Source of the DNA: Polyangium mundeleinium
GTDB lineage: Bacteria; Myxococcota_A; Polyangia; Polyangiales; Polyangiaceae
Reading direction: 5' to 3'
NCBI RefSeq assembly: GCF_028369105.1
Contig: NZ_JAQNDO010000001.1
Coordinates: forward strand, 5,796,501 to 5,860,500
DNA length: 64,000 nt
Position 1 is the first letter of the stretch. Each line of letters opens with the position of its first letter. The translations under genes and the position numbers were made by a program. A model generated the notes under the pieces. It saw nothing but the letters and a program-made list of their open reading frames with translations. It searched no databases and was not told the origin of the DNA. Shown here in pieces: positions 1 to 64,000 of the stretch.

Positions 1-1407
1 ATAGCTGGGCGCCGTGCCGTGGTGGACCTCGTCGATGATGACGTAGTCGAATCCCTCGGGCGTGAGGCGTGCGAGATGGTCGGGGCGCGAGAGCTTCTGC
101 ACGGAGGCAAAGACGACCTGGCCCGACAAATCGCTCTTGTCGCCGACGAACCAGCCGAAGCGTGCGTCCGCCATGAGCGATAGCCTCCGGAAGGTTTTCG
201 CGGCCTGGACGAGCAACTCCTCGCGATGGGCGAGGACGAGCACACGTGGACGCTGATTGTTCTCCACGCTCCACGCGGAGACGTCGAATGCGCCAAGCCA
301 CGTCTTGCCGAGCCCAGTGGCGAGCACCACGAGCGCCCGTGGATGGCTGCTTTCGCGACTCCGCCGCAACGCCGCGAGGGCTTCGCGTTGAAGTGCGTGC
401 GGCTCGGGAGGCTTGGGCGGCGGGTCTTCCCGTTCAGGGGAGGAAGAGGGGAGGAGCGCTGGCAATGGGCGAGGAAGCTTCGCATACGTATCGATCCAGG
501 CGGGAGAAAGCGGCAAGGCCGCATTCCACCAGCGATCGAAGGCGAGGACGATGGCCTGGTATGCGTCCGGATCACGGTCCTTTTCGACCCGCAGATTCCA
601 CTCGACACCCGAGCCGAGTGCCGGCTGAGAGATGTTGCTGGATCCGACGAACGCCGCCCCGAAGCCGGGGCCGGCGAAACGCCACGACTTCGGGTGAAAC
701 GACGGGATGCCTTTGGGGAGTTGCGCGATCTCGACGATGCGTGCCTCGAAGGACCCGGAGAGCTCCCTGGCCTCGGCGAGCGTGGCCACCATGCCCATCC
801 AATCGAGCAACGTTCGGAGCGCCTCGGCGGACGTGATTTGAAGGTAATCGCTGGTGACGAGCCGGACGCGGGCTCCGTGCGCGAGGGCGGCGAAGACGTG
901 GGCCTCGAGGAGGTCGAGCCCTCGCTCCTGGGTGAAGGCCGCGAGAATGGCGATGTCCGTCGCGCGGCGAAACAGCGGGTCGAGATGGGCGAGGAAAGGA
1001 TCGTCCGTGCCGCCTTGCGCAAGGGGAGAGGAGCGATTCGCGAGATAGTTGCCTTTGCCCGGAATGACATGCCGCACGCCGCCGCGGGGATCGTCGACAT
1101 CGCCGCGATACCGAGGGATGACGTGCACGTGCAGGTGCATGACGGTCTGTCCTGCGGCTTCCCCTGCATTGATGCCGATGTTGTAGCCGTCCGGGGAGAG
1201 CTCCGCGTCGAGCTTGCGCTTGACGTCGTCGACGAGTTCGAAGAGGGCCCTCTGCTCGTCGGGCGTCGCGTCGAACCAGGTCGCGACGAGGCGGCGCGGG
1301 ATGACGAGGGTGTGGCCGTGGCTGACCGGGTAGAGGTCGGCGACCGCAAAGGCGAGGGCGTTGCTCGCGATCCAGGAGGATGAGGGGATCCTGAGGAAGG
1401 GCGACAC
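1..1407 (-). CDS. HIT-PLD-DEAH helicase fusion, 5' part (runs off window)
   Basis: Reading leftward from a GTG at 1407 the frame stays open to the window edge, so the C-terminal part is missing. The N-terminal ~130 residues are a HIT-type nucleotide-binding domain with the histidine triad HLHVHVIPRYRGD and the upstream SHGHTLVIPRR segment. A phospholipase-D-like nuclease region follows (FHPKSW, then GSSNIS and EWN), and then a superfamily 2 helicase start with the Walker A segment LATGLGKT and the DEAH-type box IIDEVH near the edge. This order is known from large bacterial HIT/PLDc/helicase proteins that often end in a DUF3427-type region; they are suspected nucleic-acid defence or repair enzymes, but no activity can be read here. 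The start is chosen because an in-frame TGA lies 11 codons upstream and GTG is the only usual start codon before the HIT motif. No co-transcribed partner is visible upstream, where a repeat region begins. Confidence 0.85.
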   Translation of the reverse strand, partial: MSPFLRIPSSSWIASNALAFAVADLYPVSHGHTLVIPRRLVATWFDATPDEQRALFELVDDVKRKLDAELSPDGYNIGINAGEAAGQTVMHLHVHVIPRYRGDVDDPRGGVRHVIPGKGNYLANRSSPLAQGGTDDPFLAHLDPLFRRATDIAILAAFTQERGLDLLEAHVFAALAHGARVRLVTSDYLQITSAEALRTLLDWMGMVATLAEARELSGSFEARIVEIAQLPKGIPSFHPKSWRFAGPGFGAAFVGSSNISQPALGSGVEWNLRVEKDRDPDAYQAIVLAFDRWWNAALPLSPAWIDTYAKLPRPLPALLPSSSPEREDPPPKPPEPHALQREALAALRRSRESSHPRALVVLATGLGKTWLGAFDVSAWSVENNQRPRVLVLAHREELLVQAAKTFRRLSLMADARFGWFVGDKSDLSGQVVFASVQKLSRPDHLARLTPEGFDYVIIDEVHHGTAPSY

Positions 1408-1447
1408 GGCGGAAAGGGTAAGGGAAATATCCTCTCAGACGAAGCGC

Positions 1448-1890
1448 GAAGCCATCGCCGAGGTGGGTGGTTACCCTCTTCGAAGAGGGTCGCAGTCGTC
1501 GCTGGGTGGGTCGAGACCGTCCTCGGCCTGCACGAAGCCATCGGCGGGGTGGGTGGTTACCCTCCTTGAAGAGGGTCGCACCCGTCGGCGTGGTGGGTCG
1601 TGACGGTCGTCGACCTGCTGGAAGTCATCGGCGGGGTGGGTGGTTACCCTCCTTGAAGAGGGGTTCAGCCGTTGCCGGGGTGGGTCGTGATGGTCGTCGA
1701 CCTGCCCGAAGCTATCGGCGCGGTGGTTCGCAAGGGGCCTCGTCCTGCCCGCAGCCGTCGCCGCAGGGGATCATGAGCCTCTTCGACCAGGGTCGCAGCC
1801 GTCTGCGCGGTGGGTCGCAAGGGTCCTCGACCTGCTCGAAGCCATCGCTGTGGTGGGGCGTGACGGTCCTCGACCTGCTCGGAACCCCCT
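1448..1890. repeat. Degenerate tandem repeat, ~87-bp period
   Basis: A block resembling GAAGCCATCGGCGGGG recurs at 1448, 1534, 1621 and 1708, and again at about 1838; the companion GGTGGGTGGTTACCCTC starts at 1462, 1548 and 1635. The period is 86-87 bp for the first units and then breaks to half-unit steps (~43 bp), so copies decay toward the right. No convincing gene lies in 1408-2116; the long forward frame across it has repeat-driven composition and no recognisable domain. The block separates the helicase gene from tRNA-Lys. Its function is unknown. Confidence 0.7.
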
Positions 1891-2068
1891 CAGGTCACCT
1901 GTGCGGGCAGGTCGCGACCGGGTCACCGCCCGCGTTCGCGTCCCTATCTACGTCGTCACCCGACAGGTCCATCCGCGCTGCGGCAGGGGTGCGCCTCGGG
2001 GCAGCAAAGGACCCCGAGGTGACCATCCACCGGCTCGGCGATCGTGGGAACGGAGTCCAAGGAGGGGT

Positions 2069-2106
2069 CGTTGAGGGGGCTCCTCGCAGGAGCCAACTCC
2101 TCAACG
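2069..2106 (-). terminator. Hairpin downstream of tRNA-Lys
   Basis: An interrupted inverted repeat (CGTTGAGG at 2069-2076 with CCTCAACG at 2099-2106, and inner arms GGCTCC/GGAGCC) begins 10 nt beyond the CCA end of the leftward tRNA gene. The position suits a transcription terminator or 3' processing signal. No T-run follows, so intrinsic termination is uncertain. Confidence 0.5.
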
Positions 2107-2116
2107 ATTTCCGCTT

Positions 2117-2192
2117 TGGTGGGTCGACAGGGACTCGAACCCTGGACCTACGGGTTAAAAGCCCGCAGCTCTACCGACTGAGCTATCGACCC
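2117..2192 (-). tRNA. tRNA-Lys (anticodon TTT), CCA encoded
   Basis: On the minus strand a 76-nt cloverleaf can be folded: acceptor GGGTCGA pairs with TCGACCC, the D arm holds AGCTCAGTCGGTAGAGCT, the anticodon stem-loop is CGGGC-TTTTAAC-CCG with anticodon TTT (lysine), and the T arm is CAGGG-TTCGAGT-CCCTG. The 3' CCA is encoded at 2117-2119. A hairpin follows directly downstream. Confidence 0.97.
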
Positions 2193-2385
2193 TGGACATT
2201 CCGGCGGGGTTGTCCCTCCGGCACATCGCGGGCGCACCCTAGCACGATCCGGCCCGTCTGCGACAAGCAGGAAACGCTCCCTCCCGTCCGTCCACCCTCT
2301 TCCACCCTCCGCCCCCGCCGCCGCTTCCGCCTCCGCATCCGTTCCCTCGCCTTCCTGCCGCAGCCGCGCTAAGAGGCGGTCCACC

Positions 2386-3165
2386 ATGTCCGAGCGCCGG
2401 GAAACGTCGGAGTCCTTCGGGGCCCTGTTCGAGCAAGCGGGCGGTGGTCGCCAGGAGCGACGCCGCTTCCACGTGGGCGACAAGCTCGAAGTGACCATCG
2501 TCGTCGTCGCCCAGAACGCCGTCTTCGCCGATCTCGGCGGCAAGCAAGAGGGCTTTTTCGAACGGATCGACCTCACCGATCCCGACGGGAAGCTGCTCGT
2601 CGCCGTCGGAAACAAGGTCAGCGCCACCGTCGCCGCCATCGAGCGCGGCACCGGCCAGGTCCGCCTGAGCCCCCTCTTCATCCGCAACGCCGAAGGCGAT
2701 CCGCTCACCACCTCCATCGGCCTCGGCGCCAAAGGTCAGTCCCCCGTCCTCGTCGAGGGCGCGCGCGTCAAGGGCAGCGTCACCGGCGTCGAGCGCTACG
2801 GCGTGTTCGTGCAGATCGCAGGCACCCAAGGGCGCAACGGCCGCGGTCTCATCCCCACCGTGGAGACCGGCACGCCGCGCGGCGCAGACCTGAAGAAGCA
2901 CTTCACCGTCGGCCAAGAGGTCGAAACAAAGATCGTGAACATCGATCAGGAGGGCAAGATCCGCCTGTCGATCACCGCAGTCGCGCGCGACGAGGAGCGC
3001 AACTCGTTCGAGAAGTTCAAGGACGGGGGCAGCGCCGAGGCAGCCGAGGCAGCAGCGGACAAACCCAAGGCCGATGGGAAGAAGGCGCCGCAAGGCGGCG
3101 CGAAGAAGCCCGAGCCGCGCGGGTTCGGGACGCTCGGAGATCTGCTGTCGAAGAAGAAGAAGTGA
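2386..3165 (+). CDS. Two-S1-domain RNA-binding protein
   Basis: This 259-residue protein carries two S1/OB-fold modules. The first, about residues 28-95, has [17 protein letters not shown] followed by [13 protein letters not shown]; the second, about 120-200, has [17 protein letters not shown] and KIRLSITA. The C-terminal ~45 residues are rich in Lys, Ala and Pro and end in KKKK, likely a disordered nucleic-acid-contacting tail. S1 repeats bind single-stranded RNA in ribosomal protein S1, RNases and Tex-like proteins. No catalytic domain is present, so a role as a small RNA-binding or translation-associated factor is an inference. Its stop overlaps the GTG start of dut, so the two are probably co-transcribed and coupled. 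The ATG at 2386 is the first in frame. Confidence 0.85.
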
Positions 3166-3617
3166 CAGTCCGAGAATCCGTGCGCATCGCATGCATGCGC
3201 GTGGCCGGTCCGGACGTGCCGCTGCCGGCGTACCAATCCGCAGGCGCCGTCGGGCTCGATCTGTGCGCAGCCGTGGTCGACGAGGTGTCGATCGGTCGCG
3301 GCGAGCGCAAGCTCGTGCCAACAGGCGTGCGTGTCGCCATCCCCGAAGGATACGAGGGGCAGGTGCGGCCACGCTCAGGGCTCGCGCTGAAGCACGGGAT
3401 CACCGTGCTAAACGCACCAGGGACGATCGATCCGGATTACCGCGGCGAGCTGATGGTGCTGCTCATCAACCACGGCGACGCACCGTTCGTCGTGCGTCGC
3501 GGAGAGCGGATCGCACAGCTCGTGATCTGTCCCGTGGCGCGCGCCGAGCTCGTCGTCGCAGAGTCACTCGACGAGACGGTACGCGGCGTCGGCGGGTACG
3601 GTTCGACCGGGCAGTGA
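3162..3617 (+). CDS. dut: dUTP diphosphatase
   Basis: Hydrolyses dUTP to dUMP and PPi, limiting uracil in DNA and feeding dTMP synthesis. All five trimeric dUTPase motifs are visible in order: AGAVGLDL (I), PRSGLA (II), [11 protein letters not shown] (III, with the catalytic Asp), RIAQLV (IV) and the Gly-rich C-terminus GVGGYGSTG (V). The 151-residue length fits the family. The GTG at 3162 overlaps the stop of the S1 gene; a start at the GTG at 3180 or the ATG at 3195 is also possible and would give an N-terminus closer to usual homologues. An intergenic palindromic element (3641-3976) begins 23 nt after the stop. Confidence 0.95.
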
Positions 3618-3640
3618 GAGGCGAGCATGCCTGGAGCGCG

Positions 3641-3976
3641 GAGCTGGGGCTTTGCCCCAGGCCCCACCGGGGCTGTCCGCCCCTGGACCCGGACCAGCGC
3701 AAGCGCTGGACTCGGGGTCGATGAACTGCGCTCCGCGCAGTTCATCGAACAGCCGCTGGCAAGACCGCCAATGACCCTGCCAACCAAGGCCGCAGCGATG
3801 CAGGTTCAACCGGCAACGTTTGCGTCGTCAGGTTGAGACCCACCTACGTGGTCTTGCCACCGGCCCGTTGGAAGAACTGCGCACCGCGCAGTTCTTCCAG
3901 CCCCGGTCCAGGCCGTGCCTGGTTCGGGTCGAGGGGCGAACAGCCCCCGCGGGGTCCGGGGCAGCGCCCCGGCGCG
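3641..3976. repeat. Composite palindromic element, copy 1 (two arms)
   Basis: This fills the gap between the convergent dut and M50 genes. The left arm carries a GGGGCTTTGCCCC hairpin, a GACCAGCGCAAGCGCTGG hairpin, the perfect palindrome GATGAACTGCGC-N3-GCGCAGTTCATC (3720-3746) and then CTGGCAAGACC. The right arm is the same module order in reverse complement with the variant GAAGAACTGCGC-N3-GCGCAGTTCTTC (3873-3899). About 60 bp of unlike sequence separates the arms. The left arm matches the right arms of copies 2 and 6 almost exactly over about 120 bp. No ORF or transposase is present. Confidence 0.85.
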
Positions 3977-3989
3977 ACGTCCTGCAGGG

Positions 3990-5420
3990 TCACGGGCGAG
4001 GGACGACGGCTTCGAGCCCGCTTCGTGCGCGTAGTGCTTCGAGGGCCTTGTCGGACCAGACGCGGCTTCGATCGCTGAAGCCGGCCTCGACGGCCTTGCG
4101 CAGCATGTCGAGTGCGCGCTCGTAGGCGCCGTCTTGTGCGTGCGCGCGGGCTGCTTCGTAGGCGTCTTCGGCGCTCTTTTGCCTTTCGAAGACGGCCTCC
4201 GAGAGACGCGCTGACCAGTCGAATGCGCGACCGTCGAAGGCGAGCTTTGCCATCTTGCGCGCGTCGTCTTCGCTGAGTGAGTCGACGATGTCGTAGGCGA
4301 TCGCTGCGGCTCGTGCGACCTCGCCTTGCTCGAGGAGGATCTGCACGAGCGGGCCGACGATCTCCTTGCGATCGTCGCCGCTTGCGCGCGCTGCTTCCAG
4401 CACGCGGCGTGCTGCGCTGAGCTCACGCTTGGCGAGATGCACTGCGCCTACGAGTGCTGGATCGACCTCGCCGAGCTTGCGCGCTTCGGCTACGCGTTGG
4501 GCTGCCTCGTCGACGTTGTCTGCGGCCAGTGCGACCCAGCCGAGCACCTCGAAGGCCTCGCGACGTCCGCGCGGCGGCAGCGGCTCGCCTGTCCGCTGCT
4601 CGTAGGAGAAGATTTCCTGAACGAGACTTCGCGCGCGGCCGAGCTCCTCGTCGGCGACGGCTTGCCGGGCGCGGAGCAGGAGCGAGAGCAGCTCGCCCGA
4701 GAGCGCGGGCTCCGTGTCTGGCGCCGGCGCGTGTGGCCGCGGATCCTCCTCGGTGTCGCCGGGCCCCAGCGTTTGCAGACGCCGCAGACTCTGGAACGCG
4801 AGCATGCCGAACATGACGGCCAGGAAGAGGTTGTGCGAACGCAGGCCGTAGAGCGCCACGCCGAACCCTGCCAGCATCGAGACGCCCGCCACGAGCCGGA
4901 CGCGCCGCGGGCCGAGTGCTTGCTCGAGCACGTGCCCGCCGTCGAGCGGCAGCACGGGCAGCAGGTTGATGAGGCCCCAGCGCAGGTTGACGTAGATGAG
5001 CACGTCGAGCGCGAAGCGGCCGATCGTGGGGACACGCGCGGCGACCTGGGCCGGGGCGTGGTGGTCGAGCCAGTAGTCGAACCCGAAGAACAGGCCCGCG
5101 AAGGCGAACCCGGCGAAGGGGCCGGCCAGGCTGATGAGGATGTGATCGATGCGCCGCAGCGGGAGCACCTGCTGCCAGCGGGTCACGCCGCCCATGAGGT
5201 AGAGCGTGATCTCTGGCTGGATGCGGTGCCGCCGGATCGCCAGGGCGTGGCCGAGCTCGTGGACGAGGACGCTCACGAGCACGACGAGCGCCCACACGGC
5301 GAGCGGCAGGAGGCCGGCGGGCCCGCGCGACAGGTCCACGAAATTGATGCCGAGCAGCACCGTGGTGAACCAGAAGCTCGCCTGGACCTCGACGTCGATG
5401 CCGAACAGCCTGAAATTCAT
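3990..5420 (-). CDS. M50-family membrane metallopeptidase with C-terminal helical-repeat region
   Basis: A 476-residue membrane protein. The N-terminal half has several hydrophobic segments and both M50 (site-2-protease) signatures: HELGH at residues 54-58, with two zinc histidines and the catalytic Glu, and LPLDGGH at 158-163, supplying the third zinc ligand. Such proteases cut substrates within or next to the membrane; many act in regulated intramembrane proteolysis. From about residue 240 onward the sequence is soluble, Ala/Glu/Arg-rich and helical, resembling TPR-like repeats that may recruit a substrate. The compact core without a PDZ domain resembles the SpoIVFB/Rip3-type branch. It is divergent from the SGNH lipoprotein gene and ends against repeat copy 1. 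Confidence 0.88.
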   Translation of the reverse strand: MNFRLFGIDVEVQASFWFTTVLLGINFVDLSRGPAGLLPLAVWALVVLVSVLVHELGHALAIRRHRIQPEITLYLMGGVTRWQQVLPLRRIDHILISLAGPFAGFAFAGLFFGFDYWLDHHAPAQVAARVPTIGRFALDVLIYVNLRWGLINLLPVLPLDGGHVLEQALGPRRVRLVAGVSMLAGFGVALYGLRSHNLFLAVMFGMLAFQSLRRLQTLGPGDTEEDPRPHAPAPDTEPALSGELLSLLLRARQAVADEELGRARSLVQEIFSYEQRTGEPLPPRGRREAFEVLGWVALAADNVDEAAQRVAEARKLGEVDPALVGAVHLAKRELSAARRVLEAARASGDDRKEIVGPLVQILLEQGEVARAAAIAYDIVDSLSEDDARKMAKLAFDGRAFDWSARLSEAVFERQKSAEDAYEAARAHAQDGAYERALDMLRKAVEAGFSDRSRVWSDKALEALRARSGLEAVVPRP

Positions 5421-5516
5421 GCCCTCGAATATCCTCGTGCACGCCCGCCCGAGGCGGGCCGATTCTTTGCGGCTCGGACGAAGTGTGGCTTAGAGTGCGG
5501 AGCCCTGGGACCTCCG

Positions 5517-6416
5517 ATGTGCTCTTCGAGCTTCGCTCCGCTCCTCGCGCCCACGCTTCTCTACCTCGTCGGCGCGTGCGCCTCCGCCGCGCCTCCGGAG
5601 GCGCAGCCTGGCACGCCAGCAAGCGCCACGCACGTACAGGGCGACGTGGCCGCACCACAGGAGGCACACGCGTCCCCTGCAGGGGCTGCGGGCGAGGCTC
5701 CGGCGGCGGCTCCAGCGGCGGCCCCGACGGCGGCTCCCGCGTCCACGCCCGCGGGCACGGCAGGGGAGGTCCCACCGGAGGCGGCGCCGCCGATCGAGCC
5801 TCGCTCGGTCGTCCTGCACATCGGCGACTCGTTCCTCATGGCCGGCTTTTCCCAGGCGCTGCGGCCCAAGATGAAGGCCGTCGGCGCGCTCTACGAGGTC
5901 CGCTCCGAGCAGGCTTCGTACACCACGAGCTGGCACCTGAAGCTCGCGAAGCTCGTTGGCGATTACCACCCCGACCTCGTGATCATCAACCTCGGCGCGA
6001 ACGAGGTGACGTTGACCGATCCGGCCGCGCGCGCCGACGCGGTCGAGCGGCTGGTCAAGATCGTCGGTGACAGGCCGTGCGTGTGGGTCTCGCCGCCGCT
6101 CTGGCGCAAGGACACCGGCATCATCGAGATCTTCCGCAAGCACACCTCGCCCTGCCGCTTCTTCGACTCCGACGCGTACGCCGGCCCGATCTCGCGCCAG
6201 CCTGACGGGATCCACCCCGACGCCGCCGGCGGCACCACGTGGGCCGACGCGTTCTTCCGCTGGCTGCTCGCCGAGCGCGCGCCGCTGCCCAAGGAGGGCG
6301 AGGCCCTGCCGAAGGGATCGGGCAGGCACGCCGTGAACCCCTGGCGCCTGCGCCCGGAAAAAAACGGCGCGAGCCCGAGCCCGAGCCCGCAGAAGACCGC
6401 GCAGACGCAGCCCTAG
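5517..6416 (+). CDS. SGNH/GDSL-like hydrolase lipoprotein
   Basis: The protein has 299 residues from the ATG at 5517, which lies just before a hydrophobic leader ending in the lipobox VGAC, so a lipid-anchored secreted protein is expected. An Ala/Pro-rich linker (about residues 25-90) precedes an SGNH fold: the nucleophile block HIGDSF (Ser at ~105), the LGANEV block, and the C-terminal catalytic pair in DGIHPDA (Asp ~230, His ~233). Members hydrolyse or transfer esters, often O-acetyl groups on cell-wall polymers; the substrate here is not evident. The far longer upstream extension of the same frame is antisense to the M50 gene and is not used. Its stop codon overlaps that of the convergent acyltransferase gene. 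Confidence 0.85.
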   Translation: MCSSSFAPLLAPTLLYLVGACASAAPPEAQPGTPASATHVQGDVAAPQEAHASPAGAAGEAPAAAPAAAPTAAPASTPAGTAGEVPPEAAPPIEPRSVVLHIGDSFLMAGFSQALRPKMKAVGALYEVRSEQASYTTSWHLKLAKLVGDYHPDLVIINLGANEVTLTDPAARADAVERLVKIVGDRPCVWVSPPLWRKDTGIIEIFRKHTSPCRFFDSDAYAGPISRQPDGIHPDAAGGTTWADAFFRWLLAERAPLPKEGEALPKGSGRHAVNPWRLRPEKNGASPSPSPQKTAQTQP

Positions 6417-7120
6417 CTCCCCATCGCCTCGATGATCGCGTCGTGCACCGCGGTCGTGAGCTCCTTGCGGTGCTCCTTGCCGTACGCCTTCGGATCGATC
6501 GGCGGCAGGATCGTCACGACCACGCGTTTGCCCTTGCGCACGATCGTCCCGCGCGCAGGCAGCACGTCACGCGTGCCGTCGATCGCCACCGGCAAGATGC
6601 GGTGGCCCGTCTCCAGCGCCAGGTGAAACCCGCCGCTCTTGAACGGGCCGACGAGACCCGTCGCGCTGCGCGTCCCTTCGGGCGCGATCCAGAGCAGCGA
6701 TCCTTCCTCCAGCATGCTGCTCGACGTGCGCAGCGCGGAGACGGCTTGCGCGCGGTTGCCGCGCTCGACGCGGACGAACCCCGCGGCCTTCATCGCGTGG
6801 CCCCAAACCGGGACGTCGAAGAGCTCCGCCTTCGCCACCATGCGCAGCCGCCGATCCGGGATCGCGCGGTAGAGCGCCGGGATGTCGTAGAGGCTCTGGT
6901 GGTTCGACATCACGATGAACGTCTCGCGGCCGTCGCCGAGGTGCTCTCGCCCGCGCACGACGAGGCTCACCTCCGCGTCCGCGAAGAGCTTCCTCGACCA
7001 CCACGCGAGCCGCTCGTCGCACGTCTCGGCGTCGAGGCGACCGGTCGCCGCGTCGAACACCGTGGACACGCTGATGCGCGCCGTGTCGAGGAAGCCCTTG
7101 GCCGTCTCGACGAGCGTCAA
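6413..7120 (-). CDS. 1-acyl-glycerol-3-phosphate acyltransferase family (PlsC-like)
   Basis: A 235-residue protein with the acyltransferase blocks NHQSLYD (HX4D catalytic motif), the FVRVERGN block and PEGTRS, followed by PFKSGGFHLAL. These define the LPLAT/PlsC family, which acylates lysophosphatidate to phosphatidate at the inner membrane. Whether it is the housekeeping enzyme or a paralogue is not clear. The start is taken as TTG at 7120: it overlaps the stop of the upstream lipoprotein gene (TTGA), an RBS-like GGAGGG sits about 6 nt ahead, and the sequence before it belongs to the other gene's frame. It is the last gene of a leftward run that includes YjbQ and the MNIO module. Confidence 0.88.
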   Translation of the reverse strand: MTLVETAKGFLDTARISVSTVFDAATGRLDAETCDERLAWWSRKLFADAEVSLVVRGREHLGDGRETFIVMSNHQSLYDIPALYRAIPDRRLRMVAKAELFDVPVWGHAMKAAGFVRVERGNRAQAVSALRTSSSMLEEGSLLWIAPEGTRSATGLVGPFKSGGFHLALETGHRILPVAIDGTRDVLPARGTIVRKGKRVVVTILPPIDPKAYGKEHRKELTTAVHDAIIEAMGS

Positions 7121-7536
7121 CGCCCCCTCCGCTTCTTCTTCGCGTCGGGGAAGCGCGCGTTGCACGTGTCGATGCACTCCTTGTCGGTGCACGCCTTGAT
7201 GCACTCGTCGATGGTCTTCGCGTTCGCGTCCGTCGGGTCCTGCTCCTCGGCCGGCTTCGGATCGAGCGTCTTGCAGAGGTTGTCGGCGCAGTACGCGCCC
7301 GCAGCGCAGTCGGTGTCGTAGAGGCACTGCACGCAGCGGAGGTTCCAGCAGATGCCGGCCTCGGTGCCGGCGTCGCGCGCGATGCAGTCGTCGTTCGTCT
7401 CGCACGTGGCGAAGCGGCCGTCTTCGAGGCTGCCGGGCAGGCCGCCGGCGCAGGCGGAGACGAGCGCCGCGGCGAGCGCGAGGGGCAAAGGAAGGATGAC
7501 GAGAGCGCGGGCGAGGATCGAGGTGCGTGCGTTCAT
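7117..7536 (-). CDS. Small Cys-rich lipoprotein
   Basis: A 139-residue protein with an N-terminal hydrophobic signal ending in the lipobox VSAC, then a domain with about a dozen cysteines in spaced patterns (CETNDDC, CWNLRCVQC, DTDC, YCADNLC, CIKAC, CIDTC). This recalls the disulfide-rich domains common in secreted myxobacterial lipoproteins. The C-terminus is basic (KKKRRGR). The function is unknown. Its ATG at 7536 overlaps the YjbQ stop, and its stop overlaps the TTG start of the acyltransferase, so the three genes are translationally coupled. Confidence 0.75.
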   Translation of the reverse strand: MNARTSILARALVILPLPLALAAALVSACAGGLPGSLEDGRFATCETNDDCIARDAGTEAGICWNLRCVQCLYDTDCAAGAYCADNLCKTLDPKPAEEQDPTDANAKTIDECIKACTDKECIDTCNARFPDAKKKRRGR

Positions 7537-7970
7537 GGGCCTCCGGCGCCGAGGACGGTGATCACGAGGCGCCTCGTGTGCGGGCTCGTTCGGTGCTCCC
7601 AGACGTAGATCGCCTGCCAGGTCCCGAGCGCGAGCTTGCCCGCGGTGATCGGGATCGTGAGGCTCGTGCTGGTGATGGCCGCGCGGATGTGCGCCGGCAT
7701 GTCGTCCGGGCCCTCGGCGTCGTGCTCGTAGCCGGCGCCCTCGGGCGCGACGCGCGCCATCCACCGCTCGAGATCCCGGAGCACGGCCGGATCGGCGTTC
7801 TCCTGGACGACGAGGCTCGCCGAGGTGTGCTGGAGGAAAAGCGAGCAGAGGCCGATCGTGACGCTGGCGTCGTCGAGCACAGCGGCGACCGCGCTCGTGA
7901 CGTCGTAGAGACCCCGCCCACGGGTGCGGATGTCGAGGGTCTTCTGGTGGACGTTCTCCCTCATCGGCAC
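7533..7970 (-). CDS. YjbQ/UPF0047 family protein
   Basis: A 145-residue single-domain protein with the family signatures LFLQHTSASL, a central Asp-rich segment and GTWQAIYVWEH, close to the usual ~140 residues. Members form trimers with a conserved His/Asp metal site, and some have weak thiamine-phosphate-synthase activity in vitro; the physiological role is unsettled. The GTG at 7970 is the longest start and an ATG follows two codons later (7964), either of which may be used. The gene lies 54 nt downstream of the HvfC/BufC-like gene on the same strand. Confidence 0.9.
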   Translation of the reverse strand: MPMRENVHQKTLDIRTRGRGLYDVTSAVAAVLDDASVTIGLCSLFLQHTSASLVVQENADPAVLRDLERWMARVAPEGAGYEHDAEGPDDMPAHIRAAITSTSLTIPITAGKLALGTWQAIYVWEHRTSPHTRRLVITVLGAGGP

Positions 7971-8023
7971 GTTGCCCCCCGTACGTGGCTCCTACCGTGT
8001 CCGATGGTCGGGGCTCTCTGCAA

Positions 8024-8866
8024 CTACGAAGATGAAGGAAGGTCGACGTCGACCACGATGCCGAGGGCCGTCCACTGCTGGAACCAGCGCCCGACGCTCG
8101 ACGCGACGTGATGCTGCTGCTCCTCGGGCAAGGGCTCGGCGAGGCGGCCCAGCGCGGGCACGAGCGGCACGCCCTCGGCGAGGAGGCCGAGCAACGTGAA
8201 GGCCTCGGGCTCGAGCTCCTCGAAGTGCGTGACGAGCTCGCGGTTGCGGTAGAGCGCGATGTGCGCGGGCGACGGGTTTTCCGGGACGATCGCCGGCTCG
8301 CCCGCGACGAGCCACGCCTTGCGGATGCGGTGCACGGGGTACGAGAACACGAGCCTTCGGACCGCGGGGTGCAGCACGATCCGCGCGCGCTCCCAGGCGT
8401 CCTCGGGCAAGCCTGCGAGCTTCTGCGGATCGAGCGGCGGCGCGTCGGCCCCGGCGCGCACGTCGAGCATCGCGATCTCATAACGCGCCATGTCCGCGGC
8501 GAACGTGCGTCGTGCGTCCGTCTCGAAGCCGGGCCAGGTCGCGGCGAAGCTCGGCACGTGCTCGATCATCTTGCGGAACGGGGCGTGCGCGGGGGGATGG
8601 GCGTCGAGGAAGTCGCGGCAGAAGGCGTCCATCTTCGGCTCGCCGAGCAGGCGCGCGAGGGCCGGAAAATCGTCGTTCAGGATCTCGCGGTGCCGGTACC
8701 AGAACTGGCGGCGGTAGATGTCGACCTGCGCGGCCGGCGTGAGGCGCGTGTTGCCTGTGACGAAGCGCGCGGCGGTCTCGGCGAGGGCCGGATCGTCGGG
8801 GACAGGCGTGCGGCCGGGGATCACGCTCGCGAGGAACGCTTGCACGGAGGCGAGATCATTTCGCAT
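8024..8866 (-). CDS. HvfC/BufC-like partner of MNIO enzyme (DUF2063 type)
   Basis: A 280-residue protein. The N-terminal ~100 residues match the helical putative-DNA-binding/DUF2063 region (VDIYRRQFWYRHREIL, DFPALARLLG), and the C-terminal part is the domain with HPAVRRL that presents the peptide substrate. In HvfABCD/bufferin clusters this protein partners the DUF692 (MNIO) iron enzyme and binds the precursor leader. Its ATG at 8866 overlaps the end of the DUF692 gene by 11 nt, the expected arrangement. No DoxX-like BufD/HvfD gene is visible nearby. Confidence 0.9.
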   Translation of the reverse strand: MRNDLASVQAFLASVIPGRTPVPDDPALAETAARFVTGNTRLTPAAQVDIYRRQFWYRHREILNDDFPALARLLGEPKMDAFCRDFLDAHPPAHAPFRKMIEHVPSFAATWPGFETDARRTFAADMARYEIAMLDVRAGADAPPLDPQKLAGLPEDAWERARIVLHPAVRRLVFSYPVHRIRKAWLVAGEPAIVPENPSPAHIALYRNRELVTHFEELEPEAFTLLGLLAEGVPLVPALGRLAEPLPEEQQHHVASSVGRWFQQWTALGIVVDVDLPSSS

Positions 8867-9709
8867 GGGACAGGGCCTCCTCGCGGACGACGCGCGCCCT
8901 CTCGGCCTCGGCGAGCAACGTGGCGAGCGGGGGGATGTCCTCGTCCCACTCGATCAGCGTGAGACGGGCCCGATGCGGTGGATCGCGCGTCGGTAGAGGT
9001 CCCACACCGGATCGATCACCGGTCCCGAGTGCGTGTCGATGATGTAGTCGCCGTAGTTCGTGTGGCCGGCGAGGTGGATCTGCACGACGCGCTCGGCCGG
9101 GATGGCGTCGACGTACGCGTTCGGGTCGAACCCGTGGTTCTGCGACGAGACGTAGATGTTGTTGACGTCGAGCAGGACGCCGCAGTTCGCCTCCTCGACG
9201 ACGGCCCTGAAAAAATCCCACTCCGTCATCTCGCTCGACGTGTACGTCAGGTAGCTCGACACGTTCTCCAGCGCGAGCGGCACTTCCAGCGTGTCCTGCA
9301 CGATGCGGGCGCGGGCGGCCACGTGGCGGACGACGTCCGCGGTGTAGGGCAGGGGCAGAAGATCGTGGGTGTTCACGGTCGCGATGCCGGTCCAGCAGAG
9401 GTGGTCGCTCAGCCAGGGGGACTTCGTCCGGCGGAGCAGGGCGCGCAGGCTCTTCAGGAAGTCGAAGTCGAGCGGGGTCGTGCCGCCGATCGAGAGCGAG
9501 ACGCCGTGCTGGATCACGGGGTAGTTCGCGAGGGCGCGGTCGAGGTTCGCGAGAGGCACGCCGCCGGGCACGAGGAAGTTCTCGCTGATGATCTCGAGCC
9601 AATCGACCTTGGGGCGGGTCTCGAAGATCTCCTCGTAGTGCGGCAGGCGCAGGCCCACGCCGATCCCGAGGTCGGGGAGGCCGAGGCGCATGCGGTCGGG
9701 TGCGGTCAT
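8856..9709 (-). CDS. MNIO (DUF692) RiPP maturase, HvfB/BufB-like; single-base frameshift
   Basis: MNIO enzymes use a non-haem multinuclear iron centre to rearrange cysteines of a precursor peptide. The frame from the ATG at 9709 (preceded by GGAG) reads LGIGVGLRLPHYEEI, VDWLEIISENF, SIGGTTPLD, SPWLSDHLCW, LALENVSSYL, LLDVNNIYVSS and IHLAGHT, all family-typical and rich in metal-ligand His/Asp/Glu. It then hits TGA at 8954, while the missing C-terminus (LIEWDEDIPPLATLLAEAE to a stop at 8856) continues in the next frame. Adding one base near 8961 restores GPVSTLIEWD and gives 284 residues, the normal length. Either a sequencing error or a recent inactivating deletion explains this. It lies between the precursor and the HvfC/BufC-like gene. 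Confidence 0.9.
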
Positions 9710-9738
9710 CGCGGTTCTCCGGGGAAGTGGTGTAAAAA

Positions 9739-9783
9739 CGAAGGGCCGCGCGCGCCACCCGAGGTGGAAGCGGCGGCCCTTCG
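9739..9783 (-). terminator. Intrinsic terminator/attenuator after RiPP precursor
   Basis: On the minus strand an 11-bp stem (CGAAGGGCCGC pairing with GCGGCCCTTCG) is followed at once by a TTTTTA tract. It lies between the precursor stop (9813) and the DUF692 start (9709). A partial terminator here would let the peptide be made in excess over the modifying enzymes. The T-run after a GC-rich hairpin is the clearest intrinsic terminator in this window. Confidence 0.8.
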
Positions 9784-9812
9784 AGTTCGAGCGGCGCGGG
9801 GGGCCGCTCGAA

Positions 9813-10067
9813 TCACTTCGGCGCGTCGGCCGGCGCGGCGCCGTCGGCCGGCGCGGCTTCCTTCGACCCGCTGCACTTGCCGCCGGAGCACTTGTGCTCG
9901 CCGCCGGCCTCGCCGCCCTTGGCGCCGCTGCACTTGGCCTCGGTGCCGGCCTCGGCGCCCGCCTTGCTGTCGGCGTTCTCGGGCTGCGCCTGGCTGCCGC
10001 CACACGCCGCGAGGCCCGCGATCATCCCGCCCACCGCAAGCGTCGCCATCATCTTGTTCATGCTCAT
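9813..10067 (-). CDS. Cys-rich lipoprotein-type RiPP precursor (HvfA/BufA-like)
   Basis: An 84-residue peptide from the ATG at 10067, with GGAG 8 nt upstream. Residues 1-21 form a hydrophobic signal ending in the lipobox GLAAC, so signal-peptidase II cleavage at Cys22 is predicted. The mature region is Ala/Glu/Gly-rich and holds three KCSG motifs (EAKCSG, EHKCSG, GGKCSG), then an Ala/Pro/Asp-rich tail. The spaced Lys-Cys-(Ser)-Gly pattern and the DUF692 and HvfC/BufC-like genes directly downstream identify it as a MNIO substrate; relatives have Glu-Gly-Lys-Cys-Gly repeats whose cysteines become oxazolone/thioamide groups that bind copper. A lipid anchor would place the modified peptide on the membrane. 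Modification itself is inferred from context. Confidence 0.85.
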   Translation of the reverse strand: MSMNKMMATLAVGGMIAGLAACGGSQAQPENADSKAGAEAGTEAKCSGAKGGEAGGEHKCSGGKCSGSKEAAPADGAAPADAPK

Positions 10068-10263
10068 GGTCAATCTCCGTTCCAAGCGTGTCTTTTTCGT
10101 GGCCGTCACCCCGGGGAAGTCGCGACTTCGAGCGCTTCGTGCGAAACCTCCCCCCGCCATGATCGTCTCCCCCCGGGGTGCCGGGGACTCCCCCCTACGT
10201 GCGTGCCCCTCGTCCGGATCCGGATTGCCGAGCAGCGCGCGCGGGGCCCATGGTGGTAGCCCG

Positions 10264-11298
10264 ATGCGAAGGGACGAGGCAAGGAAAAGCGCCGGCCGGC
10301 GAGGGCCGAAGCCTGCTCGCGCCGCGGCGCTCGTCGTTTTCGGCGTGATTGGCGCTTCGGGATGCGTTGCGTCGCGGTTCGACGCGCGATTCTTGCCGGC
10401 CGACGACGTCGCGCGTGAGCTCGAGTCCATGACGCCGGGGCTCGGCGCCGAGACGCGCGCGACATTTCGAGACGTGCTCGCGACGACCCTCGCGGAGGAC
10501 GCTTACACCTGCGCGCCGTCGCCGCGGGAGGTCTTTTTCGGCGACGTGGAGGAAGGCGAGCGCACGATTCGTGGGTCGATGCCGCATTATCGGTTCTTTT
10601 TTGGACCGATGCATTATCAGGTGCGGCGGGTGGGGGCGCGCGGCGGTGCGCCGGGGCGCTGGGAGGTGTCCGCGCGGTTCGCGGTGGTGCTGCCGCGGGA
10701 GGGCGGGACGCTGGAGCTCGCGGATTGCGACGGGAAAGAACGGTACGAGGGGGAGGTCGTGTGCCGGGGCGTTCCGTTTTCTCGATCGAACGCGACGGAG
10801 GCGTGTCCGGCCTCGGGGGAATTTCGGGTGGCGGGGACGCGTCGCAACATGGAGGCGCTGCTCGCGCGCTGGTCCGAGGAGGCCGAGCAGTACTGGAATC
10901 GGGACGCCGAGCGCTACGGATTGCCGGTGCGATACGATTTCACGTTTCTGCCGCACGACCAGGCTGCGCGGGAAGGCGTGCCGGTGGATCTCACGTTGCC
11001 GCTCTCGACGACGTGCGGGCGGACGCCGTATTTCTGGTCGTTGCGGAGCGGCTGGTCCCTCCCGGTGATCGCGCACGAGGCGGGGCATTTGCTCGGGCTC
11101 GTGGACGAGTACGAGGCGCTCTCGGGGATCGTGCCGTTCTACCCGAAGAAGCCGTTCCCCGGCGCGCAGACGAGCCGGATGGGTTTGTCGATGAAGGAAG
11201 ACACGATCCTCTATCCGATGCACCACTGGATCGTGGTCCGACGTTACCTCTGTCCGGAGCCCTCGGGCCGCGACCCGTGGGGGCATGCATTCCAATGA
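10264..11298 (+). CDS. Secreted zinc-metallopeptidase-like lipoprotein
   Basis: The protein has 344 residues from the ATG at 10264. A hydrophobic segment ends in a lipobox-like ASGC. The C-terminal half holds the zinc motif HEAGHLLGLVDEYE (His271-Glu272...His275, then Gly and Asp), an HExxHxxGxxD site like that of metzincin-type or similar peptidases, with a downstream Met-containing segment (SRMGLSMKED). The central region has a few cysteines. An unrelated upstream extension of the frame runs through the divergent precursor promoter and is rejected. The stop overlaps the ATG of the FGE-like gene, suggesting an operon of secreted proteins. The substrate is unknown. Confidence 0.78.
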   Translation: MRRDEARKSAGRRGPKPARAAALVVFGVIGASGCVASRFDARFLPADDVARELESMTPGLGAETRATFRDVLATTLAEDAYTCAPSPREVFFGDVEEGERTIRGSMPHYRFFFGPMHYQVRRVGARGGAPGRWEVSARFAVVLPREGGTLELADCDGKERYEGEVVCRGVPFSRSNATEACPASGEFRVAGTRRNMEALLARWSEEAEQYWNRDAERYGLPVRYDFTFLPHDQAAREGVPVDLTLPLSTTCGRTPYFWSLRSGWSLPVIAHEAGHLLGLVDEYEALSGIVPFYPKKPFPGAQTSRMGLSMKEDTILYPMHHWIVVRRYLCPEPSGRDPWGHAFQ

Positions 11299-12266
11299 AG
11301 TCTCTGGCCCGAATGATCCTGCTCGGATCCATGTTCCTGACGGCGTGCGACGACGCCAAGCCGGAAACCGAGCCCGCGCCCGCCGCCTCCTCCGCGTCCG
11401 CGTCCGCCCCCGATCCCACCGCCGCCTCCGCGTCCGCGTCCGCGTCCGCCTCCGCCTCCGCGCCCGTGGCGCTTCCCGAGCAGCCCGACGATTTTGCGCT
11501 CGTCGAGCCGGCGACGCCCACGTGTCCGCCGGAAATGGTGCGCGTGAAAAAGAGTTATTGCGTCGATCGCTACGAGGCGAGCCTCGTCGACACGGAGACG
11601 GGGCAGGACCTCTCGCCTTATTACGTGCCATCCCGCAAGCAGGCGCTCTCGATCCAGAAACTATGGGAGCAGGAGCGCCTCGCCGTGGGGCCCGCCGAGG
11701 CGAGGGAGATGGCGCTGCCGCCGCTGCCGCCCTGGCAATCGCAGCGCAACTTCGAGCCGAAGGCGGTCTCGAAGAAAAGCCGGATTCCCCAGGGCTACCT
11801 CACGGGGCCGCTCGCCGCTCTCGCTTGCAAGAATGCGGGCAAGCGGCTTTGCTCGCTCTCGGAGTGGCAGACGGCTTGCCGGGGCGAGGACGACCGCAAC
11901 TTTCCTTATGGCGACACGTACGAGCAGAGCAAGTGCAACATCTTTCGCGAGGCGCATCCCGCGGGGCTGCTCCACGGCAATCCGAGCATCGGTCACAGCG
12001 ATCCGCGGCTCAACACGGTGAAGGCAGGGGACAAGCCGCTCCTCCGCCGCACGGGCGAGACGCGGGCCTGCACGAGCCGGTGGGAGGGCGACGGCATCGC
12101 CGACATGGTCGGCAACATCGACGAGTGGATCGACGACCCGGAGGGGACCTTCGTCGGTGGGTTTTACGCGCGATCGAAGAAGGACGGTTGCGCCTCCATG
12201 GTGCGAGCGCACCCGTTCGATTATTTCGACTATTCGACCGGGGTTCGATGTTGCAAGGATCTTTAG
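11295..12266 (+). CDS. FGE-sulfatase (SUMF1-like) domain lipoprotein
   Basis: A 323-residue protein. The signal ends in the lipobox LTAC, and an Ala-Ser low-complexity linker (about residues 30-55, encoded by repeated GCGTCC) leads to a formylglycine-generating-enzyme fold. Visible blocks are MVRVKKSYCVDRYEASLVD, AGKRLCSLSEWQTACRG, DMVGNIDEWIDD and the C-terminal TGVRCCKD. FGE-fold proteins oxidise a sulfatase Cys, or serve as non-catalytic or iron-dependent oxidase domains in other pathways. No sulfatase gene is present, so the family fold is firm and the reaction is not. The start overlaps the previous stop by 4 nt. Confidence 0.85.
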   Translation: MKSLARMILLGSMFLTACDDAKPETEPAPAASSASASAPDPTAASASASASASASAPVALPEQPDDFALVEPATPTCPPEMVRVKKSYCVDRYEASLVDTETGQDLSPYYVPSRKQALSIQKLWEQERLAVGPAEAREMALPPLPPWQSQRNFEPKAVSKKSRIPQGYLTGPLAALACKNAGKRLCSLSEWQTACRGEDDRNFPYGDTYEQSKCNIFREAHPAGLLHGNPSIGHSDPRLNTVKAGDKPLLRRTGETRACTSRWEGDGIADMVGNIDEWIDDPEGTFVGGFYARSKKDGCASMVRAHPFDYFDYSTGVRCCKDL

Positions 12267-12279
12267 CGCGGGAGCTTTC

Positions 12280-13404
12280 ATGACGAACGGGATGGGAATG
12301 GCGGCGCTCGCCGTGGCGTTGGTCGGTGCCGGCTGCGGGGCGCGGACGGAGCTGTCGGAGAGCAAGCGGAGCGAGGATGTTTGCGCGTCCGTGGGGCAGG
12401 CGTGCCGCACGTCGGCGGCGTGTTGCGGCGGCGGGTCATGCAATGCGGGCGTCTGCGAGGCCCCGCTTTGCAAGGGCGGCGAGGCGCCGGTGGTCCTCGC
12501 CAGCGAGGCCGAGCGGCTCTCGGGCGTGCTCGCCGACGGCGATCACGTGTATTTCACCCATTATGGCGCCGGGGGCGCGGTGCTGCGCGTGCCGAAGGCC
12601 GGCGGGGCGATCGAGACGGTGGTTCCGGCGTCGAGCTGGACCGAGTCCCTCGTCGCGGACGCTGATTCGCTTTATTACCTCGACAGCGACCAGGTCAAAC
12701 GCGCCTCGAAGGACGGGAGCGGCGCGAGCCTGCTCGCGGCCGACCAGGTGGGATCGATGTCGATCGCGGTGGACGCGTCGTTCGTGTACTGGATCGATCC
12801 GGTCGATCAAGCCGTGCGGCGGGTCTCGAAGGCCGGCGGCACGCCTCAAACCCTGGTCAAGGACGAGGATCTCACGCCGGACATGGTGCCGCGTATGATC
12901 GCGGACGATACCACGCTCTACTGGTCGGCCACCGGGGCCTGGTTGATCCCGGGCTTTCACGCGACGCCGAAGGAGGGCGGCGAGCTCCTCCTCCTCGATG
13001 GTGCGCCCAGCACGCATTTCGTCGCCGATTCAATGTTTCTCTTCTGGATTGATCAGGAACATTACGTGGGGGACGCGACCCCCGCTCGCCTGGTGCGCTC
13101 CCGGAAGGACGGGAGCGAGGCGAAGACCCTCACGGACTGGACCTCCGACTACCCCAGTGATCTCGCGGCCGGAATGGCGCAGGACGAGAATTACCTGTAC
13201 TGGGCCAACGGGCAGGCGCGAATCATGAACCGCATCCCCAAGACCGGGGGCGAGCCGGTGGAAATCTTCTCCTCGCCGGACCCCATCCACCAGTTCGCGG
13301 TCGATACGTCCTGTCTGTATTACGTGGCCGTGCGGGTTTCGCACGAGACCGGCGAGACGACGAGCAGCTTGCTGCGTGCGCCGCGGTTTCTGCCGGGGGA
13401 GTGA
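12280..13404 (+). CDS. Beta-propeller lipoprotein
   Basis: A 374-residue secreted protein from the ATG at 12280 (GGGAG just upstream). The lipobox is VGAGC. A short Cys-rich segment (residues ~35-65: CASVGQACRTSAACC, CNAGVC) precedes repeated blades of the form VYFTHYGAGG...VLRVPKAGG, LYYLDSDQVKRASKDG, VYWIDPVDQAVRRVSKAGG and LYWANGQARIMNRIPKTGG. These ~45-residue DxxxLYW...I.RVPKxGG repeats are typical of six-bladed DUF5050-like propellers frequent in myxobacteria. It is probably a surface binding or scaffold protein; the ligand is unknown. It follows the FGE-like gene by 13 nt. Confidence 0.8.
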   Translation: MTNGMGMAALAVALVGAGCGARTELSESKRSEDVCASVGQACRTSAACCGGGSCNAGVCEAPLCKGGEAPVVLASEAERLSGVLADGDHVYFTHYGAGGAVLRVPKAGGAIETVVPASSWTESLVADADSLYYLDSDQVKRASKDGSGASLLAADQVGSMSIAVDASFVYWIDPVDQAVRRVSKAGGTPQTLVKDEDLTPDMVPRMIADDTTLYWSATGAWLIPGFHATPKEGGELLLLDGAPSTHFVADSMFLFWIDQEHYVGDATPARLVRSRKDGSEAKTLTDWTSDYPSDLAAGMAQDENYLYWANGQARIMNRIPKTGGEPVEIFSSPDPIHQFAVDTSCLYYVAVRVSHETGETTSSLLRAPRFLPGE

Positions 13405-13472
13405 GGCGCCGCGGGGCGTGGACGTCGCTTTCTTGCACGCGTTTCGGCGCGGCCCGTAATGTGCCGCGCATC

Positions 13473-15245
13473 ATGCGTAGGTACACATTCCTTTTCGGGC
13501 TCGCGCTCGTCGCGTGCTCCCAGGGGGATCCAGCTGCATCCTCGGGAAAACCCGATTGCACGGTTGATCCTGGCGACGGCGTCACGCCCGTGCGCGAGGA
13601 GCCCGAGGACGAACTCACCCCGCTCCGTTTGCTCCGACGCGCCAGCATTGCCCTGCTCGGCGTGCCCCCGACCGACGAACGAATGCAAGAGCTCCTCGCG
13701 CAGGCGACGCCCGAGGCGCAGTTCGCGTACGTCGACGACTTCATCGACGAGGCGCTCGAAGACCCGCGGTTTTACGACATCACCTTCGAGCACGCGCGCA
13801 GGTGGTTCAACCTCCCGCTGATCCCGCGCACGGCCGACGCGCCCGAGTACGGGGCCAAGCAGCAACGCGTGCTGACGGCGTGCAAAGCGGGCACGGCGAA
13901 CGAGGGCGCGCTTCACTATTTCCGCGACGTTGCCTCCGCGGACGTGAACTGCGCCGCCGGGGCCGCGAAGACCACGGTCGAGCCCTGGTGGGCGCCGGGG
14001 ACTTCGGTGACGCTCGTCGGGAGCGCGGCGAACACCACGAATACCGGCCAGATCAAGCCGAACGGCGCGCCGGTCGACATCGAATGCAATCAGCGGGCGG
14101 AGGGTACGTGCGGATGCGGCAAGAATGCCGTGAGCTGCTGGTACGATCCCGGCACCTACCCCGGCTGGGCCGCGTTCCTCGCGACCAACCCGGACGGCCA
14201 GCGGCGCCTGCTCGCCGAGGAGCCGGCGCGCCTGTTCGCGCACCTCGTCTGGCACAATCGACCCGCGACCGATCTCATCCTCTCGGACACCTCCGTCGGC
14301 CCGAACGAGGTCCAGGCGGCCCACATCAACCAATCCCTCGCCGGCGGCGCGCTCGACGTGCTCACCGACGAGAGCTGGTGGAACCCGGCGAGTTTTGCCG
14401 GCGCGGCCGTGGATCCGCATCACGAAGCGAACGATCCGAAGGCGTGGCGCGAGTATGCGATCTCCGCGCGAAACGCGTTTTTCCTGAAGGAGCGCGATTA
14501 CACGTTCGATCCGCGCAAGGATCCGGGCATGTCAAAGGGATTTCCCTCGGCCGGCATGCTCACGTCGCTCGGCTTCCTCGACACGTATCCGCGTGAGCGC
14601 CTGCGCGCGGCGCGCGCGCTCGAGACCCTCGCTTGCGAGCAGCTCTTGCCGCCGGGCGGGGACGTCGCGTTCAACCCCTACGAGACCGATCCCGGCCGCG
14701 AAGGGCCCTGCCAGCATTGCCACGCGCGGATCGACACCGCGGCGGCGCATTTCAAGCGGTACGCGAAGGCCGACCACGCGTTCGAGGGATGGGGCGCGCA
14801 GTACTACATGCCCGGCGTGGGCAAATGGCAATGGGATCCCGCGTGGCGCACGGGCGCATGGCCGTACGGCAGCGAGCCGTTCGCGCAATGGAACAAGTGG
14901 TACCTGCCGGGCTCGCTCCTCACGCCCGTCACCGAGGAGGAGGCGAACGCCAATCCTTACGCGTTGTTCCTCGATTTCCTGCCGCCGGAGCTCACCCTGC
15001 TCGGGCAGACGAGCGACGGGACCGTGGGGCCGCTCGGGTTCGCGAAGCTCATCGTGGCCGCGGGGTCCTTCGACCGGTGCGTCGTGCGCCGCGTGCACGA
15101 GCGTGTCCTCGGGCGCGACATCGATCCGGTGACGGAGAACGGGTATCTCGAGACGCTCACCGCCTCGTTCGTGTCGAAGGGCCGGCTCGTGCGACCCTTC
15201 ATCAAGTCCCTGACGCAGTCCACGTCGTTCCGCAGGGGGCAATGA
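13473..15245 (+). CDS. Large lipoprotein with one c-type haem motif, DUF1549/DUF1588-like
   Basis: A 590-residue protein from the ATG at 13473 with lipobox LVAC. The N-terminal third has the LRLLRRASIALLGVPPTDERM block and EDPRFYDITFEHARRWF, typical of the DUF1549/DUF1592-group proteins that are encoded next to DUF1501 in planctomycetes and myxobacteria. A single CQHCH motif (Cys413, Cys416, His417) predicts one covalent haem c. The C-terminus resembles the KGRLVRPFIKSLTQSTSFR tail of DUF1585-type domains. These proteins are outside the cytoplasm and poorly characterised. It is followed 1 nt later by the smaller cytochrome gene and then DUF1501, with the same direction and tight spacing, so they form one operon. 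Confidence 0.78.
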   Translation: MRRYTFLFGLALVACSQGDPAASSGKPDCTVDPGDGVTPVREEPEDELTPLRLLRRASIALLGVPPTDERMQELLAQATPEAQFAYVDDFIDEALEDPRFYDITFEHARRWFNLPLIPRTADAPEYGAKQQRVLTACKAGTANEGALHYFRDVASADVNCAAGAAKTTVEPWWAPGTSVTLVGSAANTTNTGQIKPNGAPVDIECNQRAEGTCGCGKNAVSCWYDPGTYPGWAAFLATNPDGQRRLLAEEPARLFAHLVWHNRPATDLILSDTSVGPNEVQAAHINQSLAGGALDVLTDESWWNPASFAGAAVDPHHEANDPKAWREYAISARNAFFLKERDYTFDPRKDPGMSKGFPSAGMLTSLGFLDTYPRERLRAARALETLACEQLLPPGGDVAFNPYETDPGREGPCQHCHARIDTAAAHFKRYAKADHAFEGWGAQYYMPGVGKWQWDPAWRTGAWPYGSEPFAQWNKWYLPGSLLTPVTEEEANANPYALFLDFLPPELTLLGQTSDGTVGPLGFAKLIVAAGSFDRCVVRRVHERVLGRDIDPVTENGYLETLTASFVSKGRLVRPFIKSLTQSTSFRRGQ

Positions 15246-15246
15246 C

Positions 15247-16257
15247 ATGCGAAAACGAATCCTGTTCAAGATCGTCGCCCCCTTCGTCGTGGCCCTCGGG
15301 GCCGCGAGCTGCGAAGGGGACGAAAGCAATCCCTGCGGCGGGCCGACGCCCGAGGAGCGGGCGCGAAACCAGGCGGTGTTCGACGCGCTCGCCCCGTCCT
15401 GCCAGGGATGCCATGTCACGGGGGCGCGCGGGTATTTCGCTTCGATCGAGGCCTTCGAATCCCTCGTCGTCTACAACCCCGTGGAGGTCGTCCCCGGCAA
15501 ACCCGACGAGAGCGAGCTCATTCGCCTCCTCGAAGGGAAGGGGACCCGCGCGTTCAAGCAAATGCCCATCGCGGGGCCGCCGTTCGCCGAGATCGCGGCG
15601 AGCGGATCCACGAAGATGACCATGGCCCAGATCCGCGCGTGGGTGACGAACCTCGAATCGCGCTCTGCCGATCCGTTGCCGTCCCTCGAGGCCCGCCGCA
15701 TCACCCGGCTCTCCGCCGAGGACGTCGGGCGCGCGCTCTACCAGCAGCTCGGCCTGTCGGACGACGATTTTTACGTGGCCGCGTCGAGCTACGACATCCC
15801 GCACAAGACGAGCCAGAACGACGACACGTATCCCTTCACGTCGCCGGATTCGGTCCCGGGGCCTTATGAAAACCTGCCCGTCGAGCGGTTCGCCGCGCTC
15901 GGGGGCGGCTCGGCGCCGAACCAGCTCAAGGCCGATGGCTCCGTCTCCCCGAGCTTCCTCGGCGTGATCACGCAGGTCTCGCAGCGCTGGTGCGCGCTCG
16001 CGCTCGACAAGACGGGCAATACGGCGCTCCTCCCCGCCGGCGCCTCGGTCCAGACGGGCAGCGCCGACGCGGCGAGCGTGAAGGCCGTCGTCCGCGCCTG
16101 GTACCTGCATTTCCACGCCGTGGACGCGACCGACGCGGACGTCGATCGCGTGTTCTCCACGGTGTTCGTCCCCCTCGAAATGGAGAAGGACGCGCGGAGC
16201 GCCTACATCGGCACGTGCTCCTATTTCATTCGCCACCCCGACTGGATCTTCTACTGA
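15247..16257 (+). CDS. c-type cytochrome-like lipoprotein
   Basis: A 336-residue protein with a hydrophobic leader ending in AASC (lipobox) and one haem-attachment motif CQGCH (Cys52, Cys55, His56) close to the N-terminus, in a stretch resembling mono-haem planctomycete-type cytochrome domains (VFDALAPSCQGCHVTG, then PGKPDESELIRLL). The remaining ~230 residues match no family I recognise but include a second block about RRITRLSAEDVGRALYQQL that resembles its neighbour's DUF1592-like segment. It probably partners the 590-residue protein and the DUF1501 protein in one secreted complex or pathway. Confidence 0.75.
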   Translation: MRKRILFKIVAPFVVALGAASCEGDESNPCGGPTPEERARNQAVFDALAPSCQGCHVTGARGYFASIEAFESLVVYNPVEVVPGKPDESELIRLLEGKGTRAFKQMPIAGPPFAEIAASGSTKMTMAQIRAWVTNLESRSADPLPSLEARRITRLSAEDVGRALYQQLGLSDDDFYVAASSYDIPHKTSQNDDTYPFTSPDSVPGPYENLPVERFAALGGGSAPNQLKADGSVSPSFLGVITQVSQRWCALALDKTGNTALLPAGASVQTGSADAASVKAVVRAWYLHFHAVDATDADVDRVFSTVFVPLEMEKDARSAYIGTCSYFIRHPDWIFY

Positions 16258-16266
16258 GAGGCCCCG

Positions 16267-17871
16267 ATGAAAACGAGCCGCAGAAATCTCCTCCTCGCCG
16301 CCCTCGGGGCCTCCCAGCTCGCGCTCCTCGGCCGTTTCGCCGTGCGGAGCGCGTCCGCCGCGCCGCCCCCGAGCGGGCCGACGAAGCTCCTTTGCATCTG
16401 GCTCGACGGCGGGTGCAACTGGGAGCATTTTTTCACGCCGCTCACGGGCGCCGGCATCGACAAGTTCATCCAGCCGCCCGACGGCGGCGTGCACCCGTTC
16501 GGTTATTCGAAGGAGCAGGTGCGGAACTTCGACGGGACGGCCGCGGACCTCGGATCCACGAACCCGACCCGCAAGCTCCGCGGGCCCGTGTCCTGGAACG
16601 ACGCGAACCCCGCCGACACGACGGGCTCGAATCCGCTCTCCGGCGGCACGCAGAACTATCGCCCATGGGGCTATTCGTGGGTCGACCCGAAGTACAAGCT
16701 ATATGAGCGCACCTGTGTGCTCGTCGGCGCCGATCAGGGCACGGCGTCGCACGGGAGCGGCATCATCGCGAGCATGTGCGGCGTCGCGGGCTCGTCGTTC
16801 CGCGCGCCCAGCGTGCAGGCCGTGATCGCGAACCACATGGCGGCATATTTCCCGGACCGGCCCGTCCCGAACGCGACGCTCGGCGGCGTCCTCCCAGCGG
16901 CGCTGGACCTCCCCGCGCTCGCCACGCCATATACACTCACGAGCCTCGCGCTCGTCGAGTCCACGATCTCGGACCGCCGAAACAGCGCATGGGACGGCCT
17001 CCGCACCCGGACGGACGTCGAGGGAATGGCCTTCGACGGCACGCCCATCGGCGAGACGCTGCCGCTCACGATCACGGATCGCGCGGTGCTCGAAGCAATC
17101 CGCGATCGAAACGGCATTTCGACGAAGGGGACGGACACGCTCTATCGGCAGCTCCACGACACGTACGCGGGCCTCAGCAAGACCGTGGCGCGCGACGTGC
17201 TCTCCGTGCTCGATCAAACGAAGGGGTTCGAGTTCCTGAAGGCCGACCCGCTTTATGGAGGCGGGCCATTCCAGACCGCATGCATCGGATCAGCCGACAT
17301 CTGCGGGAATGTGCTCGCAGGAGGCTCGTTCGACTTCGCGTTGCGCCTGCTCAAGTCGAACCTCGTGACCAGCGTGACGCTGCGCGCGACGAGCATCGCG
17401 AACACCGGGTTCGACGTGCATTATTCGGGCGGCGCGCGCGCGCAGACGAGCCACCTCCGCATCGCGCTCGAGGCCATCGGCCAGGTGCTGAACGAGATGC
17501 AACTCACGCCCGCGTCCTCGGGGCAAGGCTCGCTGCTCGACGAGACGCTGGTCTACATCTACAGCGATTTCGGGCGCACATTCGCGCGGTCCCCGCAGGA
17601 CGGGACAGACCATCACCCAGCCACATGCGGCATCCTGGTCGGCGGGAGCGTGAAGGGAAACCAGATGCTCGGAGGCTACGACGAAACAGCACAAGGCTCG
17701 CCACTCGGCGCGCCCGTCAACCTCATCGAGGAGTCAGGCACAAAGGCGACACGGCCGCCCACCTCGCAAGACATCGCCGCCACGGTGATCCGCGCCTTCG
17801 GCCTGCAGCCAGGCAAGGATTTCTTCATTCCCGGCGGCTACGGCGAATTCGAGGGCGCGCTGCTCGTTTGA
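16267..17871 (+). CDS. DUF1501 family secreted protein (Tat signal)
   Basis: A 534-residue protein. The N-terminus has a twin-arginine-like SRRNLLLAAL signal with an AxA cleavage region (SASAAP), so folded export through Tat is likely. The body shows DUF1501 hallmarks: LLCIWLDGGCNWEHFF near the start, GADQGTASHGSG, SNLVTSVTLR, and near the end IYSDFGRTFARSPQDGTDHH and LVGGSVKGNQMLGGYD. The family resembles the alkaline-phosphatase/sulfatase superfamily but its enzyme activity is unproven. It ends a three-gene set with two cytochrome-like lipoproteins. Repeat copy 2 lies just beyond the stop. Confidence 0.88.
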   Translation: MKTSRRNLLLAALGASQLALLGRFAVRSASAAPPPSGPTKLLCIWLDGGCNWEHFFTPLTGAGIDKFIQPPDGGVHPFGYSKEQVRNFDGTAADLGSTNPTRKLRGPVSWNDANPADTTGSNPLSGGTQNYRPWGYSWVDPKYKLYERTCVLVGADQGTASHGSGIIASMCGVAGSSFRAPSVQAVIANHMAAYFPDRPVPNATLGGVLPAALDLPALATPYTLTSLALVESTISDRRNSAWDGLRTRTDVEGMAFDGTPIGETLPLTITDRAVLEAIRDRNGISTKGTDTLYRQLHDTYAGLSKTVARDVLSVLDQTKGFEFLKADPLYGGGPFQTACIGSADICGNVLAGGSFDFALRLLKSNLVTSVTLRATSIANTGFDVHYSGGARAQTSHLRIALEAIGQVLNEMQLTPASSGQGSLLDETLVYIYSDFGRTFARSPQDGTDHHPATCGILVGGSVKGNQMLGGYDETAQGSPLGAPVNLIEESGTKATRPPTSQDIAATVIRAFGLQPGKDFFIPGGYGEFEGALLV

Positions 17872-17880
17872 GCATGCGGT

Positions 17881-18222
17881 CGCGCCGGGGTTTCACCCCG
17901 GACCCCGACCAGGGGTTGTCCACCCCTGGACCCGGACCAGGCACGGCCTGGACCGAAGGTGGAAGAACTGCGCGATGCGCAGTTCTTCCAACGGGCCGGT
18001 GGCAAGACCATGGAGGTGGGTTTCAAGCAGGCGACGGGCACGCTGCCCGTCGAGCCTGCAGCGCCGCAGTCTCTGTTGGCAGGGTCGCTCCTGGTCTTGC
18101 CAGCGGCTGTTCGATGAACTGCGCGGAGCGCAGTTCATCGACCCCGAGTCCAGCGCTTGCGCTGGTCCGGGTCCAGGGGCGGACAGCCCCGGTGGGGCCT
18201 GGGGCAAAGCCCCAGCTCCGCG
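17881..18222. repeat. Composite palindromic element, copy 2 (two arms)
   Basis: Fills the space between the convergent DUF1501 and 147-residue genes. The left arm has a CCGGGGTTTCACCCCGG hairpin, CAGGCACGGCCTGG, and the GAAGAACTGCGC-N3-GCGCAGTTCTTC palindrome (17962-17988), followed by GGCCGGTGGCAAGACC. The right arm is the inverted counterpart with GATGAACTGCGC-N3-GCGCAGTTCATC (18113-18139) and GGGGCAAAGCCCC. The right arm is the near-identical reverse complement of the left arm of copy 1. Confidence 0.85.
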
Positions 18223-18241
18223 CCTTCAAGACGAAACCGCG

Positions 18242-18685
18242 TCAGGGCGTCTTCCCTGGCGTCTTCGCCGGCCCCGCCTTCGCCGGCGCCTTCGTCGACA
18301 GCGCGGCGGAGGCGGAGGCGGATGGGCTCGGCTCTGCGGTTGCCGTTGACGCGCCGTCCTTGCCCTTGCAGCTCCACGCGCCTGCGAGGATGTACTCGCG
18401 TTTGCAGACCACGGGGTGATTGCCTTGGGGGGTCTGCATCGCGAACGTGTGCGCGATGGGTGAGCGCTCCCAGAACGTGAATTGTGCCTTGCACGAGGGC
18501 CCCTGGCCCTGGCATGCGGTCTCCGAGGCGAGCGCCTCGATCTCCACGCTCACGCCGAACACGTTGTAAAGTGCCGCGCCTGTTGCTGCGAGCAGCGCCA
18601 CGGTGAACAGGAGGCTCGCTGCGGAGCGCAGCCCTGAGCCGCTGCGCTCCGTCGTTCCCCCACCTCGATCCTCGGGCTTTGTCAC
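18242..18685 (-). CDS. Single-pass membrane protein of unknown function
   Basis: A 147-residue protein from a GTG at 18685. About residues 22-45 form one hydrophobic helix (SLLFTVALLAATGAALYNVF) after a short Gly/Arg-rich cytoplasmic end, leaving an extracytoplasmic domain with four cysteines (two near CQGQGPSC, one in VVCKREY, one in WSCKG) and a low-complexity Ala/Ser/Pro/Lys tail. I do not recognise a family. It is the downstream neighbour of the MMPL gene on the same strand, 46 nt apart. Confidence 0.65.
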   Translation of the reverse strand: MTKPEDRGGGTTERSGSGLRSAASLLFTVALLAATGAALYNVFGVSVEIEALASETACQGQGPSCKAQFTFWERSPIAHTFAMQTPQGNHPVVCKREYILAGAWSCKGKDGASTATAEPSPSASASAALSTKAPAKAGPAKTPGKTP

Positions 18686-18731
18686 GGGCGGGACGATAAG
18701 ACGAGCCGGCCCTGAAGGGAAGCGTTCGTCG

Positions 18732-21221
18732 TCATGCGCGCTTCCGATCCATCCACACGAGTGCCGCGGGCAGGACGATCACGGCGGCGAAGAGGCAGGT
18801 GACCTCGCCGATGACCGCGGCGACGCCCATGCTGCGCACGGCGAAGTTATTCGAGCGCACGAGCGCCATGTACCCGAGCGCCGTGGTCATGCTGCAGAGC
18901 ACGACCGCGCCGCCCGTCTCGCGCACCGCGGCGATCGCGCCGCCCGTGCCCTCGCGGGTGTACCGCTGCACGATGTTCACGGCGTAATCGACGCCGATGC
19001 CGAACGTGAGCGGCAATGCGATGAAGTTCAAGAAGTTCAGCTTTACCTTCATCACGACGAGCGCGAGCGCCATCCAGCCGATGCCGATGAGCAGGGCCGC
19101 GAGCACGTAGACCGAGGGGAGGCCGCGGCGGAAGGCGACGAGCACCGCGAGGACCGTGCCGAGGAGCGACAGGAGCACCGCCGGCGGGATGTCGTCGATG
19201 ACGGCGGTCCACATGTCGGCATAAATGACCGCGCGGCCCGAGCCGAGGATCACGCTGCCGTCCGGCAACTCCGTGCGACGATACGCGTTTGCCCAGCGGA
19301 AGAGGTAATGGGCATTGTCGACGGTTTCGCCTTCGGTCGGGCTGATGTAGACGATGCGGCCGCGCGTGCCGTCGGTCTCGGTGAATGCACGCGCGAGGCC
19401 CGCGGGCAGGTCCTGCATGCCGAACGGTTTCAGGTCGTCCGGGGGCAAGACCTCTTCGATCGTCTTCCAGTCCGCGTCCGGGATGACGCCACGGCGCCGC
19501 GCCTTCAGGACCTTTTGCTTGATCTCTTCGAGGATCGGGATCTTCTCGGCCTGCGCCGCGGGGACGAAGTCCTGGAGCGCGTGCACCTTCTCGAAGGGTT
19601 TTTCCCCCGGCGGCGCGGCGTCGCGTTTTGCATAAAGCGCCTCGCGCAAGGGCTCGACCTGCTCGGGGCGATCGACGAGGATGGCCATGCCGTCCGTGCC
19701 GACGTACCCGGTGATCTGCTCGGCGAGCGTGCTCAGCCGGATCTCCTCGGCCCGCGCGCTCGCGTCGGTGCGCAGGTTCCGGAGGTCGTACTCCATCGGG
19801 TTGCTCTTCACGTAGAAGACGGCCGCGACGGCGCCGGCGACGGCCACGGCGACGCCGAGGACCGTGAGCAGGCGCGGGGCGCGCTGCGCGAAGGCCGCGA
19901 ACGGACGGCCGAACGCGATGCCGCCCTGCGTGGCGCGCTGGATGCGGCCCCAGAGGCCCTTGGCTTCGCGATCGAGCGGGAGGAGCCGCTCCATCAACGT
20001 GAGGATGCACGGCTGGGCGAGGTAGGTCGCGATCCAGCAGAGGAGCATGCCGATGCCGCCGATGACGCCGAAATCACGGAAGCCGCGGAACTCGGTGACG
20101 ACGAGCGAGCCGTACGCTGCGCCGGCCGCGGCGGCCGCGGTGAGCGTGGGGCGCCAGGTCTCGCGCCGCGCGACGTCGAGCGCCTCGGCGAGCGGGAGCT
20201 TGTCCCTGCGCGCCTCGAGGTACCGCGCCATGTAGATGATGCTGAAATTGATGCCGTTGCCCGCGACGATCGTGAAGAGAAAGCCCGTGGCCATGTTCAA
20301 ATGGCCAATCAAGAGCTCGGTGACGCCGAAGGTCCACGCGACGCCGATGCCGATGGTGATCAGCATGGCGAAGAGCGTGCGAATGCGGAGGTAATAGAGG
20401 AACACGACGCCCGCGAGTAGCGCGGCCCCGAAGAGCCCGACCTCGGTGAGGTCCGCGTTGATCGCGGCAAACTCGGAGATGCCCGTCTGGAGGTCGCCGC
20501 CGAAGCCGTAATGGATTTCGGGGTGGAACGAGGCGGGGTTCACCCGATCGACGGCCTCGCGGATGCGGCGCAAGGCCTCGCTGCCCCGCGTGAAATCGCT
20601 GCCGATGACCTTGGAGCGGACGGCGACGACGAGCGTCTTGCCGTCCTTCGATTGGTAGTAGCCGTCGGGGAAACGATCGGGCGTGGCTTCGCCGCCGAGC
20701 TGGAAGCGCTTTTTGATGCTCTCGGCGTCGAGGGCCGGGGGCTCTTCGCTCTCGTCGAGCAAGGTGCCCGTCGCCTTGTTGACCTCGTAGGCATACCGCG
20801 CCTCGATGTCGTCGCGCAGGCCTTCGAGGTCCTTCGTCTCGGCGTAGAGGCCCGCGCGGGGCGAGAGAAAGGCGCGCGCCTCGTGGACGCCGTCCTCGAC
20901 GCTGCCGACCCAGGGCGGGCCCACGGCCACGAGGGCAGGCACGAGCGCGTCGCCAGCCTGCCGGAGCGCAGCCGTGGGCGTGTTCGGGCCGCCTTCAAGG
21001 ACGATGAAGAGCGTGGAGACGCCAGCCGTGCGCGCGGCGACCCGATGAAGCTCCTGCACGCTCGGGCGGGAGGAAGGCAAGAGGGATTCGAAGCCAGTCT
21101 GGATGGTCAGGCGCAGGGCGAGGACCACCGAGACGATCGTGAGCGCCACCGCGACGAGGAGCGGGACGAGCGGGCGTTCGAACTGCAAGCGCCCGAGCCG
21201 GTCGAAGAGGCGCTCGGGCAA
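18732..21221 (-). CDS. MMPL/RND-family transporter
   Basis: An RND exporter of about 830 residues with the duplicated layout: one TM helix, a large periplasmic loop, then a cluster of ~5 helices, repeated. Signatures include FESLLPSSRPSVQEL after TM1, GNGINFSIIYMARY in the first MMPL half and GIGVDYAVNIVQRY in the second. Relatives such as HpnN and mycobacterial MmpL export hopanoids or other lipids; the substrate is open here. No ATG or GTG exists near the N-terminus: TTG at 21221 gives a typical N-terminus (LPERLFDRLGRL then TM1), while CTG at 21248 and TTG at 21299 are alternatives. Frames reaching 21419 enter repeat copy 3 and are unlikely. Confidence 0.85.
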   Translation of the reverse strand: MPERLFDRLGRLQFERPLVPLLVAVALTIVSVVLALRLTIQTGFESLLPSSRPSVQELHRVAARTAGVSTLFIVLEGGPNTPTAALRQAGDALVPALVAVGPPWVGSVEDGVHEARAFLSPRAGLYAETKDLEGLRDDIEARYAYEVNKATGTLLDESEEPPALDAESIKKRFQLGGEATPDRFPDGYYQSKDGKTLVVAVRSKVIGSDFTRGSEALRRIREAVDRVNPASFHPEIHYGFGGDLQTGISEFAAINADLTEVGLFGAALLAGVVFLYYLRIRTLFAMLITIGIGVAWTFGVTELLIGHLNMATGFLFTIVAGNGINFSIIYMARYLEARRDKLPLAEALDVARRETWRPTLTAAAAAGAAYGSLVVTEFRGFRDFGVIGGIGMLLCWIATYLAQPCILTLMERLLPLDREAKGLWGRIQRATQGGIAFGRPFAAFAQRAPRLLTVLGVAVAVAGAVAAVFYVKSNPMEYDLRNLRTDASARAEEIRLSTLAEQITGYVGTDGMAILVDRPEQVEPLREALYAKRDAAPPGEKPFEKVHALQDFVPAAQAEKIPILEEIKQKVLKARRRGVIPDADWKTIEEVLPPDDLKPFGMQDLPAGLARAFTETDGTRGRIVYISPTEGETVDNAHYLFRWANAYRRTELPDGSVILGSGRAVIYADMWTAVIDDIPPAVLLSLLGTVLAVLVAFRRGLPSVYVLAALLIGIGWMALALVVMKVKLNFLNFIALPLTFGIGVDYAVNIVQRYTREGTGGAIAAVRETGGAVVLCSMTTALGYMALVRSNNFAVRSMGVAAVIGEVTCLFAAVIVLPAALVWMDRKRA

Positions 21222-21352
21222 GCGGCGGGAGGACGGTGCGGCGCTCAGGGCAAACCTCGGAGGAGCTAAGGGAATCGTGGGAGCGCGGATATAGTGCAAA
21301 CGAGGCGGATCCTCACCCCCAAAACGCCTGCGGATGGGTCGCTTCGTGAGCC

Positions 21353-21655
21353 GTTGCGCCGGGGCGCTGCCCCGGTCCCCGCGGGGGGCTGTCCGCCCCC
21401 TCGACCCCGGACCAGGCACGGCCTGGACCGAGGGTTGAAAACCTGCGCTCTGCGCAGTTTTTCAAACGGGCCGACGAAGAAGCCGGGGTGCCAGCCGAAC
21501 CGGCAGCGCGGCTGTTTTGGTTGGTAGGGTCGCGGCTGGTCTTGACCGGGCTTGTTCGATGAGTTGCGCGGAGCGCAGAGCATCGAGCTTGGGTCCAGCC
21601 GCTGGCTGGTCCGGGGTCGAGGGGGCGGACTCCACTCCCGAGCGGAGCCAGCCCA
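21353..21655. repeat. Composite palindromic element, copy 3 (divergent)
   Basis: Lies between the MMPL 5' end and the 3' end of the DUF4304 gene. The left arm has GGGGCGCTGCCCC, CAGGCACGGCCTGG and a variant hairpin TTGAAAACCTGCGC-N3-GCGCAGTTTTTCAA (21435-21465), then GGCCGACGAAGAAGCCGGGG. The right arm has CGATGAGTTGCGC-N3-GCGCAGAGCATCG (about 21557-21585), partly decayed. About 200 bp of the left arm align in reverse complement with copy 4 at 24009-24201, on the other side of the toxin/immunity genes. Confidence 0.8.
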
Positions 21656-21695
21656 CGAGCGCGCGCCCGAGGGCCGGGCCTTCGCAGCAACCGCG

Positions 21696-22358
21696 TCAGT
21701 CGTCGTCACACGAGAAGCGCGCGAAGAACGCCTCGTCGGTCTTGGCGCCATAACGCTTCTTGGTCTTCGACCTCTCCCGCTCGATACATTCGCGACACTT
21801 GTCCTTGCACCCAAGCCGCTTCCAGAGGATCGCAGCAAAGAAGAGCTCGAACGTATCTTCACGGGGATCGATGAATCGATCTTCCTTCTTGCGGGGCTGC
21901 GAGCAGAACTCCGCGACCGCGCGTTCGTCTCGAAACCGGTCGAAGAAGGGCAGGGCCGCGACCTCCACGAGCCTCAATAGCTCCTGCCCTACCTCGTCGT
22001 CCTTCTCGGGCCCATCGGAGGACGTGAGTTCCCACCACCTGTCGCCCGTTGGTGTCAGCATTCCGGGCCTCACGTTCAGGATTCCGTCCGCGGCCTGAGG
22101 TGCCTTGGATTCGACGCTGCCGGGGCCCCAGTAGAGAACTCTGACCCCCGGCACGTGGATCCCACAATTCGTTGTGAAGCTGGACTTTCCGGCCGTGTTG
22201 ATTTTGCCAGTCTCGTGGTTGAAGAGGTGCTGGACGCTCCCCAAGTCCCGCACGTACACGATCCCTCGTTTCTTGAAGCCCGCCGCCTGGAGCGTGGGCG
22301 TGACCCAGGTCTTGAAGATGTAGTTCCTTCGGTCCCGGAGGGCTCGCTCAGGGGTCAT
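21696..22358 (-). CDS. DUF4304-type protein, probable immunity protein
   Basis: A 220-residue soluble protein. The N-terminal half fits DUF4304 (TLQAAGFKKRGIVYVRDLGSVQHLFN, then FTTNCGIHVPG). DUF4304 proteins recur next to polymorphic toxins and are proposed immunity factors. The C-terminal third has a Cys/Lys-rich segment (CKDKCRECIERERSKTKKRY). The ATG at 22358 overlaps the end of the upstream nuclease-toxin gene by 11 nt, the classic toxin-then-immunity order with translational coupling. Base composition is visibly lower in GC than most genes here, suggesting acquisition by transfer. The pairing is inferred from order and domain; neutralisation is not shown. Confidence 0.78.
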   Translation of the reverse strand: MTPERALRDRRNYIFKTWVTPTLQAAGFKKRGIVYVRDLGSVQHLFNHETGKINTAGKSSFTTNCGIHVPGVRVLYWGPGSVESKAPQAADGILNVRPGMLTPTGDRWWELTSSDGPEKDDEVGQELLRLVEVAALPFFDRFRDERAVAEFCSQPRKKEDRFIDPREDTFELFFAAILWKRLGCKDKCRECIERERSKTKKRYGAKTDEAFFARFSCDDD

Positions 22359-23618
22359 AATAGATTACACGTCCCTTCTTTTTGAGAACTTTCTCGTACT
22401 TCTGTATCTGGCGTTTGCCCGCTTCTCCACCCGTCGGCGTGTTCGGCTTGAGCTCAATCGGATGCCCTTTGGGCGTGACCGCGTCGGGTTTCACGTACGT
22501 GCCACCCTCCACCTTGATATGCGGTTCGGCTTTCCACCCCTTTGCCTGCTTCTCCTCGACCTTCTTCTTGAACTCCTCATGCACCTGCCGCCCCCGCGCC
22601 GCCGCCGGGTTCTCGCCTCCCCGCTTCGGTTTGGCCTGCGGTGGTGGGTCCGCCGCGCTCCCGTTGCCCGCCTGCCCCGCCGCCCCGCCGTTCGGCTTCC
22701 CGACCGGCTTGGTCCTCGTCTTGACCGTCGACTTCGCCGCCGGCTGCGGCCCGCTCGCTCCCCCAGCGCTCCCACTCCCCGTTGACAGGGACTGCCCATG
22801 GTGCTTCCCGGCGGGCTTCTTCCCGCCCTTCGGTTGGAAGTTCTGGTGTTTCGCATGGCAAACGCCCGCGAGGCACTCGTAGGCTCGATCGAGCCGCGCG
22901 GTCTCCTCCGGGGTTTGGCTCCATTCCTCATACCGCCATACCTCACCCGGCTGCACCTCGCTCGGGTCCTTCGGTACGGGCGCGGGCGCCTCGACCGGAT
23001 GCGGTCGATTCTCCGCGACGGCCGGCTCCGCGCCGGGCCGCTTGACCAGAACCCTCGTGCACGTACGTGAACCCGCGCCGCCGCGTTGCCGCGTCTGGCC
23101 TGGCTCCCGATAGGCCGCGCACCGTTCCCGCTCCGGCGGTCTCGCGATGGGTCGCGGCAGCGGTTTCGGCTGCGATTTCGACGGCTCAGCGCGGCGGGCC
23201 TCGTCCTTCTTTTCTCCGTCCTCCTTCTCCTTCGCCGCGCGCTTCTCCGGCGGAGGCGGAGGCGGCTTGTCGCAGGGGAGATGCTGGAACGCAATCCCCA
23301 AGAGCTTCCGGCTCTCCGACGGCGCGTGGGATCATGAATATAAACGGCCTTGGCCTCGCGGCCCTGCAAAAGCTCGTCGAGCGACAGGAACGTCGTTCGA
23401 GGCGTTCCGTCCCCCACGTCGTACCAATAACGCGCATTCGGATCGACGTGGGGATGGCGCCGGCAGATGCGGAACAAGCGCGTTCCGTTCGGCATCGTCT
23501 GCGCCCACGCCTGCGAATGCGCGCCTGCCGCGGCGCACCCGAGGAGCCATGCCGAAACGCCCAAAGCGACGAGCACGAGGAGCCAAAACCGAACAAATCG
23601 GTTCGACGACCAGGCCAT
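22348..23618 (-). CDS. Polymorphic toxin with C-terminal REase-fold domain; frameshifted
   Basis: An ATG at 23618 with GGAAGG upstream begins a lipoprotein-like N-terminus (signal with lipobox LLGC) and a ~100-residue region ending AKAVYIHDP; that frame then loses coding character. The next frame, open from about 23331 to the stop at 22348, continues with a Pro/Lys-rich linker, a Cys-containing block (YECLAGVCHAKHQNF), a Gly/Lys spacer and a C-terminal ~85-residue domain with HEEFKKKVEE, KPDAVTPKGHPIELKPNT and RQIQKYEKVLKKKG. The D-(x)n-ELK pattern fits a PD-(D/E)xK nuclease, as in Tox-REase domains. One missing base between about 23305 and 23331 would join the parts into 423 residues. The alternative is an internal TTG start at 23301. 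The immunity gene follows. Confidence 0.72.
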
Positions 23619-23784
23619 GGAAGTGCCTTCCGTTCGCGCAAGGCCTCACAGGCCCCCCCGTGGCGCCGCGCGGGCCCGCGTTCTTCCTGGCAATCCGTTC
23701 TTCAACAAACCTCGACGCGGGGACAAGAGATTGCACGCCACCGCCCCCGCGCGGCAAAGCCCTCCCCCGCGGATGCGTCCTTCC

Positions 23785-23995
23785 ACCCCGCGAAGGCACG
23801 CCCTCTCCCCGCGAAGGCACGCTCGCTCCCCCCGAAGGCAGGCCATCAACGTGTGACGGCACACGTCGACCCCATGGAGGCACGCACCGACCGCAGGAAT
23901 GCAGCGCGCCAACGTGTAAATGCACACACTCGCTCCGCCGCGGCAGCCGTTGCCGTCACGAAGGCACAGGGCCGACCCGTGAATGCATACGCGGC
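23785..23995. repeat. Degenerate ~21-bp tandem repeat
   Basis: About ten units of 20-23 bp resembling CGAAGGCACGCTCGCTCCCC follow one another; the first two are nearly identical and later ones drift (AATGCACACACTCG, GAAGGCACAGGGCC). The period is a multiple of three, so minus-strand frames give 7-residue repeats such as ACLRGER, but there is no supporting start or domain. It fills the gap between the toxin gene start (23618) and repeat copy 4, taking the place of that copy's second arm. Unequal spacers and no identical direct repeats exclude CRISPR. Confidence 0.65.
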
Positions 23996-24008
23996 TTCGT
24001 GCAGGCCC

Positions 24009-24201
24009 CCGTCAAGACCGGCCGCGACCCTGCCAACCAAACCAGCCGCGTGGCGGGTCCTGCTGGCCCCCCGGCTTCTTCGTCGGCCTGTTTGAAAAGC
24101 TGCGCGGAGCGCAGTTTTTCAACCCTGGGTCCAGCCCCTGGCTGGTCCGGGTCCAGGGGTGGACAACCCCTGGTCGGGCCCGGGGTGAAACCCCGGCGCA
24201 A
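24009..24201. repeat. Composite palindromic element, copy 4 (single arm)
   Basis: One arm only, in the orientation opposite to the left arm of copy 3. It reads GTCAAGACCGGCCGCGACC, GGCTTCTTCGTCGGCC, the hairpin TTGAAAAGCTGCGC-N3-GCGCAGTTTTTCAA (24092-24122), CCAGGGGTGGACAACCCCTGG and CGGGGTGAAACCCCGG, and stops 3 nt before the stop codon of the flavoprotein gene. With copy 3 it brackets the toxin/immunity genes as an inverted pair. Confidence 0.8.
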
Positions 24202-24204
24202 CGC

Positions 24205-25311
24205 TCACCCGCGCGTCGCGCGATACAGCATATCGACGAGGCGCGGCGTGCGACCCACGAGCGGGGCGAGGAACTCGAAGACGCTTGGGCGCAGGAGGAG
24301 ACCGTGCAGCGTGCTGGCGACCAGAAAGCGGGCTGCGAAGGCGCGGGAGAAGGCGCGGGTGTAGGCGCGGATGGGGTCGGGGGAGAAGGTGGCGAGGGCG
24401 GCGAGACGGCCGCTGTGGAGGGCGATGGCCATGCCGTCGCCGGTGAAGGAGGGGACGAGACGCGCGGCGTCGCCTGCGAAGAGCAAGGGGACGCCTGTTG
24501 TGGGGCAGGCTCGGGCGATGGCTTGGGCGCCGAAGCCGAAGCGCGCGAGGCCTCTTGGTTTTTGCGTGGGCGGCCCGAGGGCGGCGAGGCGCTGCGCGAG
24601 GGCGGGGTGGCGGGTGCCGTAGGCTTCGAGGGTTTGCCATCCGGGGCGTGCGTCGCCGTCGAGGAGGGCGCAGATGCCGATGCGACCGTCTTCCACGGGG
24701 TTTACGCCGATGTAGCCGCCTGGCACGAGGTAGAGCTCGACGTCGGCTTCGAGTGGCGTGGGCGCGCAGTAGGCCTTGAGGGCGACGAAGGTTGGGCGGT
24801 CGGCGTGGGCGCGTGGCAGCGCGAGGGGGGCGTCGAGGGGGGAGCGTTTGCCCATGGCGAGGACGAGGCCCCGCACGGCGTGGGCGCCGGCCTGGCTCTG
24901 GATTTCGAGCGCGCGTGGTGGCTTTGGGACCATGGCGCGGACGGGGGTGCGTTCGAGGACGGTTGCGCCTGCGTCTCGCGCGCGACGGGCGAGGAAGGCT
25001 TCCAGGGCCGCGCGTGTGAGGCCGAGTGCTGGACGGCCGGGGAGCGTGAGATCGAGGCGCGCGCCGCTCGCGCCGAAGAGGGCCACGCTGCGGAGCGGCG
25101 CGGGCTTCAGTGCGGAGGCGAGATCGCCGCAGCCGAGGGCGTCGAGATCCTCTTCGGCTTCGGGCGAGAGGAACTCGCCGCAGACTTTGTCGCGGCCGAT
25201 CGTGCCGCTCTCCCACACGACGACCTCGCGGCCTCGCTGGGCCGCTGCGATGGCCGCGGCGAGGCCCGCGATCCCGCCGCCGACGATGCCGAGCGGAGGC
25301 TTCTCGTTCAT
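24205..25311 (-). CDS. FAD-dependent oxidoreductase (geranylgeranyl-reductase/UbiH-like)
   Basis: A 368-residue flavoprotein. The N-terminal Rossmann motif IVGGGIAGLAAAIAAAQRG and WESG bind the ADP part of FAD; the GRDKVCGEFLSPEA block and the GD motif LLFAGDAARLVPSFTGDGM complete the site, and the family resembles geranylgeranyl reductases and aromatic-ring hydroxylases. The ATG at 25311 overlaps the stop of the type III PKS gene, so the two are coupled. In known clusters such as srsABC, a flavoprotein hydroxylates the phenolic lipid made by a type III PKS; the same role here is inferred. No methyltransferase is adjacent. Confidence 0.85.
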   Translation of the reverse strand: MNEKPPLGIVGGGIAGLAAAIAAAQRGREVVVWESGTIGRDKVCGEFLSPEAEEDLDALGCGDLASALKPAPLRSVALFGASGARLDLTLPGRPALGLTRAALEAFLARRARDAGATVLERTPVRAMVPKPPRALEIQSQAGAHAVRGLVLAMGKRSPLDAPLALPRAHADRPTFVALKAYCAPTPLEADVELYLVPGGYIGVNPVEDGRIGICALLDGDARPGWQTLEAYGTRHPALAQRLAALGPPTQKPRGLARFGFGAQAIARACPTTGVPLLFAGDAARLVPSFTGDGMAIALHSGRLAALATFSPDPIRAYTRAFSRAFAARFLVASTLHGLLLRPSVFEFLAPLVGRTPRLVDMLYRATRG

Positions 25312-26393
25312 TGGCCGGAGGTGGTCTCCAGGAGGCCGATTTCCGCGCAGAATCCTGGGCCGAAGGCCGTGACGAGCCCGAGCGCGCCTGGCCCGAGGGG
25401 CCCCTCTTCGTGCAGGAGCTGATCGAGCGCGACGAGCACGGTGACCGAGGACATGTTGCCGTGCTGCTCGAGCGTGTCCCAGCTCGTGCGCGTCACGCTC
25501 TTCGGAAACCGCGCGTGATCCTCGAGCGCTTCGAGGACGCGCCGTCCGCCGGGGTGCACTGCGCCGAACGAGAGGCGGCTCGCGTCGGGGACGTCGAACC
25601 GGCGGAGCACCCGCGCGAACAGATCCGGCAAACCCCGCTCGGCGAAGGCGACGACGTCGCGCGAGAGCTTGATCTTGAGCCCCTCGTCGCGGACCTCGAA
25701 GCCCATGAAGTGCTCGGTGCAGGCGAAGAGCTCGCGGAAGGTGTCGCGGACCCGGAGCGCCGGCACCTTCATGTCCCGCCGCTCGGCTCGCTCGCCCGCG
25801 AGGATCACGGCGGCGGCGCCGTCGGCGAAGATCGCCGCGGAGACCAGGTTTTCCTCGCTTCGATCCTCGGGCAAAAATGTGAGCGAGCAGAGCTCGACGC
25901 AGACCACGAGGGCGCGGGCCTCGGGGTGGCCGACGAGCCATTCGTGCGCGATCGCGAGGGCCGCGGCGCCGCCCGCGCAGCCGTGCTGCGTGAGGTTGAT
26001 GCGACGGACGTTCGGCGAGAGCGAGAGCGCTGCGACGAGCGTCGCGTCCATGGCCGGAATCTGGAATCCCGTGCAGGAAGCCGTGATGACGAGGTCGATG
26101 CTGTCGCGTTCGTCTTCGGTCGTCCCCTCGGCGATGCGCCGCGCGAGCGCGCCGCAGGCGTCACGGACGGTCGTGCAGTAGAGCTCGTTCTTCGCAGCGA
26201 ACGAGCGACCCACGGAGACGAGCTCCTCCGGGGTGATGACCATGTTGCGTCGCTCGACCGCGCTCCTCCGGAAGAGCTGACGGGCGAGCCCGAGGGCGCG
26301 TCCATCGAGCCACCGGGGGAGCGCCTCGGAGAGCTCAGCCTGGCTGTACGAGCGCCCCGGAAAGAACGTCCACGTCTGTTCGATGATCGCCAT
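25308..26393 (-). CDS. Type III polyketide synthase
   Basis: A 361-residue thiolase-fold enzyme of the chalcone/stilbene synthase group. The catalytic triad is visible: Cys139 in TQHGCAGG, His280 in GAVHPGG and Asn313 in QHGNMSS, with the family blocks ITASCTGFQIPAMD and a GPGFCAE-type C-terminus. Such enzymes extend an acyl-CoA with malonyl-CoA and cyclise the chain to alkylresorcinols, alkylpyrones or phloroglucinols. Neighbouring desaturases and the flavoprotein point to a long fatty-acyl starter and a phenolic lipid, which is inference. It lies 61 nt downstream of the membrane-protein gene and overlaps the flavoprotein gene. Confidence 0.93.
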   Translation of the reverse strand: MAIIEQTWTFFPGRSYSQAELSEALPRWLDGRALGLARQLFRRSAVERRNMVITPEELVSVGRSFAAKNELYCTTVRDACGALARRIAEGTTEDERDSIDLVITASCTGFQIPAMDATLVAALSLSPNVRRINLTQHGCAGGAAALAIAHEWLVGHPEARALVVCVELCSLTFLPEDRSEENLVSAAIFADGAAAVILAGERAERRDMKVPALRVRDTFRELFACTEHFMGFEVRDEGLKIKLSRDVVAFAERGLPDLFARVLRRFDVPDASRLSFGAVHPGGRRVLEALEDHARFPKSVTRTSWDTLEQHGNMSSVTVLVALDQLLHEEGPLGPGALGLVTAFGPGFCAEIGLLETTSGQ

Positions 26394-26454
26394 TCAGGCG
26401 GGGAGCAGCGGCAACTTTCGTGCGCGGGAGGCGCGTGGGCAGGGGGCGCACGGA

Positions 26455-27306
26455 TCAGGCGCGGCGTCCGGGGCGGCGCCATTCGCCGCGCAGGGCCGCG
26501 GTGCTCGGGCGCGCGAGGGCATCGCGGAGGCCGGTGCCGGCGGGCTGCACGAGCAAGAAAAACGCGAGGCCGAGCGCGCCGCCGATCTTGCTCGTCGTCG
26601 ACACGATGGGCTCGTGCAGGGCGAGCGCCGTCACGCCCGCGGCGAGCGCGAGGACCACGATCAGGAAGAGCCAGCCGAGGCGGGTTTTTTGACGACAAAA
26701 CGATCGCGGGTCGATGGTCGAGAGGATCATCGTGCCGTCCTCGGCGGGCGCGAGGCGCGGCGTCGCGCCGTCGTTCCGGAGGGCGCCGAACGCGTAGAGG
26801 GTGCTGCCTTCGGGGATGTTCGCCGTGACCTTGCGGGAGAAGCCGCGGGCCTTCTTGGCGTCGGGCAGCGCGGCGTCGAAGGCCTCGGGCGAGGGGCAGG
26901 CGGCGGCGGCGCGGAGGGCGTCCGGGCCGTGCCAGACCTCGACGCGGGGGCCCGTGCGCGGCGGGATCTCGATCGTGCGTCCCTCGGCCTCGATCGCCCC
27001 GCCGAACGACGCGCTCGCGGCGGGCCGATCCTCGAACAGCACGAGAGGGTCGTCCCCGCGCGCGAGCCTGCCGACCTGCGGGATCTCGTGCGCCGCGAGG
27101 GATGGGCCTTCACCGTCGCCGCGCGTCACGCGGCCGATCAGGAGGCCCGTGCCTTCGTTTTTCGCGCCGAGGGGGACGAGGCGCCGCGCGAGCGCGGAGA
27201 GGGCCGCGATTTCCTTGAACGCCGCGGCGACGACGAGCAGGGTGTTCACCCACAGGACCCCGAGGACGAAGAGGCCCATGAGCTCGTAGGGCAGGGGCTT
27301 TCCCAT
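26455..27306 (-). CDS. Membrane protein, possibly GIDE-domain-like
   Basis: A 283-residue protein with an N-terminal TM helix (about residues 8-30), a soluble ~180-residue middle, and two closely spaced TM helices after residue 210 (LFLIVVLALAAGVTALAL and the following segment). The layout and motifs such as GRVTRGDGEGPSL resemble the GIDE domain shared with mitochondrial MUL1-type proteins, but the resemblance is weak and no RING finger is seen. The function is unknown. It sits 8 nt after a desaturase and 61 nt before the type III PKS in the same direction, so it may belong to that lipid locus. Confidence 0.65.
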   Translation of the reverse strand: MGKPLPYELMGLFVLGVLWVNTLLVVAAAFKEIAALSALARRLVPLGAKNEGTGLLIGRVTRGDGEGPSLAAHEIPQVGRLARGDDPLVLFEDRPAASASFGGAIEAEGRTIEIPPRTGPRVEVWHGPDALRAAAACPSPEAFDAALPDAKKARGFSRKVTANIPEGSTLYAFGALRNDGATPRLAPAEDGTMILSTIDPRSFCRQKTRLGWLFLIVVLALAAGVTALALHEPIVSTTSKIGGALGLAFFLLVQPAGTGLRDALARPSTAALRGEWRRPGRRA

Positions 27307-27314
27307 CCTCTTCC

Positions 27315-28307
27315 TTACGCGCTCGCGGCTTCGGCTTCGGCGCGGCGGATCTCCCGCGGCGCGAGGTCGATCTGTGGGCCTTCCGTCTCCGCCTTGGCGA
27401 CGTCACGCATCGGGGGACGGGAGGGCCGGAAGAGGTAGGTCCGGAGCAGGTAGAGGACCATGCTCGGCTCGTCGAGGCTCGGATCCACGCGGGGGACGAC
27501 CTCGCGCTGGTGCGCCTCGGCGAGCGCGGACCAGTGCAAGCCGGCGCGATTGTGGTGGATGGTGTGGTAGCCGTTGTTGCACATCACCCAGTTGAAGGCG
27601 CGACCGACGAAGTTCCGCGCGTGGTTCCATTCACTCGTGGTGTCGCAGCGGTCGTGCTGGATGAGGTTGATGCGCAGGATGCAGCGGGCCCCATAGAGCT
27701 GCGGGACGACGACGAAGAAAAGCGTGGTCCAGACGTCGTAGACGAGCAGGGCGCCGGTCAGGCCAAACGCAACCACCTGCTCGACGAGGTACTGCCGCAC
27801 GAAGTCCTCGCGGCCCTTGTAGCGGGCCCAGCGCGAGACGCCCGCGAACGTATTCGGGCCGGCGACATTGGGGAAGTGGAGCAGGTTGAGCAGGTTCCAC
27901 TTGAAGGAGACGTGCGTGGGCGCGGCCCAGTCGGGCTTGCCGTCATCCTCGAAGTGGTGGTGGACGAGGTTGTGCGAGGGGATGTTCGCAGAGGCCGGGT
28001 AGAGCGCGCCGAAGCTGAGCACGACGCGGAAGATCATGTTGAGCCGGCGGCTCTGGAAGATGCCCTGGTGCAGGTGGTTGTGGATGACCACCGTGTTGAG
28101 GAAGCTCAAATAACAGGCCGCAGCGAGGAACAAGACGTTCCGGCAAGCGGGCACGAAGACCATCGAGGCAAGGACGCCGAGGTAGGCCGCCACGATGCCA
28201 ATCTGCCGCCATTCGGTCGGGTGCTTCACCAGCCAGGGGCCTCGGGTTGGAAGCGAAGAGGACACGGCTCCGCGTTCTACCATCCGTCCCGGGCACTCGA
28301 CAATCAT
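27315..28307 (-). CDS. Membrane fatty-acid desaturase
   Basis: A 330-residue integral membrane di-iron enzyme. The three histidine boxes are HNHLHQ (after the first TM pair), HNLVHHHFE and the C-terminal HTIHHN, with about four to five hydrophobic segments between. These ligate the two irons of desaturases and hydroxylases acting on acyl chains. The ATG at 28307 (MIVECPGRM) and the ATG at 28283 (MVERGAV) are both possible. A second desaturase is encoded divergently 44 nt away, so the two may share a promoter region, and three further genes follow in the same direction ending with the type III PKS and flavoprotein. Confidence 0.9.
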   Translation of the reverse strand: MIVECPGRMVERGAVSSSLPTRGPWLVKHPTEWRQIGIVAAYLGVLASMVFVPACRNVLFLAAACYLSFLNTVVIHNHLHQGIFQSRRLNMIFRVVLSFGALYPASANIPSHNLVHHHFEDDGKPDWAAPTHVSFKWNLLNLLHFPNVAGPNTFAGVSRWARYKGREDFVRQYLVEQVVAFGLTGALLVYDVWTTLFFVVVPQLYGARCILRINLIQHDRCDTTSEWNHARNFVGRAFNWVMCNNGYHTIHHNRAGLHWSALAEAHQREVVPRVDPSLDEPSMVLYLLRTYLFRPSRPPMRDVAKAETEGPQIDLAPREIRRAEAEAASA

Positions 28308-28351
28308 GGACGGGGGGGCAGATTTGCGTTAACCGATACGTTCAAGACGCC

Positions 28352-29170
28352 GTGACGAGCTTCGCCTCTACCTTAACCTCCTTACCCTTCACGCAGCTCC
28401 GTCGAAACCGCTACTTTTACCTGTGGTACGACGGCTTTTACCTGGTGCTCTGCGGAGCCCTGGTCGCCCTCATGGTGACGACGGGTTTCCAGGGGCTCGC
28501 CCCGACCTGGGACCATCGCCTGTGGCTCGTGCTGCCGCTGGCCTGCCACCTGCAAATCCTGTGCAGCGTGTTCATCCACAACGCGACGCACAACAACTTC
28601 CCGCGGCCCATCAATCGGCTCGTGGGAGAGCTCTGCGGGATGGTGGTGCTGACGAGGTTCGCATCCTGGGAGGTGATCCACCAGCGGCACCACCGCTACT
28701 CGGACGACGTGGCGAAGGACCCGCACCCCGTGCAGTCGAGCTACCTCAAGTTCCTGGTGAATACGATCGTGAACGTGGAGCACCAGCTCCAGCAGATTTA
28801 TTTCGATCTCTACGGCGACACGCCCGAAAACCGGCGATACGAGCGGCTGCGGGCCTACGTGAGTTATGGGACGAACCTGCTCCTGATCACGACGTGGTAC
28901 CTGTTCCTCGGGAAGGTAGGCTTCTTCTTCCTGTTCATCCCAGCGTCGATCGTAGGCTTCTTCCACCTCGTGCACTTCAACTGGTCGACGCACAACGCAT
29001 TCTCGCCGAGCAGCGACTTCAAGCCAGTGAACCTCGACCACGGCTATTACAAAGTCGGCAACAGGTTATGGTTCGGCATTTACATGCACGCGAACCACCA
29101 CAAGCGCGCCGGAATGTTCAATCCAGCAAAGCTCCAGCCAAGCCTGCCAGTGACGCCGCCGCCTGGCTGA
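28352..29170 (+). CDS. Second membrane fatty-acid desaturase/hydroxylase
   Basis: About 272 residues from a GTG at 28352 (VTSFASTL, then QLRRNRYFYLWYDG). Histidine boxes HNATHNN, HQRHHRYSDD and HANHHK define the di-iron membrane desaturase family, and four hydrophobic segments are visible. The longer frame back to 28247 overlaps the coding region of the divergent desaturase and is less likely. It is distinct in sequence from the 27315-28307 desaturase, so they probably act on different positions or substrates. Repeat copy 5 starts 10 nt after the stop. Confidence 0.85.
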   Translation: MTSFASTLTSLPFTQLRRNRYFYLWYDGFYLVLCGALVALMVTTGFQGLAPTWDHRLWLVLPLACHLQILCSVFIHNATHNNFPRPINRLVGELCGMVVLTRFASWEVIHQRHHRYSDDVAKDPHPVQSSYLKFLVNTIVNVEHQLQQIYFDLYGDTPENRRYERLRAYVSYGTNLLLITTWYLFLGKVGFFFLFIPASIVGFFHLVHFNWSTHNAFSPSSDFKPVNLDHGYYKVGNRLWFGIYMHANHHKRAGMFNPAKLQPSLPVTPPPG

Positions 29171-29180
29171 GGAGCTGGAG

Positions 29181-29522
29181 GCGTCGCGCCGGGGCGCTGC
29201 CCCGGACCCCGCGGGGGCTGTCCGCCCCTCGACCCGGACCAGGCACGGCCTGGACCGGTGATGGAAGAACTGCGCTCCGCGCAGTTCTTCCAACGGGCCG
29301 GTGGCAAGACCACGTAGGTGCGTCTCAACCTGGCGACGGGTGCGTTGCCCGTTGAACCAGCAGCGCTGCCGTGTTGGCTGGCAGCTTCGTCGCCGGTCTT
29401 GCCAGCGGCCGTTCGATGAACTGCGCACCGCGCAGTTCATCGTCCTGGGTCCAGCGCCTCGCTGGTCCGGGTCCCGGGGCGGACAGCCCCGGGTGGGGCC
29501 TGGGGCAACGCCCCAGCGCGGC
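29181..29522. repeat. Composite palindromic element, copy 5 (two arms)
   Basis: Immediately downstream of the second desaturase. The left arm has GGGGCGCTGCCCC, CAGGCACGGCCTGG and GAAGAACTGCGC-N3-GCGCAGTTCTTC (29264-29290), then GGCCGGTGGCAAGACC. The right arm has GATGAACTGCGC-N3-GCGCAGTTCATC (29415-29441) and TGGGGCAACGCCCCA. The arm order matches copy 2. The left arm closely matches the right arm of copy 1 in reverse complement. Confidence 0.85.
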
Positions 29523-29869
29523 GCGCCCGGGTCCCCGCCGAATGCCCTGCATCCACGCAAGATCGCGATCCCTCCCCGCGGAGGGCCTCCTGCCGCGCCA
29601 CAACCCGGTCCCCGTCAACGCGTCCGCCGACCTTGGGCGTCGTGAACGGCCGCTCCTCGGGCGTGTCCTCCGCCCTGCGGTGCTGCAGGAGGCGATCTGC
29701 GCTCACCTGCACCCGAAAGGCGGCGCCGCGGCTCGAAAAACCCGCCCTGGCGTTGCCGACCTGCGGCGCGGCAAACCTCCCTCCGCGAGGCCGTCTCCTC
29801 TTCGACGGCGCTGCAGGTCCCCGAGCGCGCGCTGCGCCCTCCACCTTGCAGCGCCGGAGGGCGCACGTT
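29523..29869. other. Spacer between two repeat copies; no gene seen
   Basis: About 350 bp lie between repeat copies 5 and 6. Short frames exist on both strands, but none has a plausible start, RBS or domain. The sequence is GC-rich, holds short inverted runs (CCCCGCGGAGG, CTGCGGTGCTGCAG) and looks like decayed or purely structural DNA. Confidence 0.5.
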
Positions 29870-30052
29870 GCCCGTTGAACCCGCAGCACCGCGCTCTTGG
29901 CTGGCAGGCCCGTCGCCAGTCTTGCCAGCGGCTGTTCGATGAACTGCGCGGAGCGCAGTTCATCGACCCCGAGTCCAGCGCTTGCGCTGGTCCGGGTCCA
30001 GGGGCGGACAGCCCCGGTGGGGCCTGGGGCAACGCCCCAGCGCAACGCCTTC
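29870..30052. repeat. Composite palindromic element, copy 6 (single arm)
   Basis: A single arm with GTTGCCCGTTGAACC, TCTTGCCAGCGGCTG, GATGAACTGCGC-N3-GCGCAGTTCATC (29938-29964), CAGCGCTTGCGCTGG and TGGGGCAACGCCCCA. From the central palindrome outward it is nearly identical to the right arm of copy 2 and the inverted left arm of copy 1. It ends 5 nt before the stop codon of the lipoprotein gene at 30058, i.e. at that gene's 3' end. Confidence 0.82.
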
Positions 30053-30057
30053 CAGAG

Positions 30058-30795
30058 CTACTTCGTCACCGCAGGCTTCGGGGCTGCAGGTGCAGGCTGG
30101 GGCGCCTCGACCTTCGGTGCCTCGACCTTCGGCGCCTCGGCCGGTTTGTCCGTCGGCTTTGCGGCGCTTGCGTCTGTGCCGGCGTCGCTTGTGTCGGTGG
30201 GGGCGGCGTCGACGGCGGCGTCCTCGGTGCCTGCGTCGGCGGGTTCGGCGGGCGGGGTGGCTTCGGGGGCGGGCTTCGGGGGTTCTTCGGCGGGGCGTTC
30301 GTCGGCCCAGCAGGCTGGGGTGGGCGGGGGCTGGAAGGTGAGGGCGTGGGAGGCGCGATCTCCCTTTTTCGTGAGGAGTGGGTCGGTCTTGTAGACCTTG
30401 GCTTCGCCGCACTCGTAGGTTGTCAGCTCGCGCTCGGGGGTCTTGCCTGCGCGGAGGGGCACGGAGGCGCGCTCGTTGGCGCACTGGGACCACTCGACTT
30501 TGTACTCGGCGTCCTTGTCCGGCAGGATGAGCCGCACGCCGGGATCTCCCTCGACGCGTTTGCCGAGGAGAAGAACCCGCGCGACTTGATCGTTGTCGTC
30601 GAGCACGGTGACCCGGACTGGCTGGCGTAGACCGCCGCGCATCTTGTTGGTTGCGCCGCCGAGCGTGAAATCGGCGCAGACGGGCTCACCTGTGACGGTC
30701 GACGTGACCTGCGTGTTGGAGCAGGCGGCGAGGGAGGCTGCGAGGAGCGTGGCGAGGGCGAACGCGGTGCGCGAGCGCGGGCTGGGGCGGATCAC
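30058..30795 (-). CDS. Lipoprotein of unknown function
   Basis: A 245-residue protein with a signal ending in the lipobox LAAC. Residues ~30-160 form a folded domain with several cysteines (EPVCADF, SQCANE, TYECGE, PACWAD), and the rest is a low-complexity Pro/Ala/Asp/Lys tail with repeated PKVEAPKVEAP. No family is recognised. The domain may pair its cysteines in disulfides outside the cytoplasm. It is downstream of the EVE-domain gene by 33 nt on the same strand, and repeat copy 6 abuts its 3' end. Confidence 0.7.
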   Translation of the reverse strand: MIRPSPRSRTAFALATLLAASLAACSNTQVTSTVTGEPVCADFTLGGATNKMRGGLRQPVRVTVLDDNDQVARVLLLGKRVEGDPGVRLILPDKDAEYKVEWSQCANERASVPLRAGKTPERELTTYECGEAKVYKTDPLLTKKGDRASHALTFQPPPTPACWADERPAEEPPKPAPEATPPAEPADAGTEDAAVDAAPTDTSDAGTDASAAKPTDKPAEAPKVEAPKVEAPQPAPAAPKPAVTK

Positions 30796-30828
30796 GGCGC
30801 GCAGCGTCGCCCCGGGGGGGGCCTTTCG

Positions 30829-31278
30829 TCAAGTCCGGCGCGTTTTTCGGACAGGGAGCTTCGTTTTTCCGAGGGCGAGCACGTGTTCGAAGTGCTCGGC
30901 CGAGACGGGGACGACGCTGAGACGCGAGCGCTTGAGCAGGGCGATGTCGGTCAGGAACGGATCGCTCTTGATGACTTCGAGCTCGACGGGGGCTTTGAGG
31001 GAGATGACGGGCTCGACGTCGATGGCGCTCCAGTCTTCGCCCTCGGCGGTGGGATCTGGGTAGGCCTCGCGGGCGACGCGGGCGATCCCGACGACGGCCT
31101 TGCCTTCGTTCGAGTGATAGAAGAGCAGGAGATCACCCTTCTTCATGGCGCGCAGGTTGTTTCGGGCCTCGTAGTTGCGCACGCCATCCCAGACGGCTCG
31201 CTTGTCGGCGAGGAGCCGGGCGAACGAGTATTTGTAAGGCTCGCTCTTGACGAGCCAGTAATGCATCTCCGTCGTCAT
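30829..31278 (-). CDS. EVE (YTH-like) domain protein
   Basis: A 149-residue single-domain protein: YWLVKSEPYKYSFARLL, WDGVRNYEARNNLR, KKGDLLLFYHSNEG, AVVGIARVAREAYPD and LSVVPVSAEHFEHVL match the EVE family almost throughout. EVE domains share the PUA/YTH fold and are thought to bind modified bases in DNA or RNA; some are linked to restriction or phage defence, but stand-alone thymocyte-nuclear-protein-like members such as this are widespread. The ATG at 31278 (MTTEMHYW) is chosen; the ATG at 31266 and an upstream TTG at 31320 are alternatives, the latter running through a hairpin. Confidence 0.9.
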   Translation of the reverse strand: MTTEMHYWLVKSEPYKYSFARLLADKRAVWDGVRNYEARNNLRAMKKGDLLLFYHSNEGKAVVGIARVAREAYPDPTAEGEDWSAIDVEPVISLKAPVELEVIKSDPFLTDIALLKRSRLSVVPVSAEHFEHVLALGKTKLPVRKTRRT

Positions 31279-31311
31279 CGGTTCGTCGGGACCATACCGC
31301 CCGACGAACCG
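31279..31311 (-). terminator. Perfect 12-bp hairpin between L,D-transpeptidase and EVE genes
   Basis: CGGTTCGTCGGG (31279-31290) pairs perfectly with CCCGACGAACCG (31300-31311) around a 9-nt loop. It starts 15 nt past the stop of the leftward L,D-transpeptidase gene and abuts the EVE start codon, so it could end transcription of the former or control translation of the latter. There is no T-run. Confidence 0.55.
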
Positions 31312-31326
31312 ATCCCTCAACAGGAA

Positions 31327-31866
31327 TCAGTCTGTGATGACGAGCGTGGTGTCGTCGGGGACGAGGCGGGAGAGCTCGTCGATTTCGGCGTCGTCGAGCG
31401 CGATGCAGCCGTGGGTCCAGTCGGATTGCTTGTGCACGCCGTTCCAGTCGCGCTGGCCGACGCCGTGGATGCCGATGCCAAAGCCGACGGTGCGGCCGGG
31501 CGGCACCTCGCCGCGGCGCTTGAGATCGGCGAACCGCGCGCGGTCCTCGTCGTTCGGGTAGGTCACGTTCAGGAACTGATGGAACAGGCCCTTGAAACGG
31601 CCCTTCACGTGGTAGGTGCCGACGGGCGTGACCTTGTCGCCCTCGAAGCGCTTGGGGCCTGCGCCGCCGCTGCCGAGCGCGACCTTGTAGGTCTTGATCA
31701 CGCGGCCGCCCTGGGCGACGAGCTCCAGGCGGTGCTCGCTCTTGTCGACGCGGATGAGCGCGGCTGCCTCGGCCGTGGGCTTGCCAGGTTTTCCGGCCGG
31801 CGCGCCGGGGAGCGGGGACGGGAGGAAGACCGTGGGGAGCAGGAGGAGCGCGAAGAGGGCGTTCAT
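31327..31866 (-). CDS. L,D-transpeptidase (YkuD family)
   Basis: A 179-residue exported protein: a hydrophobic signal (about residues 1-20), a short Pro/Gly/Lys linker, then the YkuD domain with IRVDKSEHRLELV, VALGSGGAGPKRFEGDKVTP, GIGIHGVG and the active-site block SDWTHGCIALDD, where the Cys is the nucleophile of the HGC motif. These enzymes make 3-3 cross-links in peptidoglycan or attach proteins to it, working in the periplasm. The length is that of a minimal YkuD enzyme. It is divergent from the sigma-factor gene, with an AT-rich tract (about 31914-31932) in between. Confidence 0.9.
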   Translation of the reverse strand: MNALFALLLLPTVFLPSPLPGAPAGKPGKPTAEAAALIRVDKSEHRLELVAQGGRVIKTYKVALGSGGAGPKRFEGDKVTPVGTYHVKGRFKGLFHQFLNVTYPNDEDRARFADLKRRGEVPPGRTVGFGIGIHGVGQRDWNGVHKQSDWTHGCIALDDAEIDELSRLVPDDTTLVITD

Positions 31867-31970
31867 GCCCCGCTGTCGAGGATCCCCGGGCGATCGTGAC
31901 GGGTGCGGCGCGTGAAAAAAAACATTTTTTCGCCCGTCACACTCCGGGTACGTTCTCCGATGAGGGGGCG

Positions 31971-32993
31971 ATGAGCGCTCCGATGCCCATGGTCGAACCG
32001 AGGCTTTCCGAGCCGCTGGCGGATCCGGAGTTGCGGCGATTCTTGCTCGATTTCGTGCGCCGTCGGGTCTCGCCCGCGGATGCCGACGATATCGTCCAGA
32101 CGGTCCTCTGCGAGGCGCTCACCGCGAAGAACCGCCCGGACGACGGCGCCGAGCTGCGCAAGTACCTGCTCGGGATCGCGCGGCACAAGGTCGCGGACGC
32201 GCACCGGCGCACGGCGCGCGAGGAGGTGCGGGATCCGCCCGAGCTCGTGGCGGGCCCGCCGCCGGTCGAGGAAGAGGCGCTCCTTCGCTGGGCCGAGCGT
32301 CAGGCCCCGACGACCGAGGAAGCGAAAAAGACGCTCACGTGGATGGCGCGGGAAGGCGAGGGCGAGAAGCTCGAGAGCATCGCCGAGGAGGAGCAGGTCC
32401 CGGCGGCGCGCGTGCGGCAACGCGTATCGCGGATGCGGCGCTGGATGAAAGAGCGGTGGCTCGCGGAGCTCGCGGCCGTGGCGGCGCTCGCGGTCCTTGC
32501 GGTGGTGTTGTGGCGCGTGGCGCAGGATGCCGAGGATCCGGAGGCGATCTTGCCGCTGCCGGATAGGGTGCCGGCGCCGTCGGATACGCCGCTCGACAGG
32601 GCGCGGGCGCTCCGGGCGGACGCGCTCTGGTGGTGCGAGCGCGGGTCGTACCGTATTTGCGTGGAAGAGCTCGACGCGGCGAGGCAGCTCGATCCGACGG
32701 GGGACGAGGCGCCGGAGGTGCAAGCGGCGCGCGAGCAGGCGCGGCGGGCGCTCACGGTGCCGCCGCCGGTGCCCACGTCGACCAAGCGGGACATCAAGGA
32801 TGTGAAGGGCGAGATCGAGGAGAAGGCGCCGGAGCCGAAGAAAGTCGCCCCGCCACCGAAGCCGGCGCCGACGAGCGTGAAGCCGAAGGTGGATCCGGAG
32901 CTTCGGGATCGGGGCACCGAGAACGAGAAGAAGGCCAAGCCCTCATCGACGAAGCAGCGGAAGAAGGGGGACGTCGACTTCCTGAAGAAGTGA
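31971..32993 (+). CDS. Sigma-70-like factor fused to a TM helix and periplasmic tail
   Basis: The protein has 340 residues from the ATG at 31971 (GAGGGGG just upstream). Residues ~15-95 look like ECF sigma region 2 (FLLDFVRRRVSPADADDIVQ, LLGIARHKVADAHRR), and ~120-160 like the sigma4 helix-turn-helix (ESIAEEEQVPAARVRQRVSR). A TM helix follows (about residues 166-185, LAAVAALAVLAVVL), and then a ~150-residue segment with a TPR-like stretch (ADALWWCERGSYRICVEEL) and a Lys/Pro-rich disordered end. A sigma factor tethered to the membrane could sense the envelope or be released by proteolysis; no separate anti-sigma gene is adjacent. DNA-binding competence is inferred. Confidence 0.8.
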   Translation: MSAPMPMVEPRLSEPLADPELRRFLLDFVRRRVSPADADDIVQTVLCEALTAKNRPDDGAELRKYLLGIARHKVADAHRRTAREEVRDPPELVAGPPPVEEEALLRWAERQAPTTEEAKKTLTWMAREGEGEKLESIAEEEQVPAARVRQRVSRMRRWMKERWLAELAAVAALAVLAVVLWRVAQDAEDPEAILPLPDRVPAPSDTPLDRARALRADALWWCERGSYRICVEELDAARQLDPTGDEAPEVQAAREQARRALTVPPPVPTSTKRDIKDVKGEIEEKAPEPKKVAPPPKPAPTSVKPKVDPELRDRGTENEKKAKPSSTKQRKKGDVDFLKK

Positions 32994-33156
32994 GCCAGGG
33001 CCCGTGTTCACGTGCGTCACGTTTTTGGTGGGGTCTTGTCCGGCGAAACCCGCGGGGCTTGGCCCTTGCTTGCCAAGCTTTCGGCCCTCCTGTACGCTAC
33101 CGGAGACGAGGAGCGATCGGTAGCGTTGCGGCGGCGGTGCGGCTGGAGCGATCTGG

Positions 33157-33621
33157 ATGAAGAACATGGCCTTCCAGAAAGTGGGCGACTACTTCGTCCT
33201 CGTCCACAACGCCATGGCGCCCACCGAGGAGGAGTGGGACGAATGGCTGCTGCACTACACGTATGAGTCCATTCTCATCGTAACGGACGGGGGAGCGCCG
33301 ACGGCCTCGCAACGCAAGCGCATGAAAATGCGCGTCGATGAGCTGCGCGCCTCACCGAGCTACGTGCCGAACAAGAAAGAGCCGAAGGTGGCGACCGTCA
33401 CCGCGTCGTCGTTCGTCCGCGGCGTGCTCACGGCGCTCCGGTGGTTTTACCACGATGCTTATGCGGCTTTCCCGCCGGATCACATCAATCAAGCGCTCAT
33501 GTATCTCGACGTTCCGCCGCGTTATCACATTGCGATGAGGACTGCGGTCCAGACGCTCCGCGTGCAGCTCAAGAAGGCCAAGACTGCGGGGCCGTCGAAG
33601 ACGATGCCGGACGAGGGCTGA
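33157..33621 (+). CDS. Conserved small protein, STAS-like (unknown function)
   Basis: A 154-residue cytoplasmic protein without signal or TM segments. The first ~90 residues (FQKVGDYFVLVHNAMAPTEEEWDEW, ILIVTDGGAPTASQRKRM, VATVTASSFVRGVLTALRWF) alternate strands and helices like the STAS/SpoIIAA-type fold of short myxobacterial proteins, though I cannot assign the family firmly. The C-terminus is basic. It stands alone between the sigma-like gene and the PilZ gene; the 293 nt downstream (33622-33914) show no gene. Confidence 0.65.
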   Translation: MKNMAFQKVGDYFVLVHNAMAPTEEEWDEWLLHYTYESILIVTDGGAPTASQRKRMKMRVDELRASPSYVPNKKEPKVATVTASSFVRGVLTALRWFYHDAYAAFPPDHINQALMYLDVPPRYHIAMRTAVQTLRVQLKKAKTAGPSKTMPDEG

Positions 33622-33914
33622 CGCCGCGGAGATTCCATCGACCAGGGGACGAACCCTGGGGCCGGTTGGTGGTGACAATTACACGGTAGCGCGTGACGAC
33701 GGTCTTGACGCTGTCGGGGCCGTTCGATAAAAACGGGTGTTGGTCCGTGGCTCGAACGCGTGGGAACGCGCTCCGGCCACGACGAATGTCGGACCCGCGG
33801 TTGGGGCCCGAGGCTTTTCGTCGCCCGAACGTGAGACTGCTGGAGGCATCGCACCTTGCTTGACGCGAAGAGTCGGCGCTTCCGTGCTTCGACGGCTCCC
33901 CGAGGGGGTGAAGG

Positions 33915-36803
33915 GTGAGCAGCGAACGGGCGCCGGCCGCAGGTGGTGAGCCACGACCCGTCGCGACGCCGGAGTCGCCGACACCGCCAAGCGTCAATCC
34001 GTTGTCGGACGGACCGTCGTCGGTGCGTTTTCCGCGGCTGACCGCGGACGGGCGTGCGGCGCTCAATATGCTGGACGAGGACCGCCGGAGCGAGCCGCCG
34101 CCGTCGGTTCGGTTTTCGCGGGCAATGCCGGAGGCGCGGCACTCGTCATGGGGCCCGCCGCGGGACGAAGACCATTTGAGCGAGCCGCCGCCGTCGGTGC
34201 GATTTCCGCGGTCAATGCCGGAGGCGCGGCACGCGTCGTGGGGGCCGTCGCGGGACGAAGACCATTTGAGCGAGCCGCCGCCGTCGGTGCGATTTCCGCG
34301 ATCAATGCCGGAGGCGCGGCATTCGTCGTGGGGGCCGCCGCGGGACGACGAGCATTTGAGCGAGCCACCGCCGTCGCTCCGGTTTCCGCGGCCGCTCTCG
34401 GGGCCGCCACTCGCCATGCGCGGCGAGGAGGAGGGGCTCGCGGAGCCGCCGCCGTCGCTCCGGTTCCCACGGTCGATCGCGCCGTCGGCGTCGGAGCGGG
34501 CGCCGGGGCGCGACGACGAGGTGCTCTCCGAGGGCTCGGCGTCGGTGCGGTTCCCGCGCCTGACGGCCGAAGGGCGCTCGGCGCTCGGGATGCGCGAGGA
34601 CGAGCCGCTCGGGGAGATGCCGGCGTCGGTGCGGTTCCCGTCGCGGCGCCTGTCGGACATGCGGCCGCCGCGGCCCTCGGAGGCGCCGCGCTCGGCCGAT
34701 TACATGGAGAGCCCGCCGTCGGTGAGCCCGCCGTCGGTCCGCTTCCGGCGGGTGAGCGGCGAGGCGGGGCCGGGCTACCGGCTGCGCGAGGGGGCGTGCG
34801 CGGTCGCGCTGCTCACCGAGGGGCGCTGGATCCTGCCGGCGTCCGTGGTGCGGCTCTCGCCCTCGGCGGTGTGGTTTTCCCCGGGCGACGGGCTGATCCC
34901 GCGGCTCGGCGGGCGCGTGACGGCGTACATGCTCTCGGGCAAGGGCGCGGTCGGCCCGGTCGAGGGCGTGGTGGTCTCCATCGAGCCTTCGGGGCCGCAG
35001 GGGAACGTGCTCGTCAGCGTGCAGTTCGAGCGCGTCACGCAGGATCTCGGCCGGAAGATCCTCGGCCTTCTGCAGGAGCTTTACGTCGTCGGGCACGCGG
35101 AGCTCGCGCGGAGTTTGTCGCGCGTCCGCGAGCAGATCGACGATCCGGGCCGGGTGCGGGCGATCCTGCGCGCGCTGATTCACGCGGGCAGCGAGGGGCT
35201 CGTCGTGGGGGCGGACGTGCCGGTCAAGGCGGAGAAGATCGAGTCGCGCGAGGAAGCACGGCTCGTGTGGCGATCGGCGCGCGGCTGGGGCGCGCCGCCG
35301 TACATCGTGGATCTCGGCGGGTACAACTCGATTCATCGGATTCACCTCGACAAGGCCGAGTTCGAGGCCGACGGGCGCGTGACGACGCCGATGCCGACGC
35401 GGATCGAGCGGGTGCGGCATCGGTGGTTCCGGCGGTGCAAGGTGCTGCGCCCGGTCACGGCGTCGTTCAAGCACCCGATATGGCCCGAGGTGGTCGTGTC
35501 CGGGCGGCCGGTGCTCGACATCTCGTTTGCGGGCTTGTGCTTCGAGGTCGACGCCGACCAGGATCTCGTGTTCCCGGGCCTGGAGATGCCGGACATCGAG
35601 GTGTGCGTGGGGGACGAGGCGCCGCTGCACATGCACGGCGAGGTGCGGTACGTGCTCCCGGCGCGCAATGGCACGAAGTCGCGGTGCGGGCTCAAGGTGG
35701 CGCCGCGGACGTCGAAGGACGAGGGGCCCTGGATGCGGCTCGTGAGCCAGGAGCTCCACGAAAAGACGCTCGGCGGGTCGGAGACGCCGGAGTCGATGTG
35801 GAGCCTGCTCCAGCAATCGGGATATTTCAATCTGTCCGGTAAAACCCCGGATCAATTCGAGCCGCTGAAGAAGACGTTCCTCGAGTTCGGTGAGCGGGCG
35901 GCGGCGGCCCCGCGGATCATCTGCCAGGCCGTGTGGCCCTCGGAGCGTGGGATCGAGGCCTCGCTCTCGGTGGCCAAGATTTACAGCGGGAGCTGGCTCG
36001 TCCACCAGCTCGCCAAGCGCCCCGGCAAGGCGCCCGGCGTCGCGCACGTGCGGCAGATCCTGCGCGACATTTATCTGCGGGCGTTCGAGTATCCGCAGCT
36101 CGATCCGGCCTTCACCTGGGCGCTCGCGTTCATCGACGGCGAGGTGCCCTGGTCGATGGCGCACCTCGATTTCGCGCGGCCCTACGTGGACCAGGGGCTC
36201 GCGGCGATCCAGCCGTTCCGGCTGCTCGAAGCACAATCGGCCGGGACGAGCGAGGCGATTTCGGGCGAGCGATTCGACGTCGGGCCCGCGGCGCCCTTCG
36301 AGACGGCGTGGCTGCTCGACGAGCTCGGCAAGACGCACACGGCCGCGCTGCTCGACGCGCTCGATCTCGTGCCGGACCGGGTGGAGCTCGGGGAGACGGC
36401 GCGGCTCTGGAAAGAAGCGGGGATGGGGCGCGAGCGCGCGTTCTTCACGGCGCGGCGGGCGGGCGTGCCCGTGGCGGCGGCGATCGTGGAGACGGGCGAG
36501 ACGGGGACGAATCTGTTCCGGCTGCTCGATTGCGTGCGCCTGTATGAGCTCGGGCGCGGCGGCAGGGCCGCGTTCGTCCCGCTGATCGACGAGGCGCGGC
36601 AGTTTTATCGCAATCGGGGCAAGTCGAGCTTCGTGTACATGCACGAGCACCCGGACGGGGAGCATATCGAGCGCTGCAAGATGCTGGATCTCGGCCCGGG
36701 CAATTGCTGGGCGATATCGGCGCAGATCCTTCCGGAGTTCTTGGAGCACGTCTACGAGCTCACGGCCATCGGTCGTTACAAGCCGAAGCAGGGGAAGGAA
36801 TGA
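33915..36803 (+). CDS. PilZ-domain protein with N-terminal tandem repeats and C-terminal GNAT-like region
   Basis: A 962-residue protein from a GTG at 33915 (GAGGGGG upstream). Residues ~59-160 are an exact 30-residue tandem repeat with core SEPPPSVRFPR and MPEARHSSWG; weaker SVRFPR units extend to ~260. A first beta-rich domain (~275-400, LTEGRWILPASVVRLS) precedes a PilZ domain with the c-di-GMP signatures RxxxR in RHRWFRR (~500) and DISFAG (~535). The C-terminal ~300 residues (ICQAVWPSERGIEASLS, KIYSGSWLVHQLAKRPG, AFFTARRAGVPVAAAIVE) resemble an acyltransferase-like (GNAT) fold. Its stop overlaps the next start (ATGA). It is likely a c-di-GMP-responsive partner of the ThiF-nitroreductase protein; that functional link is inference. 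Confidence 0.75.
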   Translation: MSSERAPAAGGEPRPVATPESPTPPSVNPLSDGPSSVRFPRLTADGRAALNMLDEDRRSEPPPSVRFSRAMPEARHSSWGPPRDEDHLSEPPPSVRFPRSMPEARHASWGPSRDEDHLSEPPPSVRFPRSMPEARHSSWGPPRDDEHLSEPPPSLRFPRPLSGPPLAMRGEEEGLAEPPPSLRFPRSIAPSASERAPGRDDEVLSEGSASVRFPRLTAEGRSALGMREDEPLGEMPASVRFPSRRLSDMRPPRPSEAPRSADYMESPPSVSPPSVRFRRVSGEAGPGYRLREGACAVALLTEGRWILPASVVRLSPSAVWFSPGDGLIPRLGGRVTAYMLSGKGAVGPVEGVVVSIEPSGPQGNVLVSVQFERVTQDLGRKILGLLQELYVVGHAELARSLSRVREQIDDPGRVRAILRALIHAGSEGLVVGADVPVKAEKIESREEARLVWRSARGWGAPPYIVDLGGYNSIHRIHLDKAEFEADGRVTTPMPTRIERVRHRWFRRCKVLRPVTASFKHPIWPEVVVSGRPVLDISFAGLCFEVDADQDLVFPGLEMPDIEVCVGDEAPLHMHGEVRYVLPARNGTKSRCGLKVAPRTSKDEGPWMRLVSQELHEKTLGGSETPESMWSLLQQSGYFNLSGKTPDQFEPLKKTFLEFGERAAAAPRIICQAVWPSERGIEASLSVAKIYSGSWLVHQLAKRPGKAPGVAHVRQILRDIYLRAFEYPQLDPAFTWALAFIDGEVPWSMAHLDFARPYVDQGLAAIQPFRLLEAQSAGTSEAISGERFDVGPAAPFETAWLLDELGKTHTAALLDALDLVPDRVELGETARLWKEAGMGRERAFFTARRAGVPVAAAIVETGETGTNLFRLLDCVRLYELGRGGRAAFVPLIDEARQFYRNRGKSSFVYMHEHPDGEHIERCKMLDLGPGNCWAISAQILPEFLEHVYELTAIGRYKPKQGKE
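34089..34358 (+). repeat. In-frame 90-bp tandem repeat within the PilZ-protein gene
   Basis: Three near-identical 90-bp units encode 30-residue repeats (SEPPPSVRFPR...MPEARHSSWG...RDEDHL), with a fourth diverging from about 34359. The DNA copies differ at only a few bases, implying recent duplication or ongoing homogenisation. The unit length keeps the frame. Confidence 0.85.
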
Positions 36804-39084
36804 AGCTCGCCGAGCGGCTCGCGGCGCTGGCCGCGGGCGTGGACCAGGGGACGTACCAGCCGGCGCTGTTTTCGCTCGCCGATGCGTGGGATCGCCGGAA
36901 GGTCGAGGAGCTCGTCGCCGCGGGCCAGGTCCGCGAGGTGCACGACCGGTACGTCGATCAGCTCACCGAGCTTTGCGTGACGCGTTCGCCCAAGCAGAGG
37001 CTGCGCGGCGCGGCGCTCGACGAGGCGGTGCGGGCGGCGCTCGGAGACGGTCCACCGGAGGAGCGCGGGACCTGGGTCCATTACCCGTGGAGCGGGCGGC
37101 TCGTGCACGTGCTCGGCGAGGCCGACTACCGCGATCTGCGTTTTTCGCGCAATCGATACAAGATCACGCCCGACGAGCAGGCAGAGCTTCGGAACAAGCG
37201 GATCGGCGTCGTGGGGCTCTCCGTGGGGCAGGCGAGCGCGGTGACGCTCGCGCTCGAAGGCGTGGGGGGGCTGCTCCGGCTCGCGGACTTCGACGAGCTC
37301 GCGCTCTCCAACATGAACCGCCTGCGCGCCGGGGTGCACGAGATCGGCGTGCACAAGTGCGTGATCGCGGCGCGCGCCATCGCGGAGATCGACCCGTTCC
37401 TGCGGGTCGAGGTGAGCCGAACGGGCGTCACCGAGGAGAACGTCGAGGCGTTCCTGACCGAGGGCGGCAAGCTCGATCTCCTGATCGAGGAGTGCGACGA
37501 CCTTTATACGAAGGTGTTTCTGCGCGAGCGGGCGCGGGCGCACGGGATCCCGGTGCTGATGGAGACGAACGATCGGGGGATGCTCGACGTCGAGCGTTTC
37601 GATCGGGAGCCGGATCGGCCCGTGTTGCATTCGCTCCTGCGGGGGCTCTCGGCGGCGGAGCTCAAGGGGCTGACGCAGGCGCAGAAGGTGGCCATCGTGC
37701 TCCGGATCCTCGGCCCGGACGCGCTCAAGGGTCGGCTCGGGGCATCGCTGCTCGAGGTCGAGGAGACGACGACGTCGTGGCCGCAGCTCGCCTCGGGGAC
37801 GATGCTCGGCGGCGCGGTGTCGACCGACGCGGCGCGGCGTGTGCTCCTCGGCGAGTTGACGCGATCGGGGCGGTACTTCGTGGACCTCGACGCCATCGTG
37901 AAGGACGGGCGCGAGGCGGAGGTGCAGGTCGACGCGGCGCTGGAGGAGGCGTTCGCACGGAAGCCGCTGCCGCCGCCGGAGGCGCCGCCGCTCGCGCGGC
38001 CAGCCGACAAGCGCACGGTGACGCGGGAGGACGTGCGCAGGCTCGTAGGGTTCGGCGTGCTCGCGCCGTCGGGCGGAAACGCGCAGCCGTGGAGGTTCGT
38101 CGCGAAGGGCGGGCGGGTGCGGTGCAAGGTGTCGCCGGACGGTGGGCGGACGCTGAACGATTATCAGCACGCGGCGAGCTTCGTGGCGCTCGGCGCGGCC
38201 GTGGAGAACATGGTCCTCGCCGCGCCCGCGATGGGCCTGTCGGCCGAGGTCGCCCTGGCTCCGGAGGCGAGGGATCCGCTCGCGGCGTGTGACGTGGTGT
38301 TCCGCGTGGACGACGCGTCGTACGCGGTGGATCCGCTCTGCGCGGTGCTCGGCGCGCGCTGCACGAACCGCAAGCTCGGCACGGGGGCGCCGCTCTCGGA
38401 TCGGGCGGCGGCGGGGCTCGTGGAGGCGGCGGAGGCGCGCGGGGGCAAGCTCCTGCTCGTGACCGATCGGGCGGCGATCGCCGAGGTGGGGGAGATCCTC
38501 GGGCAGGCCGATCGGATGATGTTCCTGTCGCGCAAGCACAACGAGGAGATGGGCGCGGAGCTGCGCTGGACCGAGGAGGAGATCCTGCGGACGCGCGACG
38601 GGCTCGACGTGCTCACGCTCGACGTGGCGGCCTCCGATCTCGCGGCGGTGCGGCTCGCGACCACATGGAAGGCCGTGGAGTTCGCGGCGAAGATGGGCGG
38701 CGGCGGCGCGCTCGTGAAGTCGGCGCGGCGCTCGCTCGGGTCGTCGTCCGCGGTCGGGCTCGTGGTGTTTCCGGGCACGGCGTCGCGCTCGTATTTCGAG
38801 GGCGGGCGGGCGCTCGAGCGCGTGTGGCTGGAGGCGACGGCGCGAGGGATCGCGATCCAGCCGTGGTCGGCGATGTTGTACCTCTTCGCGCGGCTCGAAC
38901 GGGGCGGCGGCAAGGGGCTCGAGCCGAAGGTGCGCGAGCGGCTCGGCGAGCTCCGGCAGCAGTTCTTGCGGGTGTTCGACGTGCCCGCGGGGCACGCGGA
39001 GATCCTCCTGTTCCGGCTCTCGAAGGCGGAGCCGCCGACGGCGCGGTCGCTCCGGAAGCCGGTCGAGGACGTGCTCTCCTTCGC

Positions 39085-39088
<4 letters not shown>
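36800..39088 (+). CDS. ThiF/E1-like and nitroreductase fusion (Rv1355c-type)
   Basis: A 762-residue protein with three parts: an N-terminal ~125-residue region, an E1/ThiF adenylating-enzyme fold (~130-330) with RIGVVGLSVGQ for ATP, the DFDELALSNMNRLR block and IEECDD, and a nitroreductase-fold domain from ~410 (FGVLAPSGGNAQPWRF, an FMN-site motif). The pairing matches mycobacterial Rv1355c-type proteins, annotated MoeY there without firm function. ThiF enzymes adenylate a C-terminal Gly carboxylate; no ubiquitin- or ThiS-like protein is visible here, and the canonical catalytic Cys is not obvious. The ATG overlaps the PilZ gene stop, so the two are coupled. The 3' end overlaps that of the convergent kinase gene. 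Confidence 0.85.
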
Positions 39089-42532
<3,444 letters not shown>

Positions 42533-42661
42533 GGATGTGCCTCTAGCCTTCGATCATTCCCTGGAACGACGGGCGTGGGCAACGTTTTTACCATCTTCTT
42601 CTCGTGGGGCAGGATTTCGCGCGCGCTTGCGAGGGGGCCCTCCGTTTGCGAGGGTGCAGAC

Positions 42662-44406
42662 ATGTCGAAGGATCTGGGCGAGGCGCGGGCGCAGCTCGAA
42701 GCGATGTCGGTGGGGTTTCGCGCGAGGTACGTGACGTACGACGAGCTCACGCGGCAGGTGCGGGCCTGGGCGGAAGGGTTTCCGGAGATCGTGCGGCTCC
42801 AGAGCCTCGGCAAGACGCTGGAGGGGCGCGACATCTGGCTGCTCGCGATCGGGCGTGATCCGGACGGCGATGGGCCGGCCGCGTGGGTGGACGGCAACAT
42901 GCACGCGGTCGAGCTCGCCGGGTCGAGCGTGGCCCTCGCCATCGCCGAAGACGTGATCCGGAACCTGGTTTGTCCGACCGAAGCCTTGCACGATCTGCCC
43001 GCGCACCTGGGGGCGCTCTTGCGGCAGGACGTGGTGTTTTACGTGCTGCCGCGCATGTGCCCGGACGGCGCGGAGAGCGTGCTCTGCACGGGCGGTTATG
43101 TGCGATCGAACCCGCGCGACGATCGGCTCGGCCGGGGCGCGCCGTTCTGGAAGATCGGGGACGTCGACGGCGACGGGCTCGCGCTCTCGATGCGGCGGCT
43201 CGATCCGGCCGGGGATTTCGTCGGTTCGCCGGAGGATCCGGACCTCATGCTCCCGCGCCGCATCGAGGACGAGGGGCCGTTTTACGCGGTCTATCCCGAG
43301 GGCACGATCGAGCACTGGGACGGTTTTTTGATCCCGGCGCCGGACTACCTCTCGGACAACGCGGTCGACATGAACCGCAACTTTCCCTACGGCTGGGCGC
43401 CGGAGCCGCACCAGAAGGGCGCGGGCGCGTACGCCACGAGTGAGCCCGAGTCGCGCGCGGTCGTCGCGTTCACCTCGAAGCACCCGAACATCTTCGCGTG
43501 GGTGAACCTGCACTGCTTCGGCGGCGTGTACATCCGTCCGTCGGGGGAGAAGCCCGATAGCCGCATGGATCCCACGGATCTCACGCTCTACCGGACGCTC
43601 GCGCAGTGGGCCGAGGACGTCACCGGCTACCCCATGGTGAGCGGCTTCGAGGAGTTCCTCTACGAACCCGACAAGCCCCTCTGCGGTGACCTCAGCGCCT
43701 ACGCCTACACGCAGCGCGGCGCGGTCTCGATGGTGTGCGAGTTGTGGGACTTCTGGAAGCAGGTCGGTCTGCCCGTGCTTCGCCCGTTCGTCTGGAACTA
43801 CGAGCGGCGCACGCGGGAGGACACGCTTCGCATGGCCGCGTGGGATCGGGAGCACAACCAGAAGCGGATCATCGGCGCGTGGCGGCCGTTCGTGCACCCG
43901 CAGCTCGGGCCGTCGAGATCGGCGGGCACGATCCGCGCGTGGGCATCTGGAACCCGCCGCTGGATCGGCTCGGCGAGCTCTGCGAACGGCAGTCACGCTT
44001 TTTCCTGCGCCTCGCTTCGCTTTCGCCCCGACCGCGGCTCGTGGACGCGCGGGCCACGCGGATCGAAGGTGATCTCTGGGAGATCTCGGCCGTCGTCGAG
44101 AACCTCGGCTTCCTGCCCACGTTCGTGCTCTCGTCGGCGAAGAACCTGCCCTGGAACGACGTGGTGCGCGCGCAGATCTCGGTCGGTGAGGGCGTGACGC
44201 TCGTGTCGGGCGATCGCGAAGCGGTGGTGGGGCACCTCGAAGGCTGGGGCGCGGTGGATCCGATGAGCTCGCCCGGGTTTCCACGGACGGGCGGTGGTCC
44301 GCGGCGCGGGCGCGTTCGGTGGATCGTGCGTGGGCACGGGGGCGTCACGATCCACGCGGGTTCGCCGCGCGTGGGCAAAGTGGAAGCGCGCCTGGAAGTG
44401 GGATAA
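42662..44406 (+). CDS. M14 zinc carboxypeptidase; one-base frameshift
   Basis: From the ATG at 42662, GRDIWLLAIG, GNMHAVELAGSS (zinc HxxE, His81-Glu84), MNRNFPYGW, VNLHCFGG (third zinc His) and MVCELWDFW (catalytic Glu) define an M14 carboxypeptidase. After HPQLGP at about 43910 the frame goes astray, while the next frame continues EIGGHDPRVGIWNPPL to a stop at 44406 and looks native. Restoring one C (GGGCC to GGGCCC at 43908-43911) gives a ~581-residue protein with a C-terminal beta-rich region. No signal peptide is evident, so the cellular location is uncertain. The substrate is unknown; M14 enzymes remove C-terminal residues from peptides or cell-wall stems. Confidence 0.87.
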
Positions 44407-44462
44407 AGCAGGCTCGGCCGCCGCCGGAGTTCGGTCGGGCCGGCTGTGGAGGGTGTTTCGTG

Positions 44463-45719
44463 ATGTCGAGGTCACTCCTGGGGTTGCCGCTCGCCGGCCT
44501 GCTCGCTTTTTCGCTCGTCGCGTGTGAATCCAAGGACACCCCGCCGGTGCCCGCGCCGGAGAAGGTCGACGAGGCAAAGGCGAAGGCGGACGCGCTGAAG
44601 CCCGAGGCGAAAGCCGAGCCGAAGGCCGAGGCTGAAGCGAAGCCCGAGGAGGCGCCGAAGCCCGAGGAGGAGGCGAAGGCGGAGGCGCCGAAGGACGAGC
44701 CCAAGGCCGACGAGAAGGCGAAGTCGGAGCCAAAGGAAGAAGCGAAGGCGGCGGCGCCGAAGGGCGATACGAAGCCCGCGGCCGACGTGGCCGCGAAGAC
44801 CTCGGTGCCCGACGCGCCGAACGGGATCTTGCCCAAGGGCGTCGCGGACAAACTCGTCCCGACGGGCGGCCGGCCGGTCGTGCGGCTGCTCGTGGCGGGC
44901 GGCGAGCCGCGATCGGCTGCGTCCTACGCGCTCGTGAAGGGCACGTCGAAGCCGCTGCGCATGGGCATGGCGCTCGAGATGGCGATGAGCGCGGCGGGCA
45001 TGAACCTGCCGCCCACGAAGATGCCGCGCATGGTCATGACGTTCGACTTCTCGACCGGCGACAAGAAGGGGAACGACTGGCCGATCGAGGGCACGTTGAA
45101 GGACGTCGCGGTCGAGTCGCAGGGGGCAGGGCAGGACAAGATCGCCGAGGCGCTGCGTCCGCAGCTCGAGCCGATCAAGGGGCTCGGGATGCGGTACTTC
45201 GTCGACGAGAAGGGCCGCGTCCACGACGTGACCATGAGCATGCCGAAGGCCGTGCCGCAGGCGGCGCAGCAGATGATGACGGGCATGACGCAGTCGATCG
45301 AGTCGATGATGGCGCCGCTGCCGGACGAGGCCGTGGGCGCAGGCGCGAAGTGGGAGGTCCTCGGCCGGCTCACGGCGAACGGCGCGGATCTCCTGCAGGT
45401 CTCGACGTTCACCTTGAAGGAGCGCAAGGGCGACGTGCTCACGCTGGACGTCGCGGTGAAACAGCTCGCGGCGAAGGACACGGTGACGCCGCCGGGCATG
45501 CCCCCGGGCGCGTCGGCGCGGCTCGTCGCGTTCAAGTCGCAGGGCAGCGGCACGAGCGTGCTCGACACGACGGACGTCGCGCCGACGGGCGGCTCGATGA
45601 CCGTGAAGAGCGCGATGACGCTCGAGGTGCAGATCAGCGCGGGCGGCAAGACCGAGAAACAAAACACCTCGGTCGACACGAGCGTGACCGTGTCGTATTC
45701 GCGGCCCGGCGCGAAGTGA
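44463..45719 (+). CDS. Lipoprotein with Lys/Ala/Glu-rich linker (DUF6263-like)
   Basis: A 418-residue protein with lipobox LVAC. Residues ~22-115 are an almost pure Lys/Ala/Glu/Pro tether with recurring PKAEA, EEAPKPE and EEAKAEA segments, long enough to span part of the periplasm. The folded C-terminal ~290 residues (VVRLLVAGGEPRSAASYAL, MVMTFDFSTGDKKG, KWEVLGRLTANGADLLQVS) fit the DUF6263-type secreted proteins of myxobacteria and Bacteroidetes, which have no known activity. A GTG one codon earlier is an alternative start. It is followed 16 nt later by the PLP-enzyme gene. Confidence 0.72.
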   Translation: MSRSLLGLPLAGLLAFSLVACESKDTPPVPAPEKVDEAKAKADALKPEAKAEPKAEAEAKPEEAPKPEEEAKAEAPKDEPKADEKAKSEPKEEAKAAAPKGDTKPAADVAAKTSVPDAPNGILPKGVADKLVPTGGRPVVRLLVAGGEPRSAASYALVKGTSKPLRMGMALEMAMSAAGMNLPPTKMPRMVMTFDFSTGDKKGNDWPIEGTLKDVAVESQGAGQDKIAEALRPQLEPIKGLGMRYFVDEKGRVHDVTMSMPKAVPQAAQQMMTGMTQSIESMMAPLPDEAVGAGAKWEVLGRLTANGADLLQVSTFTLKERKGDVLTLDVAVKQLAAKDTVTPPGMPPGASARLVAFKSQGSGTSVLDTTDVAPTGGSMTVKSAMTLEVQISAGGKTEKQNTSVDTSVTVSYSRPGAK

Positions 45720-45735
45720 TCGAGGAGGCAGGCGC

Positions 45736-46932
45736 ATGAGCGACGAGGCGGGGCGGGCGCTGGATCTCGGCGCGTTTCGGGCCGCGTACGGCCGGTTCTT
45801 GACGGGCGATCGCGTGCTGCTCACGGGCCACTCGCACCAGGCGTGGCCCGATGTGTCGCGCGCGGCGATGATCGAGGCGTTCGACGACGCCGCGCGGTTC
45901 GTGGACGACAAGTGGTCCCGCGCGGTCTTCCCGAAGATGGAGTCCGTCGGGCGCCGGATCCTCGGGCGGCTCGGCTTCGACGAGGGGGACGCGATCGCCT
46001 TCGGCAAGAGCACGCACGAGCTCGTCACGCGATTGCTCTCGTGTTTCCCGCTCGCCTCGGCGCCGCGCGTGGTCACGACGCGGTCGGAGTTTCATTCGTT
46101 GCACCGCCAACTATCGCGGCTCGCGGAGGACGGCCTGCGCGTCACGTGGGTCGACACGGCGGATCGCGAGAGCCTCGTGGATCGTTTCCTCGAAGCGATC
46201 GTGCCCGGCACGAGCCTCGTCGCGCTCTCGGCCGTGCTCTTCGAGGACGCGTTCGTCGTGCCGCGGATCGGCGAGATCGCGGCGCGGGCGGTGGAGGTCG
46301 GCGCTGTCCCGCTCGTCGATGCGTACCACGGGTTCAACGTGGTGCCGATCGCGTGGGGACCTGCGAAGGACGCGCTCTTCGTGACGGCCGGCGGCTACAA
46401 GTACGCGCAGCTCGGGGAGGGGATCTGCTTCTTGCGGTTCCCTGCAACGACAAACCTTCGGCCGGCGGACACCGGCTGGTTCGCGCATTTTTCGGCGCTC
46501 GAAGGCGAGCGCACGGAGACCGTGGGGTACGGGCCGGGCGGCGCGCGGTTCTCGGGCGCGACGTTTGATGCCACGCCGGTCTATCGCGCCGACGCCGTGC
46601 TCCGGCACTGGGACGCGTTCGGGCTCGACGTTCCGGCTCTCCGCGCGATCTCGCTGCGGCAAACACGCAGCATCCTCGCGACGCTCGACGCGGCGGGGAT
46701 CGCCGAGCACGTGGCATCGTCACGCGTGGACGAGCGGCGCGGAGCTTTTGTTGCCGTACGATCTCCTGGTGCTGGGCGGGTCGTCGAGCGGCTCCGCGCG
46801 CGCGGGATCTTCGTCGACTCGCGCGGCGAACTCGTGCGGATCGGCCCCGCGCCTTACCTCACGGACGACGAGATCGAGCGCGGCACGCTCGCCGTCGCCG
46901 AGGAGATTCGCCGGGAGGTCGCGTCGTCGTGA
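45736..46932 (+). CDS. Class V aminotransferase/kynureninase-like PLP enzyme
   Basis: A 398-residue PLP-dependent enzyme of fold type I. Visible are LLTGHSHQAWPDV, FGKSTHELVTRLL, the aspartate block VPLVDAYHGFNVVP and the PLP lysine in VTAGGYKYAQLGEG, followed by GWFAHFS and the conserved GATFDATPVYRADAVL. The pattern is closest to kynureninase and related class V enzymes, but the GHSHQAWP start also fits desulfurase-like members, so the substrate is open. The stop overlaps the GTG of the GNAT gene by 4 nt. Confidence 0.85.
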   Translation: MSDEAGRALDLGAFRAAYGRFLTGDRVLLTGHSHQAWPDVSRAAMIEAFDDAARFVDDKWSRAVFPKMESVGRRILGRLGFDEGDAIAFGKSTHELVTRLLSCFPLASAPRVVTTRSEFHSLHRQLSRLAEDGLRVTWVDTADRESLVDRFLEAIVPGTSLVALSAVLFEDAFVVPRIGEIAARAVEVGAVPLVDAYHGFNVVPIAWGPAKDALFVTAGGYKYAQLGEGICFLRFPATTNLRPADTGWFAHFSALEGERTETVGYGPGGARFSGATFDATPVYRADAVLRHWDAFGLDVPALRAISLRQTRSILATLDAAGIAEHVASSRVDERRGAFVAVRSPGAGRVVERLRARGIFVDSRGELVRIGPAPYLTDDEIERGTLAVAEEIRREVASS

Positions 46933-47879
46933 GCCGCATCTACGTACCTCAGCTCGATGATGCGCTCGTCGCTGAAGCGGCGCGGCAGACGCACGTGATC
47001 TGGTCGGGCGGCCGTTCGGTCGACGCGTACATCGAGGCCCAGCGCGCGCAACTTCGCCGCGCCGGGCCTGCGATCCTGCGGTACACGGGCCTGCTCGACG
47101 ACACGGGGCGGCTCGTCGCAGGCATCAAGCGGTACGGCCTGTCCGTGAGCGTTCCTGGCGGCGGCAAGGCCCCGGGCGTGGGCATCGGCGCGGTCTTCAC
47201 GCGGCCCGAAGCGCGCGGGACCGGCGCCGCGAGCGAGCTTCTTCGCGCCGTGCTCGAAGAAGCGCGCGCGAACGGCGTCGCGCTCGCGCTTCTTTTTTCG
47301 GACATCGATCCCGGTTTCTACGAGCGGCTCGGCTTCGTCGCGTTGCCCGCGCTCGAGCACACGACGACCACCTCTGCGCTCCCCGCGGAAACGTCGCTCG
47401 ACGTGCGTCCTTCCACGCCCGAGGACGAGCGCTGGATGCTCGACACGTACGACGCGTCCTGGGATCCGTCGTTCGTGCGGCCCGCGCGCACGCTCGAGAT
47501 CCTGCGGTACTTCCGCTTCCGCAACCACGGCGATCTCGGCTGGATCCTGCGCCGGGACGGGCGCGACGTCGGTTATGTGCTCGCCGCACTCCACGGCGGC
47601 AACCGCGACGACGGCGCCGAACCGCCGCCCCGCACGTTGTGGGTCGACGAGTGGGCCGCGCCCGGGATCCCGCGGGACGACATCCTCGGCGCCCTCCGAC
47701 GGATCGCGTTCACCGAGGGCGCCGCGCACGTCGCGAGCTGGCTGCCTCCGCCCCTCGAAGGCGAACCGTTCGTCGCAAGAAACCGCCCCACGGCGATCGC
47801 GATGGTGCTTGCACTCGGCGGGGGTTTTCCCATGATCGATCCCGGAAAAACGTTTTTCGGGTCCTTGGATCACTTCTGA
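46929..47879 (+). CDS. GNAT acetyltransferase (Eis-like)
   Basis: A 316-residue protein from a GTG overlapping the previous stop. The first half is a GNAT domain with VGIGAVFTRPEARGTGAASEL (acetyl-CoA pyrophosphate loop, R/QxxGxG-like) and FSDIDPGFYERLGF. The second half (from ~150) looks like a second, degenerate GNAT-type domain (RPSTPEDERWML, GWILRRDGRDVGYVL). Eis-like proteins acetylate amines, including aminoglycosides and protein lysines; the target is unknown. The palindrome at 47841-47861 lies at the end of the coding sequence. Confidence 0.83.
   Translation: MSRIYVPQLDDALVAEAARQTHVIWSGGRSVDAYIEAQRAQLRRAGPAILRYTGLLDDTGRLVAGIKRYGLSVSVPGGGKAPGVGIGAVFTRPEARGTGAASELLRAVLEEARANGVALALLFSDIDPGFYERLGFVALPALEHTTTTSALPAETSLDVRPSTPEDERWMLDTYDASWDPSFVRPARTLEILRYFRFRNHGDLGWILRRDGRDVGYVLAALHGGNRDDGAEPPPRTLWVDEWAAPGIPRDDILGALRRIAFTEGAAHVASWLPPPLEGEPFVARNRPTAIAMVLALGGGFPMIDPGKTFFGSLDHF
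47841..47861. promoter_or_regulatory. AT-rich palindrome upstream of FTR1 permease gene
   Basis: CCCG-GAAAAACGTTTTTC-GGG contains a perfect 14-bp palindrome, unusual in this GC-rich region. It lies 63 nt before the FTR1 start, inside the last codons of the GNAT gene. It could be an operator (for example for a metal regulator) or a terminator hairpin; no Fur-box consensus is evident. Confidence 0.4.
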
Positions 47880-47923
47880 TCCAGCCCTTGCAACGTTTCA
47901 CGGTTTCGGTACTCTTGTTGAAC

Positions 47924-49900
47924 ATGATTGTCATCTTCGCCCGTCTCCGGTCGCTCGTGGCGCTGCTCGCGGCGGCGCTGGTGCTCGTGACCGCGCCCCT
48001 CGCGAGGGCGGACTACGGCGATCCGCCCGAGGTCGAAGCGCAGCGCCTCGTGCACGTGCTCGGCTACGTGGGCGCGGACTACGGCGGGGCCGTGGACCAC
48101 GGCGCGATCACGAACCAGGGCGAGTACGACGAGCAGCTCTCGCTCCTCGACGACGGTGCGAAGATCGCCGGGAGGATCCAGCCCGCGCTGCCCGCTGACG
48201 CGCCGCGCGTGGATCTGCCTTCGCTCGTCGGCAAGGTGCGCACGCTCGTCGACAAGAAGGCGCCCGCGAGCGAGGTGACGGCAGCGACGCTCGATGCGCG
48301 CACGGCGATCCTCGGCGCGTTTCGTCTCGCAGAGGCGCCCGCGGCGGCCCCGAACGCCGAGCGAGGCCGTGCGATCTTTCAGAAGCACTGCACCGAGTGT
48401 CATGGCGAGCAAGGCCGCGGCGACACGCCGAAGGCCGCGACGCTGAACCCGCGGCCCGCGAACTTCTGGGATCCGGACGTGGCGGACGGCATGACGCCCT
48501 TCCGCGTCGCGAGCACGGTGCGCTTCGGCGTGCAGGGCACCGCGATGGTGCCGTTTTCGCAGCTCAGCGAGGCCGAGCGGTGGGACGTCGCGTTTTATGT
48601 CGTCTCGCTGCGCCACACGGAGGCGCCCGCGGACGGATCGCCGACGTACGCGCTCGGGGAGCTCGCGACCCGCCCGGATGCGTCGCTGCGCGAGGAGCTG
48701 CTCTCCGCGGGTATCCCGCAGGATCGTGTGTCCGCGACGCTCGCGGACCTTCGCAAGCGCGCGCCGTACGAGGATCGCGCGGCCCGCTCGCCGCTCGCGC
48801 TCGCGCGGGCGAAGCTCGATCGGGCGCGCGTCGCGCTGCAGCGCGGCGATCGCGAGGGCGCGAAGGGGCAGATCATCGACAGCTACCTCGAAGGCGTCGA
48901 GCCGGTCGAGGCGCAGCTCAAGTCGATGGACGCCGGCGTCGTGGCGCGGATCGAGGATCACTACATGGGCCTACGCGCCGCGCTCGATCGCGGCGAGACG
49001 CCGGCCGAGCTCAACGCTTCGATCAGCCGCACGCTCGCGGAGCTCACGGCGGCCGAGTCGCGGCTCAAGGAAGGTGCGAAGCGGACGAGCTTCGTGTCCA
49101 CGGCGATCTCGAGCGGCGGCATCGTCGTGCGCGAGGGCGTCGAGGCTGCACTGCTCGTCGCGGCGCTGCTCGGCCTCGCGGCGCAGGCGGGCCACGCGGA
49201 CAAGAAGCGCTACGTCCACGCGGGGTGGGCCGTGGCGATCGTCCTCGGCATGCTCACGTTCCTCCTCTCACTCCGGCTCGTCACGATCTCGGGCGCGAAG
49301 CGCGAGCTCATCGAGGGCATCACGGCCCTGCTCGCGACGGCCGTGCTCTTCTACGTGAGCTACTCGCTGCTCGCGAAGCGCGAGGTCCAGCGCTGGATGC
49401 GCTTCCTCAAGGAGCACATCTCGCCCCGCAAGGCGGCGCTCTCGCTCTTCGGCGTCTCGTTCCTCGCGGCCTACCGCGAGGCGTTCGAGACCGTCCTCTT
49501 CTACCAGGCCCTGCTCGCATCCGACGCCTCGTCGCTCGCGGCCGTCGTGGGCGCCGCCGTCGGCGCGGTCGTGCTCGTGATCATCGTCTCGGCGTACACC
49601 CGGGCCGGACGTTTCGCGCCGCCGCAGGTCTTCTTCCGCATCTCGAGCTACCTGCTTTACGGTCTCGCGGTCGTGTTCATCGGCCAGGGCCTCTCGGCGT
49701 TGCAGATGGCGGGCGTCGTGCCGGCGCACCGCGTCGGCCTGCCGAGCGTGCCCGTCGTCGGCTTCTACCCGACGCTGGAGACGATCACCGCGCAGCTCAT
49801 TCTCCTCGCGCTCGCGGTGGGCGCGTACGTGTGGAACAAGCGCTCGCCCGCAGCCGGCCCCCCGCCGCGTGGCGCCACGCCGGCGCCGGCGAAGGGCTAG
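47924..49900 (+). CDS. Cytochrome c-FTR1 iron permease fusion
   Basis: A 658-residue membrane protein from the ATG at 47924. It has an N-terminal signal (ending near PLARAD), a periplasmic helical region, a c-type cytochrome domain with CTECH (Cys156, Cys159, His160) and its Met-region VRFGVQGTAMVPFSQL, another helical stretch, then the FTR1/EfeU permease (from ~380) with the iron motifs REGVEAALL and REAFETVLF and seven predicted TM helices. FTR1 permeases import iron in an oxidation-coupled way; the fused cytochrome would supply electron transfer on the periplasmic face, a domain set seen in other proteobacteria. The Pro-rich end overlaps the 3' end of the convergent phosphatase gene. Confidence 0.9.
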   Translation: MIVIFARLRSLVALLAAALVLVTAPLARADYGDPPEVEAQRLVHVLGYVGADYGGAVDHGAITNQGEYDEQLSLLDDGAKIAGRIQPALPADAPRVDLPSLVGKVRTLVDKKAPASEVTAATLDARTAILGAFRLAEAPAAAPNAERGRAIFQKHCTECHGEQGRGDTPKAATLNPRPANFWDPDVADGMTPFRVASTVRFGVQGTAMVPFSQLSEAERWDVAFYVVSLRHTEAPADGSPTYALGELATRPDASLREELLSAGIPQDRVSATLADLRKRAPYEDRAARSPLALARAKLDRARVALQRGDREGAKGQIIDSYLEGVEPVEAQLKSMDAGVVARIEDHYMGLRAALDRGETPAELNASISRTLAELTAAESRLKEGAKRTSFVSTAISSGGIVVREGVEAALLVAALLGLAAQAGHADKKRYVHAGWAVAIVLGMLTFLLSLRLVTISGAKRELIEGITALLATAVLFYVSYSLLAKREVQRWMRFLKEHISPRKAALSLFGVSFLAAYREAFETVLFYQALLASDASSLAAVVGAAVGAVVLVIIVSAYTRAGRFAPPQVFFRISSYLLYGLAVVFIGQGLSALQMAGVVPAHRVGLPSVPVVGFYPTLETITAQLILLALAVGAYVWNKRSPAAGPPPRGATPAPAKG

Positions 49901-50757
49901 AACGCGACCCGGTGAACCGCTGGGGCCCCCGGGTGCAAGAGCCGGAGGCCTCGGCGGGCCACATCCTCGGCGTTCGCCGCGGCCTCCGCGAGATCCCACT
50001 CCAGATACATCTTGTCCCCATCGAAGCAGCCGAAGCTCGTCGACACGCAGAGCATCGGCTCACGATCGATCGCGTAGCCCGTCCGCGCGACGTCATGGCC
50101 GTACACGGCGACGCGCGCGTTCGGATGGATGGCGCGCAGGAAGGCCCAGGCGCGCTCGGACGAGGTCGTCCGAGCCCAAAGCAATGCGCCGAGCGTCCCG
50201 CGGGCGGCCATCTCTTCGAGCGTCAGGCCCGTACACCCGTCGAGCGACAGGTTCTCGAGATCGTCGCGGCTCTGGATGCGCGCGTGCGGCGCCGCATGCA
50301 GCATGACGAGCTGTGCCTTCGGGGCCACCGCGACGAACGGCCATGTTCGGAACCAGGTGCGCATCGCCAGCGTGCCCTCGTCACCGAGCAGCTCCTCGAG
50401 CCGCATCGCTTCGTCCGGGAAGAACTTCGCGACGATCGGGCCGCCCACGTGCGCGTGCTCGTGATTGCCGAGCAGATAGTGAACACGCCCCGGGTACCTG
50501 TTTTGCAAGTCCCGCGCTCGTTCGAGCACCTCCGGCGAGTCGCCTTCGTAGTAGCTGCCGAGGTAGTCGGGCCAATCCATCTCGGCGAGCTCGGGCCCAT
50601 GTACCAGGTCGCCCGTGACGACCAGGACGGCCCCGTCCGGCTCGCGGGCGGCGCGTTCGAAAATGGCAGCAATACGCTCGAAGTCGTCCACGTGACCCTG
50701 CAGGTCCGTGGCGACGATGAGCTTGCCGCGTTCTGGAAGCACGACGACGCGTCGCAC
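49897..50757 (-). CDS. Calcineurin-like metallophosphoesterase
   Basis: A 286-residue protein with the dimetal motifs in order: ATDLQGHVDD (Asp18, His22), VTGDLVHG, LLGNHEHAH and later MLHAAPH and VYGHD. This is the PP2A/Mre11-type phosphoesterase core. Substrates of this family range from phosphoproteins to Ap4A and cyclic nucleotides; none is indicated here. The ATG at 50757 is the first in frame. The gene converges on the FTR1 gene with a 4-nt overlap and is divergent from the PEP carboxykinase gene. Confidence 0.88.
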   Translation of the reverse strand: MRRVVVLPERGKLIVATDLQGHVDDFERIAAIFERAAREPDGAVLVVTGDLVHGPELAEMDWPDYLGSYYEGDSPEVLERARDLQNRYPGRVHYLLGNHEHAHVGGPIVAKFFPDEAMRLEELLGDEGTLAMRTWFRTWPFVAVAPKAQLVMLHAAPHARIQSRDDLENLSLDGCTGLTLEEMAARGTLGALLWARTTSSERAWAFLRAIHPNARVAVYGHDVARTGYAIDREPMLCVSTSFGCFDGDKMYLEWDLAEAAANAEDVARRGLRLLHPGAPAVHRVAF

Positions 50758-50897
50758 AGCGGCCGAGAGTACCGCACTTCGGCCATCTTGCCCGGGAAAG
50801 CGCGCACGCCCTCGTCACATCGGGCGATGTGATCGCGATTCCCCGCGGAATCTCACCCGGTAGCGTCTCGCTGGCCTGGGGGCTACTCTACCGCGCC

Positions 50898-52646
50898 ATG
50901 AACAATCAGAGCCTTTCCGCGTGGGTCGACGAGGTGGCCCGCCAGACGGAGCCCGACCGCGTGGTGTGGTGTGATGGTTCCGAGGAAGAGTATCGCGGCC
51001 TCGTGCAGGCCATGCTCCGGGACGGCACGCTGCACGAGCTCGACCAGGCAGCGTACCCCGGGTGTTACCTGCATCGGAGCCATCCGTCCGACGTGGCGCG
51101 CACCGAGCACTTGACCTTCATCTGCTCGGATCGGGCCGAGGGCGCTGGGCCGACGAACAACTGGATGTCCCCTGCGGACGCACGCGAGACGGTCGGCCGG
51201 CTTTTCGACCGCTCGATGCGCGGACGGACGATGTACGTGGTCCCGTACCTGATGGGCCCGGTCGGCTCGCCCGCTTCGAAGGTCGGCGTCGAGGTCACGG
51301 ACAGCGCTTATGTCGCGGCCAGCATGCGGATCATGACGCGCATGGGGAAGGTCGCGCTCGATCACCTGGGCGCGTCGACGGACTTCTGCCGGGGCCTGCA
51401 CTCGCTCGGCGACCTCGATCCGAACCGCCGCTTCATCGCGCATTTCCCCGAGGAGCGCCTCATCTGGAGCGTGGGCTCGGGCTACGGCGGCAACGCGCTG
51501 CTCGGCAAGAAGTGCTTTGCGCTGCGCATCGCGAGCACGATGGCGCGCGACGAGGGCTGGCTTGCGGAGCACATGCTCATCATGGGGCTCGAGGATCCTG
51601 CGGGGAACGTCACGTACATCTGCGCTGCGTTCCCGAGCGCATGCGGCAAAACGAACCTGGCGATGCTCGTGCCGCCCGCGAGCCAGCAGGGCTGGAAGGT
51701 GTGGACCGTCGGCGACGACATCGCGTGGCTGCGCGTCGGCCCCGATGGTCGGCTCTGGGCGGTCAACCCCGAGGCAGGCTTCTTCGGCGTCGCCCCTGGC
51801 ACGAGCCGGAAGACGAACCCGAATGCGCTCGCCACGGTCCAGCGCAACACGATCTTCACGAACGTGGCGATGACGCGGGACCGGCAGCCATGGTGGGAGG
51901 GCATGGACGGCCAGGTGCCGGCCGATCTCATGGACTGGCAGGGACGGCCGTGGACACCCACGAGCAAGGAGCCCGCGGCGCACCCGAACAGCCGTTTCTG
52001 CGCGCCGGCGAAGCAGTGTCCGTGTGTCTCGTCGCTGATGGAGGCGCCGGAGGGCGTGCCGATCAGCGCGTTCGTGTTCGGCGGCCGCAGGGCCAAGCTC
52101 GCTCCGCTCGTGTATGAGGCGCGCGACTGGGCGCACGGCGTGTATCTCGGCGCGTCGATGGCCTCGGAGACCACGGCGGCGGCCACGGGGAAGGTGGGCG
52201 TCGTGCGCCGTGACCCGATGGCGATGCGCCCGTTCTGTGGATACAACATGGGCGACTACTTCGGGCACTGGCTCGAGCTGGGGCGCGGGCGCCCGGCCTT
52301 CCCGAAGGTCTTCCACGTGAACTGGTTCCGCACGAACGATGCGGGCAAGATCCTCTGGCCCGGCTTCGGCGAGAACCTGCGCGTGCTGCGCTGGATCAAC
52401 GAGCGCGTGCACGGCCGCGCGAAGGGCCGCGAGACCGCGCTCGGCATCTTCCCGAACGAGGGCGAGATCGACACGAGCGGGCTCGATCTCCCGGCGTCGG
52501 CGATGGATGATCTCTTCTCGATCGATCGCGAAGCGTGGCTCGCGGATCTCACCGATCAGGAGGCGTTCTTCGGATCGTTCGGCGACAAGATGCCCGAGGA
52601 GATCTGGCGCGAGCACCGCACGCTCCGATCGCACCTCCAGACCTGA
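50898..52646 (+). CDS. pckG: Phosphoenolpyruvate carboxykinase (GTP)
   Basis: A 582-residue enzyme converting oxaloacetate and GTP to PEP, CO2 and GDP (gluconeogenesis/anaplerosis, cytosol). Typical GTP-type sequences include CDGSEEEYRGL, MSPADARETVGRLFD, RTMYVVPYLMGP, the kinase-1 P-loop FPSACGKTNLAML with the reactive Cys, VGDDIAWLR, RKTNPNALATV and FCGYNMGDYFGHWL, and the length matches the family (~600). The ATG at 50898 agrees with homologues; the frame before it is not typical. PEP is also a substrate of the DAHP synthase encoded 2 kb downstream. Confidence 0.96.
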   Translation: MNNQSLSAWVDEVARQTEPDRVVWCDGSEEEYRGLVQAMLRDGTLHELDQAAYPGCYLHRSHPSDVARTEHLTFICSDRAEGAGPTNNWMSPADARETVGRLFDRSMRGRTMYVVPYLMGPVGSPASKVGVEVTDSAYVAASMRIMTRMGKVALDHLGASTDFCRGLHSLGDLDPNRRFIAHFPEERLIWSVGSGYGGNALLGKKCFALRIASTMARDEGWLAEHMLIMGLEDPAGNVTYICAAFPSACGKTNLAMLVPPASQQGWKVWTVGDDIAWLRVGPDGRLWAVNPEAGFFGVAPGTSRKTNPNALATVQRNTIFTNVAMTRDRQPWWEGMDGQVPADLMDWQGRPWTPTSKEPAAHPNSRFCAPAKQCPCVSSLMEAPEGVPISAFVFGGRRAKLAPLVYEARDWAHGVYLGASMASETTAAATGKVGVVRRDPMAMRPFCGYNMGDYFGHWLELGRGRPAFPKVFHVNWFRTNDAGKILWPGFGENLRVLRWINERVHGRAKGRETALGIFPNEGEIDTSGLDLPASAMDDLFSIDREAWLADLTDQEAFFGSFGDKMPEEIWREHRTLRSHLQT

Positions 52647-52842
52647 AGCGATCGCTTCGCGAAGCTTCTCCCGCGGCCTCGGCGACATCGTCGGGGTCGC
52701 GTCGTTTCCATCCTGCGCATCGACGTTTTGGCGGCATTTCGCGCCGCGTCGTCACGCTGCGCCGTCGCTCCGACGCGGTGCGCTGCGCGTGAAATGTCTG
52801 CGCTCCATCTTGACCGCACCTTGCTTTGCCGCTACCTGCACC

Positions 52843-52858
52843 TTCAAAATCTTTTGAA
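52843..52858 (+). promoter_or_regulatory. Operator-like palindrome before GbsR/MarR gene
   Basis: TTCAAAA-TC-TTTTGAA is a 7+7 bp inverted repeat with a 2-nt centre, 13 nt before the ATG of the regulator gene, in an AT-rich pocket. It is well placed for autoregulation by a dimeric winged-helix repressor. This is inferred from position and symmetry only. Confidence 0.5.
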
Positions 52859-52871
52859 AGTTCATTCTGCC

Positions 52872-53441
52872 ATGTCCGAACGTGAGACCCCGAGACAGGA
52901 CGACGGCCACGAGGCCGAGCTCATCGCAGCCGAGGCGATCGGCGACGTGATCGAGCACTGGGGGTTTCGGCGTGTCCTCGGGCGTGTGTGGACGATCTTG
53001 TTCATCGCGGCGGAGCCCTTGCCCGCGGCCGTCATCGGCGAGCGGCTGAGCCTGTCGGCCGGGGCGGTGAGCATGTCGCTCACCGAGCTCCAGCGCTGGG
53101 GCGTGGTCCGCCGCGTGTTCAAGCCGGGCGAGCGCAAGGAGTACTTCGAGGCCGAGACGGACTTCTGGAAGATGATCTCGAAGGTCTTCGACGAGCGCGA
53201 GCGGCTGCTCGCCGAGTCGGTGCGTGCGCGGCTCGAACGCGCGGTCACCATGCTCGAAGCTCGCCCGCGCCTGCCGGGCGCCGAGCAACGCGCCGATCGG
53301 GTGCGCCGGCTGCTCTCCTTCGTCATCGTCGCGGAGACCGCGCTCGACGGCTTCATCCGATCGCGCCGTGTGGACTTCTCGCCTTTCGGCGACCTCATCC
53401 GTTTTCCGCTTCGCGTGGCGACACGCAAGCGCAAGGCCTAG
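52872..53441 (+). CDS. GbsR/MarR-like transcriptional regulator
   Basis: A 189-residue winged-helix protein. The segment GFRRVLGRVWTILFIAAEPLPAAVIGERLSLS is cut into helices followed by the recognition helix region GAVSMSLTELQRWGVVRRVF and the wing around KPGERKEYFEAE, the layout of GbsR-type MarR-family repressors (as in osmoprotectant or drug-response operons). The C-terminal half is a helical dimerisation region. A palindrome lies 13 nt upstream of its ATG, and the prenyl-synthase/menaquinone operon starts 62 nt downstream, so either autocontrol or control of that operon is possible. Confidence 0.85.
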   Translation: MSERETPRQDDGHEAELIAAEAIGDVIEHWGFRRVLGRVWTILFIAAEPLPAAVIGERLSLSAGAVSMSLTELQRWGVVRRVFKPGERKEYFEAETDFWKMISKVFDERERLLAESVRARLERAVTMLEARPRLPGAEQRADRVRRLLSFVIVAETALDGFIRSRRVDFSPFGDLIRFPLRVATRKRKA

Positions 53442-53461
53442 CCATCTCGAGACCCTTCGGT

Positions 53462-53492
53462 CCGGGGACGGCGCGGAAACGCCGTGCCCCGG
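53462..53492 (+). promoter_or_regulatory. 5'-UTR hairpin before prenyl-synthase gene
   Basis: CCGGGG-ACGGCG (53462-53473) pairs with CGCCGT-G-CCCCGG (53480-53492) around a CGGAAA loop, a 12-bp stem with a single bulged G. It ends just before the Shine-Dalgarno GGGAGAA of the prenyl-synthase gene. It could end transcription of the regulator gene or modulate expression of the operon; no T-run follows, and I do not match it to a known riboswitch. Confidence 0.45.
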
Positions 53493-53503
53493 CGGGAGAA
53501 CCC

Positions 53504-54574
53504 ATGTCGATCGCAACGTATCCCATCCAGCGCGTCCCGCATCACGACGTCGTCGGAACCCTCGAGCGTGGCTGCCAGGAGCACGGCCTCGATCCGCTCG
53601 CGGGCAAGCTCGCGGAGCTCCGCCTCTTCCTCGCGAAGGACCTCGACGAGGTCGATCGCGCCATCGCGGCCGTGGGGCTCGGGGCAGAGACGCCGGCCCA
53701 GGCGAGCGCGCGGCACCTGCTCTCGCAGGACGGCAAGCGCCTGCGGCCCATCGTCGTCGCGCTCGCGGCGCACGTGGGCAAGGGCTTCAACGACGCGGCG
53801 CGCGCCTACGCCGTGGCCGTCGAGCTCGTCCACAACGCGACGCTCCTGCACGACGACGTCGTCGACGTTGGCGCGCGAAGGCGCGGCGCCGACGCAGCGC
53901 GCGTCATCTACGGCAACGCCGCGAGCATCTTCGGCGGCGACTGGCTGCTCGTGGAAGCGCTCTGCCGCATTCAGCGCGCGGGCAGCCCCGAGGTCCTCAC
54001 GCGCATGCTCGATGTCATCAAGGAGATGGTCATCGCCGAGTCGATGCAGCTCGCGCGGCGCGGCAAGCTCGACACGAGCGTCAGCGACTATTTCCACATC
54101 GTCGACGGCAAGACGGCCTCGCTCTTCCGATGGGCGATGTTCGCGGGCGGGCGCGCCGGCGGCGTGAGCGACGAGGGCTGTGAGGCGCTCGTCGATTACG
54201 GCAAGAAGCTCGGCGTCGCGTTCCAGCTCGTCGACGATGTGCTCGACGTCGCGGGAGATCCCGAGGCCACGGGCAAGACGCTGCTCGCGGATCTCGGCGA
54301 GGGGAAGATGACGTACCCCTTGCTCTGCGCGCTCGAACGTTGCCCGGAGCTCGTGCCGCTGCTCGAAGCGGTGTGCGCAGGCGAGGAGGTCGGGCCCGAG
54401 GTGGGCGGTCGTGTGGCCTCGCAGCTTCGCTCGTCGGGCGTGGTCGACGAGTGCCTCGCGCTCGCGCGGAAGCTCTGCGAGGAGGCCATCGCAGGGCTCT
54501 CGTCAATCCCGGATGGAGTCGCCAAGAGTGCGCTCGTGACCGTCGCGCGCGCGACGCCCGAGCGCAGGAGGTAA
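53504..54574 (+). CDS. Polyprenyl diphosphate synthase (trans-type)
   Basis: A 356-residue class I isoprenyl diphosphate synthase adding isopentenyl diphosphate to an allylic primer. Both Asp-rich motifs are present: LLHDDVVDVGARRRG (first, DDxxD then Arg) and LVDDVLDVAGD (second), along with GKRLRP near the start of the catalytic fold, VHNATLL, and FRWAMFAGG. A ~40-residue N-terminal extension before ELRLFLAKDL is longer than usual. The residues before the first Asp motif (VAVELVHNATL) have small or non-aromatic side chains at positions that set chain length, fitting a medium or long product such as the menaquinone side chain. It opens the coupled operon that ends in men genes. Confidence 0.92.
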   Translation: MSIATYPIQRVPHHDVVGTLERGCQEHGLDPLAGKLAELRLFLAKDLDEVDRAIAAVGLGAETPAQASARHLLSQDGKRLRPIVVALAAHVGKGFNDAARAYAVAVELVHNATLLHDDVVDVGARRRGADAARVIYGNAASIFGGDWLLVEALCRIQRAGSPEVLTRMLDVIKEMVIAESMQLARRGKLDTSVSDYFHIVDGKTASLFRWAMFAGGRAGGVSDEGCEALVDYGKKLGVAFQLVDDVLDVAGDPEATGKTLLADLGEGKMTYPLLCALERCPELVPLLEAVCAGEEVGPEVGGRVASQLRSSGVVDECLALARKLCEEAIAGLSSIPDGVAKSALVTVARATPERRR

Positions 54575-54579
54575 GCGCC

Positions 54580-55569
54580 ATGATCGTGTCCTTGAAGAGC
54601 GGCGCCGACGCGGCGAACGTGCTCAGGGAGCTCACGGGGCGGGGGCTCTGGGTCTCGCGCGTGGAGCGCAGCGCATCGGGCAACGCCGTGCATTACGTGA
54701 TCGCGCCGCACTCGCAGCTGGCGGATCCCGAGGAGCTCGCGCGGATCGACGGCGTCGCCGAGGTGACGACGCCCAAGCCCGCGCACCCGTTGGTCTCGGC
54801 GCAGGGCCCCGTCGTCGACGTGGGCGGCTTGAAGGTCGGTACGGACAAACCGGTCTTCATGTGCGGCCCGTGCAGCCTCGAATCCGAGGCGCAGGTGCAC
54901 GAGACGGCCTCCGTGCTCTCGTCGCTCGGCGTCTCGTTCATCCGCGGCGGGGCGTTCAAGCCGCGGACGAGCCCCTACGCGTTCCAGGGCCACGGCGACG
55001 TCGCGCTCGAATGGGTGCGGCGCGCGGCCGACGCGGCGGGGATGCGGGTCGTGACCGAGGCGCTTGGCGAGGGGCACGTCTCCGCGGTCGCCGCGTATGC
55101 GGATCTCGTGCAGGTCGGCTCGCGCAACATGCAGAATTTTTCGCTGCTCAAGGCGATCGGCAAGACGGAGAAGCCGGTGCTCCTGAAGCGCGGCATGTCC
55201 GCGACGATCGAGGAGTGGTTGCTCGCGGGCGAGTATCTGCTCTCGCATGGATCGAAGGGCGTGATCTTCTGCGAGCGAGGGATCCGCGGGTTCGACGACT
55301 CGACGCGGAACCTGCTCGACATCGGAGCCGTCGCGCTCCTCCGGTACGTGCATCGGCTGCCGGTCGTGGTGGATCCCTCGCACGGCCTCGGGCGGCGGGA
55401 TCTCGTCGCGCCGCTCGGACGCGCAGCGCTCGCGGCGGGCGCGGCGGGCCTCATGATCGAGACGCACCCGGATCCGTCGACGGCACTCTCGGACGGCCCG
55501 CAGGCGGTGCCGCTTGGCGAGCTCGGCTCGCTGCTCGGTCGGCTGGTCTCGGCGGAGGAAGCACGATGA
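54580..55569 (+). CDS. aroF: 3-deoxy-7-phosphoheptulonate synthase (DAHP synthase, type I-beta)
   Basis: A 329-residue enzyme condensing PEP and erythrose-4-phosphate, the entry to chorismate. An N-terminal ~70-residue ferredoxin-like regulatory region (MIVSLKSGADAANVL, typical of the Thermotoga/Bacillus type) precedes the TIM barrel with CGPCSLES, FKPRTSPYAFQG, VGSRNMQNF, KRGMSATIEEW and DPSHGLGRRD. The RBS AGGAGG is 9 nt ahead of the ATG. The stop overlaps the HMG-CoA reductase start (ATGA). Its presence in a menaquinone operon suggests a dedicated source of chorismate; allosteric control by the N-terminal domain is likely but unread. Confidence 0.95.
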   Translation: MIVSLKSGADAANVLRELTGRGLWVSRVERSASGNAVHYVIAPHSQLADPEELARIDGVAEVTTPKPAHPLVSAQGPVVDVGGLKVGTDKPVFMCGPCSLESEAQVHETASVLSSLGVSFIRGGAFKPRTSPYAFQGHGDVALEWVRRAADAAGMRVVTEALGEGHVSAVAAYADLVQVGSRNMQNFSLLKAIGKTEKPVLLKRGMSATIEEWLLAGEYLLSHGSKGVIFCERGIRGFDDSTRNLLDIGAVALLRYVHRLPVVVDPSHGLGRRDLVAPLGRAALAAGAAGLMIETHPDPSTALSDGPQAVPLGELGSLLGRLVSAEEAR

Positions 55570-56777
55570 AGCGCGCGATCACGAGCCGCATCAGCAAGTT
55601 CTACGAGCGCTCGCCCGAGGCGCGCCTCGTCGTGCTGCGCGAGATGGGCGCCGTCGACGACGTCTCGTTCGCGCACCTCGCGCGGGGCGGGTTTCTCGAC
55701 GTGACGGTGGCCGATCACATGAGCGAGAACGTGATCGCGACGCACGCGCTGCCGCTTGGCGTGGGCCTGAACTTCCTGATCAACGGCCGCGACGTCCTCG
55801 TGCCGATGGCCGTCGAGGAGCCGAGCGTCGTGGCCGCGGCGTCGAACGCGGCGCGCATGGTGCGCGCCTCGGGCGGGTTCTCGGGCGAGGCGGATCCGCC
55901 GATCATGACGGCCCAAATCCAGCTCGATGACGTGCCCGATCCGACCGCGGCCTGCGCGCGCATCCTCGAAGCGCGAGCGCGGCTCTCTGCGCTCGGCGAT
56001 GCGTCGATCCCGCGCATGGTGGCCCGCGGCGGCGGCGTGCGTGATCTCGACGTGCGGGTGCTCGACGAGGCGCTCGGCGTGATCGTGCTGCACGTGCACG
56101 TCGACGTGGGCGACTGCATGGGCGCGAACACGGTCGACACGGTGGCCGAGGCCATGGCGCCCGCCGTGCACGCGATCACGGGCGGGACGATGGGGCTCCG
56201 GATCCTCACGAACCTGCCGCTGAGGCGCCTCGTGCGGGTGCGCGCGGAGGTGCGCGACGAGGACGTGGGCGGATCGGAGCTCGCGAGCGGCATCGCGCGC
56301 GCCAGCCGCTTCGCCGAGCTCGATGTTTTTCGCGCCGTCACCCACAACAAGGGCTTCATGAACGGCCTCGACGCGGCCGCGATCGCGCTCGGGCAGGATT
56401 TTCGGGCAATCGAGGCGGGTGCGCACGCGTTTGCCGCGCACCGCGGGTCGTACCGGCCGCTCAGCACGTGGAAGCGCAAGCCCGGCGGGCTCGTCGGCGA
56501 GGCGGAGCTGCCGCTCGCAGTGGGCACGGCCGGGGGCCTGTCGAGCGCGCATCCAGGCGTGCGCGCGGCGCTCGACATGCTGGGCGCGGCGACGGCGGGC
56601 GAGCTCGCCGTGGTGCTCGCGTCGGTCGGGCTCGCGTCGAACCTCGCGGCGCTGCGCGCGCTCGCGGGGGAGGGCATCCAGCGAGGTCACATGCGCCTGC
56701 ATGAGCGGAAAAACCACGTGCAGGCCAGCGATCCGCCGCCCGCGCCGAGCGGGCCGCGAAGCGAGGTGGGACGATGA
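55566..56777 (+). CDS. mvaA: Hydroxymethylglutaryl-CoA reductase, class II type
   Basis: A 403-residue enzyme with the class II (bacterial, NAD-type) profile: ENVIATHALPLGVGLNF, the catalytic Glu in VEEPSVVAAAS, DCMGANTVDTVAEAM, THNKGFMNGLDAAAIALGQD with the catalytic Lys and Asp, and the C-terminal His in GHMRLHERKNH. It converts HMG-CoA to mevalonate (or the reverse in degradative users). Mevalonate-pathway genes are known in myxobacteria, so a biosynthetic role is likely here since the gene is coupled to prenyl-synthase and menaquinone genes. The start overlaps aroF and the stop overlaps menG, both by 4 nt. Confidence 0.94.
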   Translation: MKRAITSRISKFYERSPEARLVVLREMGAVDDVSFAHLARGGFLDVTVADHMSENVIATHALPLGVGLNFLINGRDVLVPMAVEEPSVVAAASNAARMVRASGGFSGEADPPIMTAQIQLDDVPDPTAACARILEARARLSALGDASIPRMVARGGGVRDLDVRVLDEALGVIVLHVHVDVGDCMGANTVDTVAEAMAPAVHAITGGTMGLRILTNLPLRRLVRVRAEVRDEDVGGSELASGIARASRFAELDVFRAVTHNKGFMNGLDAAAIALGQDFRAIEAGAHAFAAHRGSYRPLSTWKRKPGGLVGEAELPLAVGTAGGLSSAHPGVRAALDMLGAATAGELAVVLASVGLASNLAALRALAGEGIQRGHMRLHERKNHVQASDPPPAPSGPRSEVGR

Positions 56778-57514
56778 GCCAGGAGACGACGAAGGTTCCG
56801 CGCGCAGGCAGCGGCGAGATGTTCGACGCGATCGCGGCGCGTTACGACCTCTTGAACCGGATCCTCTCGCTCGGGATGGATCAAGGCTGGCGGCGCCGCG
56901 CCGTCGAGGCGCTCGCGCTCCGGCCGGGCGCGCGCGTGCTCGATCTCGCCACGGGGACCGCGGACCTCGCGATGACCATCGCCAAGGCGCACCCCGACGC
57001 CACGGTGATCGGTCTGGATCCGTCGAGCGGCATGCTCGCCGAGGGCGCGCACAAGATCGCGGCGGCCGGCCTCGAAGGCCGCGTCACGCTGCGCATCGGT
57101 GACGCGCAGGCCTTGCCGTTCGAGGACGCGAGCGTCGATGGCGTGGCCATCGCGTTCGGCATCCGCAACGTGCCCGACAGGGCAAAGGCCCTTCGCGAGA
57201 TGGCGCGCGTCACGCGGCCGGGCGGGCGTGTCGTCCTGCTGGAGCTCTCCGAGCCTCGCGCTGGCGTGATGGGCCTGCTCGCGCGCACGTACGTGCACGA
57301 GATCGTCCCGCGCATCGGCGCGGCGCTCTCCGGGGCGAAGGAGTATCGCTACCTGCAGCGCTCGATCGAGGCGTTTCCGTCTCCCGACGTCTTCTCGCGG
57401 ATGATGGGGGAGGCGGGGCTCTCCGTGCTCGAAGCTTCGCCGCTCACGTTTGGTGTCGCGCACCTCTTCGTGGGCACGCCGCTCGGGGAAAGGGCGCGTC
57501 GGGAGGAGGTATAG
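56774..57514 (+). CDS. menG: Demethylmenaquinone methyltransferase
   Basis: A 246-residue class I SAM methyltransferase of the UbiE/MenG family: MFDAIAARYDLLNRILSLGMD, the SAM motif VLDLATGTADLAM, the acidic motif GLDPSSGML, IGDAQALPFEDASVDGV and the family-specific AFGIRNVPDRAKALREM. It C-methylates demethylmenaquinone in the last step of the pathway. Since the remaining operon is menaquinone-specific and no ubi genes are present, the MenG assignment is preferred. The length is normal. It overlaps mvaA and is followed immediately by menF. Confidence 0.94.
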   Translation: MSQETTKVPRAGSGEMFDAIAARYDLLNRILSLGMDQGWRRRAVEALALRPGARVLDLATGTADLAMTIAKAHPDATVIGLDPSSGMLAEGAHKIAAAGLEGRVTLRIGDAQALPFEDASVDGVAIAFGIRNVPDRAKALREMARVTRPGGRVVLLELSEPRAGVMGLLARTYVHEIVPRIGAALSGAKEYRYLQRSIEAFPSPDVFSRMMGEAGLSVLEASPLTFGVAHLFVGTPLGERARREEV

Positions 57515-58924
57515 GTGTCTTCGGGCCTTGGGGCAGACCTCCTCGCGCGCCTTTCACGGGCGACGAGGAGAGGTGCGGGATCGGCCGGGGAGCTCCTGGC
57601 CGTCGTGGCCCCGGCGCCGGTCGTGCCTGCGGCCCGGCTCGTCGCCGCGTGTACGTCCGCCGCGCCGATCGTGTTGTTTCAGGCCCCTCCACGCGAGGGC
57701 GAGGAGCCGATCGGCGTCGTGGGCTTTGGGGAGATCGCACGGGTCGAAGGGAGCGGATCGGAGCGTCTCGCGCAGGTCACGAGCGCGGCGCGGAGGATCT
57801 TCGCGTCGCTGCGCGAGGAGCGCGATGCGGACGCGGGCGGCGCGCCCGGGCCGCGGTTCGTCGGGGGTTTGTCCTTCCGGACCGAGGCGTATCACGCGCC
57901 GCCGTGGTCCGCGTTCGCGGATGCGAGTTTTTCCCTTGCGCGGTGGATGTACGTGGCACGCCCTGGCGAGGCTTGGCTTTGGCTTCTGGTGCGCGACGGA
58001 GATCTCGCGTCGGAGCGTGCTGTGATCGAGGCCGAGCTCGCGTCGATCGAAGCGGCCTTCGTGGCCTCCGCGCAGCCTGCGCAGGACGCGCCTCCGCGTG
58101 GGGCAGGGGAGGGCGCGCGGCTTGAAGGAACGAGCCATGAGGCGTTCTGCTCCCTTGTGCGCGAGGCGCTCGACGCCATCCGTGCGCGCGAGATCGACAA
58201 GGTCGTCCCTGTCGCCGCGACGCGCGTTTGTCCGGTCCGTCCGCTCGACGCGCGTGTTGCCCTCTCGCGGATCGCGGAGGCGTACGTCGAGACCACGCGG
58301 TTCGCCGTGCAGCGCGGGGAGCGCGTCTTCCTCGGCGCCTCGCCCGAGCGGCTCGTCTCGCGCCGCGGCCGCGTCGTCAGCACGGACGGGCTCGCGGGCA
58401 CGGTGCGACGTGGCGCCGACGACACGTCCCTCGTGCGGGCGCTCCTCGCGAACCCCAAGGAGCGACGCGAGCACGCCCTCGTCGTGGAAGCGATCGCGGC
58501 TGTGCTCGCCCATCGTTGCGACACGCTCGACGTCCCTGAAGCCCCGTCGATCCGCAGCCTGCCCAACGTCCACCACCTGTGGACGCCGATCCGCGGCGTC
58601 CTGCGCGACGACACGCACGTGCTCGCGCTCGTCGAGGCCTTGCACCCGACGCCCGCCGTCTCGGGCACGCCGCGGGATCATGCGACCGCGTGGATCGCCA
58701 CGCACGAGCCCGACGCGCGCGGTTGGTACACGGGCGCCGTCGGATGGTTCGACGCCGCCGGGGACGGCGATTTTGCGGTTGCCATCCGCGCCGGACTCGT
58801 CGCGCCGGATGAGGCCTGGCTCTACGCGGGCGCCGGGATCGTCGAGGGGTCGGATCCGCCGGCCGAGTACGCCGAGACCCGCGCCAAGCAAGCTCCGATG
58901 CTCGCGGCCCTGGGAATCCAATGA
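57515..58924 (+). CDS. menF: Isochorismate synthase
   Basis: A 469-residue chorismate-utilising enzyme: an N-terminal variable region with GPRFVGGLSFR, then the catalytic domain with VREALDAIRAREIDKVVPV (the catalytic base Lys), FLGASPERLVS, TDGLAGTVRRG, HLWTPIRG and the C-terminal AGIVEGSDPPAEYAET magnesium-binding block. It converts chorismate to isochorismate. The GTG at 57515 directly follows the menG stop and has GGAGGAGG upstream, so the start is well supported. The stop overlaps the menD ATG. Confidence 0.94.
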   Translation: MSSGLGADLLARLSRATRRGAGSAGELLAVVAPAPVVPAARLVAACTSAAPIVLFQAPPREGEEPIGVVGFGEIARVEGSGSERLAQVTSAARRIFASLREERDADAGGAPGPRFVGGLSFRTEAYHAPPWSAFADASFSLARWMYVARPGEAWLWLLVRDGDLASERAVIEAELASIEAAFVASAQPAQDAPPRGAGEGARLEGTSHEAFCSLVREALDAIRAREIDKVVPVAATRVCPVRPLDARVALSRIAEAYVETTRFAVQRGERVFLGASPERLVSRRGRVVSTDGLAGTVRRGADDTSLVRALLANPKERREHALVVEAIAAVLAHRCDTLDVPEAPSIRSLPNVHHLWTPIRGVLRDDTHVLALVEALHPTPAVSGTPRDHATAWIATHEPDARGWYTGAVGWFDAAGDGDFAVAIRAGLVAPDEAWLYAGAGIVEGSDPPAEYAETRAKQAPMLAALGIQ

Positions 58925-60702
58925 GCACGAACGAGCACCTCACCTGGGCCGAGACCTTCATGGCCGCGCTCGCCGCCGCCGGCGTGCGTGACGTCGTGGT
59001 TTGTCCGGGCTCCCGCTCCACGCCCCTCGCGCTCGCCGCCGACGTCACGGCGGGCCTGCGGATCCACACGGCGGTCGACGAGCGGGCCGCGGCCTTTTTC
59101 GCGCTCGGTCAGGCCCGCGTGACCCGCCTCCCGAGCGCCGTGCTCTGCACCTCGGGCACGGCCGGCGCGCACTTCACGCCCGCCGTGATCGAGGCCTCGC
59201 AGAGCCACGTCCCGCTCCTCCTCGTCACGGCCGATCGGCCCTGGGAGGCGGTCGATGTCGCCGCGTCGCAGACGATCGATCAGACGAAGCTCTTCGGCGC
59301 GCACGTGCGCTTCTTCGTGGAGCTCGGCCTGCCCGATCTCGGCGCGCCCCGGGAAGCCCCGGCCCGCGTCGCGCTCCACGCCGCGGCCCGCACCCTCGGC
59401 CCCGATCCGGGCCCCGTGCACGTAAATGCGCGCTTTCGCAAGCCGCTCGAGCCTTCCCAGCCGTGGCCCGATGCCGACCGATCCACGCGCCTCACCGACG
59501 TCCTCCGCCGCGGCACGACCCGCGTCTTTGCGCCCCGAACCGCCGCCCCGCCCGAGGCCCTCGAGGCCCTCGCCGAGCTCGCCTCCCACACGGAACGAGG
59601 CCTCATCGTCTGCGGCCCTGCGCCCGTCGATCGCCCCGAAGCCCCGCTGCGCGAAGCTGCCGTCGCCCTCGCTCGTGCCACGGGCTTCCCCCTGCTCGCC
59701 GAGACCACGAGCCAGGCCCGCTTCGGCTCCGCCGCGCCGGACGTCGTCGCCTGCGCCGCCTTCGACACCCTCTTGCGGGATCCCGCCTTCGCCGCGCGCC
59801 ACGCCCCCGACCTCCTCATCGAGCTCGGCGCGCCCGCCACGTCTCAGGGATACGCCGACTACCTCGCGAAGCACCCGACCGCCGCGCGTTACGTCATCGC
59901 GCCCCACGGCTGGAACGATCCCTCCCAGGACGCGACGGCCCTCGTCCTCGCCGATCCCGCCGAGACCGCCCGCGCCCTCGCCGCGCGCCTCGGCCCTGCG
60001 CGCCGGTCCTCGCCGAGCCTGTGGGCCGAGAGCTTCCGCCGCGCCGACGCCCTCGCCTGGTCCCTCGCCGAGGCCCATGCCTCCGCGGCCCACCTCACCG
60101 AGGCCGCCGTCGCTCGCCTCGTCATCGCTGGTTGCCCTGCGGATGCGCTCTTCTCGGTCGGCAACAGCTTGCCCGTCCGTGACGTCGACCTGTGGGCCCC
60201 GCCTCGTCCGAGCCCGCTCGGCGTCCTCCACCAGCGCGGCGCCAGCGGCATCGACGGCCTCGTCGCCTCCGCCGCCGGCGCGGCCACCGTCGCCGGCAGG
60301 CCCGTCGTCCTCCTCCTCGGCGACACCAGCGTCCTGCACGACCTCACGAGCCTCGCGCTCGCGCGCCGTGCCCCCGTCCCCCTCGTCGTCGTCGTCGTCC
60401 AGAACCAGGGCGGCCGCATCTTCGAGCGCCTCCCCATCGCCCGCGCCGTCGACGTCGATCGCTTCGATAAGTACTTCACGATGCACGAGCCTGTCGATCT
60501 CGCGCCGGCCGCGGCGGCCTTCGGCGTTCGGTTCGCCCGGACGGACACCGAGTCGGCCTTCGTCCGCGCGTTCGCCGAGGCCCTCAAGACGCCCGGCGCG
60601 ACGCTGATCGAGGCGGTGGTCCCGCCGGACGATGGCCGAGCGCGTGTCACCTGCTTCCGGAGCGAGCTCGCTGCCACGCTCGCCCGCGAGGATCTTTCAT
60701 GA
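58921..60702 (+). CDS. menD: 2-succinyl-5-enolpyruvyl-6-hydroxy-3-cyclohexene-1-carboxylate synthase
   Basis: A 593-residue thiamine-diphosphate enzyme adding succinic semialdehyde (from 2-oxoglutarate) to isochorismate. Typical are [15 protein letters not shown] at the N-terminus (active-site Arg/Ser), the TPP Glu in [40 protein letters not shown], and the TPP/Mg motif [15 protein letters not shown] with the Asn in [10 protein letters not shown]. The length is usual. It overlaps menF and menA by 4 nt each. Confidence 0.96.
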
Positions 60703-61649
60703 GCCCCGACAAGACTGCGACCCTCGGGCCCTTGCCTTCCGTCGCCTCCGCGCCCCCGGTTCGCCCCGGCTCGGCCCGCGCCTGGGTGCTCGCTTGCCGG
60801 CCCGCCACCTTGACCGCCGCTGTCGTCCCCGTCGCCGTTGGCAGCGCCGTCGCCCACGCGAGCGGCTCGTTCCGTGTCCTGCCCGCCCTCGCGGCCCTGC
60901 TTGGCTCGATCCTCATCCAGATCGCCACGAACTTCGCGAACGACGTCTTCGACCACGAGAAGGGCGCCGACACCGAGGAGCGCCTCGGCCCGACCCGCGC
61001 GACCGCCACCGGCCTGCTCACGCCGCGCGAGGTCCGCATGGGCCTCGCCGTCACGATCGCGCTGGCCCTGCTCCCCGGCCTCTACCTCGCGTCCGTGGGC
61101 GGATGGCCCATCGTCGCCATCGGCATCACCTCGATCCTCGCCGGCATCGCCTACACCGGCGGACCGTACCCGCTCGGCTACCACGGGCTCGGCGACGTCT
61201 TCGTCTTCCTGTTCTTCGGCCTCGTGGCCGTCTGCGGCACGGCCTTCGTCCAGGTCGGCGGCGTCCCACCGCTCGCCATTCTCGGCGCCGTGCCCGTGGG
61301 CGCCCTTGCCACCGCGATTCTCGTCGTCAACAACGTCCGCGACCGCGAGACCGACGTGAAGGCCGGCAAGCGCACGCTCGCCGTGCGCTTCGGCCGCCGC
61401 GCCGGCATCCTCGAATACGCCGCGCTCCTCGCCGCCTCCTACGCCGCGCCCGTCGTCTGCGTCGCCTCCCTCGGCCGTTCCCCCTGGGCGCTCTTGCCGC
61501 TCGTCTCCTTGCCCCTCGCCCTCGGCTTGCTCCGCGCCCTCGCGACCCAGGAAGGCCGCCCGCTGAACGCTGTCCTCGCGCGTACGGCGATGTTGCTGCT
61601 GCTCTTCGGCATCCTGTTCAGCGTCGGGCTCGTGGTCGGGGGCGCGTAG
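60699..61649 (+). CDS. menA: 1,4-dihydroxy-2-naphthoate polyprenyltransferase
   Basis: A 316-residue integral membrane UbiA-family prenyltransferase with about eight to nine TM helices. The two Asp motifs are [14 protein letters not shown] (first) and [19 protein letters not shown] (second), and the N-terminal [15 protein letters not shown] is typical of MenA. It transfers the polyprenyl chain (possibly made by the prenyl synthase at the operon start) to DHNA at the inner membrane. The start overlaps menD; menC follows directly after the stop. Confidence 0.95.
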
Positions 61650-62722
61650 GTGCGGATCCAGGGCGGCGCCGCGCATCCGTCGTACGGGCCGAACCGCCAG
61701 TTCGTGCGCCTCGGCCTCCGCGATGAGCACAAGCGCCTCGGGATCGGCGAAGCCTCCCCCTTGCCCCCGTTTGCCGCGGACGTCGCCTCGGTCCTCGCCG
61801 TCATCCTCGGCGAAGCCCTCCCGAACCTCGCCACGATCCGGGACGATCTCCCGCCGCGCGAAGCCGTCGCCGCCGCGATGGCGCCCGTCGAGCGCGCCCT
61901 CGCCCCGTACCCCGCGGCGCGTTTTGCGCGGAGACCGCCCTCTTCGACGTCGTGGGCCTGCGCCGTGGCCTCTCCGTCGCTGCCTGCCTCGCCGGCGCGG
62001 ATCGCCTGGCCACCGTGCCCACGAACGCCCTGCTCGACGCTTCGGCGCCCGACCTCGTCGAGCGCGCCCGGGGGTTCGCCGAAGCCGGCGTCCACGCCGT
62101 GAAGGTCAAACTCCGCGCGCGGGACGAGGCTGGCTTCGCGCGGGAACTCACCGCGCTCCGGGCCTTGCGTGAGGCCCTCCCGCCGCCGTTCGAGCTCCGC
62201 CTCGACCCGAACGGCGCCTGGACGATTCCCGAGGCCCAGGAATACCTCGCCCGCCTGGCCGAGGTCGCGCCTCGGTACGTCGAGCAACCTGTCCCGGCCG
62301 CGCTCTTGCCCGACCTCGGCCCCGCGGCCGTCCCCTGGGCCGCCGACGAGTCCCTGCTCCTCCCGGGCATGCCCGAGCGCCTTGCGCGCGCCGCGGGGTG
62401 TGCTGCGTTCATCCTGAAGCCTGCTGCCCTCGGGGGCCTCGAACGGGCGCTCGCCGTCGCCGCGATCGGCGCCGCAGCGGGCCTCGACCTCGTCGTCACG
62501 CACTTCGCCGACGGTCCCGTGGGCCTCGCCGCGGCTGCCGAGCTCGCGCGTGCCTTGCCCAAACCGCCGCTCGCTTGTGGGCTGGAACCCCACGCGGGGC
62601 TGTCGACGTATCCGGCGATGGCGATCCCGCAGCGCGGGCGGCCGGGGACGGTCCGAGAGGCGGCACTCCCGGGCCTCGGCTTCTCGGAGGAGGCCCGAAA
62701 TCGATGGATCACGACGGACTGA
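61650..62722 (+). CDS. menC: o-Succinylbenzoate synthase; one-base frameshift
   Basis: An enolase-superfamily dehydratase forming o-succinylbenzoate. From a GTG directly after menA the frame gives the N-terminal capping domain (FVRLGLRDEH, GIGEASPLPPF) and then derails after YPAARFA near 61925; the next frame continues ETALFDVVGLRRGLSVAA and all catalytic parts: VHAVKVKL (KxK), DPNGAW (metal Asp), YVEQP (metal Glu), ADES (metal Asp) and FILKPA (catalytic Lys). One missing base in or next to the TTTT at 61922-61925 would restore a ~357-residue protein. The catalytic barrel is intact, so a sequencing error is more likely than gene death. It overlaps menE by 19 nt. Confidence 0.9.
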
Positions 62723-64000
62723 GCCTTGAAGCGATCCGGGAGCCCGGAATCACGACGCAGCCGGCGCTGATCGAGGACGGCCGCGTGACCTCGTTCGGCG
62801 AGCTCGCGGCCCACGTCGAATGCGTCGCGTCATCGCTTGTGGCCCAAGGACTCGGCCCTGGATGTCGCGCCGCGTTGCGAACGACGTGTGATGCCGGCAC
62901 GGTCGTCACGATCCTCGCCCTGATCGAGCTCGGCGTCGCCCTCGTCCCGATTCACCCGCGGCTGACCGATGCCGAGGTGCGGGTTATCACCGAAGATGCG
63001 CACCCGGATCTTCAGATTTCGCCTTTCATCCTAGGTGATAACCTTCTGAAATCTGGATCCTTTCCGCGCACAAGGCCCGATCCGTCCACGCCCCTCGCGA
63101 TTCTCTACACCTCGGGCACGACGGGCCGTCCGAAGGGCGCCGTCCTCTCCCGCGGAGCCTTCGCTGCCAGCGCTGAGGCCAGCGCCAAGAACCTCGGCTG
63201 GACCCCCGACGACCGCTGGCTCGCCTGCATGCCCCTCGCCCACGTCGGTGGCCTCTCCATCGTGACGCGTTGCATCGCGGCCCGTAGGCCCATCGTCCTC
63301 GAACCCCGCTTCGACCCCGACGCCGTCCTCCGCGTCATCCGCCGTGAGCGCGTCACCCTGCTCTCGGTCGTCCCCACCATGCTCCGCGCCCTCTTCGACG
63401 CCGACCGGGACGGCATCCTCGCCACGCTCCGCCTCGTCCTCGTCGGCGGAGCCGGCGCGCCCCCCGCGCTCCTTGAAGAGGCCGCCGCCCGCCGTGTCCT
63501 CGCCCTCACGACCTACGGCCTCACCGAAGCCTGCTCGCAGGTGACCTGCCAGCCCCTCCGAGCCGCCGGGACCACCGAGCCAGGATCTGGAAAAGCACTC
63601 CCCGGTGTAGACGTCCGCACCATCCGTGACACCGGCACTCCCGCGGATCCCGGTGAAGTCGGCCGCATCCAGGTACGCGGACCCACGCTCATGAGCGGTT
63701 ACCTCGCCGGACCCGGCGAGCCTCTGCGCCCATCGCTCACCGCGGACGGATTTTTCGACACCGGCGACCTCGGCGCCCTCGACGAACACGGCCGCCTCTT
63801 CGTCCACGCCCGCCGCACGGACCTCGTCGTCACCGGCGGCGAGAACGTCTACCCGGCCGAGGTCGAGCAGGCCCTCGAAGCGCTTCCCGGCGTCACGCGC
63901 GCCGTGGTCTTTGGCGTCCCCGACGAGCGCTGGGGCCAGATCGTCGCCGCCGGCCTCGCCCTCGACCCGCCCGACCCGGCCCGCGCCGCCGCCCTCGTCG
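62704..64000 (+). CDS. menE: o-Succinylbenzoate-CoA ligase, 3' end beyond window
   Basis: An acyl-CoA synthetase of the ANL superfamily, ~432 residues visible, running off the right edge. Present are LYTSGTTGRPKGAVLS (P-loop), ACMPLAHVGGLSI, LVLVGGAGAPPALL, TTYGLTEACSQV and FFDTGDLGALDEHGR, with VTGGENVYPAEVEQAL near the hinge; the C-terminal lysine region is not in the window. It activates o-succinylbenzoate with CoA for ring closure. The ATG at 62704 lies within the end of menC. MenB, which would act next, is not seen in the window and may lie downstream. Confidence 0.93.
   Translation, partial: MDHDGLSLEAIREPGITTQPALIEDGRVTSFGELAAHVECVASSLVAQGLGPGCRAALRTTCDAGTVVTILALIELGVALVPIHPRLTDAEVRVITEDAHPDLQISPFILGDNLLKSGSFPRTRPDPSTPLAILYTSGTTGRPKGAVLSRGAFAASAEASAKNLGWTPDDRWLACMPLAHVGGLSIVTRCIAARRPIVLEPRFDPDAVLRVIRRERVTLLSVVPTMLRALFDADRDGILATLRLVLVGGAGAPPALLEEAAARRVLALTTYGLTEACSQVTCQPLRAAGTTEPGSGKALPGVDVRTIRDTGTPADPGEVGRIQVRGPTLMSGYLAGPGEPLRPSLTADGFFDTGDLGALDEHGRLFVHARRTDLVVTGGENVYPAEVEQALEALPGVTRAVVFGVPDERWGQIVAAGLALDPPDPARAAALV

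Follow-up and report, generated by a model that had tools for sequence, protein, structure and literature searches.

The element with four-hairpin arms in the window

The window, the whole stretch of 64,000 nucleotides analysed here, belongs to the 13.25-Mb genome of Polyangium mundeleinium (G000), which was compared with five other Polyangium genomes (G001 to G005). It contains six copies (c1 to c6) of a modular inverted-repeat element, four of them two-armed and two one-armed, at the places and with the module order described in an initial annotation of this DNA. The features are:

3643..3973, minus strand: c1, full element (arm A 3643-3752, arm B 3866-3973); profile match, orthologous sites
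17883..18216, plus strand: c2, full element (arm B 17883-17994, arm A 18107-18216); profile match, orthologous sites
21328..21345, plus strand: possible eroded terminal inverted repeat of c3, weak (4/18 mismatches)
21358..21634, plus strand: c3, full but diverged (arm B-like 21358-21469, arm A-like 21553-21634); profile match
24088..24198, minus strand: c4, single arm with part of the centre on its left; profile match
29188..29518, plus strand: c5, full element (arm B 29188-29296, arm A 29410-29518); profile match
29270..29284, no strand: hairpin 4 core CTGCGC-N3-GCGCAG of c5 arm B, exact; other exact cores start at 3726, 3877, 17968, 18119, 21443, 24100, 29421 and 29944
29519..29931, no strand: stretch between the c5 and c6 arms, its right end being the c6 centre; repeated in G000
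29932..30042, minus strand: c6, single arm A with part of the centre on its left; profile match

The copies are GC-rich, and each arm unit consists of four covarying hairpins in about 110 bp. A full copy is made of two unlike arms, one of type A (GATGAACTGCGC.., with GGTCTTGCC/AGCGGCTGTTC) and one of type B (GGAAGAACTGCGC.., AACGGGCCGGTGGCAAGACC); c1, c2 and c5 have one of each, and c3 a diverged form of each. Because the two arms are unlike the element has an orientation, which is A-B in c1 and B-A in c2 and c5. The stretch between c5 and c6 recurs beside other copies in the genome at 81-85% identity (L008, L012/L027, L014/L017, L026). The type A arms of c1, c2 and c6 are nearly identical, as first noted, but whole copies are older: the median identity of full copies in this genome to their nearest paralogue is 93.4%.

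Family size and host range

The initial annotation had proposed a search for further copies, target-site duplications, empty sites in relatives and a RAYT or other transposase acting in trans; the first three were found, and G000 has no RAYT match. The palindrome AACTGCGCNNNGCGCAGTT (at most one mismatch) occurs at 245 sites across G000, and its reversed-pattern control at none. With c5 as query, at least 40 places in this genome matched over most of its length and at least three over half of it among the best 40 of 220 candidates, the other rows being the same places on the opposite strand. The family is present in all five other Polyangium genomes, and of 377 Myxococcota genomes sampled, four have the exact hairpin 1-2 pattern, each of them a Polyangium. 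No Rfam family matches the copies in the window at gathering score (the sole match is a tRNA), and the literature searched holds no description of this hairpin-element family in Polyangium, in keeping with the earlier remark that no named family of this layout is known. Spread by phage or plasmid was rejected, as c5 had no match in phage and plasmid records and the exact A-arm pattern none in viral contigs. The Myxococcus parS pattern, used to locate the origin, gave no matches; the origin was located by dnaA.

Terminal inverted repeats and target duplications

The outer limits first assigned to the element fell short: at either side intact copies extend by some 30 bp more and terminate in an 18-bp inverted repeat, CTGAGCATKGGTYTCATC. 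An intact element of about 350-390 bp thus comprises a terminal repeat, a four-hairpin arm, a centre, an inverted four-hairpin arm and the second terminal repeat. A conserved block lies outside hairpin 1. Among 473 distinct arm flanks, 71 contain GGTYTC, which in 55 cases stands 21-22 bp out; on the opposite strand, as control, it is found in 6 of 473. Exact 16-base end sites number 102 over the six Polyangium genomes, P. fumosum having the most (35), and the reversed-pattern controls gave none.

A 9-bp duplication (at most one mismatch) flanks 15 of 31 distinct facing end pairs, where re-pairing predicts 0.17, and duplication lengths of 5-8 and 10-14 bp yield 0-2 matching pairs. These 9-bp duplications accompany 11 of the 23 pairs that are of MITE size, one of the four composites, all three insertion sequences (IS) and not the single 3.5-kb pair, L350. 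Twenty-three of the 31 pairs span 252-396 bp, less than the 500 bp under which MITEs typically stay. Against this count the 16 of 31 pairs that have no 9-bp match, the retention of an end within three mismatches in only 41 of 430 scored arms, and the finding of no duplications at the hairpin-1 edge in 198 copies taken without regard to ends, the last because the true ends lie further out. No window copy keeps an end: in their 12 flanks the best 18-bp end match has 4 to 10 mismatches, the mark of eroded ends, and their membership of the family therefore rests on the shared arms. The recent dispersal first proposed fits end-bearing copies and the partner IS described below, but not the copies in the window, where both ends are gone. 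Loci that carry ends and no arms (L328, L332/L369, L341, L345/L364, L347, L365) were inspected for an autonomous element: they showed remnants of ends, one short deletion form, and otherwise tandem repeats or ordinary genes, and no transposase was seen among their proteins, which were judged by eye.

Inverted palindrome pairs in many copies are also a trait of REP/BIME elements, dispersed in enterobacteria and pseudomonads by a RAYT (Y1 tyrosine transposase). A position beside gene 3' ends, as here, is reported for REPs (PMC3733652). CGTC, one of the two known REP tags, is frequent just outside hairpin 1 of B arms, which in GC-rich DNA may be chance. However, the unit here is four hairpins rather than one palindrome of 20-40 bp, its ends are shared with an IS4-family IS, and 15 of 31 end pairs have 9-bp duplications; REPs are not known to make target duplications. 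The RAYT domain PF01797 has no match in G000, G002 or G004; G001, G003 and G005 have four matches between them, around which no arm was found within about 1.5 kb on each side. We therefore reject a RAYT as the mobiliser and regard a REP/BIME origin as extremely improbable.

A candidate partner insertion sequence

As initially annotated, this dispersed family encodes no transposase: a length of 350-390 bp leaves no room for one, and none was recognised by eye in the longest frames of nine facing-arm composites, which were on that account rejected as autonomous elements. The agent of dispersal, which could not then be named, now has a candidate, since P. mundeleinium contains a Tn5-like IS of 1,504 bp with the ends and duplication length of the MITE (G000:C1:5332741-5334244 and 5449395-5450898). 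There are four full-length, intact and nearly identical copies in this genome and one of 1,503 bp in G002; P. fumosum has 22 fragments, which lie at contig ends. Both IS proteins match Tnp_DNA_bind (PF14706), DDE_Tnp_1 (PF01609) and Dimer_Tnp_Tn5 (PF02281) above the Pfam cut-off and the NCBIfam IS4 model NF033590 at 254.8 and 240.6 bits (cut-off 160); the best PDB match is the Tn5 transposase (E 4.6e-36). Two IS duplications are perfect (AACCAGGGC and GGCACGGCC) and a third agrees at 8 of 9 positions (CGCGTGGCG/GGCGTGGCG); the copy at L445 has no matching duplication.

IS50 and IS10 likewise make 9-bp target duplications, and their ends start with CTGA. The partner IS resembles IS50/Tn5-like members of the IS4 family in its transposase domains, its 9-bp duplication and its ends starting CTGA, and is 30-31% identical to its best-scoring plasmid-borne relatives, one of them labelled ISEc13; unlike IS50/Tn5-like IS, it has most of its copies in a single palindrome, which belongs to its own MITE family. 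It likely encodes the MITE transposase, which would cut and move the MITE in trans. Two observations count against this: among 20 candidates scored in G004 none was the partner IS, despite 196 hairpin 1-2 sites, and G005 and G001 have partial or diverged IS copies only, with ends CTGACCATTCATCTCATC. In these three genomes trans-mobilisation must be past, or due to an IS that was lost or unassembled, or to another agent.

A rival candidate for the mobiliser is the IS1-like transposase that sits inside the 3.5-kb end pair L350 in G004. IS1 elements also give duplications of about 9 bp; however, the L350 pair has no matching duplication (4/9), and among 30 loci fetched for this protein an exact end was found only at its own locus, L370, and 27 of the loci have no arm. 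On these grounds it was ruled out as the partner, and its role as mobiliser has next to no probability.

Twenty copies of the partner IS were counted, of which 18 sit within hairpin arms, 17 of these in hairpin 3. All 13 P. fumosum copies among the 20, and two of the three in G002, are at contig ends. At least 9 of 14 mirror pairs were present at 8 of 18 listed target sites (one IS copy being entered twice and several sites lying in homologous arms) and at 6.9% of random places; the mean at targets, 8.2 mirror pairs, is within the range of re-paired flanks (mean 7.5, maximum 8.5). A preference for palindromes in general is thus weakly supported; some known targets are stem-loops, among them hairpin 3 of older copies.

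Orthologous sites and genomic position

A clean empty site was found in 19 of 116 element-genome comparisons. The c1 site is empty in G001 and G004, with a 9-bp spacer between stop codons, is occupied by another palindromic repeat in G005, and in G002 and G003 carries the element in other versions. The c2 site has no element in G002 and G004 (the spacer sequence being different), is rearranged in G003 and holds another version in G005. A history in which transposition acted only at the origin, and arms already present then spread mainly through gene conversion or recombination, would fit the near-identity of type A arms between loci, the orientation at the c5 site (opposite in G005 to that in G000 and G002) and the clustering of copies by species on the tree, where the species label changes 32 times, while 50 shuffles gave 86 changes on average and never fewer than 78. 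But the armless short spacers in relatives need insertion, not conversion, and duplications are the mark of transposition, so we consider conversion as the main route unlikely.

Gaps between convergent genes hold 30 of 50 full copies, the corresponding figure among intergenic gaps being 159 of 916. Of 466 arms, 286 have the end of a likely coding frame no more than 90 nt outside hairpin 1, and in 217 cases the distance is 5-26 nt. All pairs of hairpin 4 are intact in 363 of the 389 arms that have lost their ends and in 35 of the 41 that keep one. Such positions, the upkeep of hairpin 4 and the covariation of the hairpins are what immobile structured regulatory RNAs or 3'-end terminators under selection would show. 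Against such an origin stand the empty sites and the differing versions at orthologous sites, the 180 of 466 arms with no such coding end, and the lack of an Rfam match; moreover, the 6,020 pairs of hairpin 4, read on the outer-to-inner strand, include 18 A.C and 3 G.T non-pairs, whereas an RNA on that strand would be expected to tolerate G.U. We judge it very unlikely that the family is such a set of immobile RNAs, although a putative terminator role for the hairpin arms is plausible.

Discussion

Since an IS of the IS4/Tn5 family has the same ends and duplication length and no RAYT was found beside the arms, the copies very probably constitute a type II MITE family that shares only its ends with an autonomous partner IS, the likely source of its transposase. 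On the literature searched, the family is new, and the partner is a candidate. Prokaryotic MITEs, according to a review (PMC10969869), are typically AT-rich and non-coding, shorter than 500 bp, with terminal inverted repeats of about 4-30 bp and, in younger copies, direct repeats; in type II MITEs similarity to an IS is confined to the ends. The Polyangium element is like type II MITEs, and like the families QMITE2 (Coxiella) and Chunjie (Geobacter) of that account, in size, in being non-coding, in its short terminal inverted repeats, in the direct repeats of younger copies, in IS similarity at the ends only and in truncated copies that resemble REPs. It is unlike them in being GC-rich, in having four separate hairpins per arm, and in that most copies of its partner IS lie in hairpin 3; as the review says "typically", AT-richness is not treated as defining.

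Palindromic repeats as specific IS targets are also found among the REP repeats targeted by ISPsy8, ISPa11, ISPpu9, ISPpu10, ISRm22 and ISRm19 (PMC1525189). In Polyangium, unlike in those systems, the IS and its target repeat share ends, so that target and mobilised element are one family, and no RAYT was found in G000. The RIME and ABC elements of rhizobia are mosaic, modular intergenic palindromes, and the Polyangium element is like them in this layout.

We propose that the IS4-family, Tn5-like transposase would cut the MITE and move it in trans. Because targets include stem-loops such as hairpin 3 of older copies, the arms gather further insertions, as is seen for the IS, and composites with a mosaic history would arise. 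Decay of the terminal repeats would then leave the element immobile and its hairpins intact, as observed for hairpin 4; structured DNA or RNA at gene 3' ends may be tolerated or useful, for example as a two-way transcription stop. More tentatively, the two elements may form a self-feeding pair, a reading we hold to be possible but somewhat less than even in its chances: the MITE hairpins, chiefly hairpin 3, would be preferred landing pads of the very IS that moves the MITE, each new MITE would offer a safe target at a gene 3' end and spare the genome, and copies without ends would be left as two-way 3'-end structures between convergent genes.

These findings describe a genus-wide MITE family, together with a candidate for its transposase, in bacteria whose genomes are very large; the literature searched gave no earlier description of the family. 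With the MITE-IS pair it can be tested how hairpin repeats reach gene 3' ends where no RAYT takes part, and whether the non-autonomous copies of an IS can serve it as harmless targets. If the IS truly prefers hairpin 3, its transposase would be a palindrome-selective relative of Tn5, of practical interest.

Arm anatomy and hairpin conservation

The repeats are non-coding elements (here called MITEs) with two inverted arms, type A and type B, of four hairpins each; single arms also occur. All six copies in the window (c1-c6) are present with the module order that the initial annotation gave them. An arm begins at its outer edge with hairpin 1 (GGGGC-N3-GCCCC); then follow, towards the centre, hairpin 2 (GGGGCTGTCCGCCCC-like), hairpin 3 (CCAG..CTGG) and hairpin 4, which has a 14-bp stem and a 3-base loop. 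Two main length classes, about 300 and 331 bp, are found between arm edges.

Both sides of the stem vary: pair 10 of hairpin 4 is T-A in 154, A-T in 140 and G-C in 9 arms (303 of 314 arms, those with the core), and in the same set pairs 1-14 are 98-100% Watson-Crick, the innermost four being fixed by the search pattern. Over all distinct arms (430 scored, four more lacking the core), the 14 pairs comprise 5,982 Watson-Crick, 3 G.T, 18 A.C and 17 other combinations, with the innermost three fixed and the counts non-independent through the shared descent of arms. That G.T is so rare favours constraint on DNA over constraint on an RNA strand running outer to inner. Hairpin 4 is perfect in 363 of 389 arms without terminal ends versus 35 of 41 with them, and so is kept equally well; the cause of this upkeep is something that we infer.

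Copy number and distribution

Further copies, for which the initial annotation proposed a search, are plentiful in the 13.25-Mb genome of the window (G000:C1:5796501-5860500), with 245 sites of the palindrome AACTGCGCNNNGCGCAGTT (at most one mismatch; reversed control 0). The A-arm palindrome occurs in at least 120 stretches of a named collection, and the matches listed all come from P. fumosum DSM 14668 and Polyangium sp. 15x6, 6x1 and y55x31. With c5 as query (E 0.001; no more than 18 candidates being scored in any one genome), matches were found in all five other Polyangium genomes (these four and one designated G001), in none of 19 genomes from other genera of the family, and in one of 14 genomes of the order (39 bases, E 1.3e-4). 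The exact hairpin 1-2 pattern was found in 4 of 377 Myxococcota genomes, namely the four Polyangium drawn (6x1 and P. fumosum fell outside the sample): with both strands counted, the window's genome has 204 sites, G001 39, y55x31 196 and 15x6 433, and their controls none. Phage and plasmid records contained no match to c5, and viral contigs no exact match to the A-arm pattern. Arms make up about 0.4% of 15x6, the highest share measured (6x1 and P. fumosum lay outside the measurement). In the window's genome, the 72 exact A-arm sites avoid the part of the chromosome around dnaA: when the distance between dnaA (C1:11.65 Mb; used in place of a mapped origin) and the opposite point is cut into six equal bins, these contain 0, 2, 10, 16, 24 and 20 sites.

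Other features near the window copies are as follows.

2120-2192, minus strand: tRNA gene
21696-23618, in the stretch from c3 to c4: a pair of reading frames that resemble, by eye, a toxin-like gene with a partner gene; the whole c3-c4 stretch is absent at the corresponding place in G001 and 6x1, and related DNA lies at several places in P. fumosum and 15x6
29519-29931, between c5 and c6: DNA repeated beside other copies in the genome, in either orientation

Terminal ends and target-site duplications

An extra conserved block was found in the flanks of 473 distinct arms, corresponding to 18-bp terminal inverted repeats outside hairpin 1 that are eroded in the window copies. Exact end sites number 13 in the window's genome, 35 in P. 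fumosum, 13 in y55x31, 13 in 6x1, 20 in 15x6 and 8 in G001 (reversed controls 0), and in many intact copies facing ends lie about 350-390 bp apart. From the 197 end matches, some of which repeat a single site because loci overlap, 31 distinct facing pairs were obtained. Target-site duplications, suggested earlier as a check, were found at a length of 9 bp (at most one mismatch) in 15 of the 31 pairs, where 0.17 were expected; 3 bp matched in 12 pairs (8.6 expected), 4 bp in 7 (3.0 expected), and 5-8 and 10-14 bp in 0-2. A further copy, at locus L352, has a repeat about as long, with its register off by one base. At G000:C1:2853401-2858500 in the window's genome (L361/L051), a 1,011-bp composite bears the ends of the MITE, and its 9-bp duplication (CCGGCCAGG) is perfect; units of larger size can thus either move or be assembled in place. 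At L341 and L364, a perfect end precedes a start that resembles an IS end and long tandem repeats; the flanks match in two species.

A candidate partner insertion sequence

Three facing end pairs span 1,503-1,504 bp and code for a transposase, about 475-480 aa long, with three Tn5-type Pfam domains and an NCBIfam IS4 match, whose closest solved structure is the Tn5 transposase. Its frame contains Y-x2-R-x3-E-x6-K (YSQRWRIEDFFRTWK; spotted by eye), which we take to be the motif of such transposases. This partner IS, which may already carry a name in ISfinder, has four full-length copies and two fragments or diverged matches in the window's genome; a single whole copy in 6x1, alongside two fragments at contig ends and a diverged match; 22 matches in P. 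fumosum, all fragments, at contig ends where the ends could be judged; only partial or diverged copies in 15x6 and G001; and none in y55x31 (20 candidates scored). Diverged relatives in G001 and 15x6 (L442, L443/L446, L448) have the ends CTGACCATTCATCTCATC and lie in DNA without arms. The draft P. fumosum assembly breaks at these repeats: many of its contigs stop within the partner IS, and some close to an arm. IS1-like transposases form a multi-copy family (L350:6079-7281 and others) with 6 matches in the window's genome, 8 in P. fumosum, 2 in y55x31, 1 in 6x1, 7 in 15x6 and 18 in G001; among 30 of its loci examined, a MITE end was found only at L370.

Insertion sites of the partner were counted once per copy, at its C-terminal end, in copies with CTGAGCA ends only, giving 20 copies (4 in the window's genome, 3 in 6x1 and 13 in P. 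fumosum) and leaving out L455, L456 and L458 as fragments or diverged. All but two (L453, L460) lie inside an arm, 17 in hairpin 3 and one in hairpin 2 (L454), as placed by the arm profile and by flank motifs composed after its hits had been seen. The end of L456 also falls in hairpin 2. At L445 the other end is in a hairpin 2 and no duplication matches, so that this copy may be recombinant. N-terminal ends in P. fumosum lie in hairpin 3 (L451), in hairpin 2 (L468) and outside arms (L447), and may belong to copies already counted; six more N-terminal matches fell outside the site reading. MITE insertions with a duplication include one in hairpin 3 (L409) and three in unrelated stem-loops (L051, L432, L320); a palindrome preference in general is not established. 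L051 and L432 sit in an apparent second palindromic repeat (CCCTCTCCC..GGGAGAGGG type), which also occupies convergent-gene gaps at G000:C1 ~5862221-5862266 and at the c1 site of 15x6, where relatives carry the element.

Gene context

Gene calls are approximate and come from a simple caller of our own that relies on codons. In 1.61 Mb from three genomes, 50 full copies between genes comprise 30 in convergent, 17 in tandem and 3 in divergent gaps, against 159, 566 and 191 of 916 background gaps; single arms number 10, 13 and 3. Of 466 arms, 286 have the end of a probable coding frame at most 90 nt outside hairpin 1, and in 217 of the 286 the distance is 5-26 nt. REPs are reported to be similarly placed next to 3' ends (PMC3733652), so 3'-end placement alone is not new. 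Any role of the element in transcription would be conjectural.

Orthologous sites and history

Empty sites in relatives, likewise proposed at the outset, were recovered in 19 of 116 element-genome comparisons (flanks less than 70 bp apart, no arm between), the 116 being 39 from the window's genome to y55x31, 39 to 15x6, and 15 and 23 in the respective reverse directions, with some sites in two comparisons and the other elements mostly without paired flanks in the DNA compared. The site at 726432 compared with 15x6 was dropped because 388 flank bases were unaligned. At the c1 site, a 9-bp spacer separates the two stop codons in G001 and y55x31, and 6x1 and P. fumosum have other versions of the element. 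Same-site copies of two species are 82-92% alike versus 89-97% to the nearest paralogue, lower in seven of seven pairs, one by a slim margin and with the paralogue favoured as the best of many. The 157 copies cluster by species (32 changes versus at least 78 in 50 shuffles). This history is consistent with the same sites having repeatedly undergone replacement, conversion or fresh insertion.

Titles and abstract openings in the literature on myxobacterial MITEs and palindromic repeats (Sorangium, Polyangium, Myxococcota) contained no description of the family, and the literature on IS4, MITEs and hairpins yielded one general review. The repeats are a new family of MITEs; their candidate partner is an IS4/Tn5-like IS, by which, we infer, they are mobilised in trans.
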